Shown here piece after piece: positions 1-64,000 of a stretch of 64,000 nucleotides of DNA; position 1 is the first letter of the stretch; every line of letters begins with the position of its first letter. This DNA is from Thunnus maccoyii. Taxonomy: Eukaryota > Chordata > Actinopteri > Scombriformes > Scombridae. A program made the translations under genes and the position numbers. The notes under the pieces were generated by a model. That model ran no database searches. It saw nothing but the letters and a program-made list of their open reading frames with translations, and was not told the DNA's origin. The stretch spans positions 24,372,501 to 24,436,500 of the forward strand of contig NC_056540.1 in NCBI RefSeq assembly GCF_910596095.1. The letters are read 5' to 3'.

Positions 1-1469
1 AAAGTCCATATTGGGCTTAGGGGTCTGTACAGTAGTAGGCAGAAGACTGGTGAGACGCCATCTATCACAAAAGCCAAAGGTTCAAAAGGTGAAACAGGCC
101 CTATGGAGATAATGGAGCACTTGAGGGCATTTTCGTGAATTACGGCAACCCCACCACCTCGTGTGACCTGGATTGATGAAAATGAGAGTAGCCTGGAGGA
201 TTGGCTTCGGTGAGAGGGGAGGGGTCATCAGGGGTAAGCCATGTCTCAGTGATGAAAAAACAGTTTTGGGACATAATGACATCTTGACAGATAAATGATT
301 TGTTAGACAGCGATCTCACATTCAGCAGACCAAATTTGGAGGGAGGGAGGGAGGGAGGGAGGGAGGGAGGGAGTGTGTGGTGAGGATGGAACTATAGTGT
401 GTGTAATAGTAATAAGATTGTCATAATTTACTGAACAGGATACTGTGGGAACAGAATTATGGTGTCTGAGTGTTAGGCAGATTGGGATGTGATTAACAGG
501 TAGTTCAGCTGAATGTGAGTTTGACAGTCCATGCCCCATGAGTGGTAGGGGTAGATTTGGCCAGTTGAAATTTCACTCATAAAAGGGACCCTGCCAGTGG
601 ATTTATGGTGGCAGTGAACGTTATTTTGATTATTTTGGCAGTGAACATTATTTTGATCATGTGTGTGGATTACCTCATGGCGGCATGGACTGTCTCAGAC
701 CCTCTGACAGGCATTCTGAAGGTTAACCAATGCATAGTCAATTTTTCCAGAGAGCAATCTTGCCCCGTGTAGGTTGGATGGAGTCCGTTGGCTCTGTACA
801 GTTGGCTGTGGCATGTCCACGTTCATTCTGCTGCATCGGATTCTTGTTTCAGCTAGGTGTGCAGTGACAGCAAACGGGAAAACCAACCATAGCCCTGCCC
901 AAGGGACGGGATCGGACCAGAAATGAGGATGCGTTTCCCAGTGTCTTGAAGGGCAGAGATGAGCAGTTGGAAGTCAGCATGGAGGATTTCTGACTGTTGT
1001 TGGCTGATGTCATTTGATCCCACATGAATAACCAGGTTGGAGCAGTCTGGATGACATTCAAGGACAAAAGGCAGTTTATCACAAATGTCTTAAACACGGG
1101 CTCCAGGAAAGCAGAACATGTGGGCACCTTTGGCTCTGATGTTCCTTACCATGGAGATTCCGATAATCAGTGTTGAGGGGCGAGGCAGAGAAGGATATTG
1201 TAGCTGTGGTGGTGGCAGATCAGACTGGGGATGTACCTTGGTGCTCCAATTATTTTGCCTAGAGAGGCGAGACTGGGAATTCCCAGGCCTAGGCCCTTTC
1301 TCTTACAGCTAATCTGAGAATCTATGGATGTCCTCTTTGAGGTTAGTTATGTTTCTGTTCGCCTTCTGGAGCAGCTGGCAGTCTTCACAGGGCATTGTAG
1401 CTCCTGATCCAATCAGACTGTTGTGAGGGAGACGGATGTTAGCCTCACAAGTGGTAGACCACGACCAAG
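1..1469 (-). mobile_element. LINE fragment (endonuclease and SGNH-like segments)
   Basis: Degenerate non-LTR retrotransposon read on the minus strand. Around 1065-1020 the reverse strand encodes SNLVIHVGSNDI, and around 960-870 ISGPIPSLGRAMVGF, which resemble the SGNH-like segment found in some fish LINEs. Around 245-80 it encodes FITETWLTPDD followed by GYSHFHQS, typical of the apurinic-type endonuclease domain. The reverse transcriptase would lie off the left edge. Several frame changes break the reading, so the copy is dead. Its 5' end abuts intron sequence of the plus-strand NITR P0 near 1470. The exact LINE clade is not determined. Confidence 0.75.
339..373. repeat. (GGGA)n simple repeat
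   Basis: Nine consecutive GGGA-type units inside the LINE fragment, followed by a short GT-rich stretch. Confidence 0.9.
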
Positions 1470-1665
1470 TTAAAATCCCCCTCAATTCAAAAATGTGTGT
1501 TTCTTTTTCTTATTTCACTTGGACGTTGGACCTTCACTGTGCAGAATGATGTATATTTAGAGTTTGACATTCAAACACTGGTTTCACATTAATCTGCTGA
1601 AGTTGGAGAGTTTCTCCGTGCTCACTTTAAATCTGAGTTTAAAGGACATGGCTGGCCATTTTCTG
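1470..1665 (+). mobile_element. Short copy of the TTAA-bounded MITE family, P0 intron
   Basis: Starts with TTAAAATCCCCCTC and continues with the family core (GGACCTTCACTGTGCAGAATG). This is the short subtype also found directly after the membrane exon in P1, P2, P4 and P5, so it probably marks the P0 intron after a membrane exon that is now separated from it by the LINE. Confidence 0.55.
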
Positions 1666-1953
1666 GCCATGTGCAGAGACCAAACCAACAGTGAATTAAT
1701 CCCACTTACAAGTATTGTCTGTAGTTTCCAATGAGCAAAGCACTTCACCAGTGACTGTTCAGTGCTCAGGGGCCACAAAGGACTGAAGCTGGGCACATCA
1801 CAAGTGTGTAACTTTAAAACCAAGACCTTATCAATGTGATCATAGTCTTGTTTAGTTCATTTCTGTCTTTTAATGAGACACAAACACACTGATATGACAT
1901 GAGGAAACATATTCCCACTGTGAACACACTCAAGGTTTTGCTTTTATTAACAG

Positions 1954-2759
1954 GAGGAGCAAGAGCTTCTCATGATCTTGGACATGAAAAACCAACTGTG
2001 GAACAATCAAACGACCTGGTAATTATGCTTCTGGTAAATATGTGGTGGTGTATTTCCCTGATTTCACTGACTAGGTGTAGTGATCTTGAAGTGGGAGCGT
2101 GATGAATATTTTGCCCACTTTTTCCCTTTTCCTTAAGTAAAGTAAAGTGAGTTTACTGTTAAGTAACATAACGTTTGTTCCTATATGATAAACATGGATA
2201 AAGTCAAGAGTTATAAATACAAAATAGATCACTGAGAAATATGATAGAAATATTTTAAAATAAGTGTATGTATCTAAGACGATGTAAAATAATCAGATAT
2301 GTCATTATAGAAATATTATAGGAACATTATAAAGTGCATGAAATAAAGTAAATGAACAAGTGCACCAAATGATTTTAAGTCAGTACATGTTGATATTGCT
2401 CACATTTTTAATACAGTCCTGTTCAATAATATAACACATCTGCTGCTTTCATGACAGAGGAATGAATAATCAATAACACATTTCACATTTAGGCTAATGA
2501 CACTTATTAAATAAGTCACATAAGAAAGTAACTTTATTGTTTAGTTAATTATGTTACAGTTCTAATCTCTAAATTATTTATTAACACACAAATATCATAT
2601 TTTTTGCAGGATGGTCAAGCAAAGGCAGTGAATTATGCAGCGCTGGATTTCTCCAACATGAAAGTGAAAAGAGGGAATAAAATGAGGAGAGAGAACACAA
2701 AGTGTGTTTACTCTGATGTTAGATCAGATTACCACACCAAGCAACACCCCTCTCTATAG
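1954..2759 (+). CDS. NITR P0, 3' part: two cytoplasmic-tail exons
   Basis: Tail of a plus-strand NITR. The first exon (1954-2018, 65 nt, after an AACAG acceptor) encodes GARASHDLGHEKPTVEQSNDL; a second in-frame donor sits 15 bp downstream (exon end 2033). The terminal exon (2610-2759, after TTTTTGCAG) is 150 nt and ends in TAG. It carries VNYAAL, a canonical ITIM, and CVYSDV, an ITIM-like site. ITIMs recruit SH2-domain phosphatases, so an inhibitory role follows from the family. The leader, V, I and membrane exons are not seen: the LINE at 1-1469 lies where the membrane exon would be. They may be off the left edge or lost. The 65-nt tail exon matches P4 rather than P1/P2. Confidence 0.8.
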
Positions 2760-3516
2760 GCAGAACAGGACCTTTACACTGCTCCCCAACTCTCTGCAGA
2801 GGTCTGTAGCTTAGTTTGTTTTAGAGTTACAGTATAATGTGCAAAGACAGCGATAGGAGGAAGTTGAACATCAGTCAGACTGTGTGTTTTCTGAAAAGTG
2901 TTGCACCCAGCAGATTTCCAGACAGACTGCTCTCAAAAATTGAGAAAGATTTAGTTCTTGAGAAAAACAAACAATCTCAAATGCTTTTCATTTCAAAATT
3001 CAAATTTCATGATGCATATTTGTTTATTTAAAACTAAAGTAAAACATGTACACAAACATCAGTTTCATGGCAATGATAGATAAGCGTCATATGAGATGTT
3101 CAAGCCTTTAAAATGCAGATCAGATAAAAGAGGCAAATAGGAAACTTTCCTCATAGCTCATTAATTTCAAACCAACTCTTTCAAGATGAATCTTTTAAAA
3201 AGCCAGTTTGGGTGTCATCACAAGCTTGAGACAGTAAACAAGATATAGAAGATATGGTATGCTAAAGACTATTCTAAATGTTTAACTATTAAATGTTGTT
3301 ATTTTGCAGCATGATGATTCATTTTCTTTTCTGAAGTAATGATAAAAACAGAATGATACACAAAACATCTTTTATCCAAAATTGAAAAATCATTATGTTA
3401 CAGAGTTCAGAGGTGAAAGGCATGTGCTAGAGCAGCTTAAACACTATTTTCACAGATGATGTGACAGAGAAAAACTTAATATTAGAAACAATCTGGTGTG
3501 TGAATTAATCTGATCC
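2760..3516. other. Convergent 3' region between P0 and gene A
   Basis: Both genes point into this 757-bp stretch, so it should hold two 3' UTRs. It contains a 64-codon ATG frame (2837-3031) that has a same-length counterpart after P1 but is shifted after P2 and P3, so I do not call it a gene. It is repeated after P1, P2, P3 and, more divergent, P4. Confidence 0.6.
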
Positions 3517-5331
3517 CTAAGCCCTGACAGTATTGTAGACACAATTTTCTTCTGCTGCTTTTGCATTCCTTCTCCCTGCTTTGCCAGCTTTCTTCTTGGT
3601 AAAGGTTACTGCAGAATAAACCAATGAGTCCTGATATCTCTGAGAAAATAAATCCCAAAATATTGTGAGATGGAAAGTCAATGTAAGGATGTGCAAACAG
3701 ATAAAACATGCTTTTCAAATTACATATTATCTTAAAATTCCTTACCTGCTGACTTTGTTGACCACCACTGGCTGTTTCAGCATTTGTTTGCAGAGCAACA
3801 ACAGCTGTATTATAAAATAATAATAATAATAACATGACTTATTCACAGCACTGATGTGAATCTAAAGATGTTATAGCTGTTATTAAATACTGTTTGATAG
3901 ATTAATGTTGAGTAATGAGTAATTTTTCTTACCGTTAAAACAATCACAAGATTTTCTCTTGATGCAATATATGAGGAAGGCTGTTACAATCAGACTTATA
4001 GCCAAAGCAGCACACAGCAGGTAGATAACTGTGTTGGCCTGCTGTAAATTCCACCTGCTGACAACTAAAGCATCATGAAAAAAAAATGAATAAAAGAAAC
4101 ATTTTAAGGTTAAGAGAAAGGAATAAGTAATTTATGGTATTTGATAAGATGATATGAAGAACAACAAATGTTTTTTGATAGTTGATCTAAATGTATTGTA
4201 ATTTACTCCCAAGAAAACACATACAAAGATGATCATTTACCTTCGATGTTGAGTTTTGTCGCATTTCCAAATAATATCTCTCCACATGTGGCCACAGCAC
4301 AGTAGTAAGTCCCAGCATCAGACGAGCTGACCTCCTTAGAGAAGCTGTAGAAACATTTCTGTGGAGAGCGAGTCTCAGGACTCTTTTCACATTCATCACC
4401 ACTGTTTCCATGAGCGTAAATAAAACTGGGATGAGATTCATCTGATCCAGCTCTGAACCAGTACACTCTGTGTTCTTCTGGACACCTTTTATTCTCAGAG
4501 TCAGGGAGCATTGAACACTGGAGAGTCACAGAGTCTCCTGGATGGACTGGATCAGATGGAAAGTTTTGAGTGATGACAGTGATATCAAGTTCTGGTCCTG
4601 GGGAAGTGAAAATACAAATTATGAACATGTTTTACTCACTTTAATGAAAAAAATTACACACATTCATTCATATATGAAGAACACTTTCTTATAAACTACG
4701 GAAACATTAAAATGTAAATATGTAAACTGCTGTTATAAATGGTGTTGAATGTAAGCAGACAAGCTGATGATTACATATAAGGAACGTGAAATCTTTGCTT
4801 GCTGACTTTTATTTACCTTTAATCCTCAGAAATGCTCCTTTTAATAATGTCATGTTAAGGCGGTCTACTTTTATACAGTAATAAAGACCAGCATCGCTTA
4901 GCTTAGCTTTATTAATATCCAGAACAAATGTTCCAGGCTCTTGTTTTGTTGCAATGCGAGTAGTCTTATTAACACCAACGTAATCAAAATCATATGTTCC
5001 TCCCAAGAATTCAGGTATATTTCCAGCAACAAGCCTGATCCAGAACAAGGTTGTTGCTTTTAACTCAGATGTCTGGCGGATACATGTCAGGGTCACATTA
5101 TCTCCAACATCAACAGTCTTTGTCACAAAGATCTGATCGTCTGTGCATCCTGAAAAAAAGATAAAAATAAACACAGAACAATAATGAACAACAGACAGAT
5201 AAAATCATATATGCTTTCTGCTAAATTGCTCCAAGAAGATGACAATATAATTGAAATATCCAGAGTGAAGCTGACTTTTTATACTTACGCCCAACTCTGA
5301 GCACGAGCAAGATATAAAATCCAAACAGCAT
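3517..5331 (-). CDS. Novel immune-type receptor, gene A (six exons)
   Basis: Type I membrane receptor of the NITR family, predicted on lymphoid cells. Exons on the minus strand: leader 5331-5289 (MLFGFYILLVLRVG), V domain 5149-4817, I domain 4597-4241, membrane 4064-3933, short tail exon 3804-3746, terminal exon 3639-3517. Phases agree and the sum is 1047 nt (348 aa plus stop). The V domain has LTC, WIRL and DAGLYYC; the I domain has LQC, VYWFRAGS, DAGTYYC and the J-like CGEILFG. The span (VIYLLCAALAISLIV) has no charged residue, which fits an inhibitory rather than adaptor-coupled receptor. The tail holds LVYSAV (ITIM) and CVYNTV (ITIM-like). Oddity: the J-like motif reads FGNATK where the other minus-strand copies have FGNGTK, replacing the conserved glycine. 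Expression not shown. Confidence 0.88.
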
Positions 5332-5490
5332 TTTCTTGTTAATTCACGTAAGAAAACAGTTAATTTAAACAGTGTCAGAAGATGATCCGCCTTAATGTAA
5401 TCATATGAAATGGGAGGGAACTATTTCAGAACAATCTGATTGGCTGCTTGTTATGTTGGTGTTTCTGTGTACTACCACAGTGGAAATAAT
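5332..5490 (-). promoter_or_regulatory. Putative promoter of gene A
   Basis: In gene orientation CAGCCAATCA lies about 105-110 bp before the ATG (CCAAT complement at 5439-5443). A RUNX-like TGTGGT (complement of 5474-5479) lies about 35 bp further upstream. Both are kept in genes B-E. No convincing TATA box. Confidence 0.5.
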
Positions 5491-6358
5491 ATCAAACATC
5501 TTTTCAACCTAAACACATGAAACAACACCAACAGCAAGCTTTTGTTTCATGTTTCATGGTAGGTTTCTATTACTGACACTGAGAGTAAACACAAGAGATG
5601 ATTTCATTCAATCTTGATGTGAACTACAATAATCTGAAACACTGCTGTTCATAAAACTTTTTTTTGTGATTGTTGGGGTGATTTCCAGCACAATTTATCC
5701 CATTTTTTGGTCCATACTAACCCTATCAAACAGGACACCAACAGGAGTTCAGTGACAACAACTTTGATGTTGAGTAATTCTGCAAACCCAAGATTATGTT
5801 AAATGTTGGAGTTTTCAATTGTTCAGTATATATAAATACATATTTTTGTTACAGCAACTTAAAGTCCTCCTCTATTCAAAAATGTGTTTTGCTTCTTGTT
5901 CCTTCAGTTAGATGTTCAGCCTTCACGGTGTAGAATGATATATGTGCAGAGTTTGACACTAGAAGGCTCTTTTCACATTTATCTACTTTTGAGATGAACA
6001 ATAATGGCATATTCAAAGATTTTTCAATGAGGGAGAAGGAGATGTCATTTTAAGGATTTTAACTAGAAAATTGGACTTTTTTATTTTTGGAAAAAACATA
6101 TTAGACACATTATTATTCTCAGCAGAGTATTCTTTATATATCTTACAACATGTCTGGAGGGGATTTTAAGTAAAACTACTTTGTTATTGTTCGGGAAAGA
6201 TCATTGCAATGGCAATAAACCACAGTATAATGACAGACTATGACAGACACCATACTTCATGAACTGCACACTACTTCCTGCACTGGAACTGAACATTAGC
6301 ACTGGATGTTAATGTCAGTACCCACTGTAGAAAAGTCTATATAATACTTACTACTTAC
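5491..6358. other. Upstream flank of gene A
   Basis: Non-coding DNA repeated almost unchanged upstream of gene B and recognisably upstream of C. Apart from the MITE at 5869-6169 I see no gene. Confidence 0.5.
5869..6169 (+). mobile_element. MITE with TTAA ends, upstream of gene A
   Basis: Begins TTAAAGTCCTCCTC and ends GGAGGGGATTTTAA, giving imperfect inverted ends of about 14-16 bp with TTAA at both borders, as expected for a piggyBac-type non-autonomous element. No coding potential. One of the more complete copies of a family with about 14 members here. Confidence 0.6.
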
Positions 6359-8023
6359 CTTAGAAACAGTTGTAAAGCCTGATATATATTGAGACTGTCT
6401 TTCTCCAGTTGACCTTCCTCAACTAAGTTCAACAATTTCTTCATCTAAACCATCACCCTGTCTCTCAGACCCCATCCCAACTATGCTGCTTAAGGAAGTC
6501 TTACCCTTAGTTAGCAATTCTTTACTAGATATGATCAATCTGTCTTTGGTAACAGGCTATGAACCACAGTCCTTTAAAGTAGCTGTAATTAAACCTCTTC
6601 TTAAGAAGCCTACTCTTGATTCAGGCATTTTAGCCCGCTATAGACCCATATCTAATCTTTCTCTCTAAGATCCTCGAGAAAGCAGTTGCCAATCAGTTGT
6701 GTGACTTTCTACATAACAATAGTTTATTAGAGAATTTTCAGTCAGGATTTAGAGCACATCATAGCACAGAGACAGCACCAATGAAAGTTATAAATGATCT
6801 CCTAATGGCTTCGGACAAAGGACTCTCTGTACTTGTCTTGTTAGATCTTAGTGCCGCATGTGACACCATTGACCATCACATCCTATTAAGAGACTGGAAC
6901 ACTTAATTGGCATTAAAGGAACTGCATTAAACTGGTTTAAGTCCTATTTATCAGATCAATTTCAGTTTGTACACGTTAACGATGAATCCTCCATGAAGGC
7001 AAAAGTGAGACACGGAGTTCCACAAGGTTATGTGCTTGGACCAATACTATTCACCGTATATATGCTTCCTTTAGGTAATATTAAAGTGTAATGTGTAATA
7101 TTACACTCCATAAATTTTCATTGTTATGCGTATGATACTCAAATACATTTATCAATGAAACCAGATTAAACTAATCAGTTAATGAAACTCAAGCATGCCT
7201 TAAGGACATAAAAACCTGCATGACCTGCGATTTTCTGCTACTAAACTCAGACAAAACTGAAGTTATTATGCTTGGCCCTAAACACCTTAGTAACACATTA
7301 CCTAATGATATATAGTAACAGTAGAAGGCATTGCCCTGGCCTCCAGCACCACTGTAAAGAATCTGGGAGTTATTGATCAGGATATGTCCTTTAACCCCCA
7401 CATAAAACAAATCTCAAGGACTGCCTTTTTTCACTTACATAATATTGCAAAAATGAGGCACATCCTGTCTCAAATAGATGCAGAAAAACTAGTCCACGCA
7501 TCTGTTACTTCTAGGCTGGATTATTGCAATTTTTTATTATCAGGCTGCCCTAATAAGTCTCCAAAGACTCTCCAGCTGGTCCAGAATGCAGCTGCGCGTG
7601 TACTGACAAAAACTAGAAAAAGAGATCATATTTCTCCCATTTTAGCTTCACTGCATTGGCTTCCTGTTAAATCCAGAATAGAATTTAAAACCCTTATCTT
7701 CACCTACAAAGCCGTTAATGGTCAGGCACCACCATATCTTAAAGAGCTCATAGTACCCCATTACCCCACTTTAACACTGTGTTCCCAGAATGCAGGCTTA
7801 CTTGTGGTTTCTAGAGTCTCCAATAGTAGAATGGGAGGCAGAGTCTTCAGCTATCAGGCCCCTCTCCTGTGGAACCATTTTCCAGATTCGGTCCTAGGTG
7901 CAGACACCCTCTCTACATTTAAGATTAGGCCTAAAGCTTTCCTTTTTGATAAAGCTTATAGTTAGGGCCAGCCAGGCTTGCCTTAGATCAACCCTTAGTT
8001 ATGCTGCTATAGGCCTAGACTGC
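6359..8023 (+). mobile_element. L2-like LINE, copy in unit A, 3' end deleted
   Basis: Encodes reverse transcriptase pieces in broken frames: [15 protein letters not shown] with YRPISNL near 6570-6660, [13 protein letters not shown] near 6740-6780, LVLLDLSAA near 6830-6850, and a C-terminal segment at 7384-7965 with RLDYCN and LHWLPV. The catalytic box reads CYAYD at 7122-7136 where the unit B copy reads CYADD, so this copy has lost a catalytic aspartate. The homologous copy in unit B continues about 700 bp further to the 3' tail; here it stops after GACTGCC and joins genomic TGTAATTTGC. Dead element. Confidence 0.85.
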
Positions 8024-10185
8024 CTGTAATTTGCTCTTTCTGTACATCACTGCAGTCTTTAAGTCATATGACTCACCAAACAGAAGATAAGATTTGCAAT
8101 AAACTTTTCACTAGCTAAATTTACATTTTAAAGGGGGTACAGATGCCACTAGCCTTTAAATATTAATATCACCCAAAATACTGCATATCTGTAAATAAAG
8201 AGGCCTAAGTCTCTAGGTCTGGTGTGAAATCCTGCAATAATATCTGTAGAACTCAGTTAAATAGGAAATTAGTAAATCTAATATTAAATTTAAAAAAAAA
8301 TGCATCCAGCCCTTTGCCACACTGATACACAAAGACAGAGGGGATGTCTTACATATTATGGGAGGCAGCCAATCCAGATGTTCCACATCATCAATGATGA
8401 CCCACCCACTGTGCCTGTCAGTCACATCTGCAGGAAGAGCTGACGATTCTAGTCAGGGGGCTGGTGAAAGGAGAGCAGAGCACAACTCTATCACAGCACT
8501 ATCACAGAAACTAATTCAGCTGCAGGCAGTTTAGAATTTTTTACTCAGCTAACCTGTATGTTTTGATCTGAGAAAGGGGACTTGTGTGAAAAAGGGAGAA
8601 AATTACACATAAAATACCTCAGTTGAGATTTGAACCCAAGACCTTGTTGAGAGGCAGCATGTTAATCACTGACAGGCTATCCCAAAAGGGTGTTTTTTGT
8701 AATAAAAGAAAGCTTCTCACATGTAGTAAAACAGTAAAAATGCCACCTTGCTTCCCCATGAACAGTGGTGGACATATTCACAATAACAAGTCAGGACCAG
8801 CTGACACTATAATGCAGTCAAGTGCAACACCACAGGCTCTGGTATCAAAAAAATACAAAAGTGGAGGTCTCTGACACTACTTCCCTCACCTACTTGTATG
8901 TAGGTGTAGGGTTAGAGAATGAGAATGAGAATGAAAGATAATGAAAGTAGATAGATTGGTAATGTAAAGGATCAAAACTGTAGCAACACTTGTCTGAAGA
9001 TGCAGTTCTGTTTGTGGTTGCGTCTGACAAAAAACTAACCCTAACCCTCTTACTACTACAAGTGTTGATATGACACATTAAAATTACCATACAGTTTAAC
9101 CAGTGGTTCCCGGACACAGTGCTGTGTCCTGCTCTGTGCTTTCTGCTTTTTCTTTTGTTGCACAGTACTGCTGGCAACTGACACATAAACAGACACAGAT
9201 AAACACACACTGACAAGCAACGATGGCCAAGAAATGACGCAATGTTGTGGTTAGGCTTTCAATGTAATCTGTTGTTTTCATTGGTAGCTGCTGTGAGAGA
9301 GGGAGTGCTACTCATTCACTGGTCCCACCCCAGTTGGTTTGACCCATGATCTGAAAATAAAAGTTTGCGCGATTATTATTTGAGCACCTTGTTATAGTCT
9401 GTTCATGTGTCTATGGTTTCACTGTTAAAAACAGACATAGACATTATTTGTACTTAGAATGAACATTTCAAACAATAATTTCAATTTGTTCAATAAAAAA
9501 TTAGCCTGCCGAAAGCTCTTGCAGCTTGTTTCTCCTGCTTTAATCTCACTACCTACAGTATATCCTGTTGAAGCTCACAGTCAGATCTATTCTGAGTAAA
9601 CAGCCTCAGTGGTGGGTCAATGGGCGGAGAAATGGCCCACCACAGCTTTTTTCTCAGTGTAGCTGTTGCATGTGACTTTGCTCAATTGTTCTCAAGACAG
9701 ATGTGCAGAATGCCTTTACAAAGTGCTGTGAAACAAGAAAGATGGAGGTGTTTAGTCATTTGAGTAGCTGTCTCCCTACATTTTATACTGCATTTTTTAG
9801 TAAACATTTTCTTTAACAAAGAAACATATTACACACAACTGTGTGGTTTTGGTCACATTTGCTCTGGCTTTCCCCTGCAACTGCCCCTGAAACCTGTAAA
9901 CTACCACTTATGCTGTAGTTAATGTTATTTCTAATGTATCCTCCTCTTAAGCCTGATTTGAACATCCAAATTCTAACAAATACAGATTTGAAATTAATTT
10001 AGTGACATGCTCATTAGGCTATTCATCTACTTTTGTATAGATTACACAAACAAAACAACACAAACATCAGGTTCAGGATGAGATTAGCTTAACGTAATGC
10101 AAACACTGAAAGCAAAACAGCTAGCCTACACTGGGAGGCAAAAAATACAGCTCCAACTCTGGCAATAACTAAATTGTTTCCCTTT
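8024..10185. other. Conserved non-coding intergenic block, unit A
   Basis: Matches 23091-25070 (unit B) closely, 42560-44760 (D) and 55240-57480 (E) less closely. Open frames here are short, mostly start at non-ATG codons and are not kept in frame among units. It holds the tRNA-like segment at 8617-8685 and a short CTAACCC doublet. No gene recognised. Confidence 0.55.
8617..8685 (-). repeat. tRNA-like segment, unit A
   Basis: On the minus strand it has a B-box-like GGTTCAAATCTC (complement of 8625-8636) and an A-box-like stretch ending in CAGTGATTAACATGC (complement of 8656-8670). This is the layout of a tRNA-derived SINE head. The cloverleaf is too degenerate to call a functional tRNA. Counterparts occur in units B-E. 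Confidence 0.5.
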
Positions 10186-10575
10186 TGTCACAGCCCAGCT
10201 CATAGGCTGTGACAAAATATGGGAAACCAGACAAGTTTTTGCAACTTAGGATAAGTGTTTATTTACAAAATAATAAATGAGAATGAAAAAAACGTGGAAG
10301 TCAGTAATCAGTACTGTAGGCATGTGTGGATGTGTGTGTCGGCAAACAAAAAAACAAAACAGCCATGCCGTGCCCCGCTCGGAATGGAAGAGGCGAGATG
10401 AAGGAGGAGAGAGAAACTCTGTCGAAGGCCAAGCTTTAAAGTCACGACCACACCGGGCCCAGGTGTGGCTCATGATGGCGATGATGATCCTCCACCCTGC
10501 CCCGGATCCTGCAAGACAAAAGGAAACCAGCAAACGGAACGCAGGAGCATCTAGTGGAGTGGAAGGGTTGTCACA
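10186..10575. mobile_element. 390-bp insertion, possible solo LTR
   Basis: Starts TGTCACAGCCC and ends GGTTGTCACA, so it has 5'-TG...CA-3' termini. It is flanked by a 4-bp direct repeat CTTT (10182-10185 and 10576-10579). The unit B equivalent (around 25070) reads straight through with a single CTTT, an empty site. TG/CA ends and a short target duplication suggest a solo LTR, but a MITE is possible. No open frame of note. Confidence 0.55.
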
Positions 10576-10811
10576 CTTTAGCTATCAAGTTATGTGCCAG
10601 TGCACCCGAAAACATCATTGGGGTTTTGTCTTTACTGTGAAGACATGATGATTTTGTTGCATGCAGCCATCAGGTCCATTTGTTGTGGGTCAGTAAAGAG
10701 CTCCGATGTATAAGCTGACTTCCCATTAAAAGCCCTGCGCACCCATAATACACACACACACAGATGAATTCACTTGTTGTGGCTGATTCTCATATCTGTG
10801 TGGATGTCTAC

Positions 10812-11874
10812 TAGGGCTGTCACGATATCAGATTTTCACAACACAATTATCGTGGCCAAAGAAATAACCATATATAAGATAAAGATAACCATATATGAGT
10901 GTAGGGAGGTGGAAAGACAGTCGGTAACCATAACTGTACATGCTACAGAAAATAAATATTTTACACATTTTTCTAAGGGTATGTGTAGCCGTCTTCCAAA
11001 AAAGGCCATTTAGAGACACCAAATAACCCCTGCTTCAGAGTAACTGAAGCATAAACACATTATAGTGCTTTTCCCCTCTTGAACAAAACTTTGTGCATGT
11101 AAAAGAGTCAAAACAAGTGTTATGGTGGAAAAGCAGTTCATTTAAAAGTAAATCACAGCAAACTATTTATATTTGCACAATTTCAATGTTGTGGCTTTAT
11201 AAAAAGCAATAAAGCAGCATATGGTCATTTTTGGAATTTCATTGGCTATTTGAAGCGCCTGTCATTGGCAGAATCTGTTCTGGGTAGGCACCCCCTTTCA
11301 GTGCGGACTCTCGTTGGGTATTGCAGGCTGTGGACAGGACATGGGTCAAGTGAGGTGTCAATTGAAAGGTCAGAGTGCAACCGCCATTTTGATACCAAGA
11401 TGTTGCTTATATTTACATGATGCAAGAGCCAGGGGCGGCTGTGGCTCAGGAGGTAGAGAGGGTTGTCCACTAATCGGAAGATCGGCGGTTCGATTCCCGG
11501 CTCCTCCAGTACACATGCCGATGTGTCCTTGGGCAAGACACTTAATCCCAAATTGCTCCTGATGTTCACATTCATTCACTGATCATACACATTCATACAC
11601 TGTGCCATCAGTGTATGAATGTGTGTGAATGGTTAGCTTTCTCTGATTGGTCTTGCATGGTAGCCCCTGGGTAGCCCCATTTAGCGTATGAATGTGTGTG
11701 AATGGGTGAATGGGTGAATGTGATTTGTAGTGTAAAAAGCGTGGTCGGAAGACTAGAAAGGCACTATACAAGTACAGTCCATTTACATAGCATAGTATTT
11801 CATATTTTATATGAAATATTTCATTTTTTAAATATCACAATTATCGTCAATACTGGTATAATGCAACACCCCTA
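10812..11874. mobile_element. Non-autonomous hAT-like element, unit A
   Basis: Starts TAGGGCTGTCACGATA and ends ACACCCCTA, flanked by an 8-bp near-duplication (ATGTCTAC at 10804-10811, GTGTCTAC at 11875-11882). Units D (near 45280) and E (near 58450) carry the uninterrupted target. No transposase seen. A SINE is nested inside. Confidence 0.7.
11431..11786 (+). mobile_element. tRNA-derived SINE nested in hAT element
   Basis: A-box-like TGGCTCAGGAGGTAGAG at 11442-11458 and B-box GGTTCGATTCC at 11487-11497 form a tRNA-like head, followed by a tRNA-unrelated body with CCTTGGGCAAGACACTTAA and a tail ending CAAGTACAGTCCATTTA. Widespread SINE type in percomorph fishes. Absent from the unit B copy of the hAT element, so it inserted after that duplication. 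Confidence 0.8.
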
Positions 11875-11882
11875 GTGTCTAC

Positions 11883-12699
11883 AGGCTGTTTGACTGACAT
11901 CTACATGACTATTGCTAGCTTTGTTGCATCTGTTACACTTTTATCATTGTGATTAGTTCAAGAAATCCAGTGACCTCATGTTAACTCCAGCATATTTCTA
12001 ACCTTGCCAGGGTCAACCTCAACAGATGCCTTATCAGCCAAAATAATTGAAAACATATGTGTGTGTGTGAATAATTTCAAGTTATGGCATCATGTTTGCT
12101 ATTTCTAGCTTCATTACAGGCACCTCTACACATTTGTGCTGACAGTTTCACACTATTCCACACTCTGTTGTGGTAATGTGGCTAGAAACAAGCATTGCTA
12201 CAGTAAGAAGACCACTGATGGCTAACAAACATGTCTGTAAACAATGTAGGTTTCAAAATATTAAGTAAGTGTTTTTTTAGAGGTTTTATGAGGAAAGAGT
12301 TAAGTATGTCTAAAGGAAGCACGCAGGGTGTTCTGATAAGAAACAATGAAAATATAACTCTTTGTTTAAAAGAAATTCACACGGGTCATCTTCCTGCCTT
12401 TGCCGTGTGCATGCGTTGGTAGGTGGCAATATCCAAACATAAAGGTAAAAACATTGCTCCATAGCTCTATCTTTAAATACACACACACAGTTGTTAGACA
12501 AAGGCATCTATGTTTGTGCTAATCTAAGCAAAACACAAAAACAGGAATTACAGACACAAAGATATTAAACTTAATTATAGTTCAAGTGGTCAGAATATAG
12601 AGAATACTTTGAAAACAATAGAAACACAACAGAAACACAATAATACGCATGTACATCTCTTATCAATGGAAAATAGATCACTGATTTGTCTAAAGGGGA
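11883..12699. other. Non-coding block between hAT element and P1 promoter
   Basis: Recurs at 26510-27235 (B), 45290-46080 (D) and 58950-59510 (E). No kept reading frame and no RNA gene seen. Confidence 0.5.
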
Positions 12700-12825
12700 G
12701 GATCATGTTTTGCATTTCAGCCAATCACCATGATTTCCACTTTGTAAAACTTGATTACCTTGTGACCAAACCTTCCATCTGGGTGAGAAGACATCAGTTG
12801 TGAAAGACAAGAGAGCTGTACCACA
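12700..12825 (+). promoter_or_regulatory. Putative promoter of P1
   Basis: CAGCCAATCA with CCAAT at 12721-12725, 105 bp before the ATG, preceded by TTTTGCAT, one base off the octamer complement ATTTGCAT used by lymphoid genes. The same pair lies before P4. Confidence 0.5.
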
Positions 12826-15800
12826 ATGATCCGACGACTGGCTGCTTTGATTCTTCTTACTGCAGTGTGTAAGTACAATTCTCATCAGATGTGAAAAACC
12901 ATTTAATCGGAGCAGTCTGTGATAAAGATGCATATGAGACAAGGCCTTGTAAAAATGTGCATTTTTCACTGTTTTCATGCTGTTGTCTAGTGAATCTTTT
13001 TTGTTTTTCTTCAGCTCTGATTCAGACTGCAGAGGTTCATCACCTGATCTCTTTGACTTTGGTTGAACTTGGTGACAATGTTACTTTTCAATGTCCATTC
13101 TCTGAGAATGACAACTTCATTCATTGGTATAAGCAGTCTCTTGGACATATGGGCCAAACAGTCGCTTCTGGACTCATCGGCACAGTAACAGTCAGTGACC
13201 AATTCAAAGAGTCTCGTTTCACTGTCACAAAAGAGGATGCTCAGTATTCTCTCATCATCAGAAATGTAAGCAAAGAGGATGAAGCAACATATTTCTGTCA
13301 GAAAGGAACATCATTTTCACCGACTTTCGTCAATGGCACATTCTTGATTGTGAACGGTAAAAATAATATGTGCCTTATTTTAATGATCATTTACGTTTTG
13401 AAGTCATTCAAATAATTTAGATTGTAAATTCCTTTTGTTGCGTTTCTTTTTAATGTTGTTTTACTGAATCACACAGACAACAATCAGCAGAAATCAGTCT
13501 ATGTGAAACAAAGTCCGGAGACAGCATCAGTCCAGCTGGGAGACGCACTGACTCTCCAATGTTCACTGCTCTCCAAGAACACAACAGAAAACACAGATCA
13601 GTGTCCAGGTGTACACAGTGTGTACTGGTTCAGAGCTGGATCAGGAGGATTTCATCCAGGCATCATTTACACTCACAGGAACAGGAGTGATAAACCTGTG
13701 GAGAGGGGCTGTGTCTACAGTCTGTCCAAAACTATACAGGACTCCTCTGATACTGGGACTTACTACTGTGCTGTGGTCACATGTGGAGAGATCCTGTTTG
13801 GTGAAGGAACTAAAGTGGATACAAGTATGTATTTACAGTTGTATTTAAATCATAAATAGATTTTGCATAAATATATTCAGCCTGCTTAAAATATATTAGA
13901 TTTTGGCTTTTTAAAAATGTATCATTAGTTTGTTGCTTTCTCCAAAGTTTAAAGTCCCCCTCCACTCAAAAATATGTTCTTCTTCTTGTTAATTCAACTG
14001 GATGTTTGAATGTTAGCATGCAGAATGATGTATGTGCAGACTTGTTGTGATTTTACAACTAGTTTGGAAGCCAATTCTGGTCCAGTTTGTATCTTACACA
14101 AGTGTAGTGTAGAAACTTGAAGCCTTTGGTGCACATACACTAAGAATTGACTCTTTGGAAAAGTTGGAAACATCTTGCGTCCAGTAGTTGAGCCTTTGAA
14201 ATGAACAATATTTACATATTCATAGATTTTGAATTTTAAATAAGGGAGAAGGAGTATATGTCATTACAAAAATTTTAATTAGGTATTTTTTATACTTCTT
14301 AAAATTTTTAAGAAGGTTTCATAGAGCCCTATTTTAACTTCACAAGTGCAACAACAAGTGCAGTGTGGTAGGTCTTGGGTGCACTGACTGTGTGGGCGTC
14401 TTCATGCACACGTGCTATTTTGGTTTATGTGTGTGCAGCAGCACCAAGTGCAAAAAGGCTGGGTGAGGGTGAATAAAGATCAGTTGGTGTGGTGATTATT
14501 AAATACTCTCTCAGCCAGTCACATTCAATGTCTTAGCTCAGAAACAGCTGTGCCAATCACAGTTAAGCATGATAATGAGAGATGAACAAAGGGAAAACTT
14601 TTCTTCAGGAAATGTCTGCGCCACACCATGAACACTCATCACCACAAATCTGCAGCCAAAGACAGATGGTGTAGGATTCTTCATCAGTTAGTTAGGCTAC
14701 TATGATAGTGATAGAAATGAAAACAAAAAAATTGGTGAAGACGTTTATATGATTGAATCGGACCAACACTATTTCATCCATAATTCTAATCAAATTCCAA
14801 CCAAAATAAAACAACTTGCTTTATGCTCCTTCATTTGAATGAAACTCACACCTGTGCACCATGTGTTCTGCCACACAGACAGGTAAAGTGAGTTTCAAGG
14901 TCAGGAAAATACCAAACAGTCGGAGCATGATGCGAAAAGTCAACAAAATCTAATCATTATCCCATTATGTAAGTTTGTCATTCAGAAATATTGAAAAAGG
15001 ATTAATTCATCCATAAATAATACTTCATGCATACATTGCATTTCACCCAAAACTCAAATAAAATAAGATCATACTTTTGACTAAATACTATAAATATTCT
15101 AGTAAACATGCACATAGAAAGTAAAAGTAAAAAGAGTAAAATACCTAACAGTTGTTCCAACAGTAATTCAACAGTTATTTAGATTGTTGACAAAATGTAA
15201 TTATTCTCACTCAGTTTCTAATAGCAAATGATTACTCTTGACAGTCCATTAATAAATAATGTTTAATGTGTCCTTGGAAATATTTTGGTTCCAGGATCAG
15301 AGTTGGATCCAGTTGTTCTTGTACTTGGAGCACTGTTGGCCTGCTGTGTGACTGTGATTGCCGTCCTTATTTTCTACGTTAATGGGAGGAGAGTTTGTGA
15401 ACATTGCAACGGTAGGTTCACTATATTTTACTTTTTTGTTTCAGTTAAACTTTCCTCCACTCAAAATGTGTTTTGCTTTTTCTTACTTCATTTGGATGTT
15501 AGACCTTCACTGTGCAGAATGATGTATGTGCAGAGTTTGACACTCAAATGCTGGTTTCACATTCATCTGTTGAAGTGGGAGAGTTTCTCTGTGCTCACCT
15601 TAAATCTGAGTTGAAAGGACATGGCTGGTCATTTTATATATCTGTCTTATTGTCAACAATTTACATGCACAGAGACCAAACCAACAATGAATTAATCCCA
15701 CAGTATTGTCTGTGTATCCGAATCCTATTCATCTGTGCTGTAGACTTCCATCGTATCCAAAAACTATTAAAAACATATCAATGAGCCACACTGCTGCATG

Positions 15801-17215
15801 GTGACATGTTTAATCATTATGAAGAGTTTGGACACAGTAGTTTGTTCAGAAATGGCTCCAAAGACTAATAACAGCATCTTCAGTGAGTGTTAGATGTTGC
15901 TTTTTCATTGTTTGTCACTATTACAATTAAAAAGTGTCAAAATAAAATTCATCTTTGTGAACATTATTTTTTGTAGTGTTACAATATTGTAAACGTTTAA
16001 GAAGCGAACCATTTTATGAGGTCACTATAAAATATTTATATTTTTGTCAAATTATATTAATTTCCCAAACTAGCTTCTACCAAAGAATGGTTAGAGCAGA
16101 AGAAAGATAATGTTTTGGAATGGTCGAGTCAAAGTCCTGACCTTAATCCTAAAGAAATGCTGTGGAAGGACCTGAAGCAGGCAGTTCATGCAAAGACACC
16201 CACCAACACTCCTGAATTGAGACTATTTTGTAAGGAGGAATGGGCTAAAATTCCTCCAAGCAAATGTGCAGAGCTGATAAACAGTTACTGGAAACGAAAG
16301 TTATTGTTGCAAAAAAGGGTCACAACAGTTACTGAAAGCAAGGGTTCACATAATTTTGCCTCCTACAAATATGTAAGTTTGGATAATTTTCCTTAATAGA
16401 TAAAAGTTTTTTCTTTGTCTCATTTGTTTAATTGGGTTCACTTTATCTAATTTTAGGACTTGTGTAAATATCTGATCATGTTTTAGGTCATATTTATGCA
16501 GAAATACAGAAAAATCTAAAGGGTTCACAAATTTTCAAGCAGCACTGTATATGTGTATTGAACATTTCAGTTCACATTTTACATGATGTCACAATCCAGT
16601 TTTCAATGAGCAAAGCACTTCACTAGTGTCTGCTCAGTGCTCAGGGGCCACAAGGGACTGAAGCTGGGCACATCACAAGTGTGTAACTGTAAAACGAAGA
16701 CCTTATGAATGTGATCAAAGTCTTGTTTTGTTCATTTCTGTTTTTTAATGACACAAAGTTCCCTGATATGACATCAGTAAACATATTACCACTGTGAACA
16801 CACTCAAAGTTTTACTTTTATTAACAGGAGCAGCAGGAGCCTCTCATAATCTTGAAACATCAACGGTGGATCAATCAAACAACCTGGTAATTATGCTTCT
16901 GGTAAATATTCATGACAGAGGAATGAATAATCAATAACACACATGTAGGCTAATGACACTGATTAAATAGGCCATCTAAGAGAGTAACTTTATTGTTTAG
17001 GTAATGATGTTATGGTTGTAATCTCTACATTATTTAATAACACACAAATACTTTATGTTTTATAGGATGGTGAAGCAAAGGAAGTGAACTATGCAGCGCT
17101 GGATTTACCCACAATTAAAGTGAAAAGAGGAAATAAAATGAGGAGGGAGAACACACAGTGTGTTTACTCTATTGTTAGATCAGATTACCACAACCAGCAA
17201 CACCCCTCTCTATAG
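12826..17215 (+). CDS. Novel immune-type receptor, gene P1 (six exons)
   Basis: Second NITR type of the array. Exons: leader 12826-12868 (MIRRLAALILLTAV), V 13015-13356, I 13477-13824, membrane 15295-15411, tail 16828-16886 and terminal 17066-17215; total 1059 nt, 352 aa plus stop. V domain: FQC, HWYKQ, ATYFCQKG and a J-like FVNGTFL. I domain: LQC, VYWFRAGS, TGTYYC and CGEILFGEGTK. The span ALLACCVTVIAVLIF lacks charged residues. The tail has VNYAAL (ITIM) and CVYSIV. Compared with gene A its I domain lacks the cysteine of the DECEK segment. The fifth exon has two in-frame donors 15 bp apart. The long fourth intron holds a MITE and a Tc1/mariner fragment. Ends 720 bp from the end of gene B, convergent. 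Confidence 0.88.
13949..14325 (+). mobile_element. MITE copy in P1 intron after the I exon
   Basis: Starts TTTAAAGTCCCCCTCCACTC; the right end is degenerate, so the end coordinate is approximate. Confidence 0.5.
15445..15640 (+). mobile_element. Short MITE copy after the P1 membrane exon
   Basis: Begins TTAAACTTTCCTCCACTC 33 bp after the membrane-exon donor. Reading frames across it are intron read-through, not coding. Confidence 0.5.
16073..16549 (+). mobile_element. Tc1/mariner 3' fragment in P1 intron
   Basis: Encodes the C-terminal part of a Tc1-type transposase: QSPDLNPKEMLW at 16130-16165, the region of the third acidic residue of the DDE triad, then WKRKLL near 16295. The right end, TTCAAGCAGCACTGTA, matches a terminal inverted repeat of this group. 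The 5' part with the first two catalytic aspartates is missing. A copy at the same place in P2 shows that it predates that duplication. Confidence 0.8.
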
Positions 17216-17934
17216 GCAGAGCGGGACCTTTACACTGCTTCCCAATTCTCTGCAGAGGTCCGTAGCTTAGCTTGTTTTAGAGTTACAGTATAATGTGCAC
17301 AGACAGGGATAGGAGGAAGTTGAACATCAGTCAGAATGTGTGTTTTCTGAAAAGTGTTGCACCCAGCAGATTTCCAGACAGACTGCTCTCAAAAGTTGAG
17401 AAAGATTCAGTTCTTGAGAAAAACGAACGATCTCAACTGCTTTTCTCTTCAAAATTCAAATTTCATGATGCATATTTGTTTATTTAAAAGTAAAGTAAAA
17501 CATGTACACAAACATCAATATAATGGCAATGATAATAGATGAGCGTCATATAAGAAACTTTCCTCATGGCTAATTCATTTCAAACCAACTCTTTCAAGAT
17601 TAATCTTTTAAAAAGCCAGTTTGGGTGTCATCACAAGCTTGAAACATTAAACAACATTTAAAAGATATAGTATGCCAAAGGCTATTCTAAATGTTTAACT
17701 ATTAAATGTTCTTATTTTTGCATCATTTTCTTTTTGAAGTAATAAATATATTAAACAATGATACAAACAGAATGATACACAAAACATATTTCATCCAAAA
17801 TTAAAAATCATTACGTTACAGAGTTCAGAGGTGAAAGGCATGTACTAGAGCAGTTTAAACACTATTTTTACAGATAATGTGACAGAGAAAAACTTTATAT
17901 GAGAAACAATCTGGTGTGTGAATTAATCTGACCC
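17216..17934. other. Convergent 3' region between P1 and gene B
   Basis: A plus-strand AATAAA (17741-17746) and a minus-strand AATAAA (complement of 17479-17484) lie past each other, so the two mRNAs could overlap by a few hundred bases if both signals are used. A conserved 64-codon frame at 17293-17487 is probably UTR. Confidence 0.45.
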
Positions 17935-19682
17935 CTAAGCCCTGACAGTATTGTAGACAGAATTTTCTTCTGCTGCTTTTGCATTCCTTCTCCCTGCTTT
18001 GCCAGCTTTCTTCTTGGTAAAGGTTACTGCAGAATAAACCAATGACTTCTCATATCTCTGAGGAAATAAATCCAAAATATTGTGAGATGGTAAGTCAATG
18101 TAAGGATGTGCAAACAGATAAAACATGCTTTTCAAATTACATATTATCTTTAAATTCCTTACCTGCTGACTTTGTTGACCACCACTGGCTGTTTCAGCAT
18201 TTGTTTGCAGAGAAACAGCAGCTGTATTATAAAATAATAATAATATGACTTATACACAGCTCTGATGTCAATCTAAAGATGTTATAGCTGTTTTTAAATA
18301 CTGTTTGATAGATTAATGTCTCAGTAATTTCTCTTACCGTTCCAGCAATCACAAGATTTTCTCTTGATGCGATATATGAGGAAGGCTGTTACAACCAGAT
18401 TTATAGCCAAAGCAGCACACAGCAGGTAGATAATTGTGTTGGCCTTTTGTAAATTCCACCAGCTGACAACTAAAGCATTATGAAAAAAAGAAATAAAATA
18501 AATAATTTAAGGTTACGAAATAGCAATAACTAATTTACGGTATTTGATAAGAAGAAGAACAAATGTTTTTTGATCTAAATGGATTGTACTTAACTCCTAA
18601 TAAAACACATAGATAGGATAATTTCACCATTATAGAGAAATGAAGTTACCTTCAATGTCCAGTTTAGTTCCATTTCCAAATACTATCTCCCCACATGTGG
18701 CCACAGCACAGTAGTAAGTCCCAGCATCAGAAGAGCTGACGTTCTTAGAGAAGCTGTAGACACATTTCTGTGGAGAGCGAGTCTCAGAACTCTTTTCACA
18801 TTCATCACCACTGTTTCCATGAGCGTAAATAAAACTGGGATGAGATTCATCTGATCCAGCTCTGAACCAGTACACTGTGTCTTCTTCTGGACACTTTTTA
18901 TTCTCAGAGTCAGAGAGCACTGAACACTGGAGAGTCACAGAGTCTCCTGGACGGACTGGATCAGATGGAAAGTCTTGAGTGATGACAGTGATATCAAGTT
19001 CTGGTCCTGGGGAAGTGAAAATACAAATTATGAACATGTTTTACTCACTTTAATGAAAACAGTTACACACATTCATTTATACACGAAAACTGCTGTTATA
19101 AATGGTATTGAATGTAAGCAGATAAGCTGATGATTACATATAAGGAACATGAAATCTTCGCTCACTGACTTTTATTTACCTTTAATCCTCAGAAATGTTC
19201 CTTTCAATAATGTCATGTTAAGTAGGTCTACTTTTATACAGTAATAAAGTCCAGCATCGCTTAGCTTAGCTTTATTAATATCCAGGACAAATTTTCCAGG
19301 CTCTTGTTTTGTTGTAATGTGAGTAATCTTATTAACACGATCATGATCAAAGGCATATGTTCCTCCCAAGAATTCAGGTACATTTCCAGCAACAAGCCTG
19401 ATCCAGAACAAGGTGGTTGCTCCAGACTCAGATGTCTGACGGGTACATGTCAGAGTCACATCATCTCCAACATCAACAGTCTTTGTCACAAAGATCTGAT
19501 CGTCTGCACATCCTGAAAAAAAAGACACAGAGCAATAATAAACAACAGACAGATAAAATCATATATGCTTTCTGCTGAATTGCTTCAACAAGATGACAAT
19601 ATAATTGATATATCCAGAGTGAAGACTTTTTATACTTACGCCCAACTCTGAGCATGAGCAAGATATAAAATCCAAACAGCAT
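17935..19682 (-). CDS. Novel immune-type receptor, gene B (six exons)
   Basis: Best-preserved minus-strand copy. Exons: leader 19682-19640, V 19512-19180, I 19006-18650, membrane 18469-18338, tail 18221-18163, terminal 18057-17935; 348 aa plus stop, all exon lengths equal to gene A. V domain keeps LTC, WIRL and DAGLYYC; I domain keeps LQC, VYWFRAGS, DAGTYYC and FGNGTK. The tail carries two canonical ITIMs, LVYSAV and SVYNTV; B is the only minus-strand copy with serine rather than cysteine at position -2 of the second. A lysine-rich linker joins them. No charged residue in the span. Most likely a functional inhibitory receptor; ligand unknown, as for nearly all NITRs. Confidence 0.9.
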
Positions 19683-19840
19683 TTTCTTGTTAACTCATGT
19701 AAGAAAACATTTAATTTAAACAGTATCAGAAGATGATCCGCCTTAATGTAATCATATGAAATGGGAGGGAAAAATTTCAGAACAATCTGATTGGCTGCTT
19801 GTTATGTTGGCGTTTCATTGTACTACCACAGTGGAAATAA
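19683..19840 (-). promoter_or_regulatory. Putative promoter of gene B
   Basis: CCAAT complement at 19790-19794 and RUNX-like site complement at 19825-19830, spaced as in gene A. Confidence 0.5.
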
Positions 19841-20710
19841 TATCAAACATCTTTCCAACCTAAACACTTGAAACAACACCAACAGCAAGCTTTTGTTTCA
19901 TGTTTCATGGTGGGTTTCTATTACTGACACTGAGAGTAAACACAAGAGATGATTTCATTCAGTCTTGATGTGAAGCACAATAATCTTAAACACTCTTGTT
20001 CATAAAACTTTTTTTTGTGATTGTTGGGGTGATTTCCAGCACAATTTATCCCACTTTTTGGTCCATACTAACCCTATCAAACAGGACACCAACAGGAGTT
20101 CAGTGACAACAACTTTGATGTTGAGTAATTCTGCAAACCCAAGATTATGTTTAATATTGGAGTTTTCAATTGTTCAGTATATATAAATACATATTTTTAT
20201 TACAGCAACTTAAAGTCCTCCTCTACTCAAAAATGTGTTTTGTTTCTTGTTCCTTCAGTTAGATGTTCAGCCTTCACGGTGTAGAATGATATATGTGCAG
20301 AGTTTGACACTAGAAGGCTCTTTTCACATTTATCTACTTTTGAAATGAATAATAATGGCATATTCAAAGATTTTTCAATGAGAGAGAAGGAGATGTCATT
20401 TTAAGGATTTTAACTAGAAAATTGGACTTTTTTATTTTTGGAAAAAAACATATTAGACATATTATTATTCTCAGCAGAGTATTCTTTATATATCTTACAA
20501 CATGTCTGGAGGGGATTTTAAGTAAAACTACTTCGTTATTGTTCGGGAAAGATCATTGTAATGGCAATAAACCACAGTATGATGACAGACTATGACAGAC
20601 ACCATACTTCATGAACTGCACACTACTTCCTGCACTGGAACTGAACATTAGCACTGGATGTTAATGTCAGTACCCACTGTAGAAAAGTCTATATAATACT
20701 TACTACTTAC
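19841..20710. other. Upstream flank of gene B
   Basis: Near-copy of 5491-6358. Contains one MITE; no gene seen. Confidence 0.5.
20210..20521 (+). mobile_element. MITE with TTAA ends, upstream of gene B
   Basis: Same insertion as 5869-6169, with left end TTAAAGTCCTCCTC and right end CTGGAGGGGATTTTAA. Confidence 0.6.
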
Positions 20711-22914
20711 CTTAGAAACAGTTGTAAAGCCTGATATATATTGAGACTGTCTTTCTCCAGTTGACCTTCCTCAACTAAGTTCAACAATGTCTTCATCTAA
20801 ACCATTACCCTGTCTCTTAGACCCCATCCCAACTATGCTGATTAAGGAAGTCTTACCCTTAGTTAGCAATTCTTTACTAGATATGATCAATCTGTCTTTA
20901 GTAACAGGCTATGAACCACAGTCCTTTAAAGTAGCTGTAATTAAACCTCTTCTTAAGAAGCCTACTCTTGATTCAGGCATTTTAGCCCACTATCGACCCA
21001 TATCTAATCTTCCCTGTCTCTCTAAGATCCTCGAGAAAGCAGTTGCCAATCAGTTGTGTGACTTTCTACATAACAATAGTTTATTAGAGAATTTTCAGTC
21101 AGGATTTAGAGCACATCATAGCACAGAGACAGCACCGATGAAAGTTACAAATGATCTCCTAATGGCATCGGACAAAGGACTTCTCTCTGTACTTGTCTTG
21201 TTAGATCTTAGTGCCGCATTTGACACCATTGACCATCACATCCTATTAAGAGACTGGAACACTTAATTGGCATTAAAGGAACTGCATTAAACTGGTTTAA
21301 GTCCTATTTATCAGATCGATTTCAGTTTGTACACGTTAACGATGAATCCTCCATGAAGGCAAAAGTGAGACACGGAGTTCCACAAGGTTATGTGCTTGGA
21401 CCAATACTATTCACCGTATATATGCTTCCTTTAGGTAATATTAAAGTGTAATGTGTAATATTACACTCCATAAATTTTCATTGTTATGCGGATGATACTC
21501 AAATACATTTATCAATGAAACCAGATTAAACTAATCAGTTAATGAAACTCCGAGCATGCCTTAAGGACATAAAAACCTGCATGACCTGCAATTTTCTGCT
21601 ACTAAACTCAGACAAAACTGAAGTTATTATGCTTGGCCCTAAACACCTTAGTAACACATTACCTAATGATATATAGTGACAGTAGAAGGCATTGCCCTGG
21701 CCTCCAGCACCACTGTAAAGAATCTGGGAGTTATTGATCAGGATATGTCCTTTAACCCTCAAATAAAACAAATCTCAAGGACTGCCTTTTTTCACTTACA
21801 TAATATTGCAAAAATGAGGCACATCCTGTCTCAAATAGATGCAGAAAAACTAGTCCACGCATCTGTTACTTCTAGGCTGGATTATTGCAATTTTTTTATT
21901 ATCAGGCTGCCCTAATAAGTCTCCAAAGACTCTCCAGCTGGTCCAGAATGCAGCTGCGTGCGTACTGACAAAAACTAAAAAAAGAGATCACATTTCTCCC
22001 ATTTTAGCTTCACTGCATTGGCTTCCTGTTAAATCCTGAATAGAATTTTAAATCCTTCTCCTCACCTACAAAGCCATTAATGGTCAGGCACCATCATATC
22101 TTAAAGAGCTCATAGTACCCTATTACCCCACTTTAACACTGTGCTCCCAGAATGCGGGCTTACTTGTGGTTCCTAGAGTCTCCAATAGTAGAATGGGAGG
22201 CAGAGTCTTCAGCTATCAGGCCCCTCTCCTGTGGAACCATTTTCCAGATTCGGTCCAGGGGGCATACACCCTCTCTACATTTAAGATTAGGCCTAAAGCT
22301 TTCCTTTTTGATAAAGCTTATAGTTAGGGCCAGCCAGGCTTGCCTTAGATCAACCCTTAGTTATGCTGCTATAGGCCTAGACTGCCAGGGGACTTCCTGT
22401 GATGCACTGAGCTCCTCTCTTCTCCTCCTCCTCTCCATCTGTATGCATTCATGTACCATTAATGTATGTTACTAACTTGGCTTCCTCCCCAGAGATTTTG
22501 TGCTTTCTTGTCTCGCAGGAAACTTCAGAGTCTGATGGATGATGGCGTGGTCCTGTGGGTATCCTGCCTGGACACCTTCTCTGGCTATTATTGCTATTGT
22601 TATTGCTAGTAATATCTCTATTATTATTATTATCATTGTTATTGTTATTTTTTTTGTTATTATGCTTCTCTGTGTCTGTCTCCCCCCTCTCCCACTCCCT
22701 CCCCCCTCTCCCCCTCCCTCCCTTTTTGTCTCTCAACCCAACCAGTCAAGGCCCACCTAGAGCCCGGTTCTACTTGACGTTTCTTCTGGTTAAAGAGGAG
22801 TTTTTTCCTTGCTGCTGTCACATAGACCTACTCTATGTGAAAAGTGACCTGAGATAACTTTTGTTATTATTTGGCGCTATAATATATAATAAAATTGAAG
22901 TGAATTGAATCAAA
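20711..22914 (+). mobile_element. L2-like LINE, copy in unit B, with 3' tail
   Basis: 5'-truncated retrotransposon. The first frame (20787-21266) holds [28 protein letters not shown] and [13 protein letters not shown] of the reverse transcriptase fingers and palm. CYADDTQIH at 21482-21508 keeps the catalytic pair. Later frames carry RLDYCN and the C-terminal domain. Stops and shifts separate these pieces, so it cannot encode a working protein. The 3' UTR has a (TTA)n/CT-rich run (22590-22730) and ends in TGAAGTGAATTGAAT, the short tandem tail of fish L2 elements. Same insertion as at 6359. Confidence 0.88.
22590..22730. repeat. AT- and CT-rich low-complexity run
   Basis: TTA/TTG-rich run followed by CCCTCTCCC-type tract in the LINE 3' UTR. 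Reading frames over it are compositional. Confidence 0.7.
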
Positions 22915-25300
22915 TTACTTATTTCCATGTGCAAGATGTGTATTTTAGAATTGTAGGACTCATATAAAATGACAATATTAACTTTTAATTAGCAATGAAC
23001 ATAAAATAGTGAATAAAATAGTGTCTTTTGGTGATCCAATAATTTTGCACTACAGCATGGCACCAACTAGATTGGATTTGATCAAAACATATGTAATTTG
23101 CTCTTTCTGTACATCACTGCACTCTTTAAGTCATATGACTCACCAAACAGAAGATAAGATTTGCAATAAACTTTTCGCTAGCTAAATTTACATTTTAAAG
23201 GGGGTACAGATGCCACTAGCCTTTAAATACTAATATCACCCAAAATACTGCATATCTGTGAATAAAGAGGCCTAAGTCTCTAGGTCTGGTGTGAAATCCT
23301 GCAATAATATCTGTAGCACTCAGTTAAATAGGAAATTAGTAAATCTAATATTAAATTTTAAAAAATGCATCCAGCCCTTTGCCACACTGATACACAAAGA
23401 CAGAAGGGATGTCTTACATATTGTGGGAGGAGCCAATCCAGATGTTCCCGCCCACTGTGCCTGTCAGTTACATCTGCAGGAAGAGCTGACGATTCTAGTC
23501 AGGGGGCTGGTGAAAGAAGAGCAGAGCACAACTCTATCACAGCACTATCACAGAAACTAATTCAGCTGCAGGCAGTTTAGAATTTTTGAGTCAGCTAACC
23601 TGTATGTTTTGATCTGAGAAAGGGGACTTGTGTAAAAAAGGGAGAAAATCACAAATAAAATACCCCCGTTGAGATTTGAACCCAAGACCTTGTTGAGAGG
23701 CAGCATGTTAATCACTGACAGGCTATCCCAAAAGGGTGTTTTTTGTAATAAAAGAAAGCTTCTCACATGTAGTAAAACAGTAAAAATGCCACCTTGCTTC
23801 CCCATGAACAGTGGTGGACATATTCACAATAACAAGTCAGGACCAGCTGACACTATAATGCAGTCAAGTGCAACACCACAGGCTCTGGTATCAAAAAAAT
23901 AAAAAAGTGGAGGTCTCTGACACTACTTCCTTCACCTACTTGTATGTAGGTGTAGAGTTAGAGAATGAGAATGAGAATGAAAGATAATGAAAGTAGATAG
24001 ATTGGTAATGTAAAGGGTCAAAACTGTAGCAACACTTGTTCTGTTTGTGGTTGAGTTTGACAAAAAAACTAACCCTAACCCTCTTACTACTACAATTGTT
24101 GATATGACACATTAAAATCACCATACAGTTTAACCAGTGGTTCCCGGACACAGTGTTGTGTCCTGCTCTGTGCTTTCTGCTTTTTCTTTTGTTGCACAGT
24201 ACTGCTGGCAACCGACACACAAACAGACACAGATAAACACACACTGACAAGCAACGACGGCCAAGAAATGACGCATTGAAAGTTAGGCATTGTTGTGATT
24301 GGGCTTTCGATGTAATCTGTTGTTTTCATTGGTAGCTGCTGTGAGAGGGGGAGTGCTACTCATTCACTGGTCCCACCCCAGTTGGTTTGACCCATGATCT
24401 GAAAGTAAAAGTTTGCTCGATTATTATTTGAGCACCTTGCTATAATCTGTTCATGTGTCTATGGTTTCACTGTTAAAAACAGACATAGACATTATTTGTA
24501 CTTAGAATGAACTTTTCAAACAATAATTTCAATTTGTTCAATAAAAATTAGCCTGCCGAAAGCTCTAGCAGCTTGTTTCTCCTGCTTTAATCTCACTACC
24601 TACAGTATATCCTGTTGAAGCTCACAGTCAGGTCTATTCTGAGTAAACAGCCTCAGTGGTGGGTCAATGGGCGGAGAAATGGCCCACCACAGCTTTTGTC
24701 TCAGTAGCTGTTGCACACACACTGTGTGGTTTTGGTCACATTTGCTCTGGCTTTCCCCTGCAACTGCCCCTGAAACCTGTAGGCTACCACTTATGTTGTA
24801 GTTAATGTTATTTCTAATGTATCCTCCTCTTAAGCCTGATTTGAACATTCAAATTCTAACAAATACAGATTTGAAATTAAATTAGTGACATGCTCATTAG
24901 GCTATTCATCTACTTTTGTATAGATTACACAAACAAAACAACACAAACATCAGGTTCAGGATGAGATTATCTTAATGTAATGCAAACACTGAAAGCAAAA
25001 CAGCTAGCCTACACTGAAAGATGAAAAATACAGCTCCAACTCCAGCAGTGACTATGTTGTTTCCCTTTAGCTATCAAGTTATATGCCAGTGCACCCAAAA
25101 ACATCATTGGGGTTTTGTCTTTACTGTGAAGACATGATGATTTTGTTGCATGCAGCCATTAGGTCTATTTGTTGTGGGTCAGTAAAGAGCTCAAATGTAT
25201 AAGCTGACTTCCCATTAAAAGCCCTGCGCACCCATAATACACACACACACAGATGAATTCACTTGTTGTGGCTGATTGTCATATCTGTGTGGATGTCTAC
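22915..25300. other. Conserved non-coding intergenic block, unit B
   Basis: Counterpart of 8024-10811, without the 390-bp insertion. It also keeps about 180 bp right of the LINE (22915-23091) that unit A has lost, and that recurs at 34670-34860 in C. No gene seen. Confidence 0.5.
23665..23735 (-). repeat. tRNA-like segment, unit B
   Basis: Counterpart of 8617-8685; B-box-like complement at 23671-23682. Confidence 0.45.
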
Positions 25301-26501
25301 GAGGGCTGTCATGATATCAGATTTTCACAACATGAAAAAATTCAAGATAATGATATTATTGCGATATCTATAGAAAATTTGAAAAGAAAATGCTATCAGT
25401 CAAATCTTTAACTTTGTTTATTGTATGTTTTGCTTTTCTGGCAAATGAATTACACTCAAAATACAAGTGTAGGGAGGTGGAAAGAGAGTCGTAACCATAA
25501 CTGTACATGCTACAGAAAATTAATATTTTACTCATTTTTCTAAGAGTATGTGTAGCCGTCTTCCAAAAAAGGCCATTTAGAGACACCAAATAACCCCTGC
25601 TTCAGAGTAACTGAAGCATAAATACATTAGCATAAACTAAACTTTGTGCATATAAAAGAATTGTTATGGTGGAAAAGCAGTTCATATAAAAAGTACATCA
25701 CAGCAAACTATTTATATTTGCACAATTTCAATGTTGTGGCTTTATAAAAAGCAATAAAGCAGCATATGGTCATTTTTGGAATTTCATTGGCTATTTGAAG
25801 CGCCAGTCATTGGCAGAATCTGTTCTTACTGGCTCGGTCTTTATATGGAAGAAGAGGGGCAGGCACCTCCTTTCAGCGTGGACTCTCGTTGGGTATTGAA
25901 GGCTGTGGACAGGACATGAAAGCTCATTGGGTCAAGTGAGGCGTCAATTGAAAGGTCAGAGTGCAACCGCCATTTTGATACAAAGATGTCACTAATGTTT
26001 ACATGATGCAACAGTTTGTGGATATTTATTGATGTAATAATGTGTTTTGGACTAAATATTTTAATGGATTGGATCAACTGAACTTTTGCGAATCTAAGAA
26101 GACCATTTTTGTTGGATTTGCATCAGTCAGCAGAATAATATGAGGCTTCATAGATGAGTAGCATGTATTTTGTAATTGTTTGTTTTTTGGTGGTCTGACA
26201 GAGTCGTTGATTGTACTTGCTGTTGCCATGGTATCTTGAGATGGTTTGCATCAGTCGAATCACAAGAATCTTGGCTTTCCAAAGATGTGTTGCATGGGTA
26301 CCCACTTAAAGACAAGAGTTGTGTACATAACATAGTTGTGTACTTAAAAGTCGCAACATTAAGGGGTTTTAAGAAGCGCTGGATTATTTACACTACATTA
26401 TCATATGTATATTATATTATATTATATTATTATATGATATCAATATTTCATTTTTTAAATATCATGATTATCGTCAATACTGGTATAACGCAACACCCCT
26501 T
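25301..26501. mobile_element. Non-autonomous hAT-like element, unit B
   Basis: Same insertion as 10812-11874, with flanking ATGTCTAC (25293-25300) and GTGTCTAC (26502-26509). It lacks the nested SINE and instead has an internal stretch absent from unit A, including an (ATATT)n run near 26410-26440. No transposase frame. Confidence 0.68.
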
Positions 26502-26509
26502 GTGTCTAC

Positions 26510-27235
26510 AGGCTGTCTGACTGACATCTACATGACTATTGTTAGCTTTGTTGCATCTGTTACACTTTAATCATTGTGATTAGTTCACGAAATCCAGTGA
26601 CCTCATGTTAACTCCAGCATATTTCTAACCTTGCCAGGGTCAACCTGAACAGATGCCTTATCAGCCAAAATAATTGAAAATATATGGGTGTGTGTGAATA
26701 ATTTCAAGTTATGGCATCGTGTTTGCTATTTCTAGCTTCATTACAGGCACCTCTACACATTTATGCTGACAGTTTCACACTATTCTACACTCTGTTGTGG
26801 TAATGTGGCTAGAAACACAGCATTGCTACAGTAAAAAGATCACTGATGGCTAACAAACATGGCTGTAAACACTGTAGGTTTCAAAATATTAAGTAAGTGT
26901 TTTTTTAGAAGTTTTATGAGGAAAGAGTTAAGTATGTCTAAAGGAAGCACGCAGGGTGTTCTGGTAAGAAACAATGAAAATATAACTCTTTGTTTAAAAG
27001 AAATTTACACGGGTCATTTCCTGCCTGTGCCGTGTGCATGTGTTGGTAGGTGGCAATATCCAAACATAAAGGTAAAAGCATTGCTCCATAGCTCCATCTT
27101 TAAATACACACACAGTTGTTAGACAAAGGCATCTATGTTTGTGCTAATCTAAGCAAAACACAAAAACAGGAATTACAGACACAAAGACATTAAACTTAAT
27201 TATAGTTCAAGTGGTCAGAATATAGAGGATACATT
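26510..27235. other. Non-coding block ending at deletion junction
   Basis: Parallels 11883-12600 and then jumps, near 27225-27235, to sequence equivalent to 13894. The missing 1.3 kb would hold promoter, leader, V and I exons of P2. Confidence 0.7.
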
Positions 27236-27286
27236 AGATTATGGCCTTTTAAGAATGTATTATTAGTTTGTTGCTTTCTCCAAAGT

Positions 27287-27650
27287 TTAAAGTCCCCCTC
27301 CACTCAAAAATATGTTCTTCTTCTTGTTACTTCAGCTGGATGTTTGAATGTTAGCATGCAGAATGATGTATGTGCAGACTTGTTGTGATTTTACAACTAG
27401 TTTGGAAGCCAATTCTGGTCCAGTTTGTATCTTACACAAGTGTAGTGTAGAAACTTGAAGCCTTTGGTGCACATACACTGAGAATTGACTCTTTGGTAAA
27501 GGTGGAAACATCTTGCGTCCAGTAGTTGAGCCTTTGAAATGAACAATATTTACATATTCATAGATTTTGAATTTTAAATAAGGGAGAAGGAGTATATATC
27601 ATTACAAAAATTTTAATTAGGTATTTTTTATACTTTTTAAAATTTTTAAG
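27287..27650 (+). mobile_element. MITE copy just right of the P2 deletion junction
   Basis: Equivalent to 13949-14325. Right border approximate. Confidence 0.5.
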
Positions 27651-28676
27651 AAGGTGTCTTAGAGCCCTATTTTAACCGCACAAGTGCAACAACAAGTGCA
27701 GCATGGTAGGTGCACTGACTGTGTGGGCGTCTTCATGCACACGTGCAATTTTGGTTCTGTATGTGCAGCAGCACCAAGTGCAAAAAGGCTGGGTGAGGGT
27801 GAATAAAGATCAGTCGGTGTAGTGATTATTAAATACTCTCTCAGCCAGTCACATTCATGGTCTCAGCTCAGAAACAGCTGTGCCAATCACAGTTAAACAT
27901 GATAATGAGAGATGAACAGAGGGAAAACTTTTCTTCAGGAAATGTCTGCACCACACCATGAACACTCATCACCACAAATCTGTAGCCAAAGACAGATGGT
28001 GTAGGATTTTATATCAGTTAGTTAGGCTACTATGATAGTGATAGAAATGAAAACAAAAAAATTGGTGAAGATGTTTATATAATTGAATCGGACCAACACT
28101 ATTTCATCCATAATTCTAATCAAATTCCAACCAAAATAAAACAACTTGCTTTGTGCTCCTTCATTTGAATGAAACTCACACCTGTGCACCATGTATTCTG
28201 CCACACAGACAGGTAAAGTGAGTTTCAAGGTCAGGAAAATACCAAACAGTCGGGGCACTGGTTGGTCTTGCATCTCCACAAAAATAGGGCCTGGTGTCTT
28301 AATGTTAATAAGAACATGATGCGAAAAGTCAACAAAATCTAATAATTATCCCATTATGTAAGTTTGTCATTCAGAAATATTGAAAAAGGATTAATTCATC
28401 CATAATAATACTTCATGCATACATTGTTTTTCACCCAAAACTCAAATGAAATAAGATCATACTACTAAATACTATAAATATTCTAGTAAACATACACATA
28501 GAAAGTAAAAGTAAAAAGAGTAAAATACTTAAATACTTCCAACAGTAATTCAACAATTATTTAGATTGTTGACAAAATGTAATTATTCTCACTCAGTTTC
28601 TAATAGCAAATGATTACTCCTGATAGTCCATTAATAAATAATGTTTAATGTGTCCTTGGAAATATTTTGGTTCCAG
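27651..28676. other. Former intron of P2
   Basis: Aligns with the P1 intron between I and membrane exons. One extra block near 28252-28312 relative to P1 also occurs near P5. No exon seen. Confidence 0.55.
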
Positions 28677-28826
28677 GATCAGAGTTGGATCCAGTTGTTC
28701 TTGTACTTGGAGCACTGTTGGCCTGCTGTGTGACTGTGATTGCCGTTCTCATTTTCTTCATTAATGGGAGGAGAGTTTGTGAACATTGCAACATTAGGTT
28801 CACTATATTTTACTTTTTTGTTTCAG

Positions 28827-29030
28827 TTAAAGTCCCCTCCACTCAAAATGTGTTTTTCTTTTTGTCACTTCATTTGGATGTTGGACCTTCACAGTGCAGA
28901 ATGATGTATGTGCAGAGTTTGACACTCAAATGCTGGATTCACATTCATCTGCTGAAGTGGGAGAGTTTCTCTGTGCTCACCTTAAATCTGAGTTTAAAGG
29001 ACATGGCTGGCCATTTTATATATTTGTCTT
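28827..29030 (+). mobile_element. Short MITE copy after the P2 membrane exon
   Basis: Begins TTAAAGTCCCCTCCACTC; equivalent to 15445-15640. Confidence 0.5.
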
Positions 29031-29461
29031 ATTGTCAACAATTTACATGCACAGAAACCAAACCAACAATGAATTAATCCCACTTACAAGTATTTTCTGT
29101 GTATCCAAATCCTATTCGTCTGTGCTGTAGACTTCCATAGTTATCCAAAAACTATTAAAAACATGTCAATGAGCCACATTGTTGCATGGTGACATGTTTA
29201 TTCATTATGAAGAGTTTGGGCACAGTAGTTTGTTCAGAAATGGCTCCAAAGACTAATAACAGCATCTTCAGTGAGTGTTAGATGTTGCTTTTTCATTGTT
29301 TGTCACTATTACAATTAAAAAGTGTCAAAATAAAATACATCTTTGTGAACATTATTTTTTGTAGTGTTACAATATTGTAAACGTTTAAGAAGTGAACCAT
29401 TTTATGAGGTCACTATAAAGTATTTATATTTTTGTCAAATTATATTAATTTCCCAAACTAG

Positions 29462-29943
29462 CTTCTACCAAAGAAGGGTTAGAGCAGAAGAAAGACAATG
29501 TTTTGGAATGGCCGAGTCAAAGTCCTGACCTTAATCCTAAAGAAATGCTGTGGAAGGACCTGAAGCAGGCAGTTCATGCAAAGACACCCACCAACACTCC
29601 TGAATTGAGACTATTCTGTAAGGAGGAATGGGCTAAAATTCCTCCAGGCAAATGTGCAGAGCTGATAAACAGTTACTGGAAACGAAAGTTATTGTTGCAA
29701 AAAAGGGTCACAACAGTTACTGAAAGCAAGGGTTCACATAATTTTGCCTCCCACAAATATGTAAGTTTGGATAATTTTCCTTAATAAATAGATGAAAAGG
29801 GTTTTTTTTTGTCTCATTTGTTTAATTGGGTTCACTTTATCTAATTTTAGGACTTGTGTAAATATCTGATCATGTTTTAGGTCATATTTATGCAGAAATA
29901 CAGAAAAATCTAAAGGGTTCACAAATTTTCAAGCAGCACTGTA
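29462..29943 (+). mobile_element. Tc1/mariner 3' fragment in P2 intron
   Basis: Same insertion as 16073-16549, with QSPDLNPKEMLW and the CAAGCAGCACTGTA end. Confidence 0.8.
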
Positions 29944-30616
29944 TATGTGTATTGAACATTTAAGTTCACATTTTACATGATGTCACAATCCAGTTTTCAA
30001 TGAGCAAAGCTCTTCACTAGTGTCTGCTCAGTGCTCAGGGGCCACAAGGGACTGAAGCTGGGCACATCACAAGTGTATAACTGTAACATGAAGACCTTAT
30101 GAATGTGATCAAAGTCTTGTTTTGTTCATTTCTGTTTTTTAATGAGACACAAAGTTCCCTGATATGACATCAGTAAACATATTCCCACTGTGAACACACT
30201 CAAAGTTTTACTTTTATTAACAGGAGCAGCAGGAGCTTCTCATAATCTTGAAACATCAACCGTGGATCAATCAAACAACCTGGTAATTATGCTTCTGGTA
30301 AATATTCATGACAGAGGAATGAATAATCAATAACACATTTCACATTTAGGCTAATGACACTGATTAAATAAGCCATCTAAGGGAGTAACTTTATTGTTTA
30401 GGTAATGATGTTGCGGTTGTAATCTCTACATTATTTAATAACACACAAATACTTTATGTTTTACAGGATGGTGAAGCAAAGGCAGTGAACTATGCAATGC
30501 TGGATTTACCCACAATTAAAGTGAAAAGAGGGAATAAAATGAGGAGAGAGAACACACAGTGTGTTTACTCTGATGTTAGATCAGATTACCACAACCAGCG
30601 ACACCCCTCTCTATAG

Positions 30617-31370
30617 GCAGAGCAGGACCTTTACACTGCTCCCCAACTCTCTGCAGAGGTCCATAGCTTAGCTCGTTTTAGAGTTACAGTATAATGTGCA
30701 CAGACAGCGATAGGAGGAAGTTGAACATCAGTCAGAATGTGTTTTCTGAAAAGTGTTGCACCCAGCAGATTTCCAGACAGACTGCTCTCAAAAGTTGAGA
30801 AAGATTCAGTTCTTGAGAAAAATGAATAATCTCAACTGCTTTTCTTTTCAACATTCAAATTTCATGATGCATATTTGTTTATTTAAAACTAAAGTAAAAC
30901 ATGGACACAAACATAAATTTCATTGCATCACACTGATAATAGATGAGGGTCATATGAGATGTTCAAGCCTGAAAGGTGCAGATCAGAAAGAAGAGGCAAA
31001 TAAGAAACTCTCCTAATGGCTCATTAATTTCAAACCAACTCTTTTAAGATTAATCTTTAAAAGCCAGTTTGGGTGTCATCAAAAGCTTGGAAAAATGCTT
31101 AAGTCTATCCCAAAATGTTTAACTATTAAATGTTCTTATTTTTGCATTGTGATTATTCATTTCCCTTTTTGAGGTAATAAGATTCAAATATATTAAACAA
31201 TGATACAAACAGAATGATACACAAAACATATTTCATCCAAAATTAAAAATCATGTTACAGAGTTCAGAGGTGAAAGGCATGTACTAGAGCAGCTTAAACA
31301 CTATTTTCACAGATAATGTGACAGAAAACTTTATATGAGAAACAATCTGGTGTGTGAATTAATCTGACCA
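30617..31370. other. Convergent 3' region between P2 and gene C
   Basis: 3' UTR-type sequence; the 64-codon frame seen after P0 and P1 is shifted here by loss of two bases near 30738. Confidence 0.5.
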
Positions 31371-33157
31371 CTAAACCCTGACAGTATTATAGACACAGTT
31401 TTCTTCTGCTGCTTTTGCATTTCTTCTCCCTGTTTTGCCAGCTCTCGTCTTGGTAAAGGTTGGTGCAGAATAAACCAATGAGTTCTCATATCTCTGGAAA
31501 TAAATCCCAAAATATTGTGAGATGGTAAGTCAACGTAAAGACGTGCAAACAGATAAAACATGCTTTTCAAATTACATATTATCTTTAAATTCCTTACCTG
31601 CTGACTTTGTTGACCACCACTGGCTGTTTCAGTATTTGTTTGCAAAGAAACAGCAGCTGGATTATAAAATAATAATAACATGACTTATACACAGCTCTGA
31701 TGTCAATCTAAAGATGTTATAGCTGTTTTTAAATAATGTTTGATAGATTAATGATCCAACAATCACAAGATTTTCTCTTGATGCAATATATGAGGAAGGC
31801 TGTTACAACCAGACTTATAGCCAAAGCAGCACACAGCAGGTAGATAATTGTGTTGGCCTTCTGTAAATTCCACCTGCTGACAACTGAAGCTTTATGAAAA
31901 AAAGAAATAAAATAAATAATTTAAGGTTACGAAATAGCTATAACTAATCTACGCTATTTGATAAGATGATACGAAGAAGAATAAATGTTTTTTGATCTAA
32001 ATGTATTGTACGTAACCCCTAATAAAACACATAGATAGGATAATTTCACCACTATAGAGAAATGAATTTACCTTCAATGTCCAGTTTTGTTCCATTTCCA
32101 AATAATATCTCCCCACATGTGGCCACAGCACAGTAGTAAGTCCCAGCATCAGAGGAGTTGATGTTCTTAGAGAAGCTGTAGACACATTTATGTGGAGAGC
32201 GAGTCTCAGGACTCTTTTCACATTCATCACCACTGTTTCCATGAGCATAAATAAAACTAGGATGAGATTCATCTGATCCAGCTCTGAACCAGTACACTCT
32301 GTCTTCTACTGGACACTTTTTATTCTCAGAGTCAGAGAGCACTGAACACTGGAGAGTCACAGTGTCTCCTGGACGGACTGGATCAGATGGAAAGTTTTGA
32401 GTGATGGCAGTGATATCAGGTTCTGGTCCTGGGGAAGTGAAAATACAAATTATGAACATGTTTTAGTCACTTTATGAAAAAAGTAGTCACATTCATTCAT
32501 ATATGAAAAACACTTACTTATAAACTACGGAAACATTAAAATATAAAAATGTAAATTGCTATAAATGGTGTTGAATGTAAGCAGATAAGCTGATGATTAC
32601 ATATAAGGAACATGAAATCTTTGCTCACTGACTTTTATTTACCTTTAATCCTCAGAAATGTTCCTTTCAATATTGTCATGGTAAGTTGGTCTACTTTTAT
32701 ACAGTAATAAAGTCCAGCATCGCTTAGCTTAGCTTTATTAATATGCAGGACAAATTTTCCAGGCTCTTGTTTTGCTGTAATGCCATTAGTCTTATCAACA
32801 CCATCATAATCAAAGGCAAATGTTCCTCCCAAGAATTCAGGTACATTTCCAGCAACAAGCCTGATCCAGAACAAGGTTGTTGCTTCAGACTCAGCTCTCT
32901 GGCGGGTACATGTCAGAGTCGCATCATCTCCAACACCAATAGTCTTTGTCACAAAGATCTGATTGTCTGCGCATCCTGAAAAATAGATAAAAATAAACAC
33001 AGAGCAATAATAAACAACATATATAGAATCATATATGCTTTCTGCTAAATTGCTGCAAGAAGATGACTATATAACTGAAATATATCTGGAGTAAAGCTGA
33101 CTTTATATACTTACGCCCAACTCTGAGCATGAGCAGGATATAAAATCCAAACAGCAT
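31371..33157 (-). CDS. NITR gene C, tail splice donor deleted
   Basis: Exons: leader 33157-33115, V 32975-32643, I 32428-32072, membrane from 31883. All are open, with LTC, WIRL, DAGLYYC and then LQC, VYWFRAGS, DAGTYYC, FGNGTK. About 30 bp present in other copies are missing at 31754/31755, removing the end of the membrane exon and its GT donor. Read-through adds IINLSNII after CDCW and stops at 31731-31729, giving 295 aa without a tyrosine motif. The tail exons remain downstream (31656-31598 and 31493-31371). The latter encodes LVYSAP, where proline replaces the ITIM +3 residue, and CVYNTV. Without a donor they should be skipped unless a cryptic site is used. It may be a tail-less receptor or a young pseudogene. 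Confidence 0.82.
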
Positions 33158-33310
33158 TTTCTTGTTAATTCACGTAAGAAAACAGTTAATTTAAACAGGA
33201 TCAGAAGATGATCTGCCTTAATGTAATCATATGAAATGGGAGGGAACAATTTCAAAACAATCTGATTGGCTGCTCGTTATGTTGACGTTTCCATGTACTA
33301 CCACAGTGGA
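33158..33310 (-). promoter_or_regulatory. Putative promoter of gene C
   Basis: CCAAT complement at 33265-33269 and RUNX-like complement at 33300-33305. The promoter looks intact despite the tail defect. Confidence 0.45.
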
Positions 33311-33961
33311 AATAATATCAAACATCTTTCCAACCTAAACACATGAAACAACACCAACAGTGAGCTTTTGTTTCATGTTTCATGGTGGGTTTCTATTACT
33401 GACACTGAGAGTAAACACAAGAGATGATTTCATTCAATCTTGATGTGAACTGCAATAACCTGAAACACTCTTCTTCATAACATTTTGTCTAGATTTCTAC
33501 GATATTTGGATAGACTTTTCAGCCAATAGTTATGGTCAAGTTGTTTAGGACACACACAAAAACCACCATAAATTGGATTTAATTTATCTTGTTGGGGTCA
33601 TGTATCAAGAAAGGATGATTTGTCAGATTTTCATTTGTGAGAAGAAGAAGTGATGTTTTTAGAGCTTTTTTAGTGGTCATTACTACCATATTTATTGGCC
33701 AGTAGCCTGGTTTCCAGAGTCCCTAAAAACATAGCAGGTGCTTTTTTTGTGATTTATGGGGTGATATATTGTCCATTTCCAGCATGATTTATTTCAGTCT
33801 TTTGTCTATACTAACCCTATAAACTCAAAATCAAACCAAAAGATGTTCAGAGACATCTTTCCAAACAAAACTTTGATGTTGAATAATTCTGCAAACCCAA
33901 GATTATGTTTAATGGTGGAGATTTCAATTGTTCATTTTTTTTTAATCATTATTACAGCAAC

Positions 33962-34463
33962 TTAAAGTCCCCCTCCACTCAAAAATGTTTTTTGCTTCTT
34001 GTTCCTTCAGTTGGATGTTTGGCCTTCACTGTGCAGAGTTTGACACTAGAAGGCTGTTTTCACATTCATCCACTAAAGAGGGAAAGTTTCTATGTGCTTG
34101 TTGAAAATCTGAGTTTAAGGGGTGGGCCTACGAGCATGATTTGTGACATCACAAGTCTTTTGTAAACTAATGTAGTCCAATTTATACAAGTGTGATGTGG
34201 ACACTTGAAGCCTCCAGTGCACATACACAGAGAATCGACTTTCTGTGAAGAAAGGGACATCTTGTTTCCAGCAGTTAAAATTTTGAAATGAACAATATTT
34301 ACATAGTCATAGATTTTCAGTGAGGGAGAAGGAGGAGATGTTATTTTAAGCATTTTAATGAGGTAATTGGACTTTTTTGTGGTAAAACAAATTAGATACA
34401 CATTATTGTTCCAAGCAGAGTATTGTTTATATATCTTACAACATGTCTGGAGGGGATCTTTAA
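33962..34463 (+). mobile_element. Longest uninterrupted MITE copy
   Basis: Begins TTAAAGTCCCCCTCCACTC and ends CTGGAGGGGATCTTTAA; about 500 bp, the fullest copy without a nested insertion. Carries the internal part (GGGGTGGGCCTACGAGCATG) missing from the 300-bp copies. Confidence 0.6.
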
Positions 34464-35221
34464 ATAAAACTACTTGTTTAAGGTTAAGGAAAGATGATTA
34501 TGACAGCAAATAAACCACAGTATGATGACAGACATACTATGACAGATGTCTGGCAGATGACAGACACAATGCTTCATGAACGACACACTACTTCCTGCAC
34601 TGGAACTGAACATTAGCACTGGATGTTAATTTCAGTACCCACTGCAGAAATGTCTACATAATTCTTAGTACTTATTGCCATGTTCAAGATGTGCATTTTA
34701 GAATGGTAGGATTCATATAAAAATGACAATATTGCCTTTCAATGAGCATTAAACATAAAATAGTGATGTCTTTTATTGATCAAATAGGTTTGTGCTGCAG
34801 CATGGCACCAACATTTCCAGGGATGGGATTAGATGGGATTTTTTCAAAACATATGTAAATTGCTCTTTCTGTACATCACTGCAGTCTTTTAGTGAAAGTC
34901 AGATGACTCAAGAAGCAGAAGATAACGTTTACAATAACATTTTCAGCTAAATGTTAATGTTAAATGAAGTACTGATGCCATTAGCTTATCAATATAAACA
35001 TCACACATAATATATCTGTAAATATAGAGGCCTATGTGTCCTGGTCTGACGTCAAATTCTGCAACAATGTCTGTAGCACTCAGTTAAATAGGAAATTGTG
35101 TAAATTTAAAAAATGCATCCAGCCATTGGCCACACTGACAGACAAATAAGATGGACTGTCTTAAATATTGTTGGAGGAAGGGGACTTGTGTGAAAAGGGG
35201 AGAAAATCACAAATAAAATAA

Positions 35222-35290
35222 CCCAGCTGAGATTTGAACCCAAGACCTTGTTGTTGTGAGGCAGCATGTTAATCACTGAGAGACTATCCC
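35222..35290 (-). repeat. tRNA-like segment, unit C
   Basis: Complement reads GGTTCAAATCTC (35228-35239) after a CTCAGTGATTAACATGC stretch, the best A-box match of the five copies. Confidence 0.5.
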
Positions 35291-35499
35291 AAAAGGGCGT
35301 TTTTTGTGATAAAAGGAAGCTTTTCACATGCAGTAAGATAGTAAAATACCACCTTGCTACCCCATGAACAGTGATGGACACATTCACAATAACAAGACAG
35401 AAACAGCTGACACTATAATGCAGTCAAGTGCAACACTACAGGCTCTGGTATCAAATAAAAAGACAAAAGGGGAGGTTTCTAACACTATGTCCTTCACCT

Positions 35500-37290
35500 A
35501 CTTTTTTTATGTATGTATTTTTTGGGACCATGTACAGTGTTAAACATACATGTTACCATTTGATGTGCTATACCAGAGTTAGCTTATAGCTAATTTTCAT
35601 CTGCAGTCCCTTAGACAGGTCACAACAACAGCACAATAACAAACAGTACAAAGCAAAGAACACACAGGACACATAATACAAAATACAAAGCTACACACAA
35701 TAGGACATCACATACAGCCACAATGTCAACTAGAAATTAATAATGTAAGCTTGTCAAATTAAAGGAAGATTATTTGTATTTACGAGAAGACCATGAGATG
35801 AAATTCAGAATCAGTGATTACAGAGCTGAGTAGTTTTTAGCAGACTTTTTAATTTGGTTTTAAACGTACTGATGGAACTGCAGCTCTTCATATCATCAGG
35901 TCAGACGTTCCACTGAGTTGTGGCTTTCACAGAGAAGGCTGATTGCCCAAGTCACATGGTGAAGGAGGGGCCAAACCATTTAAAATTTTCATAAACTAGG
36001 CACAAATTTGAGAATAATCTAAAATTATGTTCCCAGTACCCTACAATGATGGAAATGCATTGGCTTTTTGTACAGAGTTCTTAGAGTTTGTTTGTATAAG
36101 GACTCAAAAGGTCTTATGGCATTTTCTCCAGCCTGCCCCCAACATGTGATGCAATAAGACATATGGGAAAGAATCATAGCATGCATAAATATCTTGGCTA
36201 CGTCCAAAGAGAGACAGTTTGTAATATGTCTAAAATTTGCTAAATTGTACTTTATGGTTTTAACTATTTTTTAAAACATGTTCCTTAAAGTTCAAATTTG
36301 GATCCAGTGTCACACCAAGATATTTAAAATCAGTGACTATGTCAATCCTTTCACCTTTGATGAGAATATCAGCGTTAGGAGGTTGAACCATGGTTTTAGA
36401 GAAAAAAACATATCTTTTGTCTTGTTTACATTTAGACTCAGACATGATTGATCAAGCAAATGTGTGATCCTTTCCAATGCAATTGTTAGTTTAGCAGCAG
36501 CCAACTCAGCTGTTTTTGTATGTGTGTACTCAAAAGTGTCATCTGCATGCATAGGCTAAATAATAGGGGACCTAACACTGACCCTTGTGGAACACCTATT
36601 GTGCATTTCATGTTAATGGACAGCGTCACAAATTTGAACACATCCTATTATATAAATATGAGGACATCCGTGTCAGTGCTCTAGATGAGAATTTAAATTT
36701 AGAGAGTTTTGATATTAAAACATCATGATTGACTGTGTCAAATGCTTTACTCAGATCTAAAAACACAGCATCAACTACTCCTCCTTTATCAAGTCTTGAT
36801 TTAATTTGCTCTGTGTAAGTGCAAGGTAGCAGTTTCAGTGGAATGATTTGCTCTAAAGCCAAATTGCATACGATGTAGACCAAAATTGCTTGTATCAAGA
36901 AATTTTGCCTGTAGTTCAATGACAACTTTCTCAGCAACCTTAGAGTGTACTGGCAGTATACTTATTGGTCTGTAGTTACCTAAAAATAGGTGTGACAATT
37001 GGCACATTTCCAGTCATCAGTAAAGGAGCTGTGTTTAAAAGAGTTAATTAAATGAGCAATGGGGGGTGTTAAAATATCTTTGTGTAATTTAACAAACATG
37101 GTGTCAAATTGGAAAGCATCTCTACATTTGGAGCTTTTTAAGGAACTGATTATTTTGTTTACTTGTAACTCATTAGTCTCTACTGGCTCGAAAACCTGGC
37201 CTGTAGCATCTATAGGAACAATATCCAGTTTCCTTTTCATATTTTTTTTCCCTAGCTCATATACAGACTCAAGAAATAATACATATATAT
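35500..37290 (-). mobile_element. Second LINE type, reverse transcriptase fragment
   Basis: Minus-strand non-LTR retrotransposon in broken frames: NYRPISILPVHSKVAEK near 36980-36930, FGFRANHSTETA near 36860-36825, VFLDLSKAFDTVNHD near 36770-36725, MHADDT near 36552-36535 (catalytic AD-D box), and C-terminal FKYLGVTLDPNLN near 36340-36300 and SHMSYCITCWG near 36165-36135. Distinct in sequence from the L2-like copies. Low-complexity A/T tract near 35500 marks its probable 3' end. It lies where most of plus-strand gene P3 should be. Confidence 0.85.
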
Positions 37291-37304
37291 TTTATTTTTT
37301 GCAG

Positions 37305-37453
37305 GATGGTGAAGCAAAAGCAGTGAACTGTGCAGCGCTGGATTTACCCACATGAAAGTGAAAAGAGAGAGTAAAATGAGGAGAGAGAACACACAGTGTG
37401 TTTACTCTGATGTTAGATCAGATTACCACAACCAGCAACACCCCTCTCTATAA
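37305..37453 (+). pseudogene. NITR P3: isolated terminal tail exon
   Basis: After an intact TTTTTTGCAG acceptor, reads DGEAKAVNCAALDLPT then TGA (37353-37355). The ITIM tyrosine is cysteine (NCAAL for NYAAL), and a small deletion shifts the frame after CCCACA. The rest of the 150-nt exon is present to about 37453 but out of frame. No other P3 exon is found between gene C and here; the LINE fills the gap. Confidence 0.88.
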
Positions 37454-38196
37454 GCAGAGCAGGACCTTTACACTGCTCCCCAACTCTCTGCAGAGGTCTG
37501 TAGCTTAGCTTGTTTTAGAGTTACAGTATAATGTGCACAGACAGCGATAGGAGGAAGTTGAACATCAGTCAGAATGTGTTTTCTGAAAAGTGTTGCACCC
37601 AGCAGATTTCCAGACAGACTGCTCTCAAAAGTTGAGAAAGATTCAGTTCTTGAGAAAAACAAACAATCTCAACTGCTTTTCTTTTCAACATTCAAATTTC
37701 ATGATGCATATTTGTTTATTTAAAACTAAAGTAAAACTTGTACACAAACATCAATTTCATGGCAATGATAATAGATGAGCGTCATATAGGAAACTCTCCT
37801 CATGGCTAATTCATTTCAAACCAACTCTTTCAAGATGAATCTTTTAAAAAGCCAGTTTGGGTGTCATCACAAGCTTGAAACATTAAACAACATTTAAAAG
37901 ATATAGTATGCCAAAGGCTATTCTAAATGTTTAACTATTAAACTATTAACTATTACTTATTTTTGCATCATGATGATTCATTTTCTTTTTTGAAGTAATA
38001 AGATTCAAATATATTAAACGATGATACAAACAGAATGATACACAGAACATATTTCATCCAAAATTAAAAATCATTATGTTACAGAGTTCAGAGGTGAAAG
38101 GCATGTGCTAAAGCAGCTTAAACTCTATTTTCACAGATAATGTGACAGAAAAAACTTAATATTAGAAACAATCTGGTGTGTGAATTAATCTGACCA
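37454..38196. other. Convergent 3' region between P3 and gene D
   Basis: Duplicate of the other 3'-3' spacers; no gene seen. Confidence 0.5.
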
Positions 38197-40846
38197 CTAA
38201 ACCCTGACAGTAGTGTAGACACAGTTTTCTTCTGCTGCTTTTGCATTTCTTCTCCCTGCTTTGCCAGCTTTCTTCTTGGTAAAGGTTGGTGCAGAATAAA
38301 CCAATGAGTCCTGATATCTCTGAGGAAATAAATCCCAAAATATTGAGACTTAGCAAGTCAATGTAAGGACGTGCAAACAGATAAAACATGCTTTTCAAGT
38401 TACACATTATCTTTAAATTCCTTACCTGCTGACTTTGCCATCCACCACTGGCTGTTTCAGCATTTGTTTGCAAAGCAACAGCAGCTGTATTATAAAATAA
38501 TAATAATAATATATAATAATACAAATATGACCCATACACAGCACTGATGTGAATCTTACAATGTTATAGCCGTTATTAAATAATGTTTGATATAGGGATG
38601 CACGATATTATCGGCACGTCATCGGTATCGGCCGATAAAAGCTCTAAAATGAAATATCGGCATCGGCCATTTCTGCCGATTATGAGAGGCTGATTTGTTG
38701 TCTTCTCCTCTGCTGCCTGACTGTGCTTCCCTCCACAGACTGTTTCACCCTGATGGTCCTAGTGCTTCCTCCGCAGGCTCCACTTCACTCAACTAGAGCA
38801 CCAAGCCCCGGTTTGTTATTCAAGTTAAAGTGGGAAGAAGCAGCGGGTCTGACAGGCAGCTTGAGTGAAGTGGAGCCTGCGGAGGAAGCACCAGGACCGT
38901 CAGGTTGAAACAGTCCATCGAGGAGCTGCTAAGTTCAGCTGCACAGATAGGAAACACTTCGGCTGACAGGATGTACCACTCTGTTTGGAAAAAAAAATCT
39001 TTTTGGTTTATAACGGCGGTTGGCAACCAGCCTATTAGGTGCATTATCGCCACCCTCTGCTCCGGAGTGTGGACCAGAGATTAAATCCTACACATTAATC
39101 CTGTCTGTCTAATGAACTCAAAGAAAACTCTACTGCCCAACACACTTGGCAAGTTCATTAAAGTTTTAACGCTGAGCTCCTGAACTCCAGTCTTTTTAAG
39201 TTCTTCCTTCATATAATGTCTTTCTTGATCATACTTAGTACAATCTATGCTTGCATGCATAATAGTCCCCTCAGCCAGCTGGAAAAAAAATATGTGCATA
39301 TATTGGTATCGGCATCGGCAATCGGCCACAATGAGTTGGAAATATCGGCATATCGGATATCGGCAAAAAATTCAATATCATGCATCCCTAGTTTGATAGA
39401 TTCATGTTTGAGTAATTTCTCTTACCGTTCCAACAATCACAAGATTTTCTCTTGATGCAATATATGAGGAAGGCTGTTACAACCAGACTTATAGCCAAAG
39501 CAGCACACAGCAGGTAGATAATTGTGTTGGCCTTCTGTAAATCCCACCTGCTGACAACTGAAGCTTTATGAAGAAATAAATAAATAAATAAATAAAAGAC
39601 ACAATTTAAGGTTAAGAAATAGCAATAAATAATTTATGGTATTTCATAAGATGATATGAAGAAGAACAAATGTTTTTTGATCTAAATGTAATGTACTTGA
39701 CTCCTAATACAACACATAGATAGAATAATTTCACCATTATATAGAAATTAATTTACCTTCAGTGTTGAGTTTTGTTCCATTTCCAAATAATATCTCCCCA
39801 CATGTGGCCACAGCACAGTAGTAAGTCTCAGCATCAGAGGAGCTGACCTCCTTAGAGAAGCTGTAGACACATTTCTGTGGAGAGCGAGTCTCAGGACTCT
39901 TTTCACATTCATCACCACTGTTTCCATGAGCATAAATAAAACTGGGATGAGATTCATCTGAGCCAGCTCTGAACCAGTACACTCTGTGTTCTTCTGGACA
40001 CTTTTTATTCTCAGAGTCAGAGAGCACTGAACACTGGAGAGTCACAGAGTCTCCTGGATGGACTGGATCAGATGGAAAGTCTTGAGTGATGGCAGTGATA
40101 TCAGGTTCTGGTCCTGGGGAAGTGAAAATACAAATTATGAACATGTTTTACTCACTTTAATGAAAACAGTTACACACCTTCATTCTTATACGAAGAACAC
40201 TTTCATATAATCTATGGAAACATAAAAATGTAAATATGTAAACTGCTTTTATAAATGGTGTTGAATATAAGCAGATGAGCTGATGATTACGTTAAGGAAC
40301 GTGAAATATTTGCCTGCCGATTTTTACTTACCTTCAATCCTCAGAAATGTTCCGTTCAAAAATGTCAAATGACGTTGGTTTACTTTTATACAGTAATAAA
40401 GTCCAGTATCACTTAGCTTAGTTTTATCAATATGCAGGACAAATGTCCCAGGCTCTTGTTTTGCTGTAATGCGAGAAGTCTTATCAACACCATCATAATC
40501 AAAGGCTAATGTTCCTCCCAAGAATTCAGGTACGTTTCCAGCAACAAGCCTGATCCAGAACAAGGTTGTTGTTTCAGACTCAGCTCTCTGGCGAGTACAT
40601 GTCAGAGTCACATTATCTCCAACACCAACAGTCTTTGTCACAAAGATCTGATTGTCTGCGCATCCTGAGAAAAAGATAAAAATAAACACAGAGCAATAAT
40701 AAACAACATATATAGAATCATATATGCTTTCTGCTAAATTGCTGCAAGAAGATAACAGTATAACTGAAATATATCTGGAGTAAAGCTGACTTTATATACT
40801 TACGCCCAACTCTGAGCATGAGCAGGATATAAAATCCAAACAGCAT
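38197..40846 (-). CDS. Novel immune-type receptor, gene D (six exons)
   Basis: Exons: leader 40846-40804, V 40664-40332, I 40113-39757, membrane 39557-39426, tail 38484-38426, terminal 38319-38197; 348 aa plus stop with all phases kept. An 800-bp hAT element sits in the intron between membrane and first tail exon without touching splice sites. The I domain reads DAETYYC, a glutamate where the family has glycine before TYYC. The tail reads LVYSAP (proline at +3 breaks the ITIM consensus) and CVYTTV (ITIM-like, cysteine at -2). Thus no strictly canonical ITIM remains, although CVYTTV keeps tyrosine and +3 valine. The span has no charged residue. Structurally intact; signalling capacity uncertain. 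Confidence 0.87.
38593..39390. mobile_element. Non-autonomous hAT element in gene D intron
   Basis: Ends TAGGGATGCACGATAT and ATATCATGCATCCCTA form near-perfect inverted repeats. Flanks are an exact 8-bp duplication GTTTGATA (38585-38592, 39391-39398), and genes A, B and C have the single GTTTGATA at this place. Inside, two arms (about 38742-38790 and 38858-38910) are inverted copies of each other, so the transcript could form a long hairpin. Rows of ATCGGC lie near both ends. No transposase. Confidence 0.9.
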
Positions 40847-40995
40847 TTTCTTGTTAACTCACGTAAGAAAGCAGTTAATTTAAACAGGATCAGAAGATGA
40901 TCTGCCTTAATGTAATCATGTGAAATGGGAGGGAACAATTACAGAACAATGTGATTGGCTGCTTGTTATGTTGGCATTTCCGTGTACTACCACAG
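40847..40995 (-). promoter_or_regulatory. Putative promoter of gene D
   Basis: CCAAT complement at 40954-40958, 108 bp before the ATG, with RUNX-like ACCACA on the plus strand near 40989. Confidence 0.45.
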
Positions 40996-41644
40996 CGGAA
41001 ATAATATCAAACATCTTTCCAACTTAAACACATGAAACAACACCAACAGTGAGCTTTTGTTTCTTGTTTCATGGTGTGTTTCTATTACTGACACTGAGAG
41101 TAAACACAAGAGATGATTTCATTCAATCTTGATGTGAACTACAATAATCTCAAATACTCCTGTTCGTAACATTTTGTCTAGTTTTTTCTACAATATTTGG
41201 ATGGACTTTTCAGCTGATAATTATGGTCAAGTTGTTCAGGACACACACAATTACCACCATAAATTAGACATAATTTTATATCAAAGGGTAATCTATCAAG
41301 AAATGTCTGGAGGATTTGTCAGGTTTTCATTTGTAGGAAGAAGAAATGACACTTTTAGAGCATTGTTGTCATTGCCACAATATTTATTGGCCAGTAGACT
41401 GGTTTTGAGAATCCCTAAAATTCATAGCAAGTGCTGTTTTTGTGATTGATAGGGAGATATAGTGTCAGCACAATTTATCTCATTGTTTGGTCTATACTAA
41501 CCCTATCAAACTCAAAATCAAACCAAAAGATGTTCAGATATCTTTTTAAACAAAACCTTGATGTTGAGTAATTCTGCAAACCCAAGATTATGTTTAATGG
41601 TTGAGATTTCAATTGTTCATTTTTTTTATCATTATTACGGCAAC
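40996..41644. other. Upstream flank of gene D
   Basis: Nearly identical to 54000-54639. No gene seen. Confidence 0.5.
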
Positions 41645-42545
41645 TTAAAGTCCCCCTACACTCGAAAATAGGTTTTGCTTCTTGGTTCCTTAAGTTGGAT
41701 GTTTGGCCTTCACTGTGCAGAGTTTGACACTAGAAGGCTGTTTTCGCATTTATCTACCGAAGAAGGAAAGTTTCTCTGTGCTTGTTGAAAATCTGACTTT
41801 GAGGGGCGGGCCTATGAGCATGATTTGTGACCATAGACTATAAAAAAGATGGACGTAGCCACCGTGATGTCATCCACTGAGTTCTGAAGAGTGGTTCTGA
41901 AGATCAAAGTTGGCGGCTCTGGCCATCACCATCTTGGCACTGCCTGACTCCGCCTGACTCCTGGCTAATCCAAAATGGGCAAAGAGGTGAAGCTGAGACG
42001 GGCCGAATGAAGCCTGGTTGCTGAAACAAGCTACATAGTGGGTAGCGACCTGTCACTCAAAGCAGCCACATCCTTAATTATGCATAACTTTACGGCTTAA
42101 TAAAATTTAAACAGGTGAGTTATAAAAAATAATTCACCCCCCTGTACAATTATCATGAAAGGGGAAATTAATTATAGAGGCCAGCATGTTTATTTCTGCT
42201 GTAAAGTTTGGGGTCTGTGGTGATTAACTCGCTTTTGGAGTCAGCCTCAAGTGGCCATTGGAGAAACTGCAGTTTTTGACACTTCCACATTGGCTTTACT
42301 TTTCAGTCCTGGAGGTTGCCGCTTGTTTGTGACATCACAACTAGTTTGTGAGCTAATGTGATGACAAGTGTGATGTGGAAACTTGAAGCCTCCAGTGCAA
42401 ATACACAGAGAATTGACTTTTCTGTGAAGAAAGGGACATCTTGTTTCCAGCCGTTAAACTTTTGAAATGAACAATAGTTGCATATCATTGATTTTTCAAT
42501 GAGGGAGAAGGAGTAGATGTCATTTTAAGGATTTTAACAAGAAAA
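41645..42545 (+). mobile_element. MITE copy split by another element
   Basis: Left end CTTAAAGTCCCCCTACACTC. The interior is interrupted at 41832-42325. Right border approximate. Confidence 0.5.
41832..42325. mobile_element. 494-bp insertion with 8-bp target duplication, unit D
   Basis: Flanked by TTTGTGAC (41824-41831 and 42326-42333); the unit C MITE has the uninterrupted target (near 34140). Starts CCATAGACTATAAAAAAGATGGACG and ends GAGGTTGCCGCTTG, a widespread percomorph repeat. The 8-bp duplication suggests hAT mobilisation. No coding capacity. Confidence 0.7.
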
Positions 42546-43117
42546 GTAAAGTTAGTAAAAGTCAGATGACTCAACAAACAGAAGATAAGATTTACAACAA
42601 ACTTTTCACTTGCTAAATGTTAATTTTTGAAAGGGGGTACAGATGCCACCAGCCGTCAAATTAAAATTTAACATATGATATATCTGTAAATAAAGAGGCC
42701 TATGTCTCTAGGTCTGGTGTAAAATCAGATAATGTCTGCAATAATGTCTGTAGCACTCAGTTGAATAGGAAATTATGTAAAATTTAAAAAAATGCATCCA
42801 GCCATTTGCCACACTGACAGAAAAAGATAGAGGGGCTGTCTTGAATATTGTGAGAGGCAGCCAACCCAGATGTTCCACATCATCAATGATGACCCGCCCA
42901 CTGTGCCTGTCAGTCACATCAGCAGGAAGAGCTGATGATTCTAGTCAGGGGGCTGGTGAAAGGAAAGCAGAGCACAACTCTGTCACAGTGCTATCACAGA
43001 AACAAATTCAGCTGCAGATAGTTTAGAATTTCAGACTTAACTAACCTGCATGTTTTGATGTGAGGAAGGGGACTTGTGTGAAAAGGGGAGAGAAAAATCA
43101 CAAATAAAATAACCCAG

Positions 43118-43190
43118 CTGAGTTTTGAACCCTTGAAGACCGTGTTGTGAGGCAGCATGTTAATCATTGAGAGACTATCCCAGAAGGGTG
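43118..43190 (-). repeat. tRNA-like segment, unit D
   Basis: Decayed counterpart of 35222-35290; the B-box complement now reads GGGTTCAAAACTC. Confidence 0.4.
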
Positions 43191-44759
43191 TTTTTTGTAA
43201 CAAAAGAAAGCTTTTCACAGGCAGTAAAAAAGTAAAAATGCCACCTTGCTACCCCATGAACAGTGGTGGACACATTCATAATAACAAGACAGAACCATCT
43301 GACATGATAATGCAGTCAAGTGCAAGACCACAGGCTCTGGTATCAAAAAAAAAGATAAACATGGGGGTTTCTAACACTCTACTTCCTTCACCTGCTCGTA
43401 TGTAGGTGTACTTGTATAGAGAATGAAACTAGATAGACTGATAATGTAAAGGGTCAAAACTGCAGCAACACTTGTCTGCATTTCTGTTTGTGGTTAAGTG
43501 TGACGGTCTGACGAAAAATTGTTCTTACTACTACAAGTGTTGAACGGCACATAAAAATGACCATATTGTACACAATACTGTGTCCAACAAAGTGGATACA
43601 GCAACAGGAAAAACTGTAAAATGTAATTTGAAAAAGCCCCGCTGTAAATACTTTCATGTACTTTGTGTCCTGCTTTGTAGTTTCTGCTTTTTCTTTTTGT
43701 GCACAGTACTGCTTGCAACCACAACACAAACAGACACAGATAAACACGCATTCACAGTCAACACTGGCCAACAAATGACGCATGGAAAGTTAGGCGTTAT
43801 TGTGGTTGGGCTTTCAATGTAAGGTGTTGTTTTCATTGGTAGTTGCTGTGAGAGGGGGAGTGCTACTCTTTCACTGGTCCCACCCTGGTCGGTTTCAACC
43901 ATGATCTGAAAGTTAAGTTTGTCCGATTATTATTTGACCTCCTTGTTAAAGTCTCTTCATGTGTGTATGGTTGTACGTTTAAAAACAATTTGTATTTATA
44001 GACATTACTTGTAATTAAAATGAGCATTTCAAAAAATAATTTCAATTTATTCAATAAAAATGAGACTGCCGAAACCTCTTGCAGCTTGTTTCTCCTGTTT
44101 TAACCTCACCACCTACAGTATATCCTGTTGAAGCTCACAGTCAGGTCTGTTCTGAGTAAACAGCCTCAGTTGTTGGTCAAAGGGCGGAGAAATGGCCCAC
44201 CACAGCTTTTGTCATTCAGTGTAGCTGTTGCATGTGGCTTTGCTTGCCTGTTCTCAAGACAGAATGTATTTACAAAGTGCTGTGAGACAAGAAATATGGA
44301 GGTATTTATTAATTTGAGTAGCTGTCTCCTTACATTTTTATACTGCATATTTTTAGTAAACATCTTCTTTAATAATGAAACATCAACTTACCCGTGAGTT
44401 CTCCACATCTCTTGACTTTCTGTGTGGTTTTGGCAACATTTCCTCTGGCTTTCCCCTGCAACCGCCCCTCAGACGTGCAGGCTACCACTTGCGCTGTAGT
44501 TAATGGTATTTGAAATGTCTCATTTCCTCTTCTTAAACCTGATTTGAACATCCAAATTCCACCAAATATATGTTTGGAATTAAATAAGTGACATTCTCAT
44601 TAGGCTATTAATCTACTCTTGCGTATATTACACAAACAAAACAACACAAACTGCAGGTTCAGGATGACCTTAGTTTAACTTAATGCAAACACTGAAAGCA
44701 AAACAGCTAGTATTCACCAAAAGATGAAAAATACCCCCTACAACTCCAACTCCAACATT

Positions 44760-45058
44760 GGGTACGTTAACATGCACACTAATATTATTATTATTCCGAT
44801 ATGACATTATTCTGAATTTGATACGGGTCATGTAAACAGCATATTCCGTTTGGATATTTCAAATTAGGCCTTATTCTGAGTTTAGCATTTTCAAATTAAG
44901 GCACATGTGATATACCAGTATTATTCTGGTTTTAGGAGCATTCTTCGGCCATTTATGCAGTGCATTTGGAATATACGCCTCAATTGGGGTTTTTACTGCG
45001 GTTTGCAGCACACTGCCCCCTTGCCTCTTTACCTCTGTGCAGGCAAAATGACATATAC
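44760..45058. mobile_element. Unclassified DNA-transposon-like repeat, unit D
   Basis: Starts GGGTACGTTAACATGCAC and contains repeated ATTATTCTG / CATGTAAAC blocks typical of fish repeats with TACATGCA ends. A longer version lies in unit E (57487-58200), so this copy has an internal or right-end deletion. Confidence 0.45.
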
Positions 45059-46090
45059 TAGCTAGCTATGCTAGCGTACCCAAAAATATCATCGGGGGTT
45101 TTGTCTCCACTGTGAGGACAAGATTATTTTGTTGCATGCTGCCATCAGGCCCAGTTGTTGTGGTTCAGTAAATAGCTCCAATGCGTGAGCTAATTTCCCA
45201 AAAGCCCTGCACACCCATGGCACACCCACACAGGTGATTTCACTTATTCTGACTGATTCTCAGATGTGTGTGGGTGTCCACAGGCTGTTTGCTTGACATC
45301 TACGTGACTCTATTGTTAGCTTTGTTGCATCTGCTCTTTTATCATTGCAATTATTTCAGTTAATCCAGTGTCCTCATGTACACTCCAGTTTAGTTTTAAC
45401 CTTGCCAGGGGGAACCTGTGCAGGTGCGTAATTAGCCAAAATAACTGAAAACAGCTGTGTGTGCCTGTGTGAATTGTTTTCATGTTACAGTATCGTGTTT
45501 GTTATTTCAAGCTTCATTACAGGCACCCCTACACATTTGTGCCGACAGTTTCACGCTTTTCTACACTCTGTGGTGGTAATGTGTCTTGAAACACAGCATT
45601 GCTACAATAAGAAGATCACTATTAGCTAAAAAACGTGGCTGTAAATAATGCAGGTTTCAAAGTATTAAATAAATGTTTTTTTCAAATGTTACAGAGGGAA
45701 AGAGTTACAGAATGTCTCAAGGAAGCACACAATGTGTTCTGGTAAGAAACAATAAAAATATAACTCTTTGTTTAAAAGAAATGTACACGGGGCATCTTCA
45801 TGCATGTGCCGTGTGTGCATGTGTTGGTAGGTGGCAATATCCAAACATAATGGTAAAAACATTGCTTCATAGCTCCATCTTTACATACACTCACACAGTT
45901 GTTAGACAAAGGCATCTGTGATTGTGCTAATCTAAGCTAAACACAAGAACAGGAAATCGAATTTAATGATACTTCAAGTGGTCAGAATAAAGAGAATGCT
46001 TTGGAAACAATACAAACACAAAAATTATGTACATGTACATCTCTTATCAATGGAAAATAGATCACTAGTTTGTCTAAGGGGAAGTTCATG

Positions 46091-46206
46091 TTCTGCATTT
46101 CAGCCAATCACTGTGATTTCCATTTTGTAAGCCTTGATCACCTTGTAACCAAACCTTCCATCTGGGTGAGAAGACATCACTTGTGAAAGACGGGTGCTGT
46201 ACCACA
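46091..46206 (+). promoter_or_regulatory. Putative promoter of P4
   Basis: CAGCCAATCA with CCAAT at 46104-46108, 103 bp before the ATG, preceded by TTCTGCATTT. Confidence 0.5.
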
Positions 46207-49200
46207 ATGATCCGACATCTGGCTGCTTTGATTCTTCTTACTGTAGTGTGTAAGTACAATTCTCATTACATGTGAAAAACCATTTAGTCTGAGCAGTCTG
46301 TGATAGTAATTCATATGAGACAAGGCCTTGTAAAAATTTACATTTTTCATTGTTTTAGTGCTGTTGTCTAGTAAGTCTCTTTTGTTTTTCTTCAGCTGTG
46401 ATTCAAACTGCAGAGGTTCCTCACCTGATCCCTTTGATTTTGGTTGAACCTGGTGACAATGTTACTTTTCGATGTCCATTTTCTGACAACGACAAATTCT
46501 TTACCTGGTATAAGCAGCCTCTTGGACATATGGGCCAAACAGTCGCTTCTGGACTTGTTGGCAAAATAACAGTCACTGAACAATTTAAGTCACATTTCAC
46601 AGTCGCAAAAGGGGATGCTCAGTATTCTCTCATCATAAGAAATGTAAGCAAAGAGGATGAAGCAACATATTTCTGTCAGAAAGGAATGTCATATTCACAG
46701 ACATTCGTCAATGGCACATTCTTGGCTGTGAACGGTAAAAATAATTTCTGCCTTATGTCAATGATCTTTTAACTTTTTACGACATTCAAATAATTTAGAT
46801 TGTGAATTCCTTTTGTTGTGTTTTTTAATATTGTTTTACTGAATCACACAGACAACAATCAGCAGAAATCAGTCTATGTGAAACAAAGTCCGGAGACAGC
46901 ATCAGTCCAGCTGGGAGACGCACTGACTTTCCAATGTTCACTGCTCTCCAAGAACACAACAGAAAACACAGATCGGTGTCCAGGTGAACACAGTGTGTAC
47001 TGGTTCAGAGCTGGATCAGGAGGATTTCATCCAGGCGTCATTTACATTCACAGGAACAGGAGTGATGAACATGTGAAAAGGAGCTGTGTCTACAGTCTGT
47101 CCAAAACTATACAGGACTCCTCTGATACTGGGACTTACTACTGTGCTGTGGTCACATGTGGAGAAATCCTGTTTGGTGAAGGAACTAAAGTGGACACAAG
47201 TATGTATGTACACTTGTATTTAAATCATAAATAGATTTTGCATAAATATATTCAGCCTGGTTAAAATATATTAGATTTTGGCTTTTTAAGAATGTATTAT
47301 TAGTTTGTTGCTTTCTCCAAAGTTTAAATTTCCCCTCCACTCAAAAATATGTTCTTCTTCTCGTTATGTCAGTTGGATGTTTGAACGTTGCATGCAAAAT
47401 GATATACGTGCAGACTTCTTGTGACATTACAACTAGTTTGGAAGCCAATTCTGGTCCAGTTTGTATCTTACACAAGTGTGATGTGTAAACTTGAAACCTT
47501 GAGTGCAAATACACTGACAACATCTTGTATCCAGCAGTTGAACTTTTGAAATGAACATTATTTGCATATTCATAGATTCTGGATTCTTAAAGGGATATTT
47601 TACATTTTCTGAAGTGGGGTTGTATGAAGTATTTGGTAGGTAGGTGTGAGGTATCCACAGTCAGTGTATAATCTGCAGTAGATGGCGGTCCATAACCCCC
47701 AATTTGGGGTGAACAACCATCCACTGCAGGTATTACACTGACTGTAGATATGTACCTCATACAACCCCACTTCAACAAATGTTAAGTATCCCTTTAATGA
47801 GGGAGAAGGAGTAGATGTTATTTCAAGGATTTCAATGAGGTATTTTTTATATTTCTTAAAATATGTCTGAAGGGGATTTCTAAGAAGGTGTCTTCGAGCC
47901 CTACTTTAACCACACAAGTGCAACAACAAGTGCAGTATTGTAGGTCTTTGGGTGCACTGACTGTGTGGGCGTCTTCATGCTCACCTGCTGTTTTGGTTCA
48001 TGAATGTGCAACAGCACCAAGTGCACAATGGCTGGGTGAAGGTAAATAAAGATCAGTTGGTGTAGTGATTATTAAATACTTTCTCAGCCGGTCACATTCA
48101 TGCTCTCAGCTCTGAAACAGCTGTGCCAATCACAGTTAAGCATGATAATGAGAGATGAACAAAGGGAAAACTTTTCTTCAGGAAATGTCTGCGCCACAGC
48201 ATGAACACACATCACCACAAATATGCAGCCAAACACAGATGGTTTAGGATTTTATATCAGTTGGTTAGGCTACTATAATAATGATAGAAAAGGTGATGAA
48301 GGTGTTTATATGAATGCATCAGATCGACATTATTTCAGCTATAATTCTAATCAAATTCCAACCAAAATAGAACAAAACGCTTTGTGCTCCTTCATTTGAA
48401 TGAACCTCACACCTGTTTGCAACTCTCCTACAAACTCTGCCACACAGACGGGCAAAGTGAGTTCAAAGGTCAAAGGTCAGGAAAATACCAAACAGTCGGA
48501 GTGCTGCTTACGCTAGAGTTCTGCACAGGTCCAATTTTGCAAACCTGCCCACACCCACAAAGCTCAGAACCATAACTTACTTGTTACCCGCAATTATCTC
48601 ATGTCAAGTCCGGACCCGCCCGGACCCGTAATTAAAAGACCTGTGAAACGACGCAACCCGCGATTAAACACATAGGCTACACAGTCACTCGCTTTAAAGT
48701 GCTTTATTTTTACTCGTTGCGTAATCATTATCTGTGTCTCTGCAAGAGGGTCAGTACCACACAATCACTATATTCCACACATGCTGGTGCACACACAGAT
48801 ACACAGTTGCAGATACCATGGCCCTCTCTCTCTCCTTCTCTCTCTCTCTCTTTCTTTCTCACATACACACACTCTTAACAATGATTGCATATACTAATGT
48901 ATTAATGACTGCTCGTTACACAACGTTTTTGCAGGTTACCCATCAGGTACCTGTGGCTACCCAACCTGGTGCAGGACTCTGGCTTATGCTGGTCTTTGCA
49001 TCTCCTGAAAAATAGGGCCCGGTATTTTCGTGTTAATAAAAACATGATGCCAATAGTAAACAAAATTTCAATAATTATCCGATTGTGTAAGTTTGTTATT
49101 CAGAAATACTGAAAAAGGATTAATTCAACCATAAGACATGCTTTTTGTAGAAAGTTATGTCATTTATTTGATTTCAAATTGCATTTTTATTGTAAATCAA

Positions 49201-51346
49201 ACTGTGTTTATCAGCATTTGTCAAGTCTTTTGCCCAAAACTCAAATAATACTCAAGAGGATACTTTTGACTAAATACTGTAAAAATAATTAACAGTCATT
49301 CCAACGGTAATTTAGATTTTTGACAAAATGTAATTAATATCACTCAGTTTCTAATAGCAAATGATTACTCCTGACAGTCCAATAATAAATAATGTTAAAT
49401 GTCTCTGTGGAATTTTTTTGATTCCAGGATCAAAGTTTGATCCAGTTGTCATTCTACTTGGAGCGCTGTTGGCCTGCTGTGTGACTGTGATTGTAGTCCT
49501 CATTTTCTACATTAATGGGAGGAGAGTTTGTGACCATTGCAACGGTAGGTTCACCATATTTTACTTTTTTGTTTCAGTTAAACTTTCCTCCACTCAAAAA
49601 CATGTTTTGCTTTTTGTTGCTTCACTTGGATGTTGGACCTTCACTGTGCAGAATGAGGTATGTGCAGAGTTTGACACTCAAATGCTGGTTTCACATTAAT
49701 CTGCTGAAGTTGGAGAGTTTCTCTGTGAACACCTTGAATCTGAGTTTAAAGGACATGGCTGGCCATTTTCTATATTTGTCTTATTGTCAACAAATGACAT
49801 GCACAGAGACCTCACCAACAATGAATTAATCCCACTTACAAGTATTGTCTGTGTATCTGAATCCTATTCCTCTGTGCCATAGACCTCCATAGTTATCCAA
49901 AAAATATTAAAAACATGTGAATGAGCCATACTGTTGCACTGGATGACATGTTTATTCATTATAAAGATTTTGGACACGATAGTTTGTTCAGAAATGGCCC
50001 CAAAGACTAATAACAGTGTCATCAATGAGTGGTTAGATGCTGATTTTTCATTGTTGGTCACTATTACAATTAAAAAGTGTCAGAATAAGATCAGAAAGAT
50101 CAGATCAGAAAAAAAAATTCATTTTTTTTGTTACAATTTTGTAAACATTTAAGTAGTGGACCATTTTATGAGTTCACTATAGAGTATTTATATTTCTAAT
50201 TATATCAATTTCCCAAACTAGCTTGTAACTTCCATTGTCTGATGAATGTTCATCATGTGAATGATGAGTAAATCTTTTTATATATGTGTAATGAACTTTT
50301 AAGTTCACATGTTACATGACATTACAGTCTAGTTTCTAATGAGCAAAGCTCTTCACCAGTGACTACTCAGTGCTCAGGGGCCACAAGGGACTGAAGCTGG
50401 GCACATCACAAGTGTTTAACTGTAATACCACAACCTTATCAATGTGATCAAATTCTTTTTTGTTCATTTCTGTCTTTTAATGAGACACAAATACACTGAT
50501 ATGACATCAGTAAACATTCCCACTGTGTACACACTCAAGGTTTTGCTTTTATTAACAGGAGCAACAGGAGCTTCTCATGATCTTGGACATGAAAAACCAA
50601 CTGTGGAACAATCAAACAACCTGGTAATTATGCTTCTGGTAAATATGTGTGTTGCCCTGTTTGCACTGGCTAAATCCAGGAGGTATAAAGCAAACTTTAA
50701 TAAATTCACTGTTAAGTGACACAAATGTTTGTTATTATATGATAAAAAAAATGGATAAAGTCCAGAAGTATAAATATAAAAAAATATAAATATAAATATA
50801 TAAAAGATCAGTGAGAAATATCAAAGGAATATTTTAAAAGAAGTGTGTTAAGCTCTCTTAGGCAATGTAAATAATCAGATATGTCACTATATAAATATTA
50901 TAGTAACATTATTAAGGGCCAAAAATAATAAAGTAAATGAACAAGTGTACCAGATTGTTTAGTAAGTCAGCTCTTTATTATATTGTTTCCACCTGCATAT
51001 TGCTCACATTTTCAATGCAGTTGTGTCCAATAATATAACACATCTGCTGCTTTCATGACAGAAGAATGAATAATCAATAACACATTTCACATTTAGGCTA
51101 ATGACACTAATTAAATAAACCACCCAAGGAAATAACTTTATTGTTTACTATCTCCAAAATTTAATAACACACAAACATTATGATATTTCTTCGCAGGATG
51201 GTGAAGCAAAGGTAGTGAACTATGCAGCGCTGGATTTTTCCACAAGTAAAGTAAAAAGAGGGAATAAGAAGAGGAGAGAGTACACACAGTGTGTATACTC
51301 TGATGTTACATCAGATTACCACACTCAGCAAATCCCCTCTCTTTAG
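46207..51346 (+). CDS. Novel immune-type receptor, gene P4 (six exons)
   Basis: Exons: leader 46207-46249 (MIRHLAALILLTVV), V 46396-46734, I 46852-47199, membrane 49428-49544, tail 50559-50623, terminal 51197-51346; total 1062 nt, 353 aa plus stop. V domain has FRC, TWYKQ, ATYFCQKG and FVNGTFL, one codon shorter than P1 (FKSHF against FKESRF). I domain has FQC, VYWFRAGS, TGTYYC and FGEGTK. Span ALLACCVTVIVVLIF is uncharged. The tail ends with VNYAAL, a canonical ITIM, and CVYSDV. The 65-nt tail exon and its GHEKPTVEQ peptide match P0. Introns hold a MITE inside a MITE and a hAT element. Best-preserved plus-strand gene with P1. Confidence 0.9.
47324..47884 (+). mobile_element. MITE copy in P4 intron, interrupted
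   Basis: Left TTTAAATTTCCCCTCCACTC, right CTGAAGGGGATTTC; carries a second MITE inside. Confidence 0.5.
47591..47793. mobile_element. 203-bp palindromic MITE flanked by TTAA
   Basis: Inverted ends of about 35 bp (AGGGATA...GAAGTGGGGTTGTATGA on the left, its near complement on the right), TTAA at 47587-47590 and 47794-47797. P1 has a plain TTTTAAATAAGGG at this place, consistent with insertion at TTAA, the piggyBac target. Confidence 0.75.
48514..48981. mobile_element. Non-autonomous hAT-like element in P4 intron
   Basis: Ends TAGAGTTCTGCAC and GTGCAGGACTCTG (complement CAGAGTCCTGCAC); flanks GCTTACGC (48506-48513) and GCTTATGC (48982-48989). P5 at about 61905 has the empty site CTGCTTACATTGGTC. 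Includes a CT-rich microsatellite. Confidence 0.7.
48824..48872. repeat. (CT)n microsatellite
   Basis: CTCTCT run with interruptions followed by a short CA run, inside the hAT-like element. Confidence 0.85.
49578..49775 (+). mobile_element. Short MITE copy after the P4 membrane exon
   Basis: Begins TTAAACTTTCCTCCACTC, as in P1. Confidence 0.5.
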
Positions 51347-51921
51347 GCAGAGAAGGACCTTTACACTGCTACTCACAGTTCTTCTTGTTTTAGGGTAACA
51401 TGTTATTCTCAGCTGCCACCCCATAATGTGCACAGAGAAAGAATACGAGGCAGTTTTGCATCAGTCATCACGTGTATTCTGTATCTTGTACACAGAAGAT
51501 TTTCAGGCAAAGTGCTCTCAAAAGTTAAAAGATTCAGTTCTTGACAAAAGCCAATAATCTCAAATGCCTTTCTTTTAAAAATTCATAATGTACATTTGTT
51601 TATGTAAAACAAAAGCAAAACATATAAACAAACATCAATTTCTTTTAGTATAATACCTTGACCTGGCATTGATAATATATGTGGGTAAAGGGGGATTGTT
51701 CAAGCCTTAAAAATGCAAATCAGATAAAGGAGGCAAATAGGAAATCGTCCTCATGATTCATTTTAAGATGAATGTTTAAAAAGACAGTTTGGGTGTCATC
51801 ACAAGCTTCTTTGAGGAATTTAGTAAAAAAAAATCCGCAAAATTTAAAGTCTAAAAGACACGGTATGCTAAAGATTATCCCAAAATGTTTAACTATTAAA
51901 TGTCAATACTTTCATGATGAT
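51347..51921. other. Convergent 3' region between P4 and gene E
   Basis: Shorter and more diverged than the other 3'-3' spacers. The spacer frame seen after P0 and P1 is not open. Confidence 0.5.
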
Positions 51922-53841
51922 TCATTCCTGTTTTTGAAGTAAATAAAAGACATTGGTGAAGACACAATTTTCCTCCCTTGTTTTTGCATTCCTTTTCCCT
52001 GCTTTGCCAGTTGTCTTCTTGGTTGGTGCAGAATAAACCAAATAGTCCTCATATATCTGAGGAAATAAATCATGCATGTCAATATAAGAAGGTGCAAACA
52101 GACAAAACATGCTGAAAACTTTTTGAGTGACATCTTATCTTTAAATTCCTTACCTGCTGACCACCACTGGCTGTTTCAGCATGTGTTTGCAGAGCGGCGG
52201 CAGCTTTATTATAAAAATAATTATTATAATTTACACAAGAAAATAATGATAAATAATCAGCAACACAGGCTTCATTGGTTTTACTTTACTGGAAATGAAT
52301 GTTCCAGTAATATGACTTATACACAACTCTAATGTGAATCTAAAGATGTTACAGTTTTTATCAAATACTGTTTGAAAGATTGATGTCTGAGTAATTTCTC
52401 TTACCGTTACAACAATCACAAGATTTGTTCTTGATGCGATATATGAGGAAGGCAACCAGACTTATAGCCAAAGCAGCACACAGCAGAGAGATAACTGTGT
52501 TGGCCTTCTGTAAATCCCAACTGCTGACAACTGAAGTTTTATGAAAAGAAGGAAATTAGTCAACGTTATGAAAAAGTAATAAATCATTTTGGTATTATGA
52601 TAAGATGATGTTACATGAAAAACACATTTATTTGATAGTTAATCTAAATGGATTGTACTTGACTCCTGATAAAACACACACAAATATGATCATTTCACCA
52701 AAATTAATTTACCTTCAGTGTTGAGTTTTGTTCCATTTCCAAATAATATCTCTCCACATGTGGCCACAGCACAGTAGTAAGTCCCAGCATCAGAGGAGCT
52801 GACCTCCTTAGAGAAGCTGTAGACACATTTCTGTGGAGAGCGAGTCTCAGGACTCTTTTCACATTCATCACCACTGTTTCCATGAGCGTAAATAAAACTG
52901 GGATGAGATTCATCTGATCCAGCTCTGAACCAGTACACTCTGTGTTCTTCTGGACACTTTTTATTCTCAGAGTCAGAGAGCACTGAACACTGGAGAGTCA
53001 CAGAGTCTCCTGGATGGACTGGATCAGATGGAAAGACTTGAGTGATGGCAGTGATATCAGGTTCTGGTCCTGGGGAAATGAAAATACAAATTATGAACAT
53101 GTTTTACTCACTTTAATGAAAACAGTTACACACCTTCATTCTTATACGAAGAACACTTTCATATAATCTATGGAAACATAAAAATGTAAATATGTAAACT
53201 GTTTTTATAAATGGTGTTGAATGTAAGCAGATGAGCTGATGATTACGTTAAGGAACGTGAAATATTTGCTTGCTGATTTTTACTTACCTTCAATCCTCAG
53301 AAATGTTCCGTTCAAAAATGTCAAATGACGTTGGTTTACTTTTATACAGTAATAAAGTCCAGTATCACTTAGCTTAGTTTTATCAATATGCAGGACAAAT
53401 GTCCCAGGCTCTTGTTTTGCTGTAATGCCATTAGTCTTATCAACACCATCATAATCAAAGGCTAATGTTCCTCCCAAGAATTCAGGTACGTTTCCAGAAA
53501 CAAGCCTGATCCAGAACAAGGTTGTTGTTTCAGACTCAGCTCTCTGGCGGATACATGTCAGAGTCACATTATCTCCAACACCAACAGTCTTTGTCACAAA
53601 GATCTGATTGTCCTCCTGCACATCTCTCCACTCTCCTCCCTGTCATCCTGATTGTCATCCTGAGAAAAAGATAAAAATAAACACAGAGCAATAATAAACA
53701 ACATATATAGAATCATATATGCTTTCTGCTAAATTGCTGCAAGAAGATAACAGTATAACTGAAATATATCTGGAGTAAAGCTGACTTTATATACTTACGC
53801 CCAACTCTGAGCATGAGCAGGATATAAAATCCAAACAGCAT
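51922..53841 (-). pseudogene. NITR gene E: V exon disrupted, tail motifs lost
   Basis: Exons by homology: leader 53841-53799, V 53659-53288, I 53069-52713, membrane 52530-52405, tail 52203-52154, terminal 52056-51922. Compared with gene D, 44 nt replace 5 nt near the start of the V exon (net +39). From the normal acceptor the second codon of the exon is TGA (53657-53655), with another TGA soon after. Internal AGs such as that ending at about 53634 would keep the frame open but lack a pyrimidine tract. The membrane and tail exons have in-frame losses of 6 and 9 nt. The terminal exon reads LVYSAP and CVFTNV and runs on to LLQKQE; the second tyrosine is phenylalanine. Probably a pseudogene, though the I domain is pristine (FGNGTK). 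Confidence 0.82.
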
Positions 53842-53995
53842 TTTCTTGTAAATTCACATAAGACAGCAGTTAATTTAAACAGGATCAGAAGATGATCTGC
53901 CTTAATGTAATCGTATGAAATGGGAGGGAACAATTCCAGAACAATGTGATTGGCTGCTTGTTATGTTGGCATTTCCGTGTACTACCACAGCGGAA
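53842..53995 (-). promoter_or_regulatory. Putative promoter of gene E
   Basis: CCAAT complement at 53949-53953; the block is as well kept as in the intact copies. Confidence 0.4.
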
Positions 53996-54639
53996 ATAAT
54001 ATCAAACATCTTTTCAACTTAAACACATGAAACAACACCAACAGTGAGCTTTTGTTTCATGTTTCATGGTGTGTTTCTATTACTGACACTGAGAGTAAAC
54101 ACAAGAGATGATTTTATTCAATCTTGATGTGAACTACAATAATCTCAAATACTCCTGTTCGTAACATTTTGTCTAGTTTTTTCTACAATATTTGGATGGA
54201 CTTTTCAGCTGATAATTATGGTCAAGTTGTTCAGGACACACACAATTACCACCATAAATTAGACATAATTTTATATCAAAGGGTAATCTGTCAAGAAATG
54301 TCAGGAGGATTTGTCAGGTTTTCATTTGTAGGACGAAGAGGTGTCACTTTTAGAGCATTGTTGTCATTACCACAATATTTATTGGCCAGTAGACTGGTTT
54401 TGAGAATCCCTAAAATTCATAGCAAGTGCTGTTTTTGTGATTGATAGGGAGATATAGTGTCAGCACAATTTATCTCATTGTTTGGTCTATACTAACCCTA
54501 TCAAACTCAAAATCAAACCAAAAGATGTTCAGATATCTTTTTAAAAAAAACCTTGATGTTGAGTAATTCTGCAAACCCAAGATTATGTTTAATGGTGGAG
54601 ATTTCAGTTGTTCATTTTTTTTATCATTATTACAGCAAC

Positions 54640-54825
54640 TTAAAGACCCCCTCCACTCGAAAATAGGTTTTGCTTCTTGGTTCCTTAAGTTGGATGTTTG
54701 GCCTTCACTGTGCAGAGTTTGACACTAGAAGGCTGTTTTCAAATTTATCTACTGAAGAAGGAAAGTTTCTCTGTGCTTGTTGAAAATCTGACTTTGAGGG
54801 GCGGGCCTATGAGCATGATTTGTGA
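54640..54825 (+). mobile_element. MITE left part, unit E
   Basis: Begins CTTAAAGACCCCCTCCACTC. The right part is lost with the truncation of the nested element. Confidence 0.5.
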
Positions 54826-55034
54826 CCATAGACTATAAAAAAGATGGACGTAGCCACTGTGATGTCATCCACTGAGTTCTGAAGAGTGGTTCTGAAGATC
54901 AAAGTTGGCGGCTCTGGCCATCACCATCTTGGCACTGCCTGACTCCGCCTGACTCCTGGCTAATCCAAAATGGGCAAAGAGGTGAAGCTGAGGCAGGCCG
55001 AATGAAGCCTGGTTGCTGAAACAAACTACATAGT
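54826..55034. mobile_element. Truncated copy of the 494-bp element, unit E
   Basis: Same left border (TTTGTGAC then CCATAGACTATAAAAAAG) as 41832. Breaks off after AAACTACATAGTG and joins sequence equivalent to the flank near 34680. Confidence 0.65.
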
Positions 55035-55240
55035 GACACCATATGCTCAACATATGCATCTTAGAATGGTAGGATTCATATAAAGGATGACAATATTGCT
55101 CTTTAATTAGCACTAAATATGATATAGTGATGTCTTTTAGTGATCAAATACTTTTTTACTGAAGCATGACACCAACAATTCCAAGGTTGGGCTTAGGTTG
55201 GATTTGATCAAAATACATGCAATTTGCTCTTTCTGTACAT

Positions 55241-57486
55241 CACTGCAGTCTTTTAGTAAAAGTCAGATGACTCAACAAACAGAAGATAAGATTACAACAA
55301 ACTTTTCACTTGCTAAATGTTCATTTTAAAGGGGGTATAGATGCCACTAGCCATCAAATTAAAATTTAAAATATATGATATATCTGTAAATAAAGAGGCC
55401 TATGTCTGGTGTAAAATCCTGCAATAATGTCTGTAGCACTCAGTTGAATAGGAAATTATGTAAAATAAAAAAAAAATGCATCCAGCCATTTGCCACACTG
55501 ACAGAAAAAGATAGAGGGGCTGTCTTATATATTGTGGGAGGCAGCCAATCCAGATGTTCCACATCATCAGTGATGACCCGCCCACTGTGCCTGTCAGTCA
55601 CATCAGCAGGAAGAGCTGATGATTCTAGTCAGGGGGCTGGTGAAAGGAGAGCAGAGCACAACTCTGTCACAGCGCTATCACAGAAACCAATTCAGCTGCA
55701 CATAGTGTAGAATTTCTTACTCAACTAACCTGCATGTTTTGACCTGAGGAAAGGGGCTTGTGTGAAAAGGGGAGAAAAATCACAAATAAAATAATAATAA
55801 TTCAGCTGAAGGCAGAATTCCTGGCTCAAAAAGGGGAGAAAATCACTAATAACCCAGCTGAGTTTTGAACCCTTGAAGACCGTGTTGTGAGGCAGCATGT
55901 TAATCATTGAGAGACTATCCCAAAAGGTTGTTTTTTGTAACAAAAGAAAGCTTTTCACAGGCAGTAAAACAGTAAAAATGCCACCTTGCTACCACATGAA
56001 CAGTGGTGGACACATTCACAATAACAAGACAGAACCAGCTGACATGATAATGCAGTCAAGTGCAACACCACAGGCTCTGGTATCAAAAAAAAGACAAACG
56101 TGGAGGTTTCTAACACTCTACTTCCTTCACCTGCTTGTATGTAGGTGTATTTGTATAGAGAATGAAACTAGATAGACTGATAATGTAAAGGGTCAAAACT
56201 GCAGCAACACTTTTCTGCATTTCTGTTTGTGGTTAAGTCTGACGGTCTGACAAAAAATTGTTCTTACTACTACAAGTGTTGAACATCAAAATGACCATAC
56301 TGTACACAATGCTGTGTCCAGCAAAGTGGATACAGCAACAGGAAAAACTGTAAAATGTAATTTAAAAAAGCCCCGCAGTAAATACTTTCATGTACTTTGT
56401 GTCCTGCTTTGTACTTTCTGCTTTTTCTTTTTGCGCAGTACTGCTTGCAACCACAACACAAACAGACACAGATAAACACGCATTCACAGTCAACACTGGC
56501 CAACAAATGACGCATGGAAAGTTAGGTTATTGTGGTTGGGCTTTCAATGTAAGGTGTTGTTTTCATTGGTAGTTGCTGTGAGAGGGGGAGTGCTACTCAT
56601 TCACTCGTCCCACCCTGGTTGGTTTGAACCATGATCTGAAAGTTAAGTTTGTCTGATTATTATTTGACCTCCTTGTTAAAGTCTGTTCATGTGTCTGTGG
56701 TTGTACCTTTAAAAACAATTTGTATTTATAGACATTACTTGTAATTAAAATGAGCATTTCAAACAATAATTTCAATTTGTTCAATAAAAATGAGACTGCC
56801 AAAACCTCTTGCAGCTTGTTTCTCCTGTTTTAATCTCACCACCTACAGTATATCCTGTTGAAGCTCACAGTCAGGTCTGTTCTGAGTAAACAGCATCAGT
56901 TGTTGGTCAAAGGGCGGAGAAATGGCCCACCGCAGCGTTTGTCATTCAGTGTAGCTGTTGCATGTGGCTTTGCTCGCCTGTTCTCAAGACAGAATGTATT
57001 TACAAAGTGCTGTGAGACAAGCAAGATGGAGGTGTTTATTCATTTGAGTAGCTTTCTCCTTACATTTTTATACTGCATATTTTTAGTAAACATCTTCTTT
57101 AATAATGAAACATCAACTTACCCGTGAGGTTTCCACATCTCTTGACTTTCTGTGTGGTTTTGGCCACATTTCCTCTGGCTTTCCCCTGCAACCGCCCCTC
57201 AGATCCGCAGGCTACCACTTGCTGTAGTTAATGTTATTTCTAATGTCTTGTTTCCTCTTCTTAAACCATCCAAACATCCAAATTCTACCAAATACAGGTT
57301 TGGAATTAAATTAGTGACGTTCTCATTAGGCTATTCATCTATTTCTGCATAGATTACACGAACAAAACAACACAAACTGCGGGTTCAGGATGACATTAGT
57401 TTAACTTAATGCAAGCACTGAAAGCAAAACAGCTGTATTACACCAAAAGACGAAAAATACCTCTTACAGCTTTAACTCCAACATTG
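55241..57486. other. Conserved non-coding intergenic block, unit E
   Basis: Counterpart of 42560-44760. Includes a decayed tRNA-like segment at 55855-55925. No gene seen. Confidence 0.5.
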
Positions 57487-58200
57487 GGTACGTTTACATG
57501 CACATTCCACTATTATTCCGATATGACATTATTCTGAATTTGATACGGGTCGTGTAAACAGCATTTTCTGTTTGGATATTCCAAATTAGGCCTTATCCTG
57601 AATGTAGCATTTTCTAATTAAAATGTGAGATATAGCAGTATTATTCTGGTTTTAGGAGCATTCTTCGGACATGTATACATTTGGAATATGCACCTCAATT
57701 GGGGTTTTTACCACAGTTTGCAACACACGGCCTTCTTGCCTGTTGACCTCTGCGCAGGCAAAATGGCATATACTGGAGCAGGAAGGCAAAAAGAGGAGAG
57801 GAATGAGAGTGAGGAGAGTGGAGAGATGTGCACCCTCTTCATGACAGGGACGGAGGGGTTTGTTATTATACTGACTGATGGTGATGACTCAGCAATGTAG
57901 TAAACATCATGGGACAACCGAGCCACTGGATGTGCCTGTAACTATAAAAGTATCATATCAATATCACTTGTCAGGCAGCAGCCCACTAATGTTTTTCATC
58001 TTGCTGTTTTACTTTACTGCCTGCGGAGATCTTGTGATTCTTGTTCCAACTGGAGCAGAGGGAAACCCTGAAAACCCTCTGCATGTAAATGGGAATATTG
58101 GTGTAATATTCATCTTCATTCTCCATGTGAACAGCTTAGTAGGAATACTGTCTTTTTCTAAGGGCAAAAATAGAAATATTTTGTGCATGTAAGCATATGC
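57487..58200. mobile_element. Unclassified DNA-transposon-like repeat, longer copy
   Basis: Left end GGGTACGTTTACATGCACATT; right end GTGCATGTAAGCATATGC, which is an imperfect inverted match (TACATGCAC). Internal ATTATTCTG blocks as in 44760-45058. No transposase motif recognised. Borders approximate. Confidence 0.5.
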
Positions 58201-59531
58201 AGTGTCTATGTTGTTTCCCATTAGCTATCAAGCTTTAAGCTAGCGTACCCAAAAACATCACTGAGGTTTTGTCTTCACTATGAAGACAGAATGATATTTT
58301 TATCATGCAGCCATCAGGCCCAGTTGTTGTAGGTTAGTAAATAGCTCCAACGTGTAAGCGTATTTCCAATTAAAAGCCCTGCACACCAATGATACTCCTA
58401 CACAGGTGAATTCACTTAATCTGGCTGATTCTCAGATCTTTGTGGGTGTCTACAGGCTGTTTGATTGACATCTATGTGACTGCGAAAGGATTTGATGGTC
58501 AATTGTGTCGAATGCGGCACTAAGATCTAACAGGACAAGTATAGAGACAAATCCTTTGTCCGATGCATTAAGGAGGTCATTTGTGACTTTCACCAGTGCT
58601 GTCTCTGTGCTATGATGCACTCTAAATCCTGACTGAAAATCCTCAAATAAACTATTGTTATGTAGAAAGTCACATAACTGATTAGAGACTGCTTTCTCAA
58701 GGATCTTAGAGAGAAATGGAAGGTTAGATATAGGTCTATAATTGGCTAAAGTGCCTGACTCAAGAGTAGGCTTCTTAAGAAGAGGTTTAATTACAGCTAC
58801 TTTAAAGGACTGTGGTACATAGTCTGTTACTAAAGACAGATTGATCATATCTAGTAAAGAAGTGCTAACTAGGGGTAAGGCTTCCTTAAGCAACCTAGTT
58901 GGGATGGGGTATAAGAGACAGGTTGATGGTGGTCATGTACACTCCAGTATTGTTTTAACTTTGCTGGGGTCAACCTGTGCAGGTGCCTAATTAGCCAAAA
59001 TAACTGAAAACAGCTGTGTGTGCGTGTGTGAATTGTTTTCATGTTACAGTATCGTGTTTGTTATTTCTAGCTCCATTACAGGCACCCCTACACTTTTGTG
59101 CTGACAGTTTCACGTTATTCTACACTCTGTGGTGGTAATGTGGCTAGAAACACAGCATTGCTACAGGAGGAAGATCATTGCTAGCTAACAAACATGGCTA
59201 AAAACAATGCAGGTTTCAAAGTATGAGGTAATTTTTTTTTCAAATGTTTTATATGGAAAGAGTTACAGTATGTCTCAAGGAAGCACACAATGTGTTCTGG
59301 TAAGAAACGATGAAAATATAACTCTTTGTTTAAAAGAAATCTACACAGGTCATCTTTGTGCCTGTGCCGTGTGCGTATGTTGGTAGGTGGCGATATCCAA
59401 ACATAATGGTAAAAACATTGCTTCATAGCTCCATCTTTAAATACACACACAGTTGTTAGACAAAGGCATCTGTGTTTATGCTAATCTAAGCTAAACATAA
59501 AAACAGGAATTAAAGACCATCAATCAAGCTG
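58201..59531. other. Intergenic block up to the P5 junction
   Basis: Parallels 45070-45960 apart from the LINE fragment at 58480-58932. It ends abruptly in P5 exon sequence; no promoter block like those before P1 and P4 is present. Confidence 0.6.
58480..58932 (-). mobile_element. L2-like LINE reverse transcriptase fragment, unit E
   Basis: Antisense piece with an open 5' to 3' frame including [45 protein letters not shown] and [13 protein letters not shown]. Same family as 6359 and 20711 but inserted at a different place and on the opposite strand. Truncated at both ends. Confidence 0.85.
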
Positions 59532-59934
59532 CAAGCATCAATCAAGCTGGGAGATGCACTGACTCTCCAATGTTCACTGCTCTCCAAGAACACAACAGAA
59601 AACACAGATCGGTGTCCAGGTGAACACATCGTGTACTGGTTTAGAGCTGGATCAGGAGGATTTCATCCAGGCATCATTTACACTCACAGGAAGAGGAGTG
59701 ATGAACGTGTGGAAAAGAGCTGTGTTTACAGTCTGTCCAAAACTATGCAGGACTCCTCTGATACTGGGACTTACTACTGTGCTGTGGTCACATGTGGAGA
59801 AATCCTGTTTGGTGAAGGAACTAAAGTGGACACAAGTATGTATTTACACTTGTATTCAAATCATAAATGGACTTTGCATAAATATATTTAGCCTGGTGAA
59901 AATAAATTAGATTTGGCCTTTTAACCCTCCTGTT

Positions 59935-60880
59935 ATGTTCCGGGTCAAATTGACCCGTTTTAAAGTTTGAAAATCTAGGAAAAATAGTTAAAAGTATTTT
60001 TTCAGTATGAAACTTCTTCTGCTTGCCTTAATTAGTGTAATCAACATATAATATGAAAATGGTTCATCTCACATATCTGCAACCACCCCCTGCATGTTTA
60101 TATCACATAGATACTGTTTGGGTCAATTTGACCCAGCAGTCAAACTGGAGGTAAAAGGGTGTCAGAAATGTCAGACTATTTTTTTCTTTGCAACTGTGAG
60201 ACATATTTCATCCCAATCACTCACACACACACACACACAGAGCACACGCACACACACACACACAGGTGCAGGTGTTATGATATTTGACGAGAACCATTTA
60301 TGTTCTCGCGGGAAAACTCCACCCACATTCAGTGGACACTCAACAGGGGAGGGGCAAAACATATAAAAGATTCTCTGCATGGGAGTCCTACCAACATTAC
60401 ACTCTGTCAGGCAAACCTTTACAAAATGAGCAGCAGAAACAAAAGGATGACAGTCCAGGAGGCTCTGGAAGTCATCATTGATCATGACAGTGAAATGGAG
60501 GGGGATGTGTCTGAAGATGAAGACCATCTTGAGCTAAATTCTGATTCTAATGATTCTGATTTTGAACCAGATGAGGGAATTGCTATTCCTATTCCTCCAA
60601 GCAAGACATTCATGTCAAAAAATGGTGAAATACAGCTGACGATGTCAAGACAAGCATGACCTGTGTGAAATGTGCAAAATTCATTTGCACAAAGCACAGT
60701 GTGGTGACATGTCACTCGTGTGCTGTGTAGATGTACAGAGGTAATGGTCCTAATTGAACCATTACCTGTTAGAGGTAAGGAACACCATTGCACTAAATAT
60801 TGATAGAATAGTTAGTAATGGAGTTAGTAATGAAATATTCACACTGCTTGTTAGGATTTTTTTGGTTTCGGATATCTTTT
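59935..60880 (+). mobile_element. piggyBac-like relic in P5 intron
   Basis: Left end at the target TTAA (59931-59934) followed by CCCTCCTGTTATG, a CCC-starting terminus, and nested GGGTCAAATTGACCC palindromes. A frame from ATG 60426 to TAA/TGA at 60659 begins MSSRNKRMTVQEAL and is rich in Asp, Glu and Ser, as in the N-terminal region of piggyBac transposases. The catalytic domain is absent. No right terminal repeat was found, so the end is approximate. Confidence 0.7.
60221..60264. repeat. (AC)n microsatellite
   Basis: ACACAC runs interrupted near 60240-60248, inside the piggyBac-like relic. Confidence 0.9.
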
Positions 60881-60905
60881 GGATTAGTTTGTTGCTTGCC
60901 AGAGT

Positions 60906-61260
60906 TTAAATTCCCCCTCCACTCAAAAATATGTTCTTCTTCCTGCTACTTCAGTTGGATGTTTGAACATTAGCGTGCAGAATGATGTATGTGCAGACTT
61001 CTTGTGACTATACAACCAGTTTGGAAGCCAATTCTGGTCCAGTTTGTATCCTACACAAGTGTGATGTGGAAATTTGAAACCTGAGTACAAATACCCTGAG
61101 AAGATCTTGTGTCCAGCAGTTGAACTTTTTAAATGAATAATATTTGCATATTCATAGATTATGAGTGGATTATAGAGATTAAAAGGGAGAAGGAGTAGAT
61201 GTCATTTCAAGGACTTTAATGAGGTATTTTTCATATTTCTTAAAATTTTTAAGAAAGTGT
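60906..61260 (+). mobile_element. MITE copy in P5 intron
   Basis: Begins TTTAAATTCCCCCTCCACTC; equivalent to 13949 in P1 and 47324 in P4. Confidence 0.5.
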
Positions 61261-62546
61261 CTTAGGGCCCTACTTTAACTGCACAAGTGTAACAACAAAT
61301 GCAGCATGGTAGGTCTTGGGTACACTGACTGTGTGGGCGTCTTCATGCACATGTGCTGTTTTGGTTCATGAATGTCCAGCATCGCCAAGTGCAAAAAGGC
61401 TGGGTGAAGAGATGAATACAAATCAATGGGTGTGGTGATTATTAAATACTCTCTTGGCCAGTCACATTCATGGTCTCAGCTCTGAAACAGTTGTGCCAGT
61501 CAAAATTAAGCATGATAATGACAGCTGAACAAAGGGAAAGCTTTTCTTCAGGAAATATCTGCGACAAACCATGAACACACAAATCTGCAGCCAAAGACAG
61601 AGGGTGTAGGGTTTTTTATATGTTAGTTAGGCTGCTATAATAATGTTAAAATAAAAAAAGTAAAAAATTCAATTTGGTGAAGTTGTTAATATGACTGCAT
61701 TGAACTGACATTATTTCAGCCATATTCTAATCAAATTCAAACCAACATAAAACAATTCGCTTTGCGCTCCTTCATTTGAATGAACCTCACACCTGTTTGC
61801 ACCTCTCCTCCCGTCTCAGCACCATGTGCTGTGCCACACAGACGGGCAAACCAGTTTCAAGGTCAGGAAAATACCAAACAGTCAGAAATAACAGTCGGAG
61901 CGCTGCTTACATTGGTCTTTGCATCTCCACAAAAATATGGTGCAGTGTCTTAGTGTTAATAAAAATACGATGCCAAAAGTCAACAAAATCTAATAATTAT
62001 CTCATTATATAAGTTTGTCATTCATACACATTGAAAAGGGATTAATTCATCCATAGTAAATACTTCATGCATGCATTGTTTTTTGCTTGTATCAATTGCA
62101 AATTTCACTTATAAATCAAACTGTGTTTATTAGCATTTGTCAAGTCTTTTGCCCAAAACTCAAACAAAAGAAGATGATACTTTTGACTAAATACTATAAA
62201 TATTCTAGTAAACATGCACATAGAAAGTAAAAGTCAAAAGAGTGAAATACCTAACAGTTATTCCAGCAGTAATTCAACAGTTATTTATATTGTTGACAAA
62301 ATGCAATTAATGTCATTCAATTTCTAATAGCAAATGATTACTCCTGACAGTCCATTAATAAATAATGTTTAATGTCTCTGGAAATTTTTTGGTTCCAGGA
62401 TCAGAGTTTGATCCAGTTGTCCTTGTACTTGGAGCACTGTTGGCCTGCTGTGTGACTGTGATTGCCGTCCTAATTTTCTACATTAATGGGAGGAGAGTGT
62501 GTGACCATTGCAACGGTAGGTTCACCATATTTTTTTTTTGTTTCAG

Positions 62547-62745
62547 TTAAAGTCCCCTCCACTCAAAATGTGTTTTGCTTTTTGTTGTTTCACTTGGATG
62601 TTGGACCTTCACTGTGCAGAATGATGTATGTGCAGAGTTTGACACTCAAATGCTGGTTTCACATGAATCTGATGAAGTTGGAGAGTTTCTCTGTGCTCAC
62701 CTTAAATCTGAGTTTAAAGGACATGGCTGGCCATTTTATATATTT
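62547..62745 (+). mobile_element. Short MITE copy after the P5 membrane exon
   Basis: Begins TTAAAGTCCCCTCCACTC. All copies at this place share the same right truncation. Confidence 0.5.
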
Positions 62746-63576
62746 GTCTTATTGTCAACAATTTACATGCACAGAGACCAAACCAACAATGAATTAATCC
62801 CACTTACAAGTATTGTCTGTGTATCCGAATCCTATTCCTCTGTGCCGTAGACCTCCATCGTATCCAAAAACTATTAAAAACATGTCAGTGAGTCACACTG
62901 TTGCACTGGATGACATGTTTATTCCTTATGAAGTTTGGACACGGTAGTTTGTTCAGAAATGGCTCCAAACACTAATAACAGCGTCTTCAGTGAGTGGTTA
63001 GATGTTGATTTTTCATTGTTTGTCACTATTAGAATTAAAAAGTGTCAGAATAAAATAAATCATTGTGAACATTTTTTTTATAGTGTTACAACATTGTAAA
63101 CTTTTAAGAAGTGAACCATTTCATGAGGTCACTATAGCGTATTTATATTTTTGTCAAATTACATTAATTTCCAAAGCTAGCTTGTAACTTCCATCTTCTG
63201 ATGAATGTTCATCACGTGAATGATGATTGAATCCTTGTATATATGTGTAATGAACATTTAAGTTCACATGTTACATGATGTCAAAATCTAGTTTCCAATG
63301 AGCAAAGATCTTCACCAGTGACTGCTCAGTGCTCAGGGGCCACAAGGGCCATAGCTGGGTACATCACAAGTGTGTAACTGTAAAACCACAACGTTATCAA
63401 TGTGATCAAAGTCTTGTTTTTTTCATTTCTGTTTTAATGAGACACAAGCACACTGATATGACATCAGGAAACATATTCCCACTGTGAATACACTGAAAGT
63501 TTTGCTTTTATTAAGAGGAGCAGCAAGAGCTTCTCATAATCTTGAAAAATCAACTGTGGATCAATCAAATTATCTG

Positions 63577-64000
63577 GTAATTATGCTTCTGGTAAATATG
63601 TGGTGGTGTGTTGCCCTGTTTGCACTGGCTAGGTGTAGTGATCTTGATGAAAGTGTTTAATGAATATTTTGCCAACTTTTTCCCTTTTTTCCGAGAAAAA
63701 TCAGATCCAGAAGGTACAAAGTAAAATAAAATAAATTCACTGTTAAGCGACATAATGTTTTTACTACATGATAAACCAGAGGTATAAATACAAAATAGGT
63801 CACTGAGAAATATAGAAATATATTTAAATAAGTGTGTTAAGCTCTCTAAGACAATGTAAATGATCCCGTATGTCACTATAGAAATATTATAAAAACATTA
63901 TAAAGTGCAAGAAATAATAAAGTAAATGAACAAGTGAACCAAATGATTTTAATAAGTCAGAACTTGTTGATATTGTTTCCACCTGCAGTCCTGTTCAATA
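63577..64000. other. P5 intron running to the window edge
   Basis: Aligns with the P0 intron at 2019-2450. No exon in the visible part. Confidence 0.6.

Follow-up and report, generated by a model that had tools for sequence, protein, structure and literature searches.

Convergent pairs of NITR genes form a regularly alternating array with mosaic copies in a teleost genome

Convergent order of the array

The 64,000 nucleotides analyzed here (the window) are very probably the middle part of a large teleost NITR cluster, in which the intact genes encode type I receptors with V and I domains and the array was amplified as convergent blocks, with exons exchanged between paralogs. NITRs are regarded as the fish equivalents of NK receptors in mammals, and they illustrate the rapid turnover of innate receptor sets. 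The genes themselves are ordinary; the points of note are the long regular pairing and the mixing of parts. The arrangement appears to be new within the known NITR family, and a description of repeated convergent tail-to-tail NITR pairing was not found in the open-licence literature on NITR clusters, expansion, structure and orientation. The gene structure, gene order, duplicated blocks and mosaic copies are direct observations. How the array has grown and been reshuffled can be read from the duplicated pairs, from the mosaic copies and from the way V exons contrast with I exons.

Tblastn searches with the window exons as queries confirmed the five minus-strand (type A) and six plus-strand (type B) NITR-type copies of the initial annotation, which alternate and are paired tail to tail in every case. 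C2 exons of the A copies matched on the minus strand at 3520, 17938, 31377, 38203 and 51949, and those of the B copies on the plus strand at 2610, 17066, 30467, 37313, 51197 and 64167. The last of these lies just beyond the window end, leaving the I exon (59535) and membrane exon (62398) of the sixth plus copy, B5, within it. The duplicon spacing that had been proposed was also borne out, with C2-to-C2 steps of 14.4, 13.4, 6.8 and 13.7 kb for type A and 14.5, 13.4, 6.8, 13.9 and 13.0 kb for type B. Six of the eleven copies are intact, two are damaged and three are remnants. The alternation extends past the window to 16 convergent pairs across ~190 kb, and it is strict in all 32 genes of these pairs; when 16 plus and 16 minus genes were shuffled 200,000 times, no order had as many as 30 runs. 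As tandem duplication of a pair alone yields strict alternation, this figure argues against random order only.

State of the individual copies

On the minus strand, the intact copies each have a 348-aa model: A1 (3517..5331; L 5289-5331, V 4817-5149, I 4241-4597, TM 3933-4064, C1 3746-3804, C2 3517-3639), A2 (17935..19682; L 19640-19682, V 19180-19512, I 18650-19006, TM 18338-18469, C1 18163-18221, C2 17935-18057) and A4 (38197..40846; L 40804-40846, V 40332-40664, I 39757-40113, TM 39426-39557, C1 38426-38484, C2 38197-38319), the last with a transposon inside its TM-C1 intron. A3 (31377..33157) is damaged: its L, V and I exons are open, but a search near 31756 found no splice donor following the TM exon. 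A5 (51949..53841) is damaged as well as chimeric. At the 5' edge of its V exon, additional bases lead to a stop past the normal acceptor, and the second tail Tyr is lost. The refined V acceptors and the A4 C1 assignment apply to the five A copies of the window. The tail LVYSAV/SVYNTV, previously given for type A as a whole, is complete in the window in A2 only, as A1 reads LVYSAV/CVYNTV, A3 LVYSAP/CVYNTV, A4 LVYSAP/CVYTTV and A5 LVYSAP/CVFTNV.

On the plus strand, B0 (1..2759) has its 3' part within the window (C1 1954-2018, C2 2610-2759) and its L, V, I and TM exons upstream at -5192 to -2604; the full 352-aa model is intact. B1 (12826..17215, intact, 352 aa; L 12826-12868, V 13015-13356, I 13477-13824, TM 15295-15411, C1 16828-16886, C2 17066-17215) and B4 (46207..51346, intact, 353 aa; L 46207-46249, V 46396-46734, I 46852-47199, TM 49428-49544, C1 50559-50623, C2 51197-51346) are the only B copies complete within the window, and B2, B3 and B5 are remnants. 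In B2 (27229..30616), a ~1.28-kb deletion, whose joint lies at 27229-27235, took L, V and I, leaving TM (28677-28792, donor lost), C1 (30224-30282) and C2 (30467-30616). B3 (37275..37453) consists of C2 only, with LINE-like sequence just before it. B5 (59534..63576) lost L and V to a deletion of ~0.97 kb and retains I without its 5' part (59535-59835), TM (62399-62515) and C1 (63518-63576). The likely C1 exon of type B emerged from an alignment of ten B introns. A short sequence that follows the B membrane exon was ruled out as C1, being a piece of a repeat that a search found throughout the region. The proposed B tail VNYAAL/CVYSDV holds for some copies only: B1 matches the first motif (VNYAAL) but reads CVYSIV at the second.

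Duplication units and shared lesions

The convergent pair had been proposed as the unit of duplication. That it is a co-inherited block is moderately supported by Mantel tests, but it is not the sole unit, since a four-gene block of 24 kb is also repeated, at 95.3-96.7% identity, to the left of the window. Distances between B membrane exons (n = 11) followed those of the convergent A partner (rho 0.66-0.68, p 0.007-0.009), and the correlation with the divergent neighbour was weaker (rho 0.33-0.38, p 0.065-0.119). For the B V and I exons (n = 8), the convergent partner gave p 0.06-0.085, and a shift to the other side was equally good (rho 0.63, p 0.023; and rho 0.48, p 0.105).

The suggestion that the 6.8-kb pair had collapsed, as one case of repeated decay, proved partly wrong. 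B3 shares its truncation point with the B copies of two other pairs, located at -56.1 and -32.2 kb (93 and 69 kb away), so the pair is not freshly decayed and an independent collapse of B3 is ruled out. The block running from A3 through LINE fragments to the B3 C2 exon (31195..37396) aligns colinearly, at ~86-90% identity, with one block at -62.5 to -56.0 kb and another at -38.5 to -32.1 kb, both to the left of the window, and differs from them by ~65 bases beside the truncation point. With one truncation common to three pairs, the eight decayed B copies of the array trace to ~6 lesions.

A self-comparison of the window, which the initial annotation had put forward as a check, returned 97 self-matches of at least 200 bases, only three of them inverted: two are LINE pieces and one (68.6% alike) joins the two I exons. 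An origin of the alternation by inverted duplication of one gene is ruled out by this scarcity of inverted matches and by the V domains of A1 and B1, which are 25% identical.

Mosaic copies and the homogeneous I exon

The division into two types captures the two main groups, but a third V type, found on A-like backbones, and chimeric copies reveal the types to be mosaics. A5 combines an A4-like head with a C1-C2 tail closer to the C-V genes beyond the window's left end; it diverges from A4 by 0-6% in V and I and by 26-32% in the I-TM intron. Its membrane exon is equally close to A4 and to the C-V genes, which counts against the reading of block amplification with exchange. Across 14 A genes, the I exon had a mean divergence of 4-7%, against 10-18% both in V with its flanks and in the next intron. 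Poly-T stretches may inflate intron divergence. At fourfold sites, divergence was 5.3% in I vs 9.2% in V among 12 A genes and 2.3% vs 9.2% among eight B genes, although in type A the V value exceeded the I value for only 38 of the 66 pairs of genes compared.

From these patterns we infer a mechanism and an order of exchanges. An ancestral plus-strand gene and an adjoining minus-strand gene, tail to tail, would have formed the starting block, which was then probably amplified head to tail, both as pairs and as the four-gene block, via unequal exchange between repeats. Exchange among paralogs would have moved heads (leader and V) and tail exons while keeping the I exon alike.

Convergent 3' ends

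The interval between B0 and A1 (2760..3516) contains poly(A) hexamers of both strands, as do the window's other convergent intervals (17216-17934, 30617-31376, 37454-38196 and 51347-51948), and their placement could let the 3' ends overlap in four of the five. Selection might thus keep the convergent pairing, with overlapping 3' ends giving mutually antisense transcripts and the pair acting as a regulatory unit that selects, of its two inhibitory receptors, the one displayed by a cell. In all 16 pairs the gap between the tail-exon matches measures 175-812 bases, and the pair tends toward co-inheritance. Moreover, in nine of 11 pairs examined (of the 16) the minus hexamer precedes the first plus hexamer past the B stop, so that overlapping 3' ends are predicted, but this is a raw count and such hexamers are frequent in AT-rich DNA. 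The order is opposite in one of the 11 and the minus hexamer is absent in another, and for two of the nine the only plus hexamer is within the A tail exon. Furthermore, eight of the 16 B partners lack V, and no B tail was detected for the copy at 95 kb. We consider such selection unlikely; the alternation is a trace of block duplication and does not require a selected arrangement. The convergent 3' ends nevertheless render antisense control directly testable.

A broader proposal, which we regard as slightly more doubtful still, is that each pair with overlapping 3' ends would be one heritable cassette, present in at least 16 copies, in which antisense pairing between the partners' transcripts would limit co-expression and the homogenised I exon would anchor the exchange of leader-V heads and tails between cassettes. 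If true, the array would act as a germline machine producing new receptor combinations.

Integrity of the assembly

Haplotype copies or misjoined repeats could have produced the length and regularity of the array, as tandem repeat loci are a known difficulty for assemblers and NITR copy number varies in herring (PMC11088111). Such an artefact is very unlikely. No N was counted in 264 kb, and individual copies bear their own lesions and insertions. Among blocks of at least 0.9 kb with at least 88% identity or a length above 2.5 kb, identities were 86.8-98.2%, most too diverged and uneven for allelic copies; a few at 97.8-98.2% (the A4/A5 heads and 140-154 kb) could, taken alone, be allelic. With only three of the 97 self-matches inverted, there is no palindromic misjoin.

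Assignment to the NITR family

Gene structure and chromosome linkage support the identification of these genes as NITRs, with the L-V-I-TM-C1-C2 plan in both types. The six-exon models have splice phases 1-1-1-1-0, and complete open models span 341-354 aa. Their ectodomain comprises a V-type and an I-type Ig domain, followed by one membrane segment, as in type I receptors. All four exons tested (V and I of A1 and B1) passed the Pfam V-set cut-off. The I domain ends in a J-like motif, FGNGTKLDI in A2 and A3 (with variants in A1, A4 and A5) and FGEGTKVDT in type B; this end (FGXGTXLXV) is looser in V than in I. Six Cys are present in the I domain of all five window A copies, and five, with the third absent, in the three window B copies that have an I exon; medaka NITR23, accepted as an NITR, likewise lacks the third Cys (PMC2442602).

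A1, A2, B0, B1 and B4 combine an ITIM or ITIM-like tail with a membrane segment lacking a mid-membrane charge, the inhibitory form. Most intact copies should therefore be inhibitory receptors, and, to judge by the family, of lymphocytes or NK-like cells. PDB searches with the V sequence and an I-domain profile returned no NITR among the best 60 of 609, 60 of 5419 and 60 of 1364 matches. Those listed were antibodies, T-cell receptors and other V domains, so these searches cannot separate fish families. The structure predicted for the A V exon (mean pLDDT 61, low confidence) matches the general V fold and was given no weight. Judged by gene features and linkage, membership in a different family of fish Ig receptors (NILT, LITR, CD8-like or T-cell receptor V genes) is extremely improbable: single V and I domains fit the general V-set model, but V and I with J-like ends, the six-exon plan, the linkage and the two-exon/one-exon chromosome split match medaka NITRs.

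Relation to other NITR clusters

Counting I exons, with weak, partial and broken ones included and matches joined, we found ~122 I-domain loci genome-wide, 62 on contig C8 and 60 on C22. I-domain matches were confined to these contigs, both in a search with 150 of 190 candidates scored and in another covering all 145. In the former, open frames of at least 236 aa, as if V and I formed one exon, accompanied 45 of 61 matches on C22 and two of 62 on C8. A sea bass NITR cluster with recurrent expansion and diversification was reportedly described, going by its title, by Ferraresso in 2009.

The split between C22 and C8 resembles that between medaka chromosomes 18 and 10, in the accessible text of the medaka report (PMC2442602), which also covers the comparisons with medaka and zebrafish that follow. 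The medaka chromosome 10 cluster has separate V and I exons, the L-V-I-TM-C1-C2 plan, ITIM tails and a six-Cys I domain with a J-like end, and CSTF2 lies on the same chromosome; it differs in having 10 genes vs the 62 I-domain loci on C8, and repeated convergent pairs are not described for it in that text. The herring chromosome 6 NITR region is likewise a large array, lying in a kind of region where copy number varies, and differs in that the accessible part of its report describes no pair structure (PMC11088111). Zebrafish NITRs also form two clusters, on chromosomes 14 and 7, linked to the same genes, but with 3 and 36 genes (PMC2442602). Reported totals are 44 NITR genes in medaka and 39 in zebrafish (PMC2442602). 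The linkage to CSTF2 and menin follows medaka chromosomes 10 and 18 and zebrafish chromosomes 14 and 7 (PMC2442602). It is loose here, as the sole CSTF2 match of C8 is 3.2 Mb from the NITR cluster and menin, on C22, is ~4 Mb from its cluster.

Gene structure and family identity

We compared the window with itself and found direct repeats at offsets near 13–14.5 kb. Six-frame translation and tblastn with the window's own exons recovered five minus-strand (A1–A5) and six plus-strand (B0–B5) copies, in agreement with the initial annotation, which had described eleven alternating NITR copies. V, I, membrane and tail exons are present in each of A1–A5, and the preservation of B0–B5 differs from copy to copy. 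Comparison between copies served to locate the splice sites, the leaders and the short C1 exons. Both types have six exons, namely leader (L), V domain (V), I domain (I), membrane segment (TM) and two tail exons (C1 and C2), with intron phases 1-1-1-1-0. Six of the 11 copies gave intact models: A1, A2 and A4 on the minus strand (348 aa each) and B0, B1 and B4 on the plus strand (352, 352 and 353 aa). Two minus-strand copies are damaged. The donor of the A3 membrane exon was not found, and A5 has extra bases at the V start, so that translation from the normal acceptor meets a stop after 15 aa; splicing to an alternative acceptor could preserve an open frame of 348 aa. The remaining plus-strand copies are remnants. 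B2 has lost leader, V and I to a deletion and also lacks its TM donor, B3 retains nothing but the last tail exon, and in B5 the deletion covers leader, V and the beginning of I.

The four exons tested, V and I of A1 and B1, scored above the Pfam V-set cut-off. Six cysteines mark NITR I domains in the medaka study (PMC2442602), where the NITR23 I domain lacks the third. The A I domain has all six, and the B I domain lacks the third, like NITR23. The J-like ends, exon plan and ITIM tails also agree with the medaka NITRs as described there. In medaka, V and I share one exon on chromosome 18, linked to menin, and are separate on chromosome 10, linked to CSTF2 (PMC2442602); here, menin is on contig C22 and CSTF2 on C8, the contig of the window. 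We therefore take the window genes to be NITRs, judged by structure and linkage rather than by alignment to named NITR sequences.

An array of tail-to-tail pairs

We extended the analysis to 150 kb left and 100 kb right of the window (negative positions lie left of its start). Sixteen plus/minus pairs, every one tail to tail, occupy the stretch from about -101 to +87 kb, with 175–812 bases between the last-tail-exon matches. No B tail was detected beside the minus copy at 95 kb, just past these pairs. Left of the block, 24 of 26 I-domain loci are on the minus strand. To the right, the loci run five plus and then five minus, with a further convergent junction between them at 130.9/133.4 kb. Of the 16 B copies of the block, 8 lack V and 8 have V, I, TM and C2; among the latter, the copy at -14.5 kb has its tail frame shortened. 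All 17 minus copies retain matches to the four exon classes. Damage affects at least four of them, namely A3 and A5 and, through a stop in the I exon, those at -31.6 and 95 kb. A minus-strand tandem with a fourth V type (+140.5 to +154 kb, loci L026–L028) is among the most similar duplicates (97.8–98.2% identity); three of its copies have V, and a fourth extends beyond the stretch analysed.

Blockwise amplification of an ancestral convergent couple through unequal exchange is the most likely origin of the array. The strand alternation would then be explicable without selection. Poly(A) hexamers allow overlap of the 3' ends in 9 of 11 pairs examined (of the 16; counted without a shuffle control). 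This hexamer placement faintly hints at a bolder reading, in which convergent pairs with overlapping 3' ends might act as a regulatory unit.

The genes belong to an already known family. What is new to us is how large the set is, how far the strictly paired array extends, and the mosaic genes; we found no description of these among the open-licence papers listed in searches on NITR clusters.

Units of duplication

The region from -78 to -17 kb holds a ~13-kb stretch that is repeated 24.0 kb away with 96.7% identity and 47.9 kb away with 95.3%; its 7.4-kb companion recurs at the 24.0-kb offset (96.6%). Four genes, arranged as a long pair and a short pair, make up this recurring block. Identity among the first three pairs of the window is 91–96% over long stretches, and the other pairs are more diverged.

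Mantel tests on exon distance matrices (1000 permutations) revealed that B membrane exon distances correlate with those of the convergent partner (rho 0.66–0.68, p 0.007–0.009, n=11) and more weakly with those of the divergent neighbour (rho 0.33–0.38, p 0.065–0.119). For B V+I exons (n=8), rho was 0.54–0.57 with the convergent partner (p 0.06–0.085). When shifted to the other side, rho was 0.63 (p 0.023) for the A back part, and for A V it was 0.48 (p 0.105). Correlation of the inter-tail interval was weak both with the A V exon (rho 0.15) and with the B V+I exons (rho 0.18). Together, these results lend moderate support to co-inheritance of the pair; exchange has blurred the signal.

The 6.8-kb unit of the window, A3 to B3, has two short colinear counterparts (86–90% identity), one at -62.5 to -56.0 kb and the other at -38.5 to -32.1 kb. 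The three have LINE pieces and a truncation point in common, with a ~65-base difference beside the latter. Given this common truncation point, the eight decayed B copies would derive from about six lesions.

Mosaic genes and I-exon similarity

In the three leftmost pairs, the minus genes combine a third V type (C) with an A-like tail, and in the third of these pairs the I exon begins A-like. Minus copies with the third V type at -96 to -82 kb (loci L009 and L010) have a membrane segment about eight residues short (LIFLLCAALALSLVVKKK), perhaps too short to span the membrane. A5 differs from A4 by 0–6% through leader, V and I, and then by 26–32% in the I–TM intron, where it is 19% from a C-V gene (a minus-strand copy with the third V type). 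Its membrane exon is equally distant from both, and its C1–C2 region is 3–13% from the same C-V gene versus 9–16% from A4.

The copies at 66, 80 and 96 kb are 65–68% identical to A1 in V and 88–90% in I. Among 14 A genes, divergence is 15–18% in the V–I intron, 4–7% in the I exon and 10–18% after it. At fourfold sites, I and V diverge by 5.3% and 9.2% in 12 A genes (two of the 14 dropped for stops in I) and by 2.3% and 9.2% in eight B genes, with V exceeding I in 38 of 66 and 26 of 28 gene pairs, which are non-independent. Gene conversion of the I exon, or head exchange at it, would explain the low divergence; constraint on silent sites is a possible alternative. Mean dN/dS is 0.59 (A) and 0.53 (B) in V exons, 0.76 and 0.65 in I exons, and 0.52 and 0.79 in B membrane and tail exons. 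It reaches 1.35 and 1.13 in A membrane and tail exons, where silent changes are few, and we do not claim positive selection.

Genome-wide distribution

The genome comprises 782 Mb in 54 contigs and, judging by what it contains, is probably that of a teleost. Across it, scoring 150 of 190 candidates for the A I domain gave at least 123 matches, and scoring all 145 for the B I domain gave 121. Every scored match lies on C8 at 24.07–24.53 Mb or C22 at 5.66–6.24 Mb. With weak and partial matches included, C8 holds 62 joined I-domain loci (16 plus, 46 minus; A and B searches) and C22 at least 60 (5 plus, 55 minus; A search). In the A search (150 of 190 candidates scored), 45 of 61 C22 matches lie within open frames of at least 236 aa, as if one exon held V and I, versus 2 of 62 on C8. 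This split resembles that of medaka chromosomes 18 and 10 (PMC2442602). The C22 loci, about 60 in number and 55 of them on one strand, form a second NITR cluster (C22:5662549-6235456), with V and I mostly in one open frame.

Among the best 150 of 2761 V-set candidates, other dense arrays lie at C15:2.35-2.88 Mb, C12:32.07-32.68 Mb, C16:10.57-10.73 Mb and C18:12.01-12.05 Mb; these may be loci of immunoglobulins, T-cell receptors or other Ig families.

Mobile elements and repeats

A short repeat like TTAAAGTCCCCCTCCACTCAAAAATGT occurs throughout the array (e.g. at 13961, 15456, 27299, 49589 and 62558). Beside the B membrane exon it looks like an exon complete with splice sites; we rejected it as an exon, as it is found across the array. 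LINE-like reverse transcriptase pieces at 6393-7962, 20745-22324, 36028-37291 (minus) and 58453-58932 (minus) belong to the duplicated units; of the frames tested, four matched Pfam RVT_1, one of them under the curated cut-off. The TM–C1 intron of B copies carries a transposase end at 16061-16393 and 29449-29781, presumably Tc1-like; the first, the copy scanned, matched Pfam DDE_3 under its cut-off. The TM–C1 intron of A4 holds a transposon at 38593-39390, which we take to be hAT-like; its ends are TAGGGATGCA and TGCATCCCTA, and the target duplication (TATCAAAC) is 8 bases long.
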